From an uncultured Alphaproteobacteria bacterium (GTDB taxonomy: Bacteria > Pseudomonadota > Alphaproteobacteria > Rhodobacterales > Rhodobacteraceae): DNA of 44,718 nucleotides. Position numbers and translations under genes: made by a program. Where the stretch lies: assembly GCA_902524845.1 (NCBI GenBank), contig CABZEW010000006.1, positions 20,001-64,718 of the forward strand, read 5' to 3'. Positions 1 to 44,718 of the stretch are shown in pieces (position 1 is the first letter of the stretch; each line of letters opens with the position of its first letter). A model generated the notes under the pieces. It saw only the letters and a list, made by a program, of their open reading frames with translations. It did no database searches and was not told where the DNA came from.

Positions 1-1084
1 CACCATGGTGTACCTCGTATTTCTCTTTTATACCTCTCAAAATCGATAAACACTCGGTTGTACTCGGTGGGCTTACCATTACAGGCTGAAACCTTCTTGC
101 TAACGCTGCATCTTTTTCTATATATTTTCTATGCTCATCCAACGTTGTTGCTCCTATACAGCGCAAACTTCCTCTCGCTAAAGCAGGTTTAAGAAGATTT
201 GAAGCGTCCATCGAACCTTCCGACTTTCCTGCACCAACAAGAAGATGAACTTCATCAATAAAAAGTATAATTTGTCCAAAACTATTCTCGATTGCTCGAA
301 GAACGCCTTTCAATCTTTCCTCGAATTCTCCCCTATATTTCGCACCAGCAACCAAAGATCCCATATCGAGAGAGAGAAGTTTTTTATCCAACAAAACCTC
401 CGGAACGTCTTTCCTAACTATTCGAAGCGCAAGCCCCTCTGCAATAGCTGTTTTTCCAACGCCTGGGAAACCAATTAAAATTGGATTATTTTTTGTTCTT
501 CTGCTTAAAACTTGAATGGTTCTACGGATTTCTTCGTCTCGGCCAATAATAGGATCAATATGGCCCTCGAGAGCTCGGACCGTTAAGTTTAAAGTGTAAT
601 CGTTTAAAATATTCTCACCCTCTTGGTGAGCCTGATTCTCAATCTTGTTACCTTTTCTATCTTCAAGAACGATACCTTCTAATTTATTGAAGTTTTCCAT
701 TTTGTTGACTAGTTTTTTAGCGAGCTCACTTTTGCCTAAAGCGATTCCTAGAAATAAGGCCTCTAAGCCGATAAACTTGTCACCGAGCCTGTCAGCAAAA
801 ACCTCAGCGCTCTTTATCGCTTCTGACAAATTTGGGTCTATAAATAGGTTTTGATGTCCTTCAACTTTTGGGAAGGAAATTATTAGCTTGTCTACTTCTT
901 GTAGAACAGAGAAGTAGTCTCCTCCAGCTAACTCGATAAGCGTCGCAAACCGCTTTTTATTATTTGCTAAAATAGCCTTCATTACATGAGCCGTAGTAAT
1001 TGTCTGATGGCCGAGCGCTCTTGCGCTCTCCATAGCCTCAACCATTATTTTTTTTGCATTGTGGGTATATCGTTCTAAATCCAT
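1..1084 (-). CDS. clpB: ATP-dependent disaggregase ClpB (N-terminal part)
   Basis: Hsp100 AAA+ unfoldase that works with DnaK to dissolve protein aggregates in the cytosol. About 361 N-terminal residues are present; the rest of the usual ~860 lies beyond the left edge. Visible in order: the N-domain repeat (residues 1-150), first nucleotide-binding domain with Walker A near residue 205, Walker B as ILFIDEVH, the [14 protein letters not shown] segment and [16 protein letters not shown], then ARRFQPV. The last segments are typical of ClpB rather than ClpA. Walker A reads GFPGVGKT, where the family normally has GEPGVGKT. Start ATG at 1084 (MDLERYT) fits alphaproteobacterial homologues. It is divergent from pyrF across 85 bp. 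I saw no convincing heat-shock promoter. Confidence 0.93.
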
Positions 1085-1169
1085 CTTTTCTACAATTTTG
1101 TTTTCTGCTCTATCAATAGATGTGGTCTTATTCTTGATATACAACCATTAGCTTGCTATTTTTCTTAGA

Positions 1170-1865
1170 ATGAGCACGAAAGATAAAATCATTGTTGCAT
1201 TAGATGTAGAGAGCTGTGATAAGGCGCGCTCCATCCTTGAAAGATTGGATGGTCACGCGAACTTTTTTAAAATTGGACTAGGATTGATTGGCAAAGGTGG
1301 ATTGGAGCTTGCTTTGGAAATGAAAAAACGAGGTCTTCATGTTTTTTTGGATTTAAAATTATTCGATATATCAAATACAATAGAGAATGCGGTTAGCGGA
1401 TTATGTGAAGCTAAATTTGATTTTCTAACTGTTCAAGGTGATCCACAGGTTGTTAAGGCAGCAGTGAAAGGACGAGGCGCCTATGGCATGAAAATACTTG
1501 CTGTAACATTTCTTACAAGCTTAGACAGAGAAGATCTAAATCAAAATATGATCAAATCCGGAGCAATTGAAGATTTAGCTGTAAGTAGAGCTGAAAAAGC
1601 GATCTTAGCAGGAGCAGATGGGGTGATTGCTAGTCCTAAAGAATTAATATTGCTAAGAAATAACACCCATTGTACCAAAAAAATTATTGTTACCCCAGGA
1701 ATACGACCAACAAAATCTGCAATCAATGATCAAAAGCGAGTTGCGACGCCTCATGAGGCCTTAAAAAATGGCGCATCATATCTTGTCATAGGAAGACCGA
1801 TTTACCAAGCAGAAGATCCCCTAGCCGCTTTTAAAGAAATACAAAAAGAAATTTCACAAAGCTAG
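1170..1865 (+). CDS. pyrF: Orotidine 5'-phosphate decarboxylase
   Basis: Converts OMP to UMP in the last step of pyrimidine synthesis. The 231-residue length is normal. The active-site segment DLKLFDISNTIENAV carries the family's DxKxxDI core, with Asn-Thr following, and the phosphate-binding loop region VTPGIRP and the C-terminal VIGRPI are in place. The ATG at 1170 gives the expected short N-terminus leading to IIVALDVE. The gene is divergent from clpB and its last four bases overlap the end of the convergent gene at 1862. Confidence 0.95.
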   Translation: MSTKDKIIVALDVESCDKARSILERLDGHANFFKIGLGLIGKGGLELALEMKKRGLHVFLDLKLFDISNTIENAVSGLCEAKFDFLTVQGDPQVVKAAVKGRGAYGMKILAVTFLTSLDREDLNQNMIKSGAIEDLAVSRAEKAILAGADGVIASPKELILLRNNTHCTKKIIVTPGIRPTKSAINDQKRVATPHEALKNGASYLVIGRPIYQAEDPLAAFKEIQKEISQS

Positions 1866-2689
1866 TCCGCAAAGCTCTTTATAAATTTTTTAATTGCATT
1901 TAATAATCTGTTTTGAATTAACAAGAAATCGCTATTTTTAGTCTGTTCCTTTTCATCACTATAAAGTGACCGCAAAATTTCTATTTGTACTACATGAATA
2001 TTCTCAACAGGGCTCGCATAATTTTTGGTGATAAAGCCCCCTGAAAAGGGCTTGTTTAGGCTAACTCTAAATCCTGCCTCTACTAAAAAATATTTCAACC
2101 CCATTACAATTTCATGTTCACAGGACCGACCAAAACAATCACCAAGCACGACCTCTATTGGATCTTTCTTCCTAGCATGGTTAACTGAGCTCTGCGGCAT
2201 AGAATGACAATCCAAAAGTATAACTTTTTTGAACACGTCCTGTGTTTTTTCTATCAAAGTTTTTAGCTTTTCATGATAAGGAAAATAAAACTTCTGAAGT
2301 CTATCAGTGGCAATGTCGATTGAAAGTCTATGTTTGTAAATTTGCTTTTGGTCCGCTACCACTCTTGGTATAACTCCGAGACCTGCGGACACCTTTAGTG
2401 TATCCTTATATATTAAAACATCTTCAATTAATAATGGATCTAACTCTTCACAATCCCTGTTTAGGTCAATAAATGACCTAGGAAAAGTGGCAACCAGCAT
2501 CAATGATCCAAAGTCAACAACTGGAGAAAAAAGCTGGTCTACAAAGAGATCCTCAGATGATCTCAATGTTTGTAGTGATAAATCAGTCAAATTGATAAAG
2601 TTTTCGGTATAAGCACTGCCGCTGTGGGGAGAATTAAATAGCACGCAATTTGATTGATTTGAAGGTGATAAAAGTTTGTATGGTTTCAT
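1862..2689 (-). CDS. N-formylglutamate amidohydrolase family protein
   Basis: Member of the HutG/N-formylglutamate amidohydrolase family, metal-dependent enzymes that release formate or similar groups from N-acyl glutamate. Family segments are NSPHSGSAY near residue 18, FPRSFIDLNRD near 90 (Arg-Asp-Leu-Asn-Arg pattern), and LLDCHSMP near 160 with the metal-site Asp and His. The length of 275 residues is typical. No hut genes are adjacent, so a histidine-degradation role cannot be assumed; orphan copies are common in alphaproteobacteria. It ends convergently on pyrF. Confidence 0.85.
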   Translation of the reverse strand: MKPYKLLSPSNQSNCVLFNSPHSGSAYTENFINLTDLSLQTLRSSEDLFVDQLFSPVVDFGSLMLVATFPRSFIDLNRDCEELDPLLIEDVLIYKDTLKVSAGLGVIPRVVADQKQIYKHRLSIDIATDRLQKFYFPYHEKLKTLIEKTQDVFKKVILLDCHSMPQSSVNHARKKDPIEVVLGDCFGRSCEHEIVMGLKYFLVEAGFRVSLNKPFSGGFITKNYASPVENIHVVQIEILRSLYSDEKEQTKNSDFLLIQNRLLNAIKKFIKSFAD

Positions 2690-2728
2690 TTGGTGAGCAA
2701 AAAAGATCTGGTTTAATTAATTTAAACC

Positions 2729-2756
2729 TTGACCCTTCTTAAACTTTTTATATAGA
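2729..2756 (+). promoter_or_regulatory. Candidate sigma-70 promoter of tRNA-Val
   Basis: TTGACC at 2729-2734 and TATAGA at 2751-2756 are separated by 16 bases, 11 bases before the mature tRNA-Val 5' end. This is a good match to a vegetative promoter and could also serve the L36 gene downstream. Confidence 0.55.
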
Positions 2757-2767
2757 AAAAACAATAG

Positions 2768-2842
2768 GGGCGTATAGCTCAGCGGGAGAGCACTTCGTTG
2801 ACATCGAAGGGGTCACTGGTTCAATCCCAGTTACGCCCACCA
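2768..2842 (+). tRNA. tRNA-Val (anticodon GAC)
   Basis: Cloverleaf with acceptor stem GGGCGTA/TACGCCC, D-arm GCTC..GAGC, anticodon stem CTTCG/CGAAG around loop TTGACAT giving anticodon GAC, T-loop TTCAATC, and an encoded CCA end. It reads valine codons GUC and GUU. Confidence 0.96.
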
Positions 2843-2900
2843 AAAAAAGAGGTTGTCTTTTTCTGAATAATCTTTAGAAGATCAAAAGTCGGAGAGAAAA

Positions 2901-3026
2901 ATGAAAATAAGAAACTCACTGAGATCATTAAAACAGCGCCATAGAAACTGCCGAGTGGTCAAAAGGCGGGGCAAGGTATACGTAATAAATAAAGTGCAAC
3001 GTAGGTTTAAAGCCCGTCAAGGCTGA
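2901..3026 (+). CDS. rpmJ: 50S ribosomal protein L36 (type B)
   Basis: A 41-residue protein, too short for most ORF callers, beginning [14 protein letters not shown] and ending RRFKARQG, the alphaproteobacterial type-B L36 pattern. It is a component of the large ribosomal subunit. Only one cysteine remains (NCRVV), so the four-ligand zinc site of the other L36 type is absent, as is normal for this form. A GGAG ribosome-binding site lies at 2891-2894. The gene follows tRNA-Val and probably shares its transcript. Confidence 0.96.
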
Positions 3027-3043
3027 CCGATATATTTCAATAG

Positions 3044-4192
3044 ATGAACTTAAATAATTGTAACAATTTCAAAGACTTTAGAGAGCTAGCAAAAAGAAGG
3101 TTACCCAGACCCATTTTCGACTATATCGATGGTGCGGCCGATGATGAGCTCACCTATGCAAGAAATACCGGAAGCTTTAACTCAGTGTCGTTAATTCCGA
3201 ATGTTTTACGGTCAGTAAAAGACGTTGACATGTCCACAACAATTTTTGGTAAGAAAATTTCTATGCCAGTATACTGTTCTCCGACGGCCGTCCAGAGGCT
3301 TTTTCATTATCAAGGAGAAAGAGCAGTAGCTAAAGCTGCAAATAAATTAAATACAATGTTTGGCGTATCCTCTTTAAGCACGGTAAGTGTTGACGAAATA
3401 TCTTCGATATCAGAATGCCCGAAAATGTTTCAGTTTTATTTCCATAAGGATCGAGGATTAAATAAATATATGCTTGATCGAGCAAAGAAAGCCAAATTCG
3501 ATGTATTAGCATTGACAGTGGATACAATTACTGGAGGGAATAGAGAGAGAGACTTGAGGACAGGGTTTACTATACCTCCAAGGCTCAACATTAAGAGTAT
3601 GCTAAGCTTCGCAATAAAGCCATCTTGGCTATTCAATTTTCTTACCTCACCAGCATTTCAGCTCCCCCACCTTCAGAACCATATTGACGAAGGGACTAGC
3701 GCTGTTACCTCTATCGGCTCTTACTTTTCAAATATGCTGGACCAAACCATGAGCTGGAAAGATGCGGAACAACTAAGATCAGATTGGAATGGTCCTTTTG
3801 CTCTGAAAGGAATTGTAAGTGTCGAGGATGCTAAAAAAGCAGTAGATATAGGCTGTGATGGAGTGATTGTTTCGAATCATGGTGGACGACAGTTAGATGG
3901 TGCTGTTTCACCATTTGATCAGTTAGCTAGGATCGTTGATGCAGTTGGCGACAAAACTGACGTAATCTGTGAAGGTGGTATTCAGCGAGGTACACATGTG
4001 CTCAAAGCTTTGTCTTTAGGAGCGAAAGCTTGTGCTGGAGGCCGTCTATATTTGTATGCGCTTGCAGCTGCTGGACAAAAAGGTGTAGAAAAAGCCTTAT
4101 CTAATCTTCGAACTGAAATAGAACGAGACATGAAACTTATGGGAGTCACCAAAATCCATCAACTTTCAAGAAGAAATTTAAACTTCAATTGA
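3044..4192 (+). CDS. FMN-dependent alpha-hydroxy-acid dehydrogenase (L-lactate dehydrogenase-like)
   Basis: Oxidises an (S)-2-hydroxy acid such as L-lactate or glycolate and passes electrons to the respiratory chain or oxygen. Features in order are SPTAVQRLFHYQGE (FMN-binding loop, residues ~85-98), FQFYFHKD, LTVDTITGGNRERDLR, and SNHGGRQLD (residues ~278-286, with the catalytic His and substrate Arg). GGIQRGTHVLKALSLGA follows for FMN phosphate binding. The 382-residue length matches LldD. The exact substrate cannot be told from sequence. No clear Shine-Dalgarno precedes the ATG. The DUF1285 gene begins 3 bp after its stop, so they are co-transcribed. Confidence 0.88.
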   Translation: MNLNNCNNFKDFRELAKRRLPRPIFDYIDGAADDELTYARNTGSFNSVSLIPNVLRSVKDVDMSTTIFGKKISMPVYCSPTAVQRLFHYQGERAVAKAANKLNTMFGVSSLSTVSVDEISSISECPKMFQFYFHKDRGLNKYMLDRAKKAKFDVLALTVDTITGGNRERDLRTGFTIPPRLNIKSMLSFAIKPSWLFNFLTSPAFQLPHLQNHIDEGTSAVTSIGSYFSNMLDQTMSWKDAEQLRSDWNGPFALKGIVSVEDAKKAVDIGCDGVIVSNHGGRQLDGAVSPFDQLARIVDAVGDKTDVICEGGIQRGTHVLKALSLGAKACAGGRLYLYALAAAGQKGVEKALSNLRTEIERDMKLMGVTKIHQLSRRNLNFN

Positions 4193-4195
4193 TAC

Positions 4196-4762
4196 ATGCA
4201 GCCAAGTGACTTTGAGAAAAACGTAGCAAAACATATTAAAGGCAGTAAACCAGCTCCAGTTCACTTATGGGACCCCCCTTTTTGTGGTGATTTGGAAATC
4301 CATATAGATGCAAATGGACGTTGGTTTTACCAAGAGTCAGAGATAAAAAGAGAGAGACTGGTAAGGCTTTTTGCAAATATTTTAAAGAAAGAAAATGATA
4401 AGTATTTCCTTGTAACGCCCGTTGAAAAGGTAGGGATAACGGTAGTTGATGTACCATTTATAGCAACTAAAATCGATGTAGTCACGAAGGAAAATACTAA
4501 ACTATTTAAATTTATGACTAATATAGGGGATACAACCTATTTAGAGAAAAACGATCAGTTCCATATTTTATTTAAAAAGTCCACTCATGAACCCCAACCC
4601 TATATAAATGTTAGGTCCAACCTCTTTGCAAAAATTGATAGAAAAAGCTTCTACAGATTAGTGGATTATTGCACTGAAACTACCCACAAGGGCGAAAACT
4701 GGTTTGGATTTAATTCAAACAACAATTTTTTTCCATTAGTAAAATCTCAAGAGCTAGGTTGA
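4196..4762 (+). CDS. DUF1285 family protein
   Basis: Protein of 188 residues matching the DUF1285 pattern: LWDPPFCGDLEIHIDANGRW near the N-terminus, followed by WFYQESEIKRERLVRLF and YFLVTPVEKVGITVVDVPF. No biochemical function is firmly established for the family, so none is assigned. It probably forms a two-gene unit with the upstream FMN enzyme and ends two bases before the convergent rppH stop. Confidence 0.85.
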   Translation: MQPSDFEKNVAKHIKGSKPAPVHLWDPPFCGDLEIHIDANGRWFYQESEIKRERLVRLFANILKKENDKYFLVTPVEKVGITVVDVPFIATKIDVVTKENTKLFKFMTNIGDTTYLEKNDQFHILFKKSTHEPQPYINVRSNLFAKIDRKSFYRLVDYCTETTHKGENWFGFNSNNNFFPLVKSQELG

Positions 4763-4764
4763 TT

Positions 4765-5232
4765 TCAAAGATCTATCTCAAAATCTTTCAGAACAGCTTG
4801 ATACAGAGATTTTTTGAAAGGCACTATACTATCCAGCATATCACTTTTTATAGACCATCTCCAATCTGCAAATTCTGGCTCTTTTGTCTCTATATTTATG
4901 TCTGAGTCGACACCGATAAATTTAAATAAGAACCACTTTTGACTTTGCCCTCTGAATTTGCCTCCCCAAAATTTACCTTGTATTTCTTTAGGTAAGTCAT
5001 AACGATACCAAAGCTTAGATTGTTTAATGAGAGCAACCTTGCACTTTTCTATGCCCGTCTCCTCGCCCATTTCGCGGTACGCAGCCTCTATAGGAATTTC
5101 GTTATCATCAATGCCCCCTTGGGGCATTTGCCATGCCCTACTACTGTCAAGGCGCCGACCAGTAAAAATTTTGGACTGGCTATTAATAATTACTAAACCA
5201 ACACCTAAGCGATATGGTAGAGAGCTAATCAT
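4765..5232 (-). CDS. rppH: RNA pyrophosphohydrolase (Nudix)
   Basis: Removes pyrophosphate from the 5' end of transcripts and so triggers RNase E-dependent decay. The Nudix box is complete: GGIDDNEIPIEAAYREMGEE followed by TGI, with all metal-binding Glu residues. The N-terminal LPYRLGVGLVIIN and C-terminal DWRW segments are typical, and 155 residues is the usual length. The start overlaps the ctpA stop by four bases (ATGA), so translation is coupled, an arrangement conserved in alphaproteobacteria. Confidence 0.93.
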   Translation of the reverse strand: MISSLPYRLGVGLVIINSQSKIFTGRRLDSSRAWQMPQGGIDDNEIPIEAAYREMGEETGIEKCKVALIKQSKLWYRYDLPKEIQGKFWGGKFRGQSQKWFLFKFIGVDSDINIETKEPEFADWRWSIKSDMLDSIVPFKKSLYQAVLKDFEIDL

Positions 5233-6533
5233 TCTTTCACAGAGAGTACCGACAAACCTTGAATTAAATCAATTGCATGGGCTAATTGATTATCCTTATC
5301 TCTTCTCTTTTTTGTTTCCTGAAAACTAAGCTCCTCTTTTCTAAGCATTTCTTTTTCTGAATCTGTTAAACTATCGTTACTTAAAGCTCCCTCAAGATCA
5401 GCTTCAGAAAATGTTTTTCTTTTTTCTTCTTCCTTCTCTTCAACTTTTTTAAATTCTAAAAATACATCTGGGGTTACTCCAAGAGCTTGAATAGACCGCC
5501 CAGAGGGCGTGTAGTACCTTGCTGTGGTAAGTCTTATGCCTCCACTTTGGCCCATAGGAAGGACTGACTGGACCGATCCCTTACCAAAACTTTTAGTTCC
5601 CAAGACAATCGCCCTTTGGTGATCCTGAAGAGCTCCTGCCACAATTTCTGATGCCGAGGCCGATCCAGCGTTGATCAGAATTACTACGGGTTTGCCTTTT
5701 GCAATATCACCCTTGGACGCTTTGTAACGCTCTCCTTTACCTTCCCTATCTCTTGTGGATACGATCTCTCCTTGATCCAAAAAGAGATCAGTAACTGAAA
5801 TAGCTACAGATAATAATCCCCCAGGATTATTTCGCAAATCGAGTATGAAACCCTTAGGTTCATTAATACCAGTCTTTTCCATTGTCGCTTTCATTCCATC
5901 TTCGAGGTTTGGAATGGTCTGTTCATTGAAGGTAGTTACCCTCATGATCACAATATCATTATCTATTCTTACTTTTGCTGCCGTTAACTTAATTACGTCT
6001 CTCGTTACCTCTACTTCAATTGGGTCTTCCAAGCCCTCTCTAACTATAGTTAGCTTAACAGATGAACCAACTGGACCACGCATAATTTCTACCGCTTCAG
6101 ATAAGGTCAACCCGAGCATGGGTTTGTCATCCACAAACGTGATGAAGTCCCCGGCTAACACACCTGCTTTATAGGCTGGTGTGTCGTCCATGGGTGATAC
6201 CACCTTTACGAAACCGTCCTGTTGAGTAACTTCAATCCCTAAACCACCAAATGATCCTTTTGTGTCAACTTGCATATCATCATAACTTTTTGGCACTAAA
6301 AAACCTGAGTGTGGATCGAGAGAAGAAAGCATCCCGTTAATTGCTGCCTCAATTAATTCCTTACTTTGCACTTCTTGGACATATTTAGATTTTATGAGAT
6401 CAAAAACTTGACCAAAAAGATCCAGTTGTTCATAGGTCTCTCTTTTATTTTCTTTTGAGTGAACTGGGTTGAGCATTGAACAACCCAATATAAATAAAAT
6501 GATACCTAGGTACTTACTAATTAAATGTGACAT
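5229..6533 (-). CDS. ctpA: C-terminal processing peptidase CtpA (S41 family)
   Basis: Periplasmic serine protease that trims or degrades envelope proteins, often peptidoglycan hydrolases. There is an N-terminal signal segment (residues 1-26). It contains LGC, which could be a weak lipobox, but a cleaved signal is as likely. A PDZ domain spans ~95-170. The S41 core has FILDLRNNPGG near 230, catalytic Ser in GSASASE (~290-296), and catalytic Lys in SFGKGSVQ (~318). The tail after ~385 is charged and Glu/Lys-rich. Length 434 is normal. It is upstream of and coupled to rppH. The envC gene that commonly sits between gpmI and ctpA in this cluster is missing. Confidence 0.93.
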   Translation of the reverse strand: MSHLISKYLGIILFILGCSMLNPVHSKENKRETYEQLDLFGQVFDLIKSKYVQEVQSKELIEAAINGMLSSLDPHSGFLVPKSYDDMQVDTKGSFGGLGIEVTQQDGFVKVVSPMDDTPAYKAGVLAGDFITFVDDKPMLGLTLSEAVEIMRGPVGSSVKLTIVREGLEDPIEVEVTRDVIKLTAAKVRIDNDIVIMRVTTFNEQTIPNLEDGMKATMEKTGINEPKGFILDLRNNPGGLLSVAISVTDLFLDQGEIVSTRDREGKGERYKASKGDIAKGKPVVILINAGSASASEIVAGALQDHQRAIVLGTKSFGKGSVQSVLPMGQSGGIRLTTARYYTPSGRSIQALGVTPDVFLEFKKVEEKEEEKRKTFSEADLEGALSNDSLTDSEKEMLRKEELSFQETKKRRDKDNQLAHAIDLIQGLSVLSVKE

Positions 6534-6624
6534 GTAAATTTTCTCTCTTTTATATCGCTGCGTGAAATAAACACAGGCACTTTACAGTGTTCTTCTACTT
6601 GAGTTAAGTAGATAAATCAAATAA

Positions 6625-8163
6625 TCAATCTTGCCAGTAAAGAAGCGATTTACCTGTCATTTGATTGGGTTTATCTTTGCCCAATAATTCCAAGACCGTC
6701 GGGGCAATATCTATCAAAGAGCCAGATCTGATGCCTACCTTTTCCCTTTCACTAAATAGAATACAAGGGACAGGGTTTAAAGTATGAAAGGTGTGGGGGT
6801 TTTTAGTGTCTCCGATATACATTTGTTCACAGTTTCCATGATCAGAAATTATAAGAGCTTCCCCACCTTCTTTTTTTATACAGGCACACATTTTGCCGAG
6901 CATTTCATCAACTGTTTCTACAGCTACTTTAGCTGCACTTAGGCTTCCAGTATGTCCAACCATATCGGGGTTAGCAAAATTTACGATCAGTAAATCAAAA
7001 AAATTTTTCTCCAGCGCTGATATTAAGTTATTACAAATTTCTTCCGCCGACATTTGGGGTTTCTGATCATAGCCCTCTACTTGCAGACTAGGGACCAATG
7101 ATCTCTCTTCGCCATCATATTCGGTTTCGCTTCCACCATTTAAAAAATAGGTAACGTGTGGGTATTTCTCGGTTTCTGCTATTCGAAATTGCTTGAGTCC
7201 ACTTAGACTTATCCACTCGCCAAGGCCATTTTTTATTTGTTCCCTTTCAAAAAGAACATTAAATTTCCGCTTAAAATCGGAATCATATTCGATCATTCCA
7301 ACAACTTTTGTAAATATTTTTTGATTGGCACGCGAAAAACCTTCAAAATTCTTATCAGTTAGTGCATTTAATATTTGCCTAGCTCGATCAGCTCTAAAGT
7401 TACAGAAAATCAAACCATCGTCTTTTCCGTTTATTCCCTTGTATTTGCTCAATATAACGGGCTCTATAAATTCATCTGTAATCCCCTTTGCATGAGAGTC
7501 TTGGATAGCTTTGAATGGATCTCCGTAAATCTTTCCAACACCATTTGCTATTGCCTGATAAGCCTTTTGAGTTCTATCCCAACGCTTATCTCTATCCATT
7601 GAATAATATCGCCCTGTAAGCGTTGCAATGCTTACATTAGAGGGAAGATCATATATCAAGCTTTCCAAATCGGATAGACTAGTCTTGGGCTCAACGTCTC
7701 TACCATCTGAAAAAAGATGCAAGTTTACCTTTAAACTTTTTTTTGAGGCAATATTCGTCAAACTTTTTAAATGCCTAACGTGCCCATGTACACCACCACA
7801 AGAAATCAAGCCAGCAATATGAACTTCGCCTCCATTAAATTGTGTATCTGATAGCATTCTCAATAGATCTTTATTATTATTTAATCCTTCATTGGCTATC
7901 GCTTTATCTATTCTCGGCAACATACTTTGGACGATTCGGCCTGCACCTATGTGTAAGTGGCCAACTTCAGAATTTCCCATTTGATTGTCAGGCAGCCCGA
8001 CATCCTTACCAAATGTGGTTAAGGTACTATTGGGATAATTTCTGAAAAGATGGTCTAAATTAGGCGTATTTGCCAAGGATATTGAATTCCCTGATTTGCT
8101 TTCTCTTAATCCAAACCCATCCAAAATGCACAGGACATAAGACTTCTTTTTCACTTCAAACAT
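6625..8163 (-). CDS. gpmI: 2,3-bisphosphoglycerate-independent phosphoglycerate mutase
   Basis: Interconverts 3- and 2-phosphoglycerate in glycolysis using two Mn ions. The alkaline-phosphatase-type metal site ILDGFG is at the N-terminus, the phosphorylated Ser lies in QMGNSEVGHLHIGAGR, and SDHGNCEQM and the C-terminal HTFHTLNPVP complete the metal site. About 512 residues, family-typical. I chose ATG at 8163 (MFEVKKKSYV) over a TTG at 8175 because GAGG lies six bases before it. That Shine-Dalgarno sits at the rlmH stop, so gpmI follows rlmH in one operon. Confidence 0.95.
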   Translation of the reverse strand: MFEVKKKSYVLCILDGFGLRESKSGNSISLANTPNLDHLFRNYPNSTLTTFGKDVGLPDNQMGNSEVGHLHIGAGRIVQSMLPRIDKAIANEGLNNNKDLLRMLSDTQFNGGEVHIAGLISCGGVHGHVRHLKSLTNIASKKSLKVNLHLFSDGRDVEPKTSLSDLESLIYDLPSNVSIATLTGRYYSMDRDKRWDRTQKAYQAIANGVGKIYGDPFKAIQDSHAKGITDEFIEPVILSKYKGINGKDDGLIFCNFRADRARQILNALTDKNFEGFSRANQKIFTKVVGMIEYDSDFKRKFNVLFEREQIKNGLGEWISLSGLKQFRIAETEKYPHVTYFLNGGSETEYDGEERSLVPSLQVEGYDQKPQMSAEEICNNLISALEKNFFDLLIVNFANPDMVGHTGSLSAAKVAVETVDEMLGKMCACIKKEGGEALIISDHGNCEQMYIGDTKNPHTFHTLNPVPCILFSEREKVGIRSGSLIDIAPTVLELLGKDKPNQMTGKSLLYWQD

Positions 8164-8171
8164 AAAAAACC

Positions 8172-8630
8172 TCAAGCCTTATGATAGGGGTGCCGATTTA
8201 TGATACACTTTGTTCTATAAAGTTGTTCTACCAAGATAAGTCTAGCAATTTTGTGAGGAAAAACCATCTTAGAAAGCGCGATAATTTTTTTTGCTTTTGA
8301 AGTCAGCTGTTTTGGAAATCCTGATGCTCCTCCAATAACAAAAGAAAGCTGACTAATACCTTTCTCTGAAAATGAAGTTACTAATTGTGTTATACCTTCT
8401 GAGTCAATTTGTTCTCCATTTCTATCAAGCAAAACTGTTGATTGCTTGCCGTCCAAAATCCTTGAAACTTTCTTATAAAATTGGCTTTCGGCTTCATTTG
8501 ACTCAAAGATTTCCAATGAAGTTAGAAAATCGCTATTAAATTGTTTATTGAACCTTTTTGCATAGTCAAATATCAAATCAAATTCCGGTCCATTTTTTAC
8601 CTTACCATGGGCAAGTATAATTATTTTCAT
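8172..8630 (-). CDS. rlmH: 23S rRNA (pseudouridine-1915 N3) methyltransferase RlmH
   Basis: SPOUT-fold methyltransferase that modifies helix 69 of the assembled ribosome. The trefoil-knot SAM site is visible as FVIGGASGFP (residues ~100-110), and the C-terminus has the family ending EQLYRTKCIINRHPYHK. The 152-residue length is exact for the family. It sits between rsfS and gpmI, the standard arrangement. Confidence 0.95.
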   Translation of the reverse strand: MKIIILAHGKVKNGPEFDLIFDYAKRFNKQFNSDFLTSLEIFESNEAESQFYKKVSRILDGKQSTVLLDRNGEQIDSEGITQLVTSFSEKGISQLSFVIGGASGFPKQLTSKAKKIIALSKMVFPHKIARLILVEQLYRTKCIINRHPYHKA

Positions 8631-8640
8631 TGTAATAAAG

Positions 8641-9033
8641 CTAACTCGAGATCTCAGTGAGATCCCCTTTCCACATTTTTTCTATTTGGTAATACTCTCT
8701 CACCTCCGGTTTAAATATATGAACAATCACAGCCCCAAAATCTAACAAAACCCAGTCAGCATTTTCTTTCCCCTCTATTTTGCAGTTAATGCGAAACAAC
8801 CTTTTAACACCTTCCCGCACCTTTTCTGCCAAAGCAACAACTTGTCTATTAGAGGTTCCAGACGCAATTATTATTTTTTCAAACTCAGAAAAGGTTTCAT
8901 CCACATTTATTTCTGTGATATTTACAGCTTTATTTTGGTTCAAAATTTTTTTTATATAGTTTAGAAGATCGTTAACACCACTGTGCTTGCTATCTTTAGG
9001 CTCAATTTCTTTGTCTATCTCTTTATTTTTCAG
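8641..9033 (-). CDS. rsfS: Ribosomal silencing factor RsfS, probable CTG start
   Basis: Binds uL14 on the 50S subunit and blocks subunit joining when nutrients are short. The core ASGTSNRQVVALAEKV and DWVLLDFGAVIVHIF are unmistakable. A TTG at 8943 would give only 100 residues and would cut the conserved N-terminal helix, seen upstream in the same open frame as VNDLLNYIKKILNQNKAV. The frame upstream contains no ATG or GTG. A CTG at 9033 has AGGAG six bases before it (9040-9044) and gives 130 residues, a normal length. I therefore place the start there. The coding sequence ends 10 bp before rlmH. Confidence 0.85.
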   Translation of the reverse strand: MKNKEIDKEIEPKDSKHSGVNDLLNYIKKILNQNKAVNITEINVDETFSEFEKIIIASGTSNRQVVALAEKVREGVKRLFRINCKIEGKENADWVLLDFGAVIVHIFKPEVREYYQIEKMWKGDLTEISS

Positions 9034-9065
9034 CTTTTTCTCCTGAGGTCTCTTTGTGATTATAA

Positions 9066-10007
9066 TTATATCTCTAAATTTAAAACCTTGTTTAATACCG
9101 TTTCAAAAAATTTATTTTCCTGTACTTCATTTACGTAGTATGCATTGGGTTTTCGATTTGTAACGTGCCACCAATCTACAACTGTCATGCCCCTGGTTAA
9201 TTCTGAATTGACCTCAATCTCAACATTAACCAGCTTTCCATTATATATTTCTGGATTAAGCAAATAAACTATTACATTAGGATCATGTAAAGGACCACCT
9301 TGGCTTCCATATTTTTCAACATCGTATCTCTCAAAAAAATCTAAAAGCTTTGCTGCTTCCATAGCACTATTCTTTCCTGAGACACGCAACCTCTCAAGGA
9401 AATCTCTTTGCACTAGAGTTTTATGAGTAACATCTAGCGGAAGCATTGTTATTTTAACTCCACTTCCCAACACAATTTTTGCAGCCTCTGGATCGACGTA
9501 TATATTGAATTCTGCTGCAGGAGTAATATTTCCGCCTTCAAAAAACCCCCCCCCCATTAATATAATCTCTTCTAATGAGTCTTTTACTCTTGGGCTTTTT
9601 TTTAGAACTTTTGCAATATTAGTGAGAGGGCCAAGGGCACAAATTGTAATTTTTTCATCTGTATATTTTTCTGCGCAATCGAGTATAAAATCTACGCCAC
9701 TCATAAGCTCTAATTCTTTTTTTTTAACTGACAGCTCTGTTCCGTCAAGACCTGTCTTCCCATGAACATGCTCGGCGGTTATTAAATTTCTTTTCAGTGG
9801 AGCTGGGCTACCTCTGAAAACGGGCACATCATAAACCCCACTTAATTCGCATATTTTTAGTGCATTCACGGATGTCAAGTCTAGGGGAACATTTCCTGCC
9901 ACACATGTAATGCCTAAAACCTTAATCTCCTTCTTGGCACCAAAAGCTGTCATCAGAGCCAAAGCATCGTCTTGACCTGGATCAGTATCGATTATTATTT
10001 TTTTCAA
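9066..10007 (-). CDS. Inosine/uridine-preferring nucleoside hydrolase
   Basis: Hydrolyses the N-glycosidic bond of ribonucleosides for purine or pyrimidine salvage. The Ca-binding N-terminal motif is DTDPGQDDALAL, and the second half of the site is in GGPLHDPNVIVYL (residues ~240-252). Length 313 is typical. Base specificity (RihA/B/C type) cannot be decided. A run of ten G (plus-strand C at 9546-9555), followed by six T, encodes MGGGFF at a conserved glycine turn and could slip. The gene is upstream of rsfS on the same strand, separated by 32 bp from the proposed rsfS start. Confidence 0.9.
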   Translation of the reverse strand: MKKIIIDTDPGQDDALALMTAFGAKKEIKVLGITCVAGNVPLDLTSVNALKICELSGVYDVPVFRGSPAPLKRNLITAEHVHGKTGLDGTELSVKKKELELMSGVDFILDCAEKYTDEKITICALGPLTNIAKVLKKSPRVKDSLEEIILMGGGFFEGGNITPAAEFNIYVDPEAAKIVLGSGVKITMLPLDVTHKTLVQRDFLERLRVSGKNSAMEAAKLLDFFERYDVEKYGSQGGPLHDPNVIVYLLNPEIYNGKLVNVEIEVNSELTRGMTVVDWWHVTNRKPNAYYVNEVQENKFFETVLNKVLNLEI

Positions 10008-10037
10008 TTCAATTTGCCAAGCTGAAGAAGCCTCCTC

Positions 10038-10907
10038 CTATAACCTTACTTCTTTTTCATACTTATCAGAAACCTGCCTAACTAATTCGCCAACTTCGAA
10101 ATTAAACTGATCTATTTGCCCAACGGGCGTTACCTCAGCTGCAGTTCCAGTTAACCAACATTGTTCAAAACCTTCTAACTCAGGAAGTTCGATATGCCTC
10201 TCTACTACTTCAACCCCAGCCTTTTCAAGAATCTCAATAACCGTTTGTCGAGTTATCCCATTTAAGAAACAATCCGGTTTAGGAGTATGTACTTTGTTAT
10301 CCTTCACAAAAAAAATATTTGCTCCAGTTGCTTCCGCAACATAGCCTCTATAGTCCAACATTAGAGAATCAGAACAACCCTTTGCCTCCGCTGCATGCTT
10401 AGACATGGTGCAAATCATGTATAGACCTGATGCTTTAGCAAAGCAGGGTATAGTCTCAGGGCTCGGTCTTTTCCAATCTGAAACATCCAACTTGGCACCT
10501 TTCATTTTTGCATCGCCATAGTAAGCTCCCCACTCCCACGACGCAACTGCAACCCTCACTGGGTTTCTAGAAGATGCCACGCCCATATCGGGACCGGAAC
10601 CTCTCCAAGCCACAGCTCGCACGTAGGCATCTTTTTTTCCATTTGCATCAAGAACTTGCATTTTGGCTGCCTCGAGTTCCTCTGGAGTAAAAGGTACTTC
10701 CATATCAACGTACTCAGCAGACTTTCTAAGCCTTACAGAGTGCTCATAACTTTTATATATCTTTCCACCGTATGCTCTCTCTCCCTCAAATACAGAAGAA
10801 CCATAATGAAGCGCATGAGTGAGCAAGTGAAATTTTGCATCCCTCCAGTCTACCAGCTCCCCGTCAAGCCATATTTTTCCTTCTAAATTTTCATAAGAAT
10901 CAACCAT
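10038..10907 (-). CDS. ilvE: Branched-chain amino-acid aminotransferase (class IV PLP)
   Basis: Transfers the amino group between glutamate and the 2-oxo acids of valine, leucine and isoleucine. Typical segments are GSSVFEGERAY (residues ~37-47), the PLP lysine in FAKASGLYM (~157-165), EATGANIFFV (~193-202) and CFLNGITRQTVIEIL. At 289 residues it matches alphaproteobacterial IlvE. Neighbouring D-amino-acid transaminases share the fold, but the segment order favours IlvE. It is divergent from the response regulator over 164 bp. Confidence 0.92.
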   Translation of the reverse strand: MVDSYENLEGKIWLDGELVDWRDAKFHLLTHALHYGSSVFEGERAYGGKIYKSYEHSVRLRKSAEYVDMEVPFTPEELEAAKMQVLDANGKKDAYVRAVAWRGSGPDMGVASSRNPVRVAVASWEWGAYYGDAKMKGAKLDVSDWKRPSPETIPCFAKASGLYMICTMSKHAAEAKGCSDSLMLDYRGYVAEATGANIFFVKDNKVHTPKPDCFLNGITRQTVIEILEKAGVEVVERHIELPELEGFEQCWLTGTAAEVTPVGQIDQFNFEVGELVRQVSDKYEKEVRL

Positions 10908-11014
10908 AAAAGCTTACCTCACTATTTGACCTATAATTGCATAACCAAATTTTTTTAACTTTTCCAGAGTTTCGTTCCAGTATTATATAAACTTTTCTTA
11001 TTCACTAATTATAT

Positions 11015-11020
11015 TATAAT
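11015..11020 (+). promoter_or_regulatory. Candidate -10 box upstream of response regulator
   Basis: A perfect TATAAT at 11015-11020 lies 52 bases before the regulator's start in an AT-rich gap. No good -35 hexamer is seen at 16-18 bases spacing, so the promoter may be activator-dependent or the match fortuitous. Confidence 0.35.
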
Positions 11021-11071
11021 GATAAAGGTGCAAAGATAAAGACACTCCAAGCAATTCTAAAGAGGATTATC

Positions 11072-11773
11072 TTGTCTGAAAACAACTCCCATTTGTTACT
11101 TGTAGATGACGATGAGCGCATCTTATCGTTAATGAGTACTTACTTAAGCAAAAATAAGTTTCTAGTATCTAAGGCACGAAATTCTACTGAGGCTCGATGT
11201 CTTTTAAATTATTTTGAATTTGATTTACTAATACTAGACGTGATGATGCCAGGAGAAAGCGGACTTGAGTTGTTGGAAAGCATTAGAAAACAAAAAAATG
11301 TTCCTGCTATTTTTCTCTCAGCGAAGGGGGAGTCGAAAGACAGAATTTCAGGGCTGGAAATAGGTGCTGATGATTATCTATCTAAACCCTTTGAACCCAA
11401 AGAACTCTTGCTTCGTTTGGAAAGATTATTGATAAGAAATAACAGTAGCGTTTCCAACAAATCTGGAAAACGAATTAAAATTGGAAATAAAGTCTTCGAC
11501 TTAAGACGATTAGAACTTTATCAAGATAACTCTTTAATAAAACTGACAAGTCTTGAAATTAGCCTATTAAATTTATTTGTACTTAACCCTGCAAAAACAA
11601 TTAGTAGAGAAATGGTGATTAGCAGCTTAGACCTTAGTCAAGGAAAGCGAGATCTTAACAAAAGGAATGTTGACGTACAAGTTACAAGATTACGAAAAAA
11701 AATAGAGCCTAACCCAACAAACCCGAGGTATCTAAAGACAGTTAGAGGTAAAGGCTATCAATTTCTTCCATAG
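11072..11773 (+). CDS. OmpR/PhoB-family response regulator (PetR-like)
   Basis: Two-component response regulator. The receiver domain (residues 1-120) has the acidic pair LLLVDDDER, phosphorylated Asp in LLILDVMMPGESG and conserved Lys in LSKPFEP. A winged-helix DNA-binding domain follows (130-233), ending in VTRLRKKIE...RGKGYQFLP. The start is TTG at 11072 with GAGG seven bases upstream. No histidine kinase is adjacent. Position beside ilvE and sequence around KPFEPKELLLR resemble PetR of Rhodobacterales, but the usual MarR-type partner gene is absent, so the name is only tentative. It ends 1 bp from the convergent SH3 gene. Confidence 0.9.
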   Translation: MSENNSHLLLVDDDERILSLMSTYLSKNKFLVSKARNSTEARCLLNYFEFDLLILDVMMPGESGLELLESIRKQKNVPAIFLSAKGESKDRISGLEIGADDYLSKPFEPKELLLRLERLLIRNNSSVSNKSGKRIKIGNKVFDLRRLELYQDNSLIKLTSLEISLLNLFVLNPAKTISREMVISSLDLSQGKRDLNKRNVDVQVTRLRKKIEPNPTNPRYLKTVRGKGYQFLP

Positions 11774-11774
11774 G

Positions 11775-12314
11775 TCAATCATTACTGACCCCCCAAATAT
11801 GGTCTGCAAGCACGTAACCACGCAAATTTTCAACTCTTATAAAACACCATAAACCTTCACAATCGATTAATTTTCCAATCACTTCTCGTTTTAAAATTGC
11901 TTTACCTAAAGAATTATAGCTGGCCTTGTTTCTTAAAAGGGTTTCCTTCTTGTTAACAATTATATATCGAGAACCGGACAGTAGATCTTTATAAATCCAG
12001 CCTGAATAGTCTTCAAAATCAGTTACTTTTCTCCAGTGTCCAAACTCACTAACAATCATTAGTGGCAAGTGTTTTCTTTGGTAAACCCAGTCTATTTTAT
12101 AACTTAAACTAGGCCCTCTTCTTAAATTCACTTTATTTCCCTTCAGAGACACAAATCTGGGAAGGGGTAGACCCGTTTTTTTACTTATTTCTGAACCAGA
12201 GCTAGCAGACAGCTCATTAACAACAAGAGATAAATTAATTAGTGCTGCTATTACAAATACTTTTGAAAACAATTTGATATTGGATAATATATCTCTATTA
12301 CTGGATGTAACCAT
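11775..12314 (-). CDS. Exported bacterial SH3-domain protein (COG3807 type)
   Basis: Periplasmic protein of 179 residues. A hydrophobic signal segment at ~14-33 is followed by two SH3b modules: the first begins VNLRRGPSLSYKIDWVY, with GHWRKV and SGWIYKDLL, and the second ends in RGYVLADHIWGV. SH3b modules usually bind cell-wall peptides; the substrate is unknown. The pairing with a divergent D-2-hydroxyacid dehydrogenase is common in alphaproteobacteria. The gap to that gene is 39 bp. Confidence 0.83.
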   Translation of the reverse strand: MVTSSNRDILSNIKLFSKVFVIAALINLSLVVNELSASSGSEISKKTGLPLPRFVSLKGNKVNLRRGPSLSYKIDWVYQRKHLPLMIVSEFGHWRKVTDFEDYSGWIYKDLLSGSRYIIVNKKETLLRNKASYNSLGKAILKREVIGKLIDCEGLWCFIRVENLRGYVLADHIWGVSND

Positions 12315-12353
12315 TATAAAGAAATACCAAAAAAGATCGTATTATCAAGCGCT

Positions 12354-13334
12354 ATGAAAAAACCCAAGGTAATAATTACGAGGAGGCTTCAAGACCGGGT
12401 CGAGAAAAGAATGAGAGAGCTATTTAATGTTAATCTCTCTGATGCAGAATTCCCAATCAGTAGACAGGAGCTTTTATCAGCTGTAAAAGAGGCGCACATT
12501 CTTGTTCCTACTATTGGCGATAAGATAGATGCTAGCATTTTAAGCGCAGCAAGTTCTAACCTGAAGCTGATCGCAAATTATGGGGCGGGATATGACCATA
12601 TTGATATTAAAACAGCTTTACAAAGGGGTATCATTGTTACAAATACTCCTAGCGTATTAACTACTGACACTGCTGATATGACGATGGCTCTGATTTTGGC
12701 AATACCCAGAAAGTTAAGAGAAGGTCATGAAGAGATGCAGTCTGGAAACTGGAGAGGCTGGAGCCCGTCCGCGATGATTGGGATGAGAATTACTGGAAAA
12801 AAACTTGGAATCCTTGGAATGGGCAGAATTGGACAAGCGATTGCAAAGAGGGCAAAAGCTTTTGATCTAGATATAAATTATCATAATAGAAGACGTCTGC
12901 ATCGAAATATTGAAGAAAGCCTTTCTGCTACGTATTGGGAAAATTTAGAAGAGATGTTATCTGCAATTGATATTTTGGTTGTTAGTGCCTCACTTAATCC
13001 ATCTTCTTTGTATTTACTGAGTGCAAAATGTCTCGGGAAAATGAAGCATACCGCATATTTAGTGAACATCTCCAGAGGAGAAATTATTGACCAGAAAGCT
13101 TTAGTTAGACAACTCAAAGATGGGAAATTGGGGGGAGCTGGACTTGATGTCTATGATAGCGAAGAAATTATCGGTTCAGACTTTAAAAGCTTAAAAAATG
13201 TTTTTCTTTTGCCTCATATGGGTTCTTCAACTTTAGAAGGAAGAATAGAAATGGGTGAGAAAGTTATAATAAACATAAAAACATTTATTGATGGTCACCG
13301 ACCCCCCGATCAAATAGTGCCGAGTATGATTTAA
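12354..13334 (+). CDS. D-2-hydroxyacid dehydrogenase (glyoxylate/hydroxypyruvate reductase-like)
   Basis: NAD(P)H-dependent reductase of glyoxylate or hydroxypyruvate (D-glycerate dehydrogenase group). Catalytic and cofactor elements in order are NYGAGYDHIDI (~75-85), Rossmann motif LGILGMGRIGQAI (~145-157), catalytic Arg in VNISRGEIID, and catalytic His in LPHMGSSTLEGR. The 326-residue length is normal. Start ATG at 12354 gives MKKPKVIITRRL. Its last four bases overlap the convergent ThiF-like gene. Confidence 0.9.
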   Translation: MKKPKVIITRRLQDRVEKRMRELFNVNLSDAEFPISRQELLSAVKEAHILVPTIGDKIDASILSAASSNLKLIANYGAGYDHIDIKTALQRGIIVTNTPSVLTTDTADMTMALILAIPRKLREGHEEMQSGNWRGWSPSAMIGMRITGKKLGILGMGRIGQAIAKRAKAFDLDINYHNRRRLHRNIEESLSATYWENLEEMLSAIDILVVSASLNPSSLYLLSAKCLGKMKHTAYLVNISRGEIIDQKALVRQLKDGKLGGAGLDVYDSEEIIGSDFKSLKNVFLLPHMGSSTLEGRIEMGEKVIINIKTFIDGHRPPDQIVPSMI

Positions 13335-14095
13335 CTATTTGCGTATCGGCAAGCATTACATTTATTATTTTTCTTTATATTTAAAACTTCTGTTGCTCCG
13401 CTAAGGGCATCACAAATGAGCAGCTTGTTTGTTAGAAGCTGACCCGTGCCGCATATGAGCTTAATTGTCTCTGCAACCATCAGTGTTCCTACCAAAGATG
13501 TAGTTACCCCTAACACACCTTCTGAGCTACAATCTAAAAAATTAGGCCTTTCTTCAGAGCTTGTAAATATACACTTAAAGCAGGCACTATTATCATAAAT
13601 AAGTAAACTTACGAGGCCTTCCCATCCAGACACTCCTCCAAATATCAGGGGTTTTTGTTGCATAAGGCAATGCCGATTGATAAGTTCCCGTGCTTCAATA
13701 TTGTCAGTACCATCCAAAACAACATCATACTCTTCTATTATCTCTGAAGAATTTTTCGCTTTTAAAAATAGATCATACTCAGTTACATCAACATTTTTGT
13801 TCAAGTTATTGATAAATTTTGATGCAACACTTACCTTCTTTCTTCCAATATCCCCATAAGTATAAATTGTCTGTCTCTGCAGATTGGATAGCGCTACTGT
13901 GTCTTGGTCAACCAAGCCAATTTTACCAATTCCTGTAGCTGCTAAATGCTGTAGAACAGTGGACCCTATTCCTCCTAAGCCGACAAGGAGTATTTTAGCT
14001 TTTCCTAACTTTTTCTGCCCTTCCCCGCCAATATTCTTTACTAAAATATGTCTCTTATAGCGCTCTATATATTCATTATCTGAATGATCATGCAT
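13331..14095 (-). CDS. ThiF/MoeB/HesA-family adenylyltransferase
   Basis: E1-like enzyme that adenylates the C-terminus of a small sulfur carrier (MoaD or ThiS type). The ATP site is GLGGIGSTVLQHLAATGIG, with the following NLQRQ, and the Asp in LDGTDN. The probable catalytic Cys is in LDCSSEGVLGV. Two zinc pairs are visible, CFKC and the C-terminal CNAC. About 254 residues from ATG 14095 (MHDHSDNEYIERYKRH), which fits homologues better than a TTG eight codons upstream. No thi or moa genes are nearby, so the partner is unknown. Confidence 0.87.
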   Translation of the reverse strand: MHDHSDNEYIERYKRHILVKNIGGEGQKKLGKAKILLVGLGGIGSTVLQHLAATGIGKIGLVDQDTVALSNLQRQTIYTYGDIGRKKVSVASKFINNLNKNVDVTEYDLFLKAKNSSEIIEEYDVVLDGTDNIEARELINRHCLMQQKPLIFGGVSGWEGLVSLLIYDNSACFKCIFTSSEERPNFLDCSSEGVLGVTTSLVGTLMVAETIKLICGTGQLLTNKLLICDALSGATEVLNIKKNNKCNACRYANS

Positions 14096-14182
14096 GTAAA
14101 AATTCTCAAAATTCAGCAATAATTAAAAATTCTCTAAAAAACAAGAAAAAGCATTGGTTCTAAACCGGATAGAAAACAAACT

Positions 14183-14842
14183 TTAACCTGAGATCTCTTC
14201 TACTATTTTTTTACAAATATGCCATGCTATTTTTTCTTTGCTCTGTCTAGCCAACCTAATTTCTTCATTTTTTTTTATTATAATAACTTCATTTTCTTCA
14301 CCACCCATACAATTGCTTTCAGCGTCTACTCCATTAGCTACAATCCAATCACACCCTTTATTCCTCAACTTTAATCTAGCATTGACTAACAGATCATTTG
14401 TCTCAGCTGCGAAACCAATAACTAAACTTGGCCTATCTTTACCTATGCATATATTCTTCAAAATATCTGGATTTTCGACTAATTCCACAATCGGTGGTTT
14501 ATTTCCTGATGTTTTTTTTATTTTTGTCTTCGCTTTCTTTTTTGGACGCCAATCACCAACAGCTGCAGCGCATATTGCTATATCAAATGGGCCGGCTTTC
14601 TTAACGGCCTCATTCATTTGGATAGCGGTTTCCACTTTAATAACCTTACTTAAGCTGGATAGCTCGAGATTTACTGGGCCTATAATCAACGTAACGTCTG
14701 CGTCAAGTTTATGAAGACACTTGGCAATTTCTGCTCCTTGCTTACCAGAACTCCTATTTCCGATAAATCTAATGTCATCTAAGTACTCATATGTTGGACC
14801 AGCGGTGACCAGCACCTTCTTTGCTTTCAACACGCGTGTCAT
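14183..14842 (-). CDS. coaB: Phosphopantothenate-cysteine ligase (stand-alone CoaB)
   Basis: Joins 4'-phosphopantothenate and cysteine in coenzyme A synthesis. Family segments are VLVTAGPTYEYLDDIRFIGN, SSGKQGAEIAK, ICAAAVGDWRP (~108-118), the ANGVDAESNCMGGEENEV region and the C-terminal IAWHICKKI. The 219 residues equal the CoaB half of the usual fused CoaBC. Here it is a separate gene whose ATG overlaps the coaC stop by four bases (ATGA), and no interdomain linker remains. Confidence 0.9.
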   Translation of the reverse strand: MTRVLKAKKVLVTAGPTYEYLDDIRFIGNRSSGKQGAEIAKCLHKLDADVTLIIGPVNLELSSLSKVIKVETAIQMNEAVKKAGPFDIAICAAAVGDWRPKKKAKTKIKKTSGNKPPIVELVENPDILKNICIGKDRPSLVIGFAAETNDLLVNARLKLRNKGCDWIVANGVDAESNCMGGEENEVIIIKKNEEIRLARQSKEKIAWHICKKIVEEISG

Positions 14843-15366
14843 TTCTTGATTAAGGATTTTACGATTTGTTGTGGTTCCATCATCCTGCCTAACCCAAATT
14901 CCCCACAGGCCATTTCACCCTCTGTGGGACCTAGAAATTCAACATTATTAGATTTGAGGATTGCAACGTTGTTTTGAAACAATTTGTTTTCCCACATCCT
15001 TACATTCATTGAAGGTGCAAAAACCATTTTTTTTGTAGTCGCCATCAGAATTGTCTGGGCAAGATCAGTTGCTAGTCCATTAGCTACGGACGAAATAATA
15101 TTGGCTGTTGCTGGAGCTACTAAAATTATATCCGGCCATCGCGCTAGTTCAATATGACCCATCTTCATTTCTTGCTCACGATCGTCAAGGCTGGTTCTTA
15201 GTGGGTTGCCAGACAAGTACTCTATTGAAGCCGAAGTTATAAATGTTAGTGCGCTTTCAGTGGCCACGCATTTTACTTCATCACCAGCCTTTTTAAAGAG
15301 CCTTATAAGCTCTAGTGACTTGTACGCGGCTATACCCCCCGATATCACTAACAATATTTTCTTCAT
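14839..15366 (-). CDS. coaC: Phosphopantothenoylcysteine decarboxylase (stand-alone CoaC)
   Basis: FMN flavoprotein that decarboxylates 4'-phosphopantothenoylcysteine to 4'-phosphopantetheine. Visible are the N-terminal GGIAAYKSLELIR, the catalytic His in MGHIELARW, LVAPATANIISSVANGLATD, the substrate clamp APSMNVRMWEN, and the reactive Cys in GEMACGEFGLGRM. The 175-residue length matches the CoaC half of CoaBC. The stop overlaps the coaB start, giving a coupled two-gene unit just downstream of rpoH on the same strand. Confidence 0.92.
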   Translation of the reverse strand: MKKILLVISGGIAAYKSLELIRLFKKAGDEVKCVATESALTFITSASIEYLSGNPLRTSLDDREQEMKMGHIELARWPDIILVAPATANIISSVANGLATDLAQTILMATTKKMVFAPSMNVRMWENKLFQNNVAILKSNNVEFLGPTEGEMACGEFGLGRMMEPQQIVKSLIKK

Positions 15367-15435
15367 TTTCTCGCCGCTCTAGTAATACTCCAACTTAAAA
15401 TAAGCGGAAAATGTTCTGTGTTCAATCTTTTGTGA

Positions 15436-16311
15436 CTAAATAATCGAAGATGATCTGACCCCTATCCGCGTCTCAAAGTGCTTTCTAAGTTTTTTTAGAG
15501 CTTCAGCCTCTAGTTGCCTGACCCTCTCTTTGGAAACTCCCAGCTCTCCTCCAATGGAGTCCAATGTCCTAGGCTTGTCACGAAGCTTGCGTTCGACGAC
15601 AATCGTTCTCTCTCTTTCATTCAAGGTGTCAATGGCTTCCTTAATCCAAGATTTTACCGTGGTGTCATCTTTATCTTTTTCTACTTTATCAGAACCGTAG
15701 GAGTTTTCATCTTCTATTGTCTCTATCCACTCTCGCCCTTCCTCACCTTGCTGAAGCGAATTAAGGGAGAAGTCTCCTCCAGATAGTCTTGTTTCCATCA
15801 TTTCAACATCTCTAAGAGAAACTCCCATCTTCTCGGCTACCATTTTATTCAGTGAACCATAGTCAACCGATGCTACGGAGTTGTCAAACTCTCGCTCTAT
15901 CTGGGACTTTACTCTCTTCAAATTAAAAAACAGAGACTTCTGCGATGCTGTTGAACCGGTTCTGACTAGCGACCAATTCCGTAGAACAAAATCTTGTATA
16001 GAAGCCTTGATCCACCAAGTAGCATATGTTGAAAATCGAACACCTCTTTCGGGGTCGAATTTTTCGGCGGCTTTCATAAGCCCAATACCAGCTTCTTGGA
16101 TCAATTCATTAGTGTCTATCCCATATTTGACGTATTTCGAAGCCATAGAAACGGCTAATCTCATGTAAGCATTGACCAACCTGTGTAATGACTTTTCGCA
16201 TCCATCGTTATGCCAATTTCTTGCTAGTTGAAGCTCAACGTCTTGCTCCAACATTTCCGCTTTCATCGCTTTAGATGTTATGGATTGATAGCCTTTATAC
16301 GAATTACTCAT
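15436..16311 (-). CDS. rpoH: RNA polymerase heat-shock sigma factor RpoH
   Basis: Sigma-32-type factor directing heat-shock transcription. Region 2 carries ASKYVKYGIDTNELIQEAGI and FSTYATWWIKASIQDFVLRN. The RpoH box QKSLFFNLKRVKS near residue 125 separates it from RpoD. Region 4 ends with LDSIGGELGVSKERVRQLEA. Length 291 is typical. AAAGGA lies nine bases before the ATG. It may control clpB at the left of the window, but no clear RpoH promoter was recognised there. Confidence 0.95.
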   Translation of the reverse strand: MSNSYKGYQSITSKAMKAEMLEQDVELQLARNWHNDGCEKSLHRLVNAYMRLAVSMASKYVKYGIDTNELIQEAGIGLMKAAEKFDPERGVRFSTYATWWIKASIQDFVLRNWSLVRTGSTASQKSLFFNLKRVKSQIEREFDNSVASVDYGSLNKMVAEKMGVSLRDVEMMETRLSGGDFSLNSLQQGEEGREWIETIEDENSYGSDKVEKDKDDTTVKSWIKEAIDTLNERERTIVVERKLRDKPRTLDSIGGELGVSKERVRQLEAEALKKLRKHFETRIGVRSSSII

Positions 16312-16421
16312 GATATTAATTCCTTTCGATGTGTAAACTACGGGAAATTTTTCTCTTTAGAAATAATACAATATGCATATCATCCATGCGTTTTTTGCAT
16401 GTCCAACTTTCTTAGTATCCT

Positions 16422-16553
16422 TTAATACCCTGCGATGGCGCCTCCAACCATATCTAGATCGGCCCCCATCCCACTTATTGCTCCACCAATAGTGCCACAG
16501 CTACAAAGACACAAAAAGGCGAAAACCCCACCGCTCAAAATCAGTCTTTTCAT
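16422..16553 (-). CDS. Small predicted lipoprotein (43 aa)
   Basis: Short gene read directly from sequence: start ATG at 16553 with a strong AGGAG seven bases upstream. The protein begins MKRLILSGGVFAFLCLCSCG, a signal peptide with lipobox LCSC. A Gly-rich mature part follows (TIGGAISGMGADLD, then VGGAIAGY). Size and character recall entericidin-type lipoproteins, but the identity to that family is too low to claim it. It begins 18 bp after the rmuC stop and probably ends the mutL-rmuC transcript. Confidence 0.7.
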   Translation of the reverse strand: MKRLILSGGVFAFLCLCSCGTIGGAISGMGADLDMVGGAIAGY

Positions 16554-16571
16554 TTTTAACTCCTATTTTTA

Positions 16572-17738
16572 TTAAATTAATTTAATCTTTTTTGGACGCT
16601 CCCCCTCTACTAAATTTTCAGGAACTCCAGCGCCCTCTTCGCCTTCAGGTTCAGATTGCATCAATCCATCAAACTCAAATCGCTCAATATTAAACACCCG
16701 CTTTGAAGCCTTTTTTGCTGAAATCTTTATCTCATCAACATCTTTTGATGCAAGGTTAAAATGTTTATCTAAGTTAATGATCCGACCCTCTAAGCGCACC
16801 ATATCTTTGTATAGCAAGTCAAGCTCTGATCTAATATGGCTGGTTTGGCGACGAAGTCTCTCATCTTTCAGAATTGCCCTCATGGTATTCAAAGTTGCCA
16901 TCAGTGTAGTAGGTGAAACAATCCAAACACGAGCCTCAAACCCTTCATTCACCAGCTTGGAGAAATTGGCGTGTAATTCAGCATAAATTGCCTCCGATGG
17001 TAGAAATAGAATTGCTCCATCAGCAGTTTCACCTTCGATTATATATTTTTCAGATATATCTTTGATGTGTGTTTTTATTGAGCTCTGAAATAATTGAATA
17101 TTTCTATTTTTCTCGACTTCATTTGTGTTTGTTATCATAGAGTTATAAGCCTCTAGAGGAAATTTACTATCGATAACTATATTGCCTTGGGGTTCAGGCA
17201 GATAAATTATACAGTCAGCCCGTTTACCATTAGATAGTGTAAACTGAAAGTCATAAGCATCTGCTGGAAGTGCTTTACTCACGATATCTTTAAGCTGGAT
17301 TTCGCCAAAAATGCCTCTGGCCTGCTTATTGGACAAAATTTCCTGCAAGCCCAAAACCTCACCTGACAATTTTTCAATATTTGTTTGCGCTTTATCTATA
17401 GTCTGCAATCTTTGCTGTAGCTCCCCCAAGGTCTGGGCAGTCTTAACAGAGCTCCCCGACAATGAAGAAGATATCGAATTCTGTATTTCCTCTAATCGAC
17501 CTTCTACGTGCTTTATGATAGCCGCTTGCGAAGTTGTTTGTGTATCTGTAATGACCTTAATGCTTCCAACAATTTGTTGCTGGTTCGCCGACAAATCTCT
17601 CAACGTTTCCCGAAGAGCCACACTATTAATTTCTCCGCTCTTGTCTGGAGACCAAAGTTGCCTGACTATTACGAAACATCCTAGAAGGACTAGTACGCCA
17701 ATCAATACAATAAATAGTCCTAGGTTCATATCGCTCAT
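16572..17738 (-). CDS. rmuC: DNA recombination protein RmuC
   Basis: RmuC-family protein (predicted nuclease-fold) thought to limit inversions and rearrangements. An N-terminal membrane helix (residues ~5-25) is followed by a coiled coil to ~135. The conserved core follows: RGIFGEIQLKDIV, IIYLPEPQGNIVIDSKFPLE, GAILFLPSEAIYAEL and VWIVSPTTLMATLNTMRAI. Length 388 is normal. Its ATG overlaps the mutL stop by one base (TAATG). Confidence 0.92.
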   Translation of the reverse strand: MSDMNLGLFIVLIGVLVLLGCFVIVRQLWSPDKSGEINSVALRETLRDLSANQQQIVGSIKVITDTQTTSQAAIIKHVEGRLEEIQNSISSSLSGSSVKTAQTLGELQQRLQTIDKAQTNIEKLSGEVLGLQEILSNKQARGIFGEIQLKDIVSKALPADAYDFQFTLSNGKRADCIIYLPEPQGNIVIDSKFPLEAYNSMITNTNEVEKNRNIQLFQSSIKTHIKDISEKYIIEGETADGAILFLPSEAIYAELHANFSKLVNEGFEARVWIVSPTTLMATLNTMRAILKDERLRRQTSHIRSELDLLYKDMVRLEGRIINLDKHFNLASKDVDEIKISAKKASKRVFNIERFEFDGLMQSEPEGEEGAGVPENLVEGERPKKIKLI

Positions 17739-19573
17739 TAGGTGCGCCCAAATAATTTATTTATTTTTTCTAAATCTAGCTTTAAGTAGGTAGGCCTACC
17801 ATGATTGCATTGATCACTATTTGGCGTTTTTTCCATTTCTCTAAGAAGGACGTCCATTTCCTCGTATTTTAGTATTTTACCAGATCTAACAGATCCGTGA
17901 CACGCCATACTAGAAAATACTTTATCAATCTTGTCCTCTAAACTCTCAAGGGAATTAAGATTTTCTAAATCTTTCAAAAGATCGTTAAGTAGTGTTTTGG
18001 GGCAAATCTCTCCCAGAATAGCTGGAATTCCTCTTATACATATTGAGGATGGTCCAAACCTCTCTATCTCTAAACCTAACTGCTTCATCATGCTCTGCTT
18101 TTCAATAATGGCGTCTACTTCTAAGCTCGTAAACTCTACTATTTCGGGCACTAACAACTCTTGAATCGCTATCCCTTGATCATATTTTTGTGCCTTAAGT
18201 CTTTCATATAATATCCTTTCATGCGCTGCATGCTGGTCGACTATGACTAACTCGTTATCATTCTGCGCAACTATAAAATTCTTAAACAAATGTGCTTTAG
18301 GTGTCCCTAGCCTATTATTTTCAGTGATTTGTCGCCCTTTGGCATCATCAGTGCCATCATCTCCTTCATTAACTGTCATGGCTATATTTAGTTCCATTTC
18401 GCGGTCGAGGCGCCGAGATGCATTACTAAAAAAGCGTGTTCTTTGATGATTTTTAAGGCTTGGCTCTTTTTTGAAATAAGAGTAGGCCCGCCTGCTTAAA
18501 TGACTCCTTTTGTTGAACCTATCGATATCGAAACTCTTTGCTACTGCTGACTTTAGGGCTTGCCTAATAACATCTAATTTCTTGAACTTGATTTCCATTT
18601 TGGAAGGGTGGACATTCACATCTATTTCCTCACTCGGAACACTTATAAAAAGAATAGCAGAAGGAAAGCCTGCTTTTTCCAATAAATCCCCATATGCCAA
18701 TCTTGTGAAGCTAAGCAAGGCTCGGTCTCTTACAAACCGACCATTTACAAAAAAATAGCAATTATTAGCATTGCCAGAGATAAAAGTAGGAGAGCTGATA
18801 TAGCCAGTGATTTTTATACCCTCAGTTTCATAGTCCACTCGGTGAGAATTTTCCATAAAGGCATTCTTCAAAACTCCCTTTATTCTATTGCTTAAGCTGT
18901 CATGCTCTATTGACCTACTAAGCTGGAGAATTTCTCGTGGATTTCCATGATCTTTAATTTCATAAAGCTTAAAGCTTATCTCAGGGTTTGATAACGATAA
19001 TTTCTTTACGACCTCTAGTATGGAAATCCCTTCTGCTCTGTCTGTTTTCAAAAACTTTAATCTGGCAGGAATAGATTTAAAAAGGTTTTTAATCTCGATA
19101 ATCGTACCTTCAAGATACTGTGAAGGCTTAACTTCTTTTAATTCTCCATAAGTACTGGAAATTTCAAATGCCTCCCCTACTGCTGTAAACTTTGACTTTA
19201 CAGTTAATTCAGAGACTGATCCTATAGCAGCAAGCGCCTCTCCTCTGAAACCGAGACTATTGATATTTGCTAAATCACCGATCGTGCTTATTTTGGAGGT
19301 TGCGTGCCGTGACACGGCCAGTGACAAGTCCTCTTTATTTATTCCGTGCCCGTTATCTTTAACACTTAAAAAAGACTTTCCACCATTCGCATAGATTATA
19401 TCTATTGAGTTTGCACCCGCATCTATTGAATTTTCGATCAACTCTTTTAAAGCTGAACTGGGTCTTTCAATAACCTCTCCAGCTGCAATTTGATTGCTAG
19501 TAATTAGATCGAGTTGCCTTATACGATTTTTCTCTAAATTTTCAGAAGATACCCCGAAATTCTCTAGGTTCAT
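17738..19573 (-). CDS. mutL: DNA mismatch repair protein MutL
   Basis: Couples MutS mismatch recognition to strand incision. The GHKL ATPase domain has NQIAAGEVIERP, ELIENSIDAGA, DNGHGI and GFRGEALAAI. The C-terminal domain keeps the endonuclease motif DQHAAHERILYE and a zinc-site ending ACHGSVRSGK plus CNHGRPT, so this is the nicking type of MutL expected where MutH is absent. The 611 residues are standard. About 20 residues precede the conserved IRQLD, so the true start could be slightly internal. Confidence 0.95.
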   Translation of the reverse strand: MNLENFGVSSENLEKNRIRQLDLITSNQIAAGEVIERPSSALKELIENSIDAGANSIDIIYANGGKSFLSVKDNGHGINKEDLSLAVSRHATSKISTIGDLANINSLGFRGEALAAIGSVSELTVKSKFTAVGEAFEISSTYGELKEVKPSQYLEGTIIEIKNLFKSIPARLKFLKTDRAEGISILEVVKKLSLSNPEISFKLYEIKDHGNPREILQLSRSIEHDSLSNRIKGVLKNAFMENSHRVDYETEGIKITGYISSPTFISGNANNCYFFVNGRFVRDRALLSFTRLAYGDLLEKAGFPSAILFISVPSEEIDVNVHPSKMEIKFKKLDVIRQALKSAVAKSFDIDRFNKRSHLSRRAYSYFKKEPSLKNHQRTRFFSNASRRLDREMELNIAMTVNEGDDGTDDAKGRQITENNRLGTPKAHLFKNFIVAQNDNELVIVDQHAAHERILYERLKAQKYDQGIAIQELLVPEIVEFTSLEVDAIIEKQSMMKQLGLEIERFGPSSICIRGIPAILGEICPKTLLNDLLKDLENLNSLESLEDKIDKVFSSMACHGSVRSGKILKYEEMDVLLREMEKTPNSDQCNHGRPTYLKLDLEKINKLFGRT

Positions 19574-19654
19574 TTGTTTTTACCCACAGTATTTAGTATG
19601 CACTTAAAAATATCATACTATTATTAGTACATCAAACGAGATTCGGCAATTATT

Positions 19655-20122
19655 CTAGATTTGTTTTTCATCGAACTTAAAAACTAATAGCCCTACTAGC
19701 CCAATAAAAATAAAAATGTCGGCTAAATTAAAAGAATAAGGGTTTCTAAATCCACAGCAGGTAACGTTTATAAAATCAGCAACCGCTCCATACATAAGCC
19801 TATCTAATGCATTACCCAAAGCACCTCCAACAACAAGCCCCGCCAATATATGCATTTTGAAGCTTGTCGACTTTCTCAACCAGATAAAAAATACTATAGA
19901 GATTACAACCGAAATAGCAGTCAACAGATAAGCTTGCAAAACACTGTCTCCTTCGAAAAGGCCGAAGTTTATACCCTTATTCCAAGCCATGTAAAAATTT
20001 ACAAACTGGTTATTGAGATTTAAATAAAACTTTTGTTGTAATCCCAAGTAGACAACTACAAACCACTTAGACAGCTGGTCTAAAATCAGAAAAACAAAGG
20101 AAAACAAGAGAATTCTTAACAT
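19655..20122 (-). CDS. lspA: Lipoprotein signal peptidase II
   Basis: Inner-membrane aspartyl protease that cleaves prolipoproteins after lipid attachment; it would process the small lipoprotein at 16422. Four membrane segments are visible. The catalytic Asp residues lie in NALDRLMYGAVADFI and in FNLADIFIF. I place the start at ATG 20122 (MLRILLFSFVFLILDQLSKW), giving 155 residues; a start 13 codons upstream is possible. Confidence 0.93.
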   Translation of the reverse strand: MLRILLFSFVFLILDQLSKWFVVVYLGLQQKFYLNLNNQFVNFYMAWNKGINFGLFEGDSVLQAYLLTAISVVISIVFFIWLRKSTSFKMHILAGLVVGGALGNALDRLMYGAVADFINVTCCGFRNPYSFNLADIFIFIGLVGLLVFKFDEKQI

Positions 20123-20232
20123 CCATATATTGATAACGCTCTGTAGTAGCAAAGGCCACAATAAAAATTTATTGTTTGAATGGAAGCTTTTTATCCTTGA
20201 ATAGAAACAAATAGCGTTGTAACCCTTAACGC

Positions 20233-20322
20233 GGACAGGTGGCCGAGTGGTTTAAGGCGCTCCCCTGCTAAGGGAGTGAGGGGGAAACTCCTCCGTGGGT
20301 TCGAATCCCATCCTGTCCGCCA
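20233..20322 (+). tRNA. tRNA-Ser (anticodon GCT), island attachment site
   Basis: A 90-base class-II tRNA with acceptor GGACAGG/CCTGTCC, discriminator G, encoded CCA, anticodon GCT in loop CTGCTAA, a long variable arm, and T-loop TTCGAAT. It reads AGC and AGU. An integrase follows directly. Its last 11 bases, CCTGTCCGCCA (20312-20322), recur at 31441-31451 at the end of a repeat unit, marking the likely attachment core. Confidence 0.96.
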
Positions 20323-20433
20323 GTAGATACAACTATTTCATGTCACTACGTGTCAAACACCAGTGCACGTTATAGTTTTGGTTGATTCGCCTCTCTCATT
20401 CCCTTTCACTCTATGTCAGCCTATTCCACCCCA

Positions 20434-20454
20434 TTTGTGGGTAAATTTGTGGGT
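20434..20454 (+). repeat. Direct repeat TTTGTGGGT, candidate integrase arm sites
   Basis: Two copies of ATTTGTGGGT 12 bases apart (TTTGTGGGT at 20434-20442 and 20446-20454) lie 24 bases before the integrase ATG. The same word with flanks (TAAATTTGTGGGT) recurs at 27603-27615, and ATTTGTGGGTA recurs in repeat units at 25279 and 31367. I infer arm-type binding sites of the integrase; no binding data exist. Confidence 0.5.
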
Positions 20455-20477
20455 GGAACGAGAAAGGAGAGAGACCC

Positions 20478-21689
20478 ATGAAACTGACGCTGGCAAAAAT
20501 AAAAACACTCCCCATTGGCAAAAAAATATCAGATGGGCAAGGCCTCTGCCTTACCAAGACCGCCTCTAATAAAGGACGCTGGGAACATCGCTATATGATC
20601 AACAAACGCGCCCGCGTTATGGCACTGGGCACCTACCCAGAAATACCCCTCATCAAAGCGCGTCAGATCCATTTTGAACAGCGCCAATTATTAGTAGAGG
20701 GGAAAGATCCTTTAGAACAAAAACACCGCCGTGAAGAACGCCAACGCCGCCACGAAACCCTTCGTTTTTCGCATGTGGCAGAGATGTGTATTGCCCAACA
20801 GGAACACAATTGGACAAATAAAAAGCATGCCCATGATTGGCGCTCGTCCCTTAAACGACTTGCCTATCCCCTTCTTGACCAGAAAGCCTTTCCAGACTTA
20901 ACAACACACGACATTATTGCGGTCTTAAAACCCCTATGGCAGACAAAGCGTGATACCGCTAAAAAACTGCAGGGACGCATCAAAATCATCTTTGGGTTTG
21001 CTATTGTGGGGGAATATTATAAAGGGGCCAATCCTGCGCTTTGGCAAGATCATCTTGAGCGGTATTTTTCACGCCTACCCAACCACCATAAGATACAGCA
21101 TCTCCGCTCCCTCCCCTATACACGGCTTCCAAAACTCTATGCCTCTCTCAATCGTCATTCCTGGATGGTGGCACACCTTCTCCATTTTAATCTCCTAACA
21201 GTTGTACGTCCCTCAGAGGCACGTTTGGCGCGTGTTGAGGAGTTTGATCTTGAGGGAAAGCGCTGGGAGGTTCCCTGGCAACGTATGAAGAATCGTCTGC
21301 CCCACTCCGTACCCTTATCAGATCAAGCGGTAGCCCTCATTGAGACGCTACGCCGTCAGCATAACTACCCTTTTGTGTTTCATGGGCGTGATCCTGATAA
21401 ACCGCTTTCTGATAATGCCGCTCTTGTCTTTTTAAAACGCTCATTTAAAACCTACGATACAACGGTACATGGGTTTCGTGCGAGCTTTCGTACCTGGGCA
21501 GCAGAGAGAGTAACAGATGCCTTTGAGGTGGCAGAACTCAGTTTGGCACATAAAATATATAACGATACCCAAGCGCCTTATCAACGCTCATCCCTCTTTG
21601 AAAAACGACGCTCATTAATGCAGAATTGGGCTGATTTTTTGAGTAAAAACCCTACCACCACCCTTGAAAAAACAGCAGGTTTGGTGTAA
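20478..21689 (+). CDS. Tyrosine integrase, P4 type (DUF4102 N-terminus)
   Basis: Site-specific recombinase that inserts elements into tRNA 3' ends. The N-terminal DUF4102-like arm-binding part covers residues 1-90 (SDGQGLCLTK, MALGTYPEIPLIKARQ). The catalytic domain retains Arg in RPSEARLARVEEF, Lys in MKNRLPHSVPLS, the HGFR box in VHGFRASFRTWAAE, a later His in LAHKIYND, and the Tyr in APYQRSSLFEKRR. It is full length (403 aa) and apparently intact. The start ATG has AAGGAG upstream. Codons are rich in C and G, unlike the core genes, which suggests recent transfer. It lies 155 bp from tRNA-Ser, which fits that gene as its target. Confidence 0.95.
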   Translation: MKLTLAKIKTLPIGKKISDGQGLCLTKTASNKGRWEHRYMINKRARVMALGTYPEIPLIKARQIHFEQRQLLVEGKDPLEQKHRREERQRRHETLRFSHVAEMCIAQQEHNWTNKKHAHDWRSSLKRLAYPLLDQKAFPDLTTHDIIAVLKPLWQTKRDTAKKLQGRIKIIFGFAIVGEYYKGANPALWQDHLERYFSRLPNHHKIQHLRSLPYTRLPKLYASLNRHSWMVAHLLHFNLLTVVRPSEARLARVEEFDLEGKRWEVPWQRMKNRLPHSVPLSDQAVALIETLRRQHNYPFVFHGRDPDKPLSDNAALVFLKRSFKTYDTTVHGFRASFRTWAAERVTDAFEVAELSLAHKIYNDTQAPYQRSSLFEKRRSLMQNWADFLSKNPTTTLEKTAGLV

Positions 21690-21778
21690 AATTTTAGATG
21701 AACCAATGGGTTCGTATCTGGCTAGGCATCTGCCTTGCGCATAGCTCCAAAAATGGGGCCAACGTAAGAGAGAACACT

Positions 21779-21982
21779 ATGACCTATTCGGATAATATTC
21801 CCAGAAAAGAAGTTGCACGTATTGTCAATGTAAGTGAATCAACCATTTATCGCTGGGTGGATGCGGGCAAGTTTCCAGAACCCTTCCAACTCAATGATCA
21901 CACTTTTTTTTCACGTAAAGAGGTATTGGCATTTATCGAGGAGAAAAAGAAAAAAAGAGGTTTTGGTAAACCCAAAAAATAA
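21779..21982 (+). CDS. AlpA-family transcriptional regulator / excisionase-like
   Basis: Small MerR-like winged-helix protein of 67 residues: IPRKEVARIVNVSESTIYRW, then VDAGKFPEPFQLNDHTFFSRKEV and a Lys-rich tail. AlpA proteins activate or assist excision of P4-type islands. I chose ATG 21779 because the in-frame N-terminal extension from 21698 has no AlpA character. It is co-oriented with the integrase and shares its composition. Confidence 0.85.
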   Translation: MTYSDNIPRKEVARIVNVSESTIYRWVDAGKFPEPFQLNDHTFFSRKEVLAFIEEKKKKRGFGKPKK

Positions 21983-21990
21983 TATGTAGA

Positions 21991-22518
21991 ATGTCAATAA
22001 AACTCAATAAACGTCAATTATTGGCTGCACATCTCTTGGCAACTGGCCTGTCCGCTAAGGAAACGGCAAATCAAATAGGCATACGGCAAGAAACCATATC
22101 GCGATGGAAAAAATGCGATGTTTTTATCAACCAACTGAATACGCTCCATGTAGAAATCCTTGAAACAATACTAATGAAACAAGCAGGGATGATCCAGTTA
22201 GCACACGATACCCTATTCACAGCTCTTAATGACACCACTCTTGCCCTTCCCACTCGTGCATCGCTCTCATTACGTCTAATGGGGCTATTTAATGGAATGC
22301 ATCCTATTGATCGCAGGCTAAGAGAGTCACATACCTTATTGAAGCAACAAAATGGAGGGAGCAACGGACGCCCTGATTTATTTTACATAATTATTCAACA
22401 TCTAAGCCACCTCGATAGAGTTGATCCCAATTTATCGTATGCAAATTATCGCAGAGAAATAAAAGGCATCCTGAGTGACCTATATAAAAACCTGCAAGAG
22501 GCCCTTAAAGAGCCGTAA
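21991..22518 (+). CDS. HTH protein of the integrase module, function unknown
   Basis: Protein of 175 residues with an N-terminal helix-turn-helix (KRQLLAAHLLATGLSAKET, with ANQIGIRQETISRWKKC after it) resembling phage small-terminase or homeodomain-like DNA-binding segments. It is followed by a mainly helical region and a C-terminal LDRVDPNLSYANYRREI segment. I do not recognise a specific family. It starts 8 bp after alpA and has the same composition, so it belongs to the same mobile module. It could be a packaging, replication or regulatory protein of a satellite-like element. Confidence 0.65.
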   Translation: MSIKLNKRQLLAAHLLATGLSAKETANQIGIRQETISRWKKCDVFINQLNTLHVEILETILMKQAGMIQLAHDTLFTALNDTTLALPTRASLSLRLMGLFNGMHPIDRRLRESHTLLKQQNGGSNGRPDLFYIIIQHLSHLDRVDPNLSYANYRREIKGILSDLYKNLQEALKEP

Positions 22519-22526
22519 TATGCTTA

Positions 22527-22736
22527 CTATTTACAATCCAGTCGACCATTTATTGCATTGAAGGGAGGTGTAGCCCCTTTCCTATCTTCAAAGTCCCTGA
22601 TATGTATGGCCTCATATTTTGATCGCTCCTCTGGATAATTGAGAATGGAGTATTCTACTGTTTTAATTCCCCATTCCTGGCGATCGATAGATTTGGCACG
22701 GTTTTTTATATTCCCCTTCCCAATATAAATTAACTA
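22527..22736 (-). pseudogene. GIY-YIG nuclease fragment (5'-truncated)
   Basis: About 70 codons open on the minus strand encode IYIGKGNIKNRAKS near the front, EWGIKTVEYSIL in the middle and KYEAIHIRDFEDRKGATPPF with FNAINGR at the end. This is the order of the YIG motif, catalytic Glu and C-terminal P-FN segment of GIY-YIG endonucleases. An in-frame stop precedes the motif and there is no start. It is probably the remains of a homing-type nuclease of the island, truncated next to the repeat unit starting at 22731. Confidence 0.6.
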
Positions 22737-22805
22737 TCTGATAAAAAATTGTCGAAATAACATAGGGTTACAGATTAGTGTGGCAGAGAGGGTCAATCCC
22801 CGCCA
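22731..22805 (+). repeat. Composite repeat unit a (left arm truncated)
   Basis: CTATCTGATAAAAAATTG is followed at the standard distance by AACATAGGGTTAC and then GTGTGGCAGAGAGGGTC ending in ATCCCCGCCA at 22805. Its middle 38 bases align without gaps to unit g; the 3' part carries four extra bases. The end GGGTCAATCCC with CGCCA looks like a tRNA T-arm plus acceptor end. It directly follows the nuclease fragment. Confidence 0.75.
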
Positions 22806-22860
22806 TTTACTTACATTGGTTTCCTTTTGAAAAAGTGAAAATATTAGCCGTCACATTGCC

Positions 22861-23508
22861 TCAAAGAACAAGTTCTATTCTAGTCGTTTTCGAGGGATTT
22901 CTGGATGAAAAATGTTTGAATTTTGTATGCTTCTCACACTTCTTGCATGACCACTCACTGATAAAGTTTGCAACTTGATAATTGTTCTTTCGTCGTTTAT
23001 CTGGGCTACCATCCTTATTTGCGAAAATCCAAACATGCTCAGTCTCTCTACCTTCTTTATAAGTGAGTTTCGTGCTTTGGCAGTGACTACAAACTCGTTT
23101 TGGGTCAGCAGAAAATATGTAAATGGCGTAACCAATAGAGGCTAAAATAAGAAATGTGTTTATTAAATACTCTGGGATTTGAAATTTTGGAATATAATCC
23201 TGTATCAAATAAATACCCACACAGACTGCTAAAAGAATAAATAGGTGTTTTCTCGAAACACTTAAAATATAAGGAACTAAATTAGGGAACAAGCTTTTTA
23301 AAACTTTAAAAGAAACTATAAATCCCCAATAAAAAACGAACAAAGTAATTACTAATGTAACCCCATAGGAGACGACATTAGTCACCATAGAAGATTTGCT
23401 GCCTTCAGGAAGAAATAACGCGAAAATCAATCCAATGGTAAAGATAGCGACCGCTACCAAAACACTATAAAGCAGGCTCTTAAAAAATTTTTTCATGTTT
23501 GTTTTCAA
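22861..23508 (-). CDS. Membrane protein with C-terminal zinc ribbon, unknown function
   Basis: Protein of 215 residues with about four transmembrane segments in residues 8-140 (such as LLYSVLVAVAIFTIGLIFAL and LFILLAVCVGIYLI). A cytosolic C-terminal domain has two cysteine pairs, CSHC and CKKC, forming a likely zinc ribbon. I do not recognise the family. Its 3' end faces repeat unit a, 56 bp away. Composition is AT-rich like the core genome, unlike the integrase module. Confidence 0.65.
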   Translation of the reverse strand: MKTNMKKFFKSLLYSVLVAVAIFTIGLIFALFLPEGSKSSMVTNVVSYGVTLVITLFVFYWGFIVSFKVLKSLFPNLVPYILSVSRKHLFILLAVCVGIYLIQDYIPKFQIPEYLINTFLILASIGYAIYIFSADPKRVCSHCQSTKLTYKEGRETEHVWIFANKDGSPDKRRKNNYQVANFISEWSCKKCEKHTKFKHFSSRNPSKTTRIELVL

Positions 23509-23594
23509 TTAAACGCAAAAAATATTTTATTGGTATTTTGTTTTATAATATATCTTGGAGTTGAAAGAAGCAAAAATTGAAGGACTGAAAGAGT

Positions 23595-23792
23595 ATGTGG
23601 CGAATTCTATTTTTACCTGGATTTCTGTTTTTGTGGATAAGCTATTACATGCCCATTGAATGGGGAAAACAACGAAACATAGGCAGGTTTCGTCGTCAGT
23701 ACAAAGAGGCACCTGTAATTTGGTCAGCTTTCTATACTGTTTGCTTCTTAATCATGTTGGCCCCTATTTATTTACCGTTTTTCATTGGCTAG
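23595..23792 (+). CDS. Small membrane protein (65 aa), hypothetical
   Basis: Two hydrophobic stretches (ILFLPGFLFLWISYYM and FYTVCFLIMLAPIYLPFFIG) flank a basic loop with GKQRNIGRFRRQY. GAAAGAG precedes the ATG by only two or three bases. It lies between two minus-strand genes. No family is recognised; it is possible that it is not expressed. Confidence 0.45.
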   Translation: MWRILFLPGFLFLWISYYMPIEWGKQRNIGRFRRQYKEAPVIWSAFYTVCFLIMLAPIYLPFFIG

Positions 23793-23798
23793 CTAAAC

Positions 23799-24431
23799 TT
23801 ACTGATGGCCTGGCCAATAAGCTTCTATCATCCAGAGAGGCTGATTACGTTTTTTTTGAATTTGTTTTATTTCACCTATAACCTTCTTATAATCTCTTGG
23901 CTTGTATAGAGACCAACTTTGTATATCTTTACTATTCCAGAATTTTCTTTTTTCTTCCATTTCAGAATCTGCATAAATTAGTCGTAATTTATTTTTTATT
24001 GAATTAATAAGAAGTCTATCGATTGGTGGATGAATAACGCTAACTTTTTCTTTTTCAGTGGCTGAGAGATTACCAATAAATTGCGTTACAAAAATTGTCT
24101 TTAGATAGCAATTTAATAATTTTGCAGCTACTCCATAAGTGAACCTTGGTTTCTCACCAGACTTCGTATCGTTTAAAATCTCCTTTGCTTTCTTTGTTAA
24201 GTCCTTACATTTTGCATCATGCCATATGTCGAACTCATTAACCTCTTTCAGATAGTGGAATCCTTTGGCCAGTTTTTCCAAATCTACCTCTTTAAGTAGT
24301 GCTACCCCTTTAGATACCTTAAAGCGACACTTTTGAGATGCCCCAGCAGCTGTTGATGCAGCCCACGCTGCATATCTAAACACATGGTCTTCTTGTCCAT
24401 ATTGCTCAATATTTTCTTTTTTACTTTTCAT
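23799..24431 (-). CDS. Conserved hypothetical protein
   Basis: Soluble 210-residue protein with FRYAAWAASTAAGAS near the N-terminus and VIHPPIDRLLINSIKNKLR near residue 130. I believe these occur together in a widespread uncharacterised accessory-genome family, though I cannot name it. No catalytic motif is evident. It lies divergent from the membrane/HTH chimera at 24509. Confidence 0.6.
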   Translation of the reverse strand: MKSKKENIEQYGQEDHVFRYAAWAASTAAGASQKCRFKVSKGVALLKEVDLEKLAKGFHYLKEVNEFDIWHDAKCKDLTKKAKEILNDTKSGEKPRFTYGVAAKLLNCYLKTIFVTQFIGNLSATEKEKVSVIHPPIDRLLINSIKNKLRLIYADSEMEEKRKFWNSKDIQSWSLYKPRDYKKVIGEIKQIQKKRNQPLWMIEAYWPGHQ

Positions 24432-24508
24432 CTAAAAGTTACAAATCAATTGAAAAAATTCTGTATTTTGTGCATTCTTTTCTGAGAGTGTTTACATAAA
24501 GGCCTGTC

Positions 24509-25219
24509 ATGATTATGTCGAAATTGCGATTTTTGTGGATTCCAATTATTGCTTTCTTTGCCTTCTTTTTTTATTTCATCATATATACTAATCTTCCAAT
24601 AAATGATGGTGAACAACTTTTTTTTAGCAATGTTCTCAGCGGACTGATGGGTGCCGTTGTCGTCGCACTAGTCACCGCCTCAATATTTATCTTTCAGCAA
24701 AAAATTGAAGCAGATGAGCAAAAAGAAAGGCTCATGTATGAAAAGAAATTAATTCTCTATCAAAAAGTCAGTAAAGAGCTGTCAGAGGCATTGGCAGATG
24801 GTGAATTGAGTATAGGCGAAATTCAGACGCTTAGAAAATTTGAATATGAACTTATCTTAATCGCAAAGAAACCTGTCGCTGAAGCTTTTCTTTCATTGAT
24901 TCAAAAAGGAGAGGAATTTGATCAAGAAAAATCAGGTGAGCTTGGTACTTATCTGAAAACAAGTATCATGGAATTCTTGACAGAGGCCAGAAGAGATCTG
25001 GATGTTTTAAGCCACGCATCAGACACTGAAGAGATGCAGAACTGGTTGGGTAATGAAGACACCCAAGATACGCTAACAAAAACGAAAAGACGTTTTACGG
25101 AGCAACAAAAAATAAAAATTCTTAAAGAGTGGAGAACAGCCAAAGTTAAACAAGATGTTTTAAAGATGTATAAAGTCTATGATTCACAAGTTCGAAACTG
25201 GGACAAAAGATATCCTTAA
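24509..25219 (+). CDS. Membrane-anchored coiled-coil protein with C-terminal transposase-like HTH
   Basis: 236 residues. Two transmembrane segments (~8-28 and ~40-65) are followed by a long charged helical region (66-180) with EADEQKERLMYEKKLILYQK. The last ~45 residues, RRFTEQQKIKILKEWRTAKV followed by LKMYKVYDSQVRNWDKRY, look like the helix-turn-helix of IS3-type OrfA proteins. A membrane protein ending in a transposase HTH is unusual and suggests a fusion. The start could be the second Met (24515). Repeat unit b begins 47 bp after its stop. Confidence 0.65.
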   Translation: MIMSKLRFLWIPIIAFFAFFFYFIIYTNLPINDGEQLFFSNVLSGLMGAVVVALVTASIFIFQQKIEADEQKERLMYEKKLILYQKVSKELSEALADGELSIGEIQTLRKFEYELILIAKKPVAEAFLSLIQKGEEFDQEKSGELGTYLKTSIMEFLTEARRDLDVLSHASDTEEMQNWLGNEDTQDTLTKTKRRFTEQQKIKILKEWRTAKVKQDVLKMYKVYDSQVRNWDKRYP

Positions 25220-25266
25220 CTAACTGATATATTAGTGTTCAAAAATTTTATCTTTTCATATGAACA

Positions 25267-25363
25267 GTTTGTATGAATATTTGTGGGTAGAAACCCTTTC
25301 TTGTAAAATATTTTATACATAACAATGGCTTACGCGAGATTGTGGCAGAGGGTCAATCTGTCA
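25267..25363 (+). repeat. Composite repeat unit b (full length)
   Basis: Complete 97-base unit: left arm GTATGAATATTTGTGGGTA (22 of 23 bases of the arm equal unit g), spacer with TTGTAAAATA, box AACAATGGCTTAC, and core TTGTGGCAGAGGGTCAATC ending TGTCA. It aligns to unit g without a gap over the entire length, about 71 of 97 identical by hand. Confidence 0.85.
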
Positions 25364-25451
25364 TATCCCTTTTTTTACACAACTTTTTGCGTAAGTTAAA
25401 GAATGAGGTATTATTTCAATAGGGTTAGAAGAAATTGAAAAGGAGACACCA

Positions 25452-25901
25452 ATGGCTTACTCTGGAAAATGTGCCTGTGGAAATATAAAATTTACTTTTG
25501 AACACGATCCCATGATGCACTTCATGTGTCACTGTACTGACTGTCAGGTTATGTTTAATGGGTCATTTGAGGGTTACGCAATTTCTAGAGATGAGTTATC
25601 CGTAGAGGGTGAGCTTTCAACATATACCTATGCTGGAGGAAGTGAACTAAGTCTTCATGTTAATTTTTGTGGGATGTGTAGCACCAAGATATTTACTCAA
25701 CCAGATGTTCTAGAAGGTATGATCTATGTGCCTGCTGGATTACTAAGAGACCAAATTGAATTTAAGCCAAAAGTAGAAATCTGGGCTGGAACAAGACCAT
25801 CATGGACTAACAAACCAGAATGCTTGGTAGAATCTTATACTGAAAATGGAACTATAGAACGCATTTCAAGCTTACTGGAAAATTTGGAGCAAAGAACCTG
25901 A
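25452..25901 (+). CDS. GFA/CENP-V family zinc protein
   Basis: Small zinc enzyme of the glutathione-dependent formaldehyde-activating (GFA) fold, 149 residues. Zinc ligands are visible as CACG at the N-terminus, CHCTDC near residue 27 and CGMCSTK near 75. The family name derives from S-hydroxymethylglutathione formation, but most members have unproven substrates. AAGGAG lies nine bases before the ATG. It is the first of three such genes in the island and is flanked by repeat units b and c. Confidence 0.85.
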   Translation: MAYSGKCACGNIKFTFEHDPMMHFMCHCTDCQVMFNGSFEGYAISRDELSVEGELSTYTYAGGSELSLHVNFCGMCSTKIFTQPDVLEGMIYVPAGLLRDQIEFKPKVEIWAGTRPSWTNKPECLVESYTENGTIERISSLLENLEQRT

Positions 25902-25934
25902 TTTTTGTTTTACAATTTCTCATTAAGTTAAGTA

Positions 25935-26032
25935 GTTTGCTAAACATGTAGTAGTACAAACCATTTATAAACATCTAGTTCTTTTAGCTAACAAAGGCTT
26001 ACACAACAGCGTGGCAGAGGGCCACTCCGCCC
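25935..26032 (+). repeat. Composite repeat unit c
   Basis: Degenerate left arm AGTTTGCTAAACATGTAGTAG, then AACAAAGGCTTAC at 25990-26002 and core AGCGTGGCAGAGGGCCACTC ending CGCCC at 26032. The core contains the hairpin GTGGC-AGAGG-GCCAC. The unit follows the GFA gene. Confidence 0.75.
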
Positions 26033-26166
26033 ATTAGGTCTTCAACTATTAGTTCATATTTGAGTAGTTTTCTCATATAACTTGTAGATGGAGAAAAATT
26101 ATTTAAAATTTGAGTTCCATTTATGAATAACCTTAGAAAAATTCGCTAAACTCACGGAGAAAAAAA

Positions 26167-26490
26167 ATGAAATTTATAGTTTTAGGAAAATATACCAAGC
26201 AAGGAACTGATGGATGGTTGGACAATCCAGACGAAGATCGTCACGCAATGCTAAGCGGACTCTCAAAAAAAATTGGAGGAAACTTACTAGATCTCTCTTA
26301 TACACGTGGAAAATATGATGTGGTTGCTACCGTCGAAGCGCCTAGTTTAGACACAATGACAGCTTTGAAATTATCTATGATGAAAACTGGAGCCATTGCT
26401 GAATTAACTATTCTGGAAGACATAAACTTAAACGTAATCGCAAAACAGGGCGCGGAAATGATTGGGTTGTACAAGGCACCAGGAAAATAA
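26167..26490 (+). CDS. GYD-domain protein
   Basis: 107-residue ferredoxin-like protein: FIVLGKYTKQG at the start and RGKYDVVATVEAPSLDTMTA in the middle, the GYD family signature position. The biochemical role is unknown. ACGGAG lies just before an A-run and the ATG. It lies between repeat unit c and a FAS1 gene fragment. Confidence 0.8.
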   Translation: MKFIVLGKYTKQGTDGWLDNPDEDRHAMLSGLSKKIGGNLLDLSYTRGKYDVVATVEAPSLDTMTALKLSMMKTGAIAELTILEDINLNVIAKQGAEMIGLYKAPGK

Positions 26491-26574
26491 AAAAACACAC
26501 GTAAGGGAGAATTATAGTTAGATCTGGGCATCCGTAATTTTTGTTGGACATATTATTTACTTAAAACAGAACGC

Positions 26575-26721
26575 ATGGAGAGGCACCAGCAGTAAACGGC
26601 AAGGCTCCCAATAAAGTTAATGGGCGGAAAAGTAATGATAAATGAAGCCACTGTCATAGCCCCAGATGTCAATGCGAACAACGCCGTGATACACATTATC
26701 GACACAGTTTTGCTTCCATAA
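26575..26721 (+). pseudogene. FAS1 (fasciclin) gene fragment
   Basis: About 145 bases match the 3' end of the intact FAS1 gene (33470-33613): GCACCAGCAGTAAACGGCAA, AAAAGTAATGATAAATGA, CCAGATGTCAATGC and the end ATACACATTATCGACACAG to TTTTGCTTCCATAA. Small indels break the frame and the first two thirds of the gene are missing. The downstream hairpin and repeat arm are preserved in the same order as at the intact gene. Confidence 0.85.
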
Positions 26722-26729
26722 AAGTTTCA

Positions 26730-26757
26730 GGCTTGATCAATGAAAGTTGGTCAAGCC
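26730..26757 (+). terminator. Hairpin after FAS1 fragment
   Basis: GGCTTGATCAA/TTGGTCAAGCC, an 11-bp stem with one T-G pair and loop TGAAAG. It is the same stem as after the intact FAS1 gene, with a different loop. The T-run is poor, so termination is likely but unproven. Confidence 0.6.
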
Positions 26758-26793
26758 ACTTAAAACAGGGTCAAACACACACATAGACGAACA

Positions 26794-26838
26794 GTTTGTA
26801 TGAACATTTGTAGGTAGAGAGATTATCTGGTCAAATAC
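26794..26838 (+). repeat. Composite repeat unit d (left half only)
   Basis: GTTTGTATGAACATTTGTAG, then GTAGAGAGATTATCTGGTC as in unit g. The right half with the GGCTTAC box and core is absent, because the sequence runs into the 3' end of the minus-strand GST gene, whose stop lies inside the unit. Confidence 0.75.
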
Positions 26839-27488
26839 CCTGAGGACAGCTGAGCACTTTCCTGAAACCCTGGCCTCTGTTCCAATTTACAAAACCAGAT
26901 GAAGGCATATTTGTACGTTTTAATGTCGATACCAACTCTATCTGCAGTCCTTAAAGTATGAAACCCAGTTATATCTGCCACAGTCAATTTATTGCAAACC
27001 AAAAAATCTAATGACTGTAAGTGGGCATCTAGACGTGTTAAGAGAGTTTTTGCTGACTCAATTGCCCAGTTTGTAACAGCAGGATTTTGTTGAAAATCAG
27101 TTCTTGTGCCTGGTATCACAGCACCTTTAAACATTTCGAATTTGTTTCTAGCTCCGTGAAATAGTGGTAGGTAACCATCGTTTTCAAGCCTACGATTCCA
27201 CATTTCAATTAATGCTCTTTCCTTCGTATTTGCTCCAAACAACTTTATTTCTGAATTACTTATTTGCTCCAAGTAGTTGCAAATTGCTAGGGTCTCAGAA
27301 ATAACTGTTCCGTCATCTAGTTCTAGAAATGGAATGCAGTTAAAGGGGTTCATGGTTTTAAAGGGTTCTTTAAAGTGCTCACCTTCCATTATGTTTAATT
27401 GTACAGTCTCGACTTGTATATTTGTTTCCTTTAAAAATTTTTCGACTCTCTTAGAAGAAGGCGCAGCTTCAAATTGATATAACTTCAT
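26823..27488 (-). CDS. Glutathione S-transferase family protein
   Basis: 221 residues with an N-terminal thioredoxin-like domain (MKLYQFEAAPSSKRVEKFL, NPFNCIPFLELDDGT, ISETLAICNYLE). A helical C-terminal domain follows (TRLDAHLQSLDFLVCNKLTV, ADITGF). It conjugates glutathione to electrophiles or acts as a peroxidase; the substrate is unknown. The final residues, SGYLTR, are encoded by the reverse complement of the repeat-d arm. The native C-terminus may therefore have been replaced by an inserted repeat. Confidence 0.85.
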   Translation of the reverse strand: MKLYQFEAAPSSKRVEKFLKETNIQVETVQLNIMEGEHFKEPFKTMNPFNCIPFLELDDGTVISETLAICNYLEQISNSEIKLFGANTKERALIEMWNRRLENDGYLPLFHGARNKFEMFKGAVIPGTRTDFQQNPAVTNWAIESAKTLLTRLDAHLQSLDFLVCNKLTVADITGFHTLRTADRVGIDIKTYKYAFIWFCKLEQRPGFQESAQLSSGYLTR

Positions 27489-27531
27489 TTTTTCTTATCC
27501 CTAAATAACTTTAACAGTTTTACGTTCACAA

Positions 27532-27586
27532 TTACTTGGTTGCCAATACATAATTAAGACATGCTTTATAAGGTTTTTTTGCCCAT
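27532..27586 (-). pseudogene. Methyltransferase C-terminal fragment
   Basis: On the minus strand the bases encode YKACLNYVLATK and a stop, almost the same as YKACLNYITATK and stop at the end of the intact methyltransferase at 38623. DNA identity extends over ATGGGCAAA and TATAAAGCATGTCTTAATTA. Only the last 18 or so codons remain, between the acyl-CoA ligase end and the GST start. Confidence 0.75.
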
Positions 27587-27591
27587 TAACC

Positions 27592-29151
27592 TCATTTAAG
27601 GCTAAATTTGTGGGTTAGAATATTATTCTTTAACTCGAATTTGAGAACTTTGCCTGTGCCACCTCTTGGAAGCTCAGCGACTTCAATCGTATACACTGGC
27701 CACTTAAATTTAGCTAATTTGCCCTCAAGAAACCCCCATATTCTTTCAACATTAAGCACACTACCTTCTTTAATCTTCATAAAAGCACAACCTACTTCTC
27801 CCCATTTCTCATCAGAAACCCCAATAATTGCAACCTCTATAATCTCACTCATCTTATTAAGTTCGTCCTCAACCTCAGCTGGATAAACGTTCTCTCCACC
27901 CGATATATACATATCCTTAATTCGATCTTTGATATAAATAAATTGTTGGTCGTCAATTTTACCAATGTCTCCAGTTTTGAACCACTCTCCATCAAATGAG
28001 GTCTCATTTGCGTTCTTGTTATTCCAGTATCCTGGTGTGACTGTGGCACCCCTGATCTGAATTTCACCTAACTCATCTGTTTTTGCTATTGTACCATCAG
28101 TCTTTACTATTCTTACTTCATTGAATATCGTCGGTTGTCCTGCTGAACCAACTTTGAACGGTATGTTTTCCTTTGACAATAAACAACCACTAGCCGTTGT
28201 TTCTGTCATGCCCCATGCCTCTTGTATTATAACGCCTTTATTTAGCCACCATTTTACCAAACTGATGGGAACAGCCTCTGCACCAGTAATTACAGTCTCT
28301 AAGTTCGAAAAGTCTATAGAGTCAACTATAGGAGTATTTTTCATGGCATTGAATGCTGCTGGTACTCCAAAAATTGTAGTAATTCCTAGGCTAGGTGTGT
28401 CGATAGCTTTTAAGGTTTTTTCTGGATCAAAACTTCGCATTATAACTAAAGTTGCGCCCGCAAAAAGCGTTGGAAAGCATAGGGCAAGGCACCCAATATG
28501 AAACATGGGCATATTAGCTAAAGCCACTCTGTCGTAATGTGAAACCCCTAATAGCAAAGCACCGACAGAACCAAAATGCACCATTTTATGAGTTATTATT
28601 ACTCCTTTCGGTTTACCTGTAGTTCCAGAGGAATACATCAACAAACACTGATCGTCGAAGAACCTTTCGTTTAAATTTTTGTAGGGAGAATAACTCTGGA
28701 CTATATCTTCATAGTCAGACTGTTTAGTCAGTGAGTTAAAACTTATTGTTTTTAGTTGATTTTCATCAAAATCTTTCAGCACCTCATCCCAAATGCTGTT
28801 AAACTGCTGATCAACAAACACTATCTTAGGTTCCGCATCGTTTACTATGTAAAGCACCTCGCTAGCAGTAAGTCTGTAGTTAATGGGAAGACATATTACT
28901 CCTATCCGCCAACAAGCAAATATTATCTCTATGATGACCGAGGAGTTGAAACACAGAAAAGCTATTCGGTCCCCTTTATTAACTCCATTGGAAACGAGGT
29001 AATTTGAAAGAGTGTCTATACGCTTATCTAGAGAGTTAAATGATAATGTAGAGTTTGTTGATAAATCAATTAATGCAGGCTTTTCTGGATTTAAGAGGCC
29101 ATAACGTTTTATCGAGTCAATTACAGGAATTTTTTTATTGTTTGCCAACAT
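27592..29151 (-). CDS. Acyl-CoA synthetase / AMP-dependent ligase
   Basis: ANL-family enzyme that activates a carboxylic acid to its acyl-CoA through an acyl-AMP. The P-loop motif is LMYSSGTTGKPKGVIITHK (~172-190), the aromatic-rich motif is WGMTETTASG, the hinge region is WFKTGDIGKID, and the catalytic Lys lies in PRGGTGKVLKFEL. Length 519 fits medium- or long-chain fatty acyl-CoA ligases; substrate unknown. The last residues THKFSLK are encoded across the TAAATTTGTGGGT arm word, so the very C-terminus may be repeat-derived. Confidence 0.88.
   Translation of the reverse strand: MLANNKKIPVIDSIKRYGLLNPEKPALIDLSTNSTLSFNSLDKRIDTLSNYLVSNGVNKGDRIAFLCFNSSVIIEIIFACWRIGVICLPINYRLTASEVLYIVNDAEPKIVFVDQQFNSIWDEVLKDFDENQLKTISFNSLTKQSDYEDIVQSYSPYKNLNERFFDDQCLLMYSSGTTGKPKGVIITHKMVHFGSVGALLLGVSHYDRVALANMPMFHIGCLALCFPTLFAGATLVIMRSFDPEKTLKAIDTPSLGITTIFGVPAAFNAMKNTPIVDSIDFSNLETVITGAEAVPISLVKWWLNKGVIIQEAWGMTETTASGCLLSKENIPFKVGSAGQPTIFNEVRIVKTDGTIAKTDELGEIQIRGATVTPGYWNNKNANETSFDGEWFKTGDIGKIDDQQFIYIKDRIKDMYISGGENVYPAEVEDELNKMSEIIEVAIIGVSDEKWGEVGCAFMKIKEGSVLNVERIWGFLEGKLAKFKWPVYTIEVAELPRGGTGKVLKFELKNNILTHKFSLK
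27603..27615 (+). repeat. Isolated arm word TAAATTTGTGGGT
   Basis: Thirteen bases identical to 20442-20454 upstream of the integrase, here lying inside the 3' end of the acyl-CoA ligase gene. No box or core follows at the expected distance. It could be a lone arm remnant or chance. Confidence 0.4.
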
Positions 29152-29230
29152 CGAGTCCTCTCCTCAAATCTAACCAAATTTCTACTTAATGATCGAGTAT
29201 TAAATAATAAATTATTTAATAAAAATATGA

Positions 29231-29260
29231 AACGAGTGCCGCTGAAGGCCACTCCACCTC
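29231..29260 (+). repeat. Composite repeat unit f (core only)
   Basis: GAGTGCCGCTGAAGGCCACT ending CCACCTC matches the 3' core of unit c, sharing GGCCACTCC. The left arm and the GGCTTAC box are not recognisable. It lies between the acyl-CoA ligase start and the next minus-strand gene. Confidence 0.5.
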
Positions 29261-29277
29261 AAAATTGAAAATTGGAG

Positions 29278-29589
29278 TCATAATTTATGTTGCTCAAACT
29301 TTTCAGGCTTTATGTAAGCTTGTACAACTTCCCCTTCTAAGAACCATTGATCCTTTACCTTGGCTCCATGCTTTTCAAAGTTCTTATCTCTTTGAATTTT
29401 AGCTTCATCAGCTTTTTCTTGATTTGGAAAAACTGAAATAGCAATCACCGAGGTCGGAGTAGTTCTTATGCGTAATAGTATTTCAGCATCTGGAAACGTT
29501 TTTGAAGATTCTTTATTATATTGCTCTGATATTTCAAGAAATTCCTCTTCAGATCTCCATTCCACCATATTGATCCTTGCAATGCTCAT
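29278..29589 (-). CDS. Small ABM-like protein, unknown function
   Basis: 103 residues in a pattern suggesting a dimeric alpha-beta barrel: MSIARINMVEWRSEEEFLEI, a long helix, SVIAISVFPNQEKADEAKIQ, and EGEVVQAYI. The size and strand-helix order resemble antibiotic-biosynthesis-monooxygenase folds, but I cannot assign a family. It is divergent from the hotdog gene at 29724 over a very AT-rich 134-bp gap that must hold both promoters. Confidence 0.6.
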   Translation of the reverse strand: MSIARINMVEWRSEEEFLEISEQYNKESSKTFPDAEILLRIRTTPTSVIAISVFPNQEKADEAKIQRDKNFEKHGAKVKDQWFLEGEVVQAYIKPEKFEQHKL

Positions 29590-29723
29590 TCGTTTTAACC
29601 TTTCAATTATTTAATAAATTTACGTTTGTTTTTTCCTTCAATTCTGAAATAAGTTCAATATTAGAACTTTATTTTGTTAATTCAAAAATATATATTTATC
29701 ATAGATAAAATTAAGGGCTTTAT

Positions 29724-30128
29724 ATGGTTATTGCTGAGTTTTCTGTTGATGATGAGTTTATTGATCCTTTTGGCCATTTGGCAGAATATGGCTATTATCA
29801 TTATACCATAAGAGCGTTATGGCAAAAGAGTGAGGAAGATGGTCGCTTAGAGACGTTCAAAAAATTAGGTGTAGGTGTGGTAACGCTAGAGAGCCACGCT
29901 GAGTTTAAAAGTGAAGTCTTTAAAGACGAAGATATTGTGATCGAGGAATTCAATTCAAAAAATATCGAAAAACCAAAACTTTGGAAAAGAACACTTAAGA
30001 TTCTAAAAAAGGAAACTAAGGAAGTTTCATTTACCAACACCAGTAAAATGGCTTTCTTCAACACTATCAAACGCAAGATCATTGAAACTCCCAAAGAGCT
30101 CGAAGAGCCATTTTTCAAAAAATATTAA
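29724..30128 (+). CDS. Hotdog-fold thioesterase-like protein (copy 1)
   Basis: 134 residues with the 4-hydroxybenzoyl-CoA thioesterase-type entry FIDPFGHLAEYGYYHYTIRA, in which the usual catalytic Asp and the GH are present, followed by hotdog strands. It probably hydrolyses an acyl-CoA or binds one. A second, divergent copy lies at 35291. It begins a three-gene unit: the methyltransferase starts 12 bp later and the zinc protein follows that without a gap. Confidence 0.75.
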   Translation: MVIAEFSVDDEFIDPFGHLAEYGYYHYTIRALWQKSEEDGRLETFKKLGVGVVTLESHAEFKSEVFKDEDIVIEEFNSKNIEKPKLWKRTLKILKKETKEVSFTNTSKMAFFNTIKRKIIETPKELEEPFFKKY

Positions 30129-30140
30129 AAAGATTAAGTC

Positions 30141-30758
30141 ATGGGCCTCTATTCGAAATATGTTTTGCCAAAGGTTACTGATTTCTGCTGTGCAACAAAA
30201 CCAATAAGAAAGCAGAGAGAAAAAGTTGTTCCTCTTTGTGAAGGTATAGTCTTGGAAATCGGCGCGGGTAGTGGACTTAACTTTCCTTTCTATAAGGCGC
30301 AAAATGTTAAAAAACTGTACGCACTTGAGCCAGATGGGGAGATGATTAAACTTGCACAAAAAGATAAAAAGAATATTGAAATAGACATAACATATTTGAA
30401 AGAATTTTCTGAAAATATATCGTTAAGTGATAACAGCGTCGACACTATACTTCTAACCTACGCTCTTTGTACAATTCCTGACCCAATGTCTGCCCTTAAG
30501 GAAATGAAAAGAGTCCTTAAGCCAAAAGGCCATTTAATTTATTGTGAACACGGAATGGCTCCTGACCAATCAATTAAAAGATGGCAGGATTGGCTTAACC
30601 CAATAAATTCCTACTTCAGCGGCGGATGTAATTTGAACAGAGATATAACAGGACTAATAGTCCAAGGTGGTTTTAAAATAAAAAATTTAGACACCATGTA
30701 TCTACCTGGAACAACAAAGGTACTTGGGTATAATTATTGGGGAACAGCAGTAATTTAA
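30141..30758 (+). CDS. Class I SAM-dependent methyltransferase
   Basis: 205 residues. SAM site VLEIGAGSGLNFPFY (~43-57), acidic residue in ALEPDGEMI, post-II region LLTYALCTIPDP and MKRVLKPKGHLIYCEHG. The C-terminus with INSYFSGGCNLNRDI resembles METTL7/phospholipid-type enzymes. Substrate unknown. It is the middle gene of hotdog-methyltransferase-GFA; its TAA is followed immediately by the next ATG. Confidence 0.85.
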   Translation: MGLYSKYVLPKVTDFCCATKPIRKQREKVVPLCEGIVLEIGAGSGLNFPFYKAQNVKKLYALEPDGEMIKLAQKDKKNIEIDITYLKEFSENISLSDNSVDTILLTYALCTIPDPMSALKEMKRVLKPKGHLIYCEHGMAPDQSIKRWQDWLNPINSYFSGGCNLNRDITGLIVQGGFKIKNLDTMYLPGTTKVLGYNYWGTAVI

Positions 30759-31355
30759 ATGGGTAAAATAAAATGTCATTGCGGTAAATGCGAGATTACT
30801 CTTGCTGCTGATAAAGCTCTTGGGTATTTCCTGTGTGGCTGCCAAGATTGTCGCCAAGCGGTTAAATGGGCAGAATTTAAAGGAGGGCAAAAGGGTGAAA
30901 ACTTGCAGAAATCTATTTACGTTCCATCGGATATTTTAAACGTGAAAGGGAAAGAAAACATGAAGCCGTTTCTACTTCGAAAGGGTGGGAAATCGACAAG
31001 AGTTTACTGCGTTACGTGCTATTCATTGTTGGGAGTTGATTTTCCTGTCTACAATGACCAAAGATTTATGTTTATTGGAGGTCACTGCTTGACAGATATT
31101 GATACTTCAATGGACCCTGCAGTTGCTATTAATATGGAAGATTATCCTAAAGATAAGGAGCTTAATTTACCTGATGGAATTACTATTGTGAATTCTATTC
31201 ATGACCCTGACAGAAGTTGGACTCAAATACCTGAAGTAAAGAAAATTAGAGAACCACCTCCGTCCAATAAGGGTATACGTTTTTCAGAACTTCTAAAAGA
31301 GCTGGGAAGCCCAATAATTCTTGGATTAGAAGCAGGAGCTGATGTTAAAAAATAG
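30759..31355 (+). CDS. GFA-like zinc protein with extended C-terminus (copy 1, DUF6151-like)
   Basis: 198 residues with cysteine sets CHCGKC (~6-11), CGCQDC (~27-32) and CVTC (~84-87) in the GFA zinc arrangement. A longer C-terminal part carries DPDRSWTQIPEVKKI and FSELLKELGSP. A close paralogue of the same length lies at 39723. The last codon runs directly into repeat unit g, whose first base is the last base of the stop. Confidence 0.8.
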   Translation: MGKIKCHCGKCEITLAADKALGYFLCGCQDCRQAVKWAEFKGGQKGENLQKSIYVPSDILNVKGKENMKPFLLRKGGKSTRVYCVTCYSLLGVDFPVYNDQRFMFIGGHCLTDIDTSMDPAVAINMEDYPKDKELNLPDGITIVNSIHDPDRSWTQIPEVKKIREPPPSNKGIRFSELLKELGSPIILGLEAGADVKK

Positions 31356-31451
31356 GTTGTATGAATATTTGTGGGTACAGAGATTATCTGGTAAAATAGG
31401 ATTAAGATAACAAAGGCTTACAGCGGAGTGTGGTAGAGGGCCTGTCCGCCA
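31355..31451 (+). repeat. Composite repeat unit g (reference copy, tRNA-Ser-like end)
   Basis: 97 bases: arm GTATGAATATTTGTGGGTA, spacer AGAGATTATCTGGTAAAATA, box ATAACAAAGGCTTAC, core GTGTGGTAGAGGG, end CCTGTCCGCCA at 31441-31451. The last 11 bases equal the 3' end of tRNA-Ser (20312-20322). GCGGA and TCCGC in the core can pair. The sequence after the core, CTATTCTATTCCCCAATCGG, is loosely like the segments at 37175 and 39655. Confidence 0.85.
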
Positions 31452-31588
31452 CAAAGTATAACCTATTCTATTCCCCAATCGGTATGAGTTTAAGCCAAGA
31501 AGCTGTCATATTTCTTGGAATTATTTCTATTAATCTATCCATAAAATGTCATTATGATAACTAATTTCAGAATTAAGGAGGGGATGTA

Positions 31589-31984
31589 ATGACCGATAGA
31601 GAAAATCCTTTTTTTTTAGCTAGAATTACAGTTAAAGAAGGTATGGTGGACGCGTATTTGGAAATTGCTGAAGCGGTAGACAAAGTGGTAGAAAAAACTG
31701 AAGAGGGTATGTTGTTTCATAGCTTTGATCGTGATCCCGATGATCAGCATAAATTTGTCTGGACAGAAGTTTATCGCAAAAGTGACGATTTTCTTTTTCA
31801 TGTGGATAATCCCCCTGTTAAAGAGAAGGTAGAAAAGCATGCGGAGCTGGCAACGCATTTCTCCATCGAGATTTATGGCAATGTTTCCAATGAAGTCATT
31901 GAGAAAATCAACTCAAGAGAAATCCCTCTTAAGCATTTTGCTACAACATCTGTTGGGTACATAAGGTCAGAGCGATTTGCTTGA
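31589..31984 (+). CDS. Antibiotic-biosynthesis-monooxygenase-like (quinol monooxygenase type) protein
   Basis: 131 residues: FFLARITVKEGMVDAYLEIA, a helix, EGMLFHSFDRDPDDQHKFVW and TEVYRKSDDFLFHVDNPPV, the usual order of ABM domains. AAGGAGG at 31575-31581 precedes the ATG at 31589 by seven bases, a strong ribosome-binding site. The C-terminal extension after ~95 is of unknown role. It follows repeat unit g. Confidence 0.75.
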   Translation: MTDRENPFFLARITVKEGMVDAYLEIAEAVDKVVEKTEEGMLFHSFDRDPDDQHKFVWTEVYRKSDDFLFHVDNPPVKEKVEKHAELATHFSIEIYGNVSNEVIEKINSREIPLKHFATTSVGYIRSERFA

Positions 31985-32337
31985 ATTATGCTTTAGCCAA
32001 ATTTCTTTGATACAATTCGATTCAATAAATTATGACAAATAGAATTTAGCACAAAAAAACCAAAGGCAATTAAGATCGCAAGTTTCTTTTTTTTTTCTTT
32101 AACCTTTTTTTCTTCCAATGTGCGATCTCACTTTTGGATACAGTAACAAGCTGTATGAACTCGATATTTAAATGGTTATGAAACGTCGTATTTTGTGCAT
32201 CAAACTAATTTATAAAGCTATTTACGCTGTTGGTAGTTGACAAGTTTTACGCTGCTTTAACCACGCTATGACGTTTAGTAATCTATAAAATTGCACATTC
32301 TTTAAATTAACTAATTTGAGATCACCAAAAAATACTT
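31985..32337. other. Intergenic stretch with no gene
   Basis: 353 bases without a supportable gene. It holds a pyrimidine-rich run at 32088-32115, a possible very decayed repeat arm (CTGTATGAAC near 32153) and the word GTATTTTGTGCAT at 32188-32200 that also occurs at 24463-24475. Short reading frames here show no Shine-Dalgarno or family resemblance. Confidence 0.5.
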
Positions 32338-32946
32338 CTACGGGACTTTTTGGCTCATTAGGGAGAGAGCTGCTCCAGCTATAAAAGCACCAAGGTGCCC
32401 TTGCCAAATTATAGGTGTTGGTGAGATAGCAGAGAATGCATAAAAATATAAAATATGCCCAAAGATAAAAATTAATAGAACATATGTCATGTGATAAATA
32501 GAACGTCTACTCCTTAATCTGTTTATTAATTCTTCGCTCAGAACAAATGCTAATAAACCAAAAGATGCACAGTTAGCTCCTAACAACGGCACTAGACTAG
32601 TAGGCTCAAATAAATAGTAAAAAATTGCCCCCCCAAGGGTGGAAAAAAAAAGTATTGAAAAAGTCAGGTTTTCTTTTCCTAGCTTTTTTAGACTACTTCC
32701 AAGTAAATACAGAGCTATTACATTTATCGTTAAATGAATTACGTTCAAATGAATGAATCCATGTGAGATAAACATAAGGTACTTTTGAAAGTCAAAAACC
32801 TCTTTGTATGGGCGTGTCAAATCCGATGGAGCGAATGAGAAATAAAAGACTGCATTTTGCCTGTAGACAGGCCCTAAGACTAGAAATGACATTTCAGTAG
32901 CGATGATCGCGACAAGAAAGAAGGATATGCGGTATGGTAAAGTCAT
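32338..32946 (-). CDS. Rhomboid-family membrane protein lacking the catalytic serine
   Basis: About 202 residues with six membrane segments. The rhomboid pattern HGFIHLNVIHLTINV in the second segment and the histidine segment GHLGAFIAGA near the end are present. At the active-site position the expected GxSG reads GANCASFGLL, with Asn in place of the nucleophilic Ser. It is therefore probably a non-proteolytic rhomboid, unless the Ser three positions later substitutes. Start set at ATG 32946 (MTLPYRISFF); a TTG five codons upstream is possible. Confidence 0.75.
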   Translation of the reverse strand: MTLPYRISFFLVAIIATEMSFLVLGPVYRQNAVFYFSFAPSDLTRPYKEVFDFQKYLMFISHGFIHLNVIHLTINVIALYLLGSSLKKLGKENLTFSILFFSTLGGAIFYYLFEPTSLVPLLGANCASFGLLAFVLSEELINRLRSRRSIYHMTYVLLIFIFGHILYFYAFSAISPTPIIWQGHLGAFIAGAALSLMSQKVP

Positions 32947-33124
32947 GAAGAAGTAACTCAAAATTGCAAAAAAACAACGACTAGAAATAAATCAAATTAA
33001 TTTTTTCAAGTTACATTTTGACGCAATTCATTTGCATTTTTTAGATATCTGATCTGCATTGTTTTCGATTGAAAGCTGTAAGCCAAACAATACTTGTCAA
33101 CTTCATCAATTGAAAGGAAACTAA

Positions 33125-33613
33125 ATGAAAAAATTCAGTATTATATTGTTTTTCGTAACATCGCTATTTACTGGCCTCAACAGCATCGGACATGCAGGAG
33201 GGCATTTGCCTGACCTGGTTGAAACAGCCGCAAAAGGTGGAAAGTTCAAGACTTTGATAACCGCACTAGAAGCTGCTGGTCTTGTAGAGACGCTGAAAGG
33301 CAAAGGTCCATTCACAGTGTTTGCACCAACGGACGAAGCATTTGCCAAAATAGATGCTGCAACACTTGCTGATTTACTTAAACCGGAAAATAAGGATAAA
33401 CTTACTGCAATTTTGACCTACCATGTGGTCTCAGGTAAAGTTATGTCGTCTGATATTAAAGGAGATATGGAGGCACCAACAGTAAACGGCAAGTCTCTCT
33501 CCATAAAAATAAACTACGGAAAAGTAATGATAAATGAGGCTACCGTGACAGTGCCAGATGTCAACGCAGATAACGGAGTAATACACATTATCGATACAGT
33601 TTTGCTTCCATAG
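33125..33613 (+). CDS. Secreted fasciclin (FAS1) domain protein
   Basis: 162 residues. A signal peptide (residues 1-25, ending near GHAGG) is followed by one FAS1 domain: [20 protein letters not shown], then [25 protein letters not shown] and [16 protein letters not shown]1 proteins act in adhesion or extracellular binding. AAAGGA precedes the start. A fragment of a second copy with the same downstream hairpin lies at 26575. Confidence 0.92.
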
Positions 33614-33621
33614 ACAGTTTA

Positions 33622-33649
33622 GGCTTGATCAACGTTACTTGGTCAAGCC
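33622..33649 (+). terminator. Hairpin terminator after FAS1
   Basis: GGCTTGATCAA, loop CGTTAC, TTGGTCAAGCC: an 11-bp stem with one T-G pair, nine bases after the stop, followed by ACTTTAAATAAATT. The stem is identical to that at 26730-26757 while the loop differs, which suggests selection on the structure. Confidence 0.65.
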
Positions 33650-33682
33650 ACTTTAAATAAATTGCGACGCACACTTAAAATG

Positions 33683-33779
33683 GTTTGTGTGAACTCTTGC
33701 GGGCAAACAGTTTATCTAAGATGTTACATGCGACATAGCGAAGGCTTCTACAGAAGCTTGGTAGCTGGCCTATCCGCTT
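33683..33779 (+). repeat. Composite repeat unit h (diverged, full length)
   Basis: Aligns to unit g without gaps over 97 bases: arm GTTTGTGTGAACTCTTGCGG, box CATAGCGAAGGCTTCT, core CTTGGTAGCTGGCCTATCCG ending CTT. It follows the FAS1 hairpin. GCTTCT/AGAAGC in its middle forms a short palindrome absent from the other copies. Confidence 0.7.
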
Positions 33780-33954
33780 TAAAAAGCTACTGCCAGATCT
33801 TCGAAGTTCCCAAATTTAATTTTGTCAAGCTGAAACCAACTTTTGAGCCAAGGTCAGCTGTCTGAGGGGGTTTAGTATAAAATGTGCACTAATACCCCTT
33901 TAGTTTAAAACTGTTTTCTGTTAAGTGTAGTTTACTTTTTATTAGGAGAGACAT

Positions 33955-34776
33955 ATGAATTTTATAGCAGCACCAATGCCGGCTAATGAGGTTAGAAGGC
34001 AAGAAGCAGTTGAGCGATTAAAAATAAAAGGTACCGACCAACATGACGTTATGGTTGTGTATAGTGAAATGGCCCAAGAATTAACTGGATTTGCAGCTGT
34101 TGCCGCGACTCTATTTGATGCGGATAGCCAGTATTCACTTGCTTCGTGTAATTTCCCTGGCAATAGCGGTGATAAATTAATGGATAGAGCAGAGAGCATA
34201 TGTTCTTATACTATTCTAAGTAATGAGCCCACCTTAATTCCTGACACTGTGTCTGATCAAAGAACAGCTGGTCATCCCGCTGTTACGTCTGGGATGTGTA
34301 AATCATATGCGGGCTTTCCGATCATAAATAAAGACAATTATGCTTTAGGTAGTTTTTGTCTAGTTCACCCCGAGAAGAAGGCGTTAACCGAGCAGCAAAT
34401 TATTTTAATACAAAAACTTGTTGCCCGCCTTGCTCATCAATTAGATACACAAAGTGAACAGAGAGAAATAACTTCAACTAAAATGCAAAATGCAATTAAT
34501 GAATTTTCAGAAGTTGCCCCAAATGCATCTTTAGATGATTTTAAATATTTTATGAGTTTATGCAGTGATAAAAAAGTATCAGAACCGTTATTAAAAAACC
34601 TAATCGACTTAGGCTTATGTGTTCCTGAAGATGATAAAACATCATTAACCCAGGAAGGGAGAAAGCTACAACAAAAAATGGGGTTACAAACACAAATTCT
34701 ACAAAAAATGAAAATTGAGGGAGATGCGGCTAACAATATGTTCAACGATATGTTGTCACAGTTGGGAGAGATATAA
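33955..34776 (+). CDS. GAF-domain protein
   Basis: 273 residues. A GAF sensor domain spans ~20-165: VVYSEMAQELTGFAAVAATL, then SICSYTILSNEPTLIPDTVS and CKSYAGFPIINKDNYALGSF. A C-terminal helical part (~180-273) ends in KMGLQTQILQKMKIEGD. There is no kinase, GGDEF or output domain, so it is probably a stand-alone ligand or redox sensor. AGGAG precedes the ATG at a normal distance. Its stop overlaps the next start (TAATG), so the two proteins are coupled and may interact. Confidence 0.82.
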   Translation: MNFIAAPMPANEVRRQEAVERLKIKGTDQHDVMVVYSEMAQELTGFAAVAATLFDADSQYSLASCNFPGNSGDKLMDRAESICSYTILSNEPTLIPDTVSDQRTAGHPAVTSGMCKSYAGFPIINKDNYALGSFCLVHPEKKALTEQQIILIQKLVARLAHQLDTQSEQREITSTKMQNAINEFSEVAPNASLDDFKYFMSLCSDKKVSEPLLKNLIDLGLCVPEDDKTSLTQEGRKLQQKMGLQTQILQKMKIEGDAANNMFNDMLSQLGEI

Positions 34777-35117
34777 TGTATGCAAAAGTTTACCAATATA
34801 AATTCCCTGGCATAAGTGAAGCTAAAGTAGCCGCCGCTTATTGTTCAGACAAATTGGGGCAGAAAATTGATGAGCACAATTTTCATGGCCTAGGTATATT
34901 AATAAGTCAAGAAGGAGACTTAACTATATTAATAAAGTTTGATGATGTGGTAAAATTGAAATCATTTGATAAGGCAGCAGATCAATTTGTTCATGATCTT
35001 AAAACTTCTTTTGTCTTTAAAGAAAATAAATATGCAGGGATATATGTATATAACTATGAAAAAGAAGCTACAATAAACGAGATTAAGCTCACTGGCCCCG
35101 CGAAAGTATCAAATTAG
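34776..35117 (+). CDS. Small protein coupled to the GAF gene, unknown function
   Basis: 113 residues: MYAKVYQYKFPGISEAKVAA at the start, LGILISQEGDLTILIKFDDV in the middle, YAGIYVYNYEKE near the end. The strand-helix pattern suggests a ferredoxin-like alpha-beta fold similar to ABM or GYD proteins, but I cannot assign it. Translational overlap with the GAF gene implies a joint function. Confidence 0.65.
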   Translation: MYAKVYQYKFPGISEAKVAAAYCSDKLGQKIDEHNFHGLGILISQEGDLTILIKFDDVVKLKSFDKAADQFVHDLKTSFVFKENKYAGIYVYNYEKEATINEIKLTGPAKVSN

Positions 35118-35182
35118 CATTTACAATTTAAAACTTTAAAAGAGTTTTAAGTAGAAGGGTAAGGGATTTGCAAGGTTATTTA

Positions 35183-35219
35183 GGCATACAGAGAAATAGG
35201 GAAGAGGGCCAGCCTGCCA
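35183..35219 (+). repeat. Composite repeat unit i (right half)
   Basis: GGCATAC followed at exact spacing by AATAGGGAAGAGGGCCAGCC ending TGCCA, matching the box end and core of unit g. The left arm is not clear. The sequence after it, CTACAAAGTACTAC, parallels CACAAAGTATAAC after unit g. Confidence 0.6.
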
Positions 35220-35290
35220 TCTACAAAGTACTACAAAAAATGACTTTAATGTGTAGTGTACAGTTACAACAAACTTCTTTTTTTTGAAAA

Positions 35291-35707
35291 TTGGCTAAAG
35301 AATATAAATATAAGGTAGATAAATCATTTATTGATTTTAATGGCCACCTAGCGGAATTTGGTTATTACTATTACGGTGTAGATGGGTTAAGAAAGCTTTG
35401 TGAAGATAAAGGCTGTACTCCGAAGCTTTACGAAGAATTGAAAATTGGTCCTATTACGTTCCAAACTACCATATCCTTTGCAAAGGAAGTTCGAGAGAAT
35501 TCAATAATTATCGTAAATCCAAGAATTACTTGGATATCAGAGGATTGCAAAAAGTGGTCTAGCCAATCTAATATTCTGAGTGCGACACTTGGGCTTTGCG
35601 CTACAATTGTAAGTAAGGGCGCTTTCATGGACCACACAAGCAGGAAGGTAAGACCACCTCCAGAAGAATTAGAAGAAAAATGGAGACTATTATTAGAAAT
35701 TGACTAA
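35291..35707 (+). CDS. Hotdog-fold thioesterase-like protein (copy 2)
   Basis: 138 residues with FIDFNGHLAEFGYYYYGVDG near the N-terminus, clearly homologous to the copy at 29724 but diverged elsewhere, with an extra segment SSQSNILSATLGLCATIVSK. The start is TTG at 35291 (MAKEYKYKV) with no evident Shine-Dalgarno. It has no methyltransferase partner here, unlike copy 1. Confidence 0.72.
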   Translation: MAKEYKYKVDKSFIDFNGHLAEFGYYYYGVDGLRKLCEDKGCTPKLYEELKIGPITFQTTISFAKEVRENSIIIVNPRITWISEDCKKWSSQSNILSATLGLCATIVSKGAFMDHTSRKVRPPPEELEEKWRLLLEID

Positions 35708-35944
35708 GAAATGGTTGGTTTTTTCTTTTAAATCGCACAGAAAAAAATAAAGATAGCAAAGCTGCATTTATTACAAATATGTTTGCTCCTGGACCTATTT
35801 TGAAAATAAAAAACCGTTTGAGATAAAAATTATGCTTGAATAGTGACCGTTAAACATTAACTCGAAAGGTCACAGGTGCTCTAAACGGGAGCGTTGGCGT
35901 AATCGTTTTTGACAGTAAATTTGTGAAAGAAAAGGATGAATCAG
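35708..35944. other. Intergenic region before the amidohydrolase
   Basis: About 237 bases. It is AT-rich, then richer in G+C from 35862 (GGTCACAGGTGCTC, AACGGGAGCGTTGGCG). I see no gene and no clear copy of the composite repeat. AAAGGA at 35931-35936 is the ribosome-binding site of the next gene. Confidence 0.45.
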
Positions 35945-37114
35945 ATGAATATTTTGCCAGAAATTAGTGTAAACTCTAAATCCCTAGAAGAGATATATAA
36001 AGATCTTCATTCCCACCCAGAGCTCGGTTTCGAAGAAGAGCGGACATCAAAAATTGTGCAAGAGAGATTAAAGGAATACGGCGTAGATGAAATACATTCG
36101 GAGATTGGGAAAACCGGTGTAGTAGGTATAATTAGAGGTAAAGATGTTGGAGGGAATAGGAGAATTGGCTTAAGGGCTGATATGGATGCTCTTCCAATTC
36201 AAGAGGATACTGGTCTTGCCTATTCATCAAAGGTTGATGGAAAAATGCATGCATGCGGCCACGATGCACACACAACCATGCTTCTAGGCGCGGCAAAGTA
36301 CCTGGCTAAAACCAGAAATTTTAGTGGGACAGCGGTTTTAATATTCCAACCTGCAGAGGAAGGTCAGGGTGGTGCAACTAAAATGCTTAACGATGGATTG
36401 TTCCAAAAATTCCCTTGCGATGAGATTTATGGTATACACAACGACCCCAACGGAAAAAATGGCGAGATAGGCATTTGTAAGGGAAAAGCTATGGCGGGCG
36501 CGGCCATATTTGATATTAATATTGATGGGATAGGTAGTCATGCGGCAATGCCTCATCAATCAAAAGATCCGATCATTATTGCGCATGAGCTCATTACCCA
36601 GCTTCAAAGTATTTTAAGTCGAAATGTGCCGCCTTTAGAAACCTTAGTTCTATCAATAACAAAAATCCATGCGGGATCTGCATTTAACGTCATACCCAGT
36701 AATTGTGCTATTGCTGGGACCGTTAGATATTTCTCGAACGAAGTTTACGAAATGGTTGAACAGCGTTTCAAAAATATATGTAAGGGATTAGAGTTAAGTA
36801 ATTGTGTAAAAATCCAGTTGAATATTAAAAAGCTTTTCGATGTTTTATTAAACGATGATGAAATATCAGATCATTACATGGATGCTGCAGAAAAAATTGT
36901 TGGTGAAAAAAACATTAATAGAAATCAGCTACCTTCTACCGGCTCCGAAGATTTCGCTGATATGCTACAACATGTGAAGGGTGCATATTGTTTTATTAGC
37001 CATTCTGGGAAAGCTCCTCTTCATAGTCCTCACTTTACTCTCGATATGGACATACTTCCAATTGGGGCCTCAGTATTAGCAAAAGTGGTTGAAGACAGGT
37101 TAATCAAAAGCTAA
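35945..37114 (+). CDS. M20-family amidohydrolase (hippurate hydrolase-like)
   Basis: About 389 residues. Dinuclear-zinc peptidase that cleaves N-acyl amino acids or amides. Motifs in order: LHSHPELGFEEERTS, GLRADMDALPIQEDTG, HACGHDAHTTMLLGAAKYLA (zinc site), FQPAEEGQGGATKML (catalytic Glu pair), GSHAAMPHQSKDP, and LPSTGSEDFADM. I prefer ATG 35945 over 35936 because the AAAGGA box would overlap the earlier start and is eight bases from this one. Substrate unknown. Confidence 0.9.
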   Translation: MNILPEISVNSKSLEEIYKDLHSHPELGFEEERTSKIVQERLKEYGVDEIHSEIGKTGVVGIIRGKDVGGNRRIGLRADMDALPIQEDTGLAYSSKVDGKMHACGHDAHTTMLLGAAKYLAKTRNFSGTAVLIFQPAEEGQGGATKMLNDGLFQKFPCDEIYGIHNDPNGKNGEIGICKGKAMAGAAIFDINIDGIGSHAAMPHQSKDPIIIAHELITQLQSILSRNVPPLETLVLSITKIHAGSAFNVIPSNCAIAGTVRYFSNEVYEMVEQRFKNICKGLELSNCVKIQLNIKKLFDVLLNDDEISDHYMDAAEKIVGEKNINRNQLPSTGSEDFADMLQHVKGAYCFISHSGKAPLHSPHFTLDMDILPIGASVLAKVVEDRLIKS

Positions 37115-37155
37115 ATAACAAAAAATAGGCTCGAAGCAGAATATTGTATAAGGCG

Positions 37156-37213
37156 ACTCTGTCGAAAATTCCTTAAAAATATTGATCTATCCACAATTCG
37201 TATCATACTTAAC
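37156..37213 (+). repeat. Upstream repeat k
   Basis: A segment ending TATTGATCTATCCACAA and TCGTATCATACTTA (37179-37212), very similar to 39657-39694 (about 85% over the last 37 bases by eye). A weaker match precedes it (GGCGACTCTGTCGA). It lies just upstream of the kinase start, as its partner lies upstream of the second GFA copy. Confidence 0.65.
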
Positions 37214-37250
37214 GTGCAGAAGTTTGAAGCAGTTCAATGGGCTAGATAAA

Positions 37251-38567
37251 ATGTCAGAATTTATAAAATTGAAACTTGAAAATGCGTCATTGGGTGAGAT
37301 TGCAGAGTTGGCACTAAAGGCAATTGATCCAAATCCTCCAGCAAAAAAAACCATAGATGTTAAAGATGTTTCTGGTAATAGTGGTGCTAAAACGTATATC
37401 TGTTCCATTGACGACGTTCCAAAATGCATCGTCAAAGTGAGTAGTTCCAAAAGCATAATGAGTTCCCATCCAATAACGCAAAAGAGAGTATCAATCGCTA
37501 CTGAAGTTCTGCGATCTAAAAATATTGCTCCTCCAATTATCTCAAAAGGAATTGATTTTCATATTGAGCGTTCAGCTGGCGTTTCTGTAATGCAGGATTT
37601 CTTTCATTTTAACGACGAATTAGCACCACCTCATAAGGTAGCTCAAGTTTTAGCAAAATTGCACTCAACACCAACTAAATGGTATGATCAGTTAAGAGCT
37701 GAATTTTTAAATGGAGATAAGTTTTTGTCTTCAGCTTTACATCGAGTACCACTTCATGCTCCCTTTTGGTGCCTGCCTTGGTCAGGAATCGATACAAAAA
37801 TGCCAGTCCTTGGAGTAGGTAATCCAGATCCCGCAATTGCAAAAAAGGTTTTTGACCTTGGTATACAAACTGGAGTTTATGAAAAAGTCATGCGGTGTGA
37901 GGCATTTTACCCTACCTCGGAAGCAGCTAAACGGCAGGTAGTAGTTCACAATGATTTTAAGCCAGATAACTTATTATATGATCCTGACACCAATAAGCTC
38001 ACGGTGATAGACTATGATCTGGTACAAGTTGGAGCTGCCGTGATGGATTTCGGATTACCATACATGATGTGGCTAGGATCGAGGTTTACTGATTTCACAT
38101 ATAGAAGAGATTTTATAAAGTCATATCTTAATTATTCAGACCTTCCAACAGACGAAAAAAGTGTACGAGATATGATGGTTGATTGTGAAATAAATACTAT
38201 AGTGGCATTTCCTGGTCTATTAGCAAATATTTATGATGCAGAAATCCCGCTGCTTCGAGGAGTTGATCACCCAACAGCTAGATCAGGATATATAGCTCAA
38301 TCTGCTGCTGCATCTCCAACAGGATTGGAAATAGTTGACTTATTGGCCGAAGCTGTTTCAAAAGTTAAATCGAATGCTGATTTAATCACTTCGAGCCTTG
38401 AAGAAGGGCTTGTGGTAACGATTTTCAAGAATAAGGGCTTGGGATCAGATTTACTTTATTCTTGGCTTAAAGAAATGCAAAAAAATAATATGCTCCGTCT
38501 TTTTGGAATCGCCGAGACCGATGAGGCTGAGCTATTTGTTTCGAAACACGCTAAAAAGAAAAACTAG
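37251..38567 (+). CDS. Aminoglycoside-phosphotransferase-like small-molecule kinase
   Basis: 438 residues with a protein-kinase-like fold of the APH/choline kinase group. The catalytic loop is VVHNDFKPDNLLYD (HxDxxxxN) and the metal Asp is in VIDYDLVQVG. The Lys in CIVKVSSS is the likely ATP contact. A C-terminal extension (~350-438) is of unknown role. The open frame extends to a TTG at 37182, but that part is repeat k sequence; MSEFIKLKL at 37251 is the better start. Substrate unknown. Confidence 0.8.
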   Translation: MSEFIKLKLENASLGEIAELALKAIDPNPPAKKTIDVKDVSGNSGAKTYICSIDDVPKCIVKVSSSKSIMSSHPITQKRVSIATEVLRSKNIAPPIISKGIDFHIERSAGVSVMQDFFHFNDELAPPHKVAQVLAKLHSTPTKWYDQLRAEFLNGDKFLSSALHRVPLHAPFWCLPWSGIDTKMPVLGVGNPDPAIAKKVFDLGIQTGVYEKVMRCEAFYPTSEAAKRQVVVHNDFKPDNLLYDPDTNKLTVIDYDLVQVGAAVMDFGLPYMMWLGSRFTDFTYRRDFIKSYLNYSDLPTDEKSVRDMMVDCEINTIVAFPGLLANIYDAEIPLLRGVDHPTARSGYIAQSAAASPTGLEIVDLLAEAVSKVKSNADLITSSLEEGLVVTIFKNKGLGSDLLYSWLKEMQKNNMLRLFGIAETDEAELFVSKHAKKKN

Positions 38568-38622
38568 ACGAATATCTCTTTTTATATATGAAGCTGGAAT
38601 ATGACATCACAATTCAACTGGA

Positions 38623-39471
38623 TTATTTAGTCGCAGTTATATAATTAAGACATGCTTTATAGCTAATTTCTTTGCCCATTTTTCTTTTTTCACAAAGTTG
38701 AATGATTTCGCTTTTTATCATTGACATTTTTTCATTTGATAAATTTACTTCAGATAAGATCCTCGCTCTTGGCCCAATCCCCATGAGAAGTTCTGCATCT
38801 TTCTCAACACTATCTTTTGTTGAAATGGATGTATAAACCTTATCTATATTTATATTTTTAAATCCAGCAGATTTTAATACTTCCTTAACATATTCACGGT
38901 CACTGAACGCAAAGGGGCCTGGATCTTTTGTGACCTCTGGAAGCACTTTTTGGGTGTATTTAGTAATGATATCCATGCCTTCAGTTATAAAGTCATTCTC
39001 CATCAAATTTGTCCAACATACAAAATTAAGAGATCCATTTGTCCGCATTGAACCTAGAATATTTTTAAAAGCCTCAGAAGGATCTTTAAAGAACATCACA
39101 CCGAATCGAGATATAACTTTATCAAAGTAATTTTGATCAAAAGAATAATTTTGCGCATCACAATGAACAAATTTCATTCCTTCAATATTTGAGAACTTGC
39201 TTTTTGCATGATTTAGCAAGGTATGCGATATATCTGCTCCTACTACATAACCGCCATCAATTAATAATTTTGACACTCGAAAAGTTGTGTTACCTCCTCC
39301 ACAACCAATATCTAAAACTTTGTCTGACGCTTTTATCTTTGCTCTTGAAAAAAGTTCATTGGTCAATATGGATAATCGTTCATTTAATGCGTCCTCATTT
39401 TTGACCCACTTAGGTCCAGATTTTTCGTTCCAATATTCGGATTGTTCTATATTGATAATTTTTTGTTTCAT
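38623..39471 (-). CDS. Class I SAM-dependent methyltransferase (UbiE-like fold)
   Basis: 282 residues. SAM site VLDIGCGGGNTTFRVSKLL (~53-71), GADISHTLLNHAKSKF, HCDAQNYSF, and VISRFGVMFFKDP (motif IV region). Substrate unknown. The N-terminal EYWNEKSGPKWVKNEDALNE is often seen in this group. The C-terminal tail YKACLNYITATK is duplicated as a fragment at 27532. It is the only large minus-strand gene between 32946 and 40563. Confidence 0.85.
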   Translation of the reverse strand: MKQKIINIEQSEYWNEKSGPKWVKNEDALNERLSILTNELFSRAKIKASDKVLDIGCGGGNTTFRVSKLLIDGGYVVGADISHTLLNHAKSKFSNIEGMKFVHCDAQNYSFDQNYFDKVISRFGVMFFKDPSEAFKNILGSMRTNGSLNFVCWTNLMENDFITEGMDIITKYTQKVLPEVTKDPGPFAFSDREYVKEVLKSAGFKNINIDKVYTSISTKDSVEKDAELLMGIGPRARILSEVNLSNEKMSMIKSEIIQLCEKRKMGKEISYKACLNYITATK

Positions 39472-39722
39472 ATCGTTACCTTAGCTTTTGGATATCATAG
39501 CACATTTATCTCACGGTAAGATTACAATCGCTTCTTATGTACAAAAAAGCTAAGATCTTAGTTGTGCAACTAACTTAACTACTTGAAGGGGTTCGATGTA
39601 AGGTAAAAGGATCTCGCGACAATTATGTAAGAGCGCTAGTCGACCTCGGAAAACCTAAAACTATTGATCTATTCACAAATCGTCTCATACTTATATTACA
39701 ATTAATCATTTGGAGATATCTT
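39472..39722. other. Intergenic region with repeat l
   Basis: 251 bases. The left part (39490-39600) shows nothing recognisable. From about 39625 it holds GTAAGAGCGCTAGTCGACC and then the TATTGATCTATTCACAA segment at 39657-39694 matching repeat k. GGAG at 39712-39715 serves the following gene. Confidence 0.55.
39657..39694 (+). repeat. Upstream repeat l
   Basis: AACTATTGATCTATTCACAA followed by ATCGTCTCATACTTA. Partner of repeat k at 37179-37212. Both lie 28-40 bases before the start of a plus-strand gene, so they may mark the 5' junction of a cassette or share regulation. Confidence 0.65.
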
Positions 39723-40319
39723 ATAGGCAAAATTAAATGTTATTGTGGTAAATGCGAGATTACTATTTTTGCAACCAAGGCTCTCGGTTCCTTCCTTTGC
39801 GGGTGCCAAGATTGTCGCCAAGCGGTTAAATGGGCCGAATTTAAAGGAGGGCAAAAAGGTGAAGACTTACAGAAATCTATTTACGTTCCATCCGATATTT
39901 TTAAAGTGAAAGGTAAAGAAAGTATGAAACCCTTTTTACTTCGAGAGGGTGGGCAATCGATAAGGGTTTACTGCGTTACTTGCTATTCTTTATTGGGAGT
40001 TGATTTTCCAGCCTATAATGACCAAAGATTCATGTTTATTGAAGATCACTGCATGACAGACATTGATATGTCAATGGACCCGGCGATAGCGATAAATATG
40101 GTCGATTATCCAAAAGATAAGGAGCCAATTTTACCTGATGGTATAACAGTTGTGAATTCTATTCATGACCCTGACAGAGACTGGACCCAAATACCTGAAG
40201 TAAAGAAAATTAGAGAAACACCTCCTTCCAATAAGGGCATACGTTTTTCAGAGCTAATAAAAGAGCTGGGAAGCCCGACAATTCTTGGGTTTGAACCAGG
40301 TGGCTCGGTCAAGAAATAA
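39723..40319 (+). CDS. GFA-like zinc protein, copy 2, with ATA in place of the start codon
   Basis: Aligned codon by codon with copy 1 (30759), the reading frame is open from 39723 and gives the same 198 residues, including CYCGKC, CGCQDC and CVTC. The first codon is ATA where copy 1 has ATG, and GGAG sits seven bases before it. From the first ATG (39906) only 137 residues would be made and two of three zinc motifs lost. It may be translated weakly from ATA, from ATT at 39708, or be a recently silenced gene. Confidence 0.7.
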   Translation: MGKIKCYCGKCEITIFATKALGSFLCGCQDCRQAVKWAEFKGGQKGEDLQKSIYVPSDIFKVKGKESMKPFLLREGGQSIRVYCVTCYSLLGVDFPAYNDQRFMFIEDHCMTDIDMSMDPAIAINMVDYPKDKEPILPDGITVVNSIHDPDRDWTQIPEVKKIRETPPSNKGIRFSELIKELGSPTILGFEPGGSVKK

Positions 40320-40329
40320 GTAAGCTAAG

Positions 40330-40405
40330 TATTTGTTTATATAAGATTATCTGATAAACTCTTTGCAAAATAACGAAGGCTGAAAGAGAAGAGTCAAATA
40401 GGAAC
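40330..40405 (+). repeat. Composite repeat unit j (decayed, last copy)
   Basis: TATTTGTTTATA, then AAGATTATCTGATAAACTC, then AAAATAACGAAGGCTGA at nearly the standard spacing (one base short against unit g). The core is no longer clear (AGAGAAGAGTCAAATA). It starts 10 bases after the stop of GFA copy 2 and is the most distal recognisable copy from tRNA-Ser. Confidence 0.65.
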
Positions 40406-40563
40406 TGTTAGCTAAATCGAATTCCAATTTATACAATTATCATTCACTCTCCTTTTTGAAATTGACTTTGAGAGCTATGGGGTTCCAAGCACCATTCAAG
40501 AAAAGCCAAGATATTTATAAAAATTAGTAATTAGATTTTTCAAATGTAAGATGCTATTGAGCT

Positions 40564-41310
40564 TTATGAGGAAACGTATTTTCTCACGGTTTCAAAAGCA
40601 ATGGTCTGGATAAAATCTAAATCCTCTTTACTAATTTTTCCAAAATAATTGTATTGATTGCCTATTGGATTTCCAAAAATCGATGCATACACCGTACATG
40701 ACGCTAGGATGGACCCCAATAGGCTGGGATGTGTTCCATCAAAATATTTGTGAAGCTCAATATCGCTTTTCTCTTTATATGCCTCAGCAAAAGCAAGTCC
40801 TACAGGAATTACTAAAAGATCATGTTCATTAGCGGTTTCAGTATAAATTCTATTTAATCTTTCTGTCATGCCTTCGTTTGCCAACTCATGGGGTTTGACA
40901 TATGCAGGGGTCATATAAAGAACTGGTTCTCCACCTGTTTCGCGAATTCTTCTTACATAGTCAGATATAGTATTTTTAAACAAACTTTCTCTATTCCCAT
41001 CCCATCCAAGAGCACTTCCTTCTTGAAGTATAACAACATTAAAAGGCTCGTTTATATGAAGCTTTCCTGGGGTCAAATAACTTTCTAAAGAGTGCTCATG
41101 AAGGCCACCATTACTTATTGTAATTGACATAAAAGCATTTTTTTTTGAGTTAAAACCTTTATCTAATCTTGCCATTCTTTTAACGTGATTATGCACGCCA
41201 TCACCGTAGTAAAAATAACTATTTCCAATAAAGAGAAAATGAGTTGGATCTGATTTTTTAAGAGATTTTATTTTGGGCCTATAAACATATAAATCGTTTT
41301 TTGAATTCAT
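40564..41310 (-). CDS. SGNH/GDSL-type hydrolase-like protein
   Basis: 248 residues. Block I reads HFLFIGNSYFYYGDGV (nucleophile Ser in GNS), block II Gly in SNGGLHEHSLESYL, and block V is DGTHPSLLGS with Asp and His, the SGNH catalytic set. It probably cleaves an ester such as an acetyl group on a carbohydrate. There is no signal peptide, so it acts in the cytosol. It is 29 bp after the ABC ATPase gene and likely its last operon member, acting on an imported compound. Confidence 0.8.
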   Translation of the reverse strand: MNSKNDLYVYRPKIKSLKKSDPTHFLFIGNSYFYYGDGVHNHVKRMARLDKGFNSKKNAFMSITISNGGLHEHSLESYLTPGKLHINEPFNVVILQEGSALGWDGNRESLFKNTISDYVRRIRETGGEPVLYMTPAYVKPHELANEGMTERLNRIYTETANEHDLLVIPVGLAFAEAYKEKSDIELHKYFDGTHPSLLGSILASCTVYASIFGNPIGNQYNYFGKISKEDLDFIQTIAFETVRKYVSS

Positions 41311-41339
41311 AATTTAAACAACTTCTTTTATCTAATGGT

Positions 41340-42944
41340 TCACACTTTTTTCTTAACATTAAAAATAGCTGACATTAATTTCTGCGTATAATTATTTTTT
41401 GGCTTATTTATAATGTTAAGTGTATTGCCACTCTCCAGAATTTCTCCATTATTCATTACCAAGACCCTATCAGACAGGAACTTCACCACGGAAATATTAT
41501 GGCTTATAAGAACGATAGTTATTTTTAACCGTTCTTTTAGTTCATTGAGAAGATCCAAAATTTGAGATTGAATTGTTACGTCCAAAGATGAAGTTGGCTC
41601 ATCACAAATAAGTATTTTAGGTTCCAGAATTATCGCACGGGCAATTGCGACCCTCTGCCTCTGGCCTCCAGATAGTTGGCTTGGAAATCTATTAATAAAA
41701 TTTTTAGATAAGCCAACCAAGTCCAATGTTTTTGCCACTTTTGTTTCTATTTCGTCGTAAGGAAGAGACGTATTTAGCAAAAGGGGTCTTCTAACAATAA
41801 AACCAATTGTGTGGTTAGGGTTTAGCGTCGAATAGGGATCTTGAAAGACAGGCTGAATATGCAATGCTCTTTCTAATGGAGAATAACTATCGATTTTTTT
41901 ACCTTCTAGCAGAACGTCTCCTGAGTCCATTTTGGTAAGCCCATTAATAATCTTTGCAACCGTAGACTTGCCTGAACCTGATTCACCCACTATCGCCAAT
42001 GTTTCCCCTTTAAAAATTTCAAAAGAAACATTTCTGACCGCATTTATAATTTTTTTAGGTTTTAGAATACTTCCGGGGAGTTGATAAGATTTAGAAATAT
42101 TCTTAACGTCCAGCAGTAGAGTCCTATCCTTATGAATTTTTTTATGATCAACATCTAAACTCCATAAACATTTTAGCAGATTTTTAGTGTAATTTTCCTT
42201 AGGTCGATATAAGACGTCTTGTGCTTTACCACTTTCTAATATTAACCCCTTTTCCATCACAATAATATTTTCACAGGTTTTTGATACTAAACCTAGATCA
42301 TGGGAAATGAAGATCATGGCCATTCCAAGGTTTTCAATTAATTCCCGAATTAACCCAATAATCTCTTTTTGGACAGTAACATCTAAGGCAGTGGTCGGTT
42401 CATCAGCAATTAGTAATTCAGGGCTATTTATTAATGCCATCGCAATCATAACCCTTTGTCTTTGACCACCCGAAAGTTGATGAGGATATTGTGCCATTCG
42501 CTCTTTTACACTTGTTAGTTGAACTTTATCTAAAAATTCAATCGCCCTATTGTAAGCACTATTTCTTGATACATCATTATGGAATAAATAAGTTGCCATC
42601 AACTGTCTTCCGATAGTATAGACTGGATTTAGGGCCGTCATAGGCTCCTGAAAGATCATTGAAATTTTTTTGCCACTAATTTTTTGATAAAATTCTTTAT
42701 TTGATATATTCGAAATATCTCTTCCCTTGAAAAGGATCGATCCTTTGTCGACGAAAGCTTGTTTAGGTAGAAGTCTTGTAAGACCTAACATAGAAATTGT
42801 TTTACCACTTCCAGACTCTCCGACAATACCAATTGTCTCTTTCTCTTTGAGCGTCAAACTAAAATTATCCACAGTATTCACAATATTTTTACTAACATTA
42901 AATGAAATATTTAGATTTCTTATTTCAAGAAGTGTTGTTTCCAT
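41340..42944 (-). CDS. Double-domain oligopeptide-type ABC transporter ATPase (DppD-DppF fusion, YejF-like)
   Basis: 534 residues with two complete ATPase halves. Half 1 has GESGSGKTISM, signature LSGGQRQRVMIAMAL and Walker B LLIADEPTTALD. Half 2 has GESGSGKSTVAKI, LSGGQRQRVAIARA and ILICDEPTSSLD. Such fusions drive import of peptides, nickel, glutathione or opines with a two-permease partner. Its start is 3 bp from the upstream permease stop. Confidence 0.95.
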   Translation of the reverse strand: METTLLEIRNLNISFNVSKNIVNTVDNFSLTLKEKETIGIVGESGSGKTISMLGLTRLLPKQAFVDKGSILFKGRDISNISNKEFYQKISGKKISMIFQEPMTALNPVYTIGRQLMATYLFHNDVSRNSAYNRAIEFLDKVQLTSVKERMAQYPHQLSGGQRQRVMIAMALINSPELLIADEPTTALDVTVQKEIIGLIRELIENLGMAMIFISHDLGLVSKTCENIIVMEKGLILESGKAQDVLYRPKENYTKNLLKCLWSLDVDHKKIHKDRTLLLDVKNISKSYQLPGSILKPKKIINAVRNVSFEIFKGETLAIVGESGSGKSTVAKIINGLTKMDSGDVLLEGKKIDSYSPLERALHIQPVFQDPYSTLNPNHTIGFIVRRPLLLNTSLPYDEIETKVAKTLDLVGLSKNFINRFPSQLSGGQRQRVAIARAIILEPKILICDEPTSSLDVTIQSQILDLLNELKERLKITIVLISHNISVVKFLSDRVLVMNNGEILESGNTLNIINKPKNNYTQKLMSAIFNVKKKV

Positions 42945-42947
42945 TAT

Positions 42948-43871
42948 TTATTCAATACTAGTATTAGGATCAGTAATATCTCTCAGGCCATCTCCCAACA
43001 TATTGATTGAAATAACAAGGAGAAAAAGAGCTATACCTGGAAGAATAATAAGCCAAGGTTGAAAAAATATTGCCTCTTTACCTTCGGCTATTAATACACC
43101 CCAAGATGGGGTAGGCGGTTGAATTCCTAAGCCTAAAAAAGAAATAGTTGCTTCAGCTAAAATTGCAACGCCAACCTCAAGTGTAAAAATTACAATAATT
43201 TGATTTAAGACATTTGGTAATATATCGGTAAATATTATGTTCGTTTTCCTTGCCCCAATAGCTTTTGCTGCTGTTATGTAATCGAGGTTTCTTATTCTTT
43301 GAGTCGCAGCTCTAGTAACAACTAAGAAAAGAGTCCAATGTAAGACACCAATAACTAAAATAACCACTGTTAGTGACGACCCAACAATAGAGATTATTGT
43401 TAGCAAAAATAAAATTCCTGGCAACGCTAGTTGACAAGTAAGAATGTAGCTTACAACTTGATCAACAATACCACCAAAATATCCTGCTATTACTCCCAAG
43501 GTAACACCAATCAACATTCCAACGGTCGCTGCACCAATACCGATTGTTAAAGAGACCCTTGTTCCGTAAATTATCCGCGCTAAATAGTCTCTTCCATTTC
43601 CATCGGTTCCAAAAATATACTGCCAAGAACCGCCCTCTGACCAAACTGGTGGTAGTAGGCGACTTGAAATATCTTGATCATATGGAGACATATCAACAAA
43701 GAAGGGAACAAAAACTCCTATAAACGTAATTACAGAAAGAAGAAGCAGCCCAATTTTAAAACCCGAATGACAGATGGCTTTTCTAAACATTATATCTTTA
43801 GGCGTTAGCATATCTAAATCTCTATTCAAGAAATCAGGATTTGCGTGTTTAAATATATATTTCAAAATCAT
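42948..43871 (-). CDS. ABC transporter permease, DppC type
   Basis: 307 residues with an N-terminal helix (~35-55) and five further membrane segments. Family markers are FGTDGNGRDYLARIIYGTRV and the EAA loop AAKAIGARKTNIIFTDILPN, then EATISFLGLGIQPPTPSWG and DGLRDITDP. It overlaps the upstream permease by four bases. Confidence 0.94.
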   Translation of the reverse strand: MILKYIFKHANPDFLNRDLDMLTPKDIMFRKAICHSGFKIGLLLLSVITFIGVFVPFFVDMSPYDQDISSRLLPPVWSEGGSWQYIFGTDGNGRDYLARIIYGTRVSLTIGIGAATVGMLIGVTLGVIAGYFGGIVDQVVSYILTCQLALPGILFLLTIISIVGSSLTVVILVIGVLHWTLFLVVTRAATQRIRNLDYITAAKAIGARKTNIIFTDILPNVLNQIIVIFTLEVGVAILAEATISFLGLGIQPPTPSWGVLIAEGKEAIFFQPWLIILPGIALFLLVISINMLGDGLRDITDPNTSIE

Positions 43872-44718
43872 AAGCGTAACCGAGGATCTAAATATGCATT
43901 TAAAATATCAGACAAAAGGTTAAAAACTATAAAAGTAATGGCGAAAACAAAAATTAATATTTGAACAGTTGGGATATCCGCTCCCAAAATAGATAGTAAA
44001 GCTAATCGTCCCAGTCCATTTATTGCGAAGACAGACTCAGTTATTAGTGACCCTCCAAATTTGTGTCCGAGCTGCACAGCAATTACACTTATTATTGGTA
44101 AAACAGCATTTCTTAAAGCATGCTTAGTAACCAACCTCCAGCCTGAAAATCCAATCGAACGGGCTGTTCTAATATAATCAGAATTAATTACATCAAGTAA
44201 ACCCGTCCGCATTAATCGCATTACAGGAGGAACAGAACTTGTGCCAAGAACAACTGATGGTAAAATAAAATGGTAGTATGTTTTATCCCCTGAAACTGGG
44301 AATATTGGAAAGGTTACGGAAAAGATAATAATAAGAATAAGCCCTAACCAAAAATTAGGAATAGCTTGAGCAGAAACAGCCACACTTAACGCAAAACGAT
44401 CTATTATTGAATTTGGATTTAATGCGGCGAATATCCCTAGGGGGATAGCGACCATAATAGTTACACTTACAGACATCAAAGCAAGCTTTATTGTCTGAGG
44501 TGCTCTTTCTAACAAAAGGGTACCGACAGGTTTGTTCCAGTAATAGCTTACCCCAAAATCTCCTGTAAAAATCCCCCCCAACCATTCAAAATACCTGGTG
44601 AGGATCGGTCGATCAAAGCCATACTGTGTTCTTATCTGCTCAATTTCTTCAAACAATGCTTCTTCTCCTGCAACTGCTTGAGCAGGATCAGTAAAAATAT
44701 TTAGAAAAAAAAATGTTA
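43868..44718 (-). CDS. ABC transporter permease, DppB type (N-terminus beyond the edge)
   Basis: Partial gene. The reading frame is open to the window edge (FTDPAQAVAGEEALFEEIEQ before the first visible possible start), so the first membrane helix lies outside. Present are YGFDRPILTRYFEWLGG, the EAA loop ARSIGFSGWRLVTKHALRNA, and TESVFAINGLGRLALLSILG. With DppC and the double ATPase it forms an importer; the binding protein is presumably upstream, off the window. Confidence 0.93.
   Translation of the reverse strand, partial: TFFFLNIFTDPAQAVAGEEALFEEIEQIRTQYGFDRPILTRYFEWLGGIFTGDFGVSYYWNKPVGTLLLERAPQTIKLALMSVSVTIMVAIPLGIFAALNPNSIIDRFALSVAVSAQAIPNFWLGLILIIIFSVTFPIFPVSGDKTYYHFILPSVVLGTSSVPPVMRLMRTGLLDVINSDYIRTARSIGFSGWRLVTKHALRNAVLPIISVIAVQLGHKFGGSLITESVFAINGLGRLALLSILGADIPTVQILIFVFAITFIVFNLLSDILNAYLDPRLRL

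Follow-up and report, generated by a model that had tools for sequence, protein, structure and literature searches.

Comparison of genomes indicates that, in ocean bacteria of one genus, small blocks of genes beside a tRNA gene, most of them ending in an intact or worn copy of a single short site, have been reshuffled among species in an integron-like manner. In small-genome ocean bacteria, much of the gene content varies from cell to cell, and the route by which single genes enter and leave is, to our knowledge, mostly unknown. The array analyzed here, located within a 44,718-nucleotide stretch of DNA (hereafter, the window), is real, and the unit that recurs in it looks, from its sequence, like a docking site for a phage-type integrase. 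We consider it probable that small CIME-like cassettes were added and exchanged here serially, presumably through the integrase, with homologous recombination between units as well.

The array behind tRNA-Ser(GCT)

The tRNA, the integrase module, the nine units and the segments between them are listed below; HMM positions and scores are those of the profile model described after the list.

20233..20322, plus strand: tRNA-Ser(GCT); its last 11 bases, CCTGTCCGCCA (20312-20322), form an attB-like core
20433..20455, plus strand: pair of tandem arm motifs, ATTTGTGGGTA/ATTTGTGGGTG, preceding the integrase gene
20478..21689, plus strand: P4-type tyrosine integrase, open frame; PF13356 (arm-binding), PF22022, PF00589
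21698..21982, plus strand: AlpA/excisionase-like HTH protein; PF12728 (1.5e-11), PF05930 (2.2e-5), phrog_66 (3.1e-12)
21991..22518, plus strand: HTH protein, weakly phage small terminase-like; phrog_7344 (1.1e-6)
22733..22805, plus strand: unit 1, arm lost; HMM 22733-22801, 40.3 bits
22806..25262, no strand assigned: segment 2, ORFs without Pfam match (four scanned)
25263..25362, plus strand: unit 2, full length, diverged, core TCAATCTGTC; HMM 25269-25358, 63.8 bits
25363..25960, plus strand: cassette of family C4 (shared with G010), containing a single GFA-family gene
25961..26033, plus strand: unit 3, left half poor, right half good, core CCACTCCGCC; HMM 25980-26030, 35.4 bits
26034..26789, plus strand: cassette of family C5 (shared with G012), containing a single GYD-domain gene plus a 3' fragment of a fasciclin gene
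26790..26837, plus strand: unit 4, left half only; HMM 26796-26854, 34.6 bits
26838..31350, no strand assigned: composite segment with GST, AMP-ligase, small protein, thioesterase, methyltransferase and GFA genes; 97.4% over 1517 bp to G005
29244..29258, plus strand: unit 5, right half-core only, CCACTCCACC; no HMM match, synteny with G005
31351..31451, plus strand: unit 6, complete, with arm, spacer, box, GTGGTAGAGGG and CCTGTCCGCCA; HMM 31357-31449, 88.3 bits
31452..33678, no strand assigned: segment with ABM-domain protein, rhomboid and fasciclin genes
33679..33780, plus strand: unit 7, full length, diverged; HMM 33685-33777, 31.7 bits
33781..40328, no strand assigned: distal segment with GAF protein, thioesterase, M20 peptidase, APH-like, methyltransferase and GFA-copy genes
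35166..35217, plus strand: unit 8, decayed; HMM 35166-35216, 13.6 bits, E 0.003
40329..40409, plus strand: unit 9, core lost; HMM 40329-40409, 31.5 bits

The unit is a site of about 95 bp, whole or worn, in which the ATTTGTGGGTA arm, a spacer, a box and a core follow one another. The best-kept core terminates in CCTGTCCGCCA, the 3' end of the tRNA, and this ending is exact in 9 of the 65 units compared; the others have variant cores or have lost the core. All units of the window share one orientation, as the initial annotation had stated, and lie 3' of tRNA-Ser(GCT) on the same strand as the tRNA. That annotation had overlooked both the identity of the core with the tRNA 3' end and the repetition of the arm motif beside the integrase gene.

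A profile HMM was trained on 58 units from other genomes (originally traced from the window unit at 31351), with the window's own units left out. It recovered eight of the nine proposed units, seven at E<=7.4e-9 and one weakly, against a noise ceiling on the window of 10.6 bits (50 Markov shuffles plus the reversed window). The ninth, claimed at 29231, had no match to the model and is backed by synteny: the flank after its half-core is the flank after a full unit in a relative, G005 (97.4% over 1517 bp). Unit 8 directly precedes the sequence that lies next to the tRNA in G016, the genome with the empty site, and unit 9 stands between the same flanks as in G010 and G012. The claim that all nine units have the same parts holds for 31351-31451, which is complete, the others being diverged, partial or decayed. 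A reported gapless match of 71 of 97 bases is reproduced for the units at 25267 and 31355 and not for those at 25267 and 33683, which agree at 53 of 97. A plus-strand stop codon lies at most 70 bases before the unit start in six of the nine units by the ORF list.

In the window's own genome, the matches below E 1e-5 number four (nine listed at E<=10) and all fall inside the array, so that the repeat is not dispersed through that genome; genome-wide scatter, named beforehand as an outcome contrary to a cassette system, is thus absent. A miniature transposon or other mobile repeat inserting behind genes, with the flanking genes incidental, would account for a short repeat that exists in many copies and, in six of the nine cases in the window, lies close behind a stop codon. 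We nevertheless regard it as very unlikely, given that the unit is restricted to the tRNA-Ser island of this genome and to one strand, that the best-kept copies end in the last 11 bases of the tRNA, and that related flanks are mostly common on one side only, where an inserted repeat would keep both. The position just past stop codons would also suit a structured RNA or a terminator at gene ends; yet the only Rfam matches at gathering score in the window are two tRNAs and four units gave no fold signal under DNA parameters, and an RNA element, which we rejected, is extremely improbable.

The small modules, each followed by one site, with all sites on one strand, recall a true integron with attC sites and an IntI-type integrase. 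This we give next to no credence: the single-stranded DNA fold of four of the nine window units is no better than that of shuffles (z -0.23, -1.14, -1.18 and 0.50), the genes of the array run in both directions, some being reverse, the best-kept core coincides with the 3' end of the tRNA, and the integrase next to the array adjoins that tRNA, carries an Arm-DNA-bind_3 domain and is of phage/P4 type (PF13356, PF22022) instead of IntI type. An integron attC was therefore rejected on fold and integrase type. A defence island was likewise rejected, as none of the 10 island ORFs scanned matched PADLOC.

The integrase module and its arm motifs

The domains of the integrase bear out the P4-type enzyme that had been placed at the tRNA end of the array. 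A close integrase (>=89%) occurs in 7 of the 22 genus genomes, that is, in six besides the window's; one of these genes has an internal stop codon and another is in two pieces with stops. The tandem arm motifs before the window's integrase gene begin at distances of 112 and 124 bases from the end of the tRNA, and this spacing is kept at int-type left ends in relatives. Across 569 kb, the motif TTTGT[GA]GGT occurs 66 times on the tRNA strand versus 3 times on the other; 43 copies lie inside units and 17 at 112/124 bases past the tRNA 3' end or its 11-base copy, at int-type left ends. Sequence comparison thus links the site to the tRNA, through the 11-bp core and the empty site of G016, and, through the arm motif, to the integrase. 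As judged by the exact motif, the second arm set is present only at the int-type left end, and plain cassettes may therefore be poor substrates.

The terminase-like gene carries an internal CCTGTCCGC (22047-22055), and in G018 the junction between a unit and the corresponding gene falls exactly there, at a 9-bp core match. Against phage records, the terminase-like protein gave one weak match (E 3e-3). Splitting of the terminase-like genes of G005 and G013 by a cassette was considered and rejected, since these genes are divergent homologues.

Reassortment at the unit among related genomes

Units are carried by 15 of the 22 genus genomes, 20 of which are less than 90% complete. Among the 65 units, 78 pairs share the left flank, 84 the right flank and only 8 both, which argues that modules recombine at the unit. 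Identical synteny in relatives, the second outcome named in advance as contrary, was accordingly not found; relatives differ in which unit-bounded segments they have and in the order of these. A cassette family of about 1.4 kb recurs in eight genomes and seven contexts. Families C1 (8 genomes) and C3 (3 genomes) have units at both ends, some of them partial, and lack integrase and transfer genes, the gene content having been read on one representative each. Three units in G008:C2 lie away from tRNA-Ser(GCT).

At 7 of 10 tRNA-Ser(GCT) loci without an int-type left end, the flank 3' of the tRNA follows a unit elsewhere; six of these flanks match another genome (e.g., G018 versus G014, 200/200 bp), while that of G010 has its best match on its own other contig, and the match of G009 is weak (71% over 92 bp). 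From about 35218 to 39476, the distal segment of the window is collinear with the flank directly 3' of the tRNA in G016. The surroundings of this empty site align with G019 at 92.6% across the 2.5 kb that precede the tRNA and at 93.3% across the 5.6 kb that follow the array; in between, G019 has 9.8 kb with CCTGTCCGCCA at both boundaries. Segments are more alike than the backbone by more than 5 points in 156 of 259 pairs, with the reverse in 19, a comparison that takes in segments cut off by a contig end or lying past the last unit. Such comparisons show the unit, its single strand, its tRNA core and the empty site, as well as reassortment, the presence or absence of unit-bounded segments and a higher identity of segments than of backbone. 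They locate the join almost to the base and supply a named site, a candidate integrase and an empty site; since, in addition, segment identity reaches 97% between species with a backbone near 80%, "integron-like exchange without an integron" can be tested directly, and arrays of this kind can be sought in other genomes with the unit profile.

The first four bases of the core track the right flank: none of 2000 permutations attains the value observed, both before and after repeated left/right combinations are dropped, whereas for the left flank the count is 9/2000 before and 193/2000 after. Identity between right-linked units climbs at unit column 85, where the core starts. Among the 41 units in shared right-flank families, these bases are TCAA in 12, CCTG in 8 and CCAC in 6. 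Insertion of TCAA or CCAC at the tRNA would break the acceptor stem, so that unit-to-unit insertion, other sites or decay is needed. Some breakpoints fall near column 42, away from the core (L7/R2 versus L7/R3), as expected of homologous recombination, and core crossover as the sole rule was rejected because some left-linked pairs break there.

These mid-unit breakpoints are also what would be left if the units were old direct repeats from a few ancient integrations, reassorted later almost entirely by RecA-type recombination without a working integrase. Unrelated full-length units, being about 64-80% alike by stretch, could serve as homology, and an intact close integrase was not seen in most of the incomplete genomes. 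Yet only 11 bp are common to the tRNA and the units, and several different segments lie directly at the tRNA; the core bases go with the right flank; and in G018 the unit meets an unrelated gene at a core match of just 9 bp. We therefore judge this reading unlikely.

Integrase-driven accretion with homologous recombination between units would proceed as follows. The island would be of the tRNA-anchored "additive" type, made of small, mostly non-autonomous cassettes, and the unit would be attR, the distal attachment site of each cassette, with an integrase arm-binding site, a spacer, an accessory stretch and the core. The int/AlpA module, or else a cassette served in trans by the integrase of that module, would integrate at the tRNA-Ser(GCT) 3' end by crossover at CCTGTCCGCCA, restoring the tRNA and displacing older neighbours outward, with one unit remaining between each pair of cassettes. 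Repeated integration would yield a one-strand array with the youngest cassette nearest the tRNA, and excision or exchange between units, whether integrase-mediated or due to homologous recombination within the ~95-bp repeat, would remove and reassort cassettes. We infer this integrase as the agent, circular intermediates, action in trans, the order of events and transfer between cells, perhaps via phage packaging. The tandem array of att-flanked minimal cassettes proposed initially is largely upheld, with excision and integration as presumed activities.

It is conceivable, although we lean somewhat against it, that this constitutes a second gene-cassette system independent of integrons, in which small cassettes, often with a single gene, would circulate as a pool served by a P4-type tRNA integrase, the att site being composite and double-stranded. 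The role of attI would then fall to the tRNA 3' end and that of attC to the ~95-bp unit, and the core tetramers (CCTG, TCAA, CCAC) would be compatibility classes deciding which units recombine.

Relation to known mobile elements

Islands anchored at tRNA genes are already known as additive islands, CIMEs and tycheposons, and the array is a variant of these. Beyond the genus, a BLAST search with unit 6 gave no match at E<=1e-4 in the remaining 384 of the 385 class genomes sampled, a single query that diverged sites could escape. One degenerate unit pattern, matched exactly, occurred in 0 IMG/VR contigs; the integrase had one relative in IMG/VR (36%), and its relatives in INPHARED (247 records) and PLSDB (669 records) were all below 60% identity. 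A description of the array was not found in the subset of the PMC literature searched, and we make no claim of its absence from print.

Additive flexible genomic islands with tRNA-targeted gene cassettes have been described in Actinomarinales (PMC7771536), where exchange also occurs between genera, in Methylophilaceae (PMC10872708) and in Alteromonas (PMC4119200). As in these, a conserved tRNA is the target, cassettes are added beside it and direct repeats derive from the tRNA end; here, variable cassettes adjoin the conserved tRNA, a relative has the empty site, and the 11-bp repeat is found at the tRNA and in units. The differences are a ~95-bp composite repeat with an arm motif common to the neighbouring integrase, a tRNA part of only 11 bp, several cassettes with one main gene and flank reassortment counted over 65 sites. 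Small gene blocks with one site each, sites in one orientation, reassortment and an integrase at one end are shared with integron cassette arrays (PMC4119200), from which the array differs in its putative double-stranded lambda/P4-type att anatomy, the absence of an attC fold in the four units folded and of IntI beside it, and some reverse genes.

The Dehalococcoides ssrA islands (PMC3146451) similarly stand in tandem behind one RNA gene, with a 20-bp direct repeat and a conserved motif adjoining it, and 15 of 31 lack an integration module. They use serine recombinases (DsiB/DsiA) in place of the tyrosine integrase found here, and the text available describes no arm motif in common with the integrase. 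Tycheposons (PMC10872708, PMC11389934, PMC10803314) share with the array marine bacterial hosts, a tyrosine recombinase, tRNA-flanked cargo modules and a possible satellite link. A tyrosine recombinase and tRNA-flanked cargo are indeed present, here with tRNA-Ser(GCT), a P4-type integrase and an AlpA-like partner. The pairing of int and AlpA in a small integrated element also resembles PICMI and P4-like phage satellites (PMC10803314); unlike in PICMI, a weakly small-terminase-like gene takes the place of a primase, which is absent among the three main ORFs before unit 1, where int and the alpA-like gene are present.

CIMEs, described as decayed ICEs/IMEs and formed by site-specific accretion (PMC5704250), are likewise att-flanked, devoid of integration and transfer genes and in tandem at a tRNA 3' end, and families C1 and C3 conform to this, with putative att sites at both ends. 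The cassettes differ from CIMEs in their size of about 0.6-2 kb and in recurring in several species and contexts. No trace of an ICE/IME past was noticed apart from unit class L6, in which the left end of an int element is fused to a unit, leaving int-end remnants.

Anatomy of the units and content of the array

The nine composite repeats proposed in the initial annotation are real. A profile HMM built exclusively from 58 units of other genomes (the collection was seeded with unit 6 of the window) recovers seven of them at E<=7.4e-9. An eighth scores 13.6 bits, against a background maximum of 10.6 bits over the reversed window and 50 Markov shuffles. The ninth consists of a half-core (29244-29258), and its flank comes after a full unit in G005, one of the genus genomes (G-numbered; the window's own is G000). 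The match of 71 in 97 positions also exists, although the pair concerned is 25267/31355 and not the one originally named. Most units in the window are incomplete or worn, the only whole one (31351-31451) reading TTGTATGAATATTTGTGGGTA CAGA GATTATCTGGTAAAATA GGATTAAG ATAACAAAGGCTTACAGCGGAGTGTGG TAGAGGG CCTGTCCGCCA over positions 31357-31451. Its final 11 bases are the 3' end (20312-20322) of tRNA-Ser(GCT), an 11-mer that is exact in 9 of 65 units. The tRNA and the genes behind it are as follows.

Features at the tRNA end of the array
3' end at 20322, plus strand: tRNA-Ser(GCT)
Downstream of tRNA-Ser(GCT), tRNA strand: P4-type tyrosine integrase with arm-binding, central and catalytic domains
Past the integrase, tRNA strand: AlpA/excisionase-like HTH protein
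Past the AlpA-like gene, tRNA strand: small protein with weak likeness to phage small terminase

Copies of the motif TTTGT[GA]GGT in the 569,496 bases examined number 66 on the strand of the tRNA and 3 on the opposite strand. Of the 66, 43 lie within units, 1 in a remnant of an integrase end and 5 elsewhere; the other 17 are in int-type left ends, i.e., the tRNA-proximal ends of integrase modules (int not being whole in every case), 112 or 124 bases beyond the 3' end of a tRNA or an 11-mer copy. Paired arms with the exact motif are confined to int-type ends. This distribution suggests that arm-type sites, presumably bound by the arm-binding domain of the integrase, flank the att site on both sides.

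The small genes between the window's units encode GFA, GYD, GST, AMP-ligase, thioesterase, methyltransferase, ABM, rhomboid, fasciclin, GAF, M20 and other proteins, and defence models matched none of 10 scanned island ORFs. A GFA-like gene is present in two copies (30759-31058 and 39723-40022) that are 86% alike, and a fasciclin 3' end with the bases beyond it is repeated at 77% (26605-26785 and 33497-33677), a unit following each copy in both cases; the fasciclin repeat is likely a scar of inter-cassette recombination. The G000 assembly, of which the window is C6:20001-64718, comprises 1.95 Mb in 89 contigs, with an estimated completeness of ~74%. Six integrase relatives on named contigs bear titles of the type 'uncultured Alphaproteobacteria bacterium isolate AG-...', names that we take to denote marine single-cell genomes.

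Reassortment and exchange of cassettes

By BLAST with a single unit as query, matches were found in 15 of the 22 genus genomes, G000 included (E<=0.01), and, beyond the genus, in none of the 384 other genomes of a 385-genome sample of the class (E<=1e-4). Close integrases occur in 7 of the 22 genus genomes, 20 of the 22 being under 90% complete. The profile search of 27 stretches yielded 65 units on 21 contigs from 15 genomes. Eleven contigs carry units (38 in total) together with tRNA-Ser(GCT), and every one of these units is located 3' of the tRNA and on its strand; an exception is a group of three worn units (G008:C2:87663-91112, stretch L082) on a contig without tRNA-Ser(GCT). These face a tRNA-Ser(TGA) on the opposite strand.

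When 400-bp flanks were compared among the 65 units, 78 pairs shared the left flank, 84 the right and 8 both. Left-flank family L1 is followed by right-flank families R1, R3, R6, R9 and unclustered flanks, and R1 is preceded by L1, L4, L8, L10 and others. Fifty-five segments are bounded on two sides, 24 of them falling into 8 families and 31 being single. Cassette family C1 (1.4-1.6 kb; fasciclin and a rhomboid fragment in the one copy read) is found in eight genomes in seven distinct left/right combinations, and C3 (GST-like in the one copy read) in three genomes and three contexts. G014 and G006 (L7, C1, R3) differ from G018 and G007 (L7, R3) by a single cassette, with flanks 98-100% alike. 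Main ORFs of representative cassettes from other genomes encode flagellin (two versions), guanylate-cyclase-like protein, RecQ, enoyl-CoA hydratase, ABM, fasciclin and GST, and eight of nine scanned ORFs had Pfam matches. The two flagellin versions (L076:1168-2106, minus strand; L057:10858-11691, plus strand) are the main ORFs of cassettes with equal end types (R4..L4) in different species, and the array may thus swap flagellin alleles.

In right-linked pairs, identity climbs from alignment column 85, the core start, and core bases 1-4 track the right flank (observed value reached in 0 of 2000 permutations); for the left flank, the corresponding counts are 9 of 2000 and, without repeated left/right combinations, 193 of 2000. 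Several left-linked pairs lose identity beyond ~column 42 (e.g., L7/R2 versus L7/R3), and L4 in G018 and G008 matches in 79 of 84 columns before diverging at the core. We read these two kinds of break as traces of two putative processes, crossovers at the core and homologous recombination within the repeat.

Across 259 intergenome pairs, open-ended segments included, segment identity exceeded that of the backbone (at most 2.5 kb upstream of the tRNA) by >5 points in 156 and fell below it by >5 points in 19. G000 and G005 have a 1517-bp segment in common at 97.4%, versus 79.4% for the backbone; over a second backbone stretch (window 3044-6533), G000 is 81-83% identical to 15 of 19 matching relatives. 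In the distal flank past unit 9, G000 likewise has 95% identity to G010 and to G012, and exchange thus extends past the array.

tRNA-Ser(GCT) as probable entry site, and related systems

All 17 tRNA-Ser(GCT) genes finish in CCTGTCCGCCA. Seven of the loci adjoin an int-type left end (in G009, ~205 bp of the end only), and seven of the remaining ten have flanks that recur elsewhere directly behind a unit. Six of these flanks recur in another genome, and that of G010 matches best on another contig of its own genome and weakly in G009; the flanks of G012, G007 and G002 were not found directly after any unit elsewhere. G016 represents an empty site, its tRNA joining a flank seen after a unit in G019, G006, G014, G012, G018, G007 and G005. 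It is collinear with G019 over 2.5 kb upstream (92.6%) and 5.6 kb downstream (93.3%), G019 carrying a 9.8-kb insert between two copies of CCTGTCCGCCA; loss of a whole array would also produce the empty state. In G018, a unit and the small-terminase-like gene are fused precisely at a CCTGTCCGC inside the latter, the state that insertion at a secondary site would leave. Many unit cores are nevertheless of TCAA or CCAC type, at odds with the CCTGTCCGCCA of all 17 tRNAs, and such cassettes reflect either insertion at units of the same type or drift of the core.

In its presumed working the array is integron-like. It is not an integron, judging by the type of the integrase beside it and by four window units, none of which folds better than shuffled sequence; it is a variant form of the tRNA-anchored additive islands and accretion systems. 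These include Actinomarinales islands, where cassettes are added at tRNAs and a portion of the tRNA is directly repeated (PMC7771536); Methylophilaceae, with tycheposons and an additive island in which 20 bp of a tRNA-Lys end recur as repeats (PMC10872708); and tandem ssrA islands of Dehalococcoides, in which a conserved motif adjoins a 20-bp repeat and some islands lack the integration module (PMC3146451). For CIMEs and accretion, a review is available (PMC5704250); additive islands (PMC4119200) and satellites (PMC11389934, PMC10803314) are treated elsewhere.

A further core variant, GGTGAGGAGGGTCTCTCCGCCA or a close match to it, stands before left-end remnants of int elements without the remaining unit parts in G017, G008, G003 and G012. 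In the G012:C28 array (array coordinates 9109-13396), a different element of ~4.3 kb precedes the int element and closes with a 26-bp repeat of the tRNA 3' end, and more than one element family therefore seems to use tRNA-Ser(GCT). Outside the window, a second tRNA-Ser, this one with anticodon TGA (G000:C27:14388-15805), has an integrase relative (36% identity) directly behind it and probably marks a further island of the same kind. Three weak tRNA-like Rfam matches (29-32 bits; uncalled by ARAGORN) within 7 kb at G000:C2:13769-20568 may be what is left of tRNAs from a further array.
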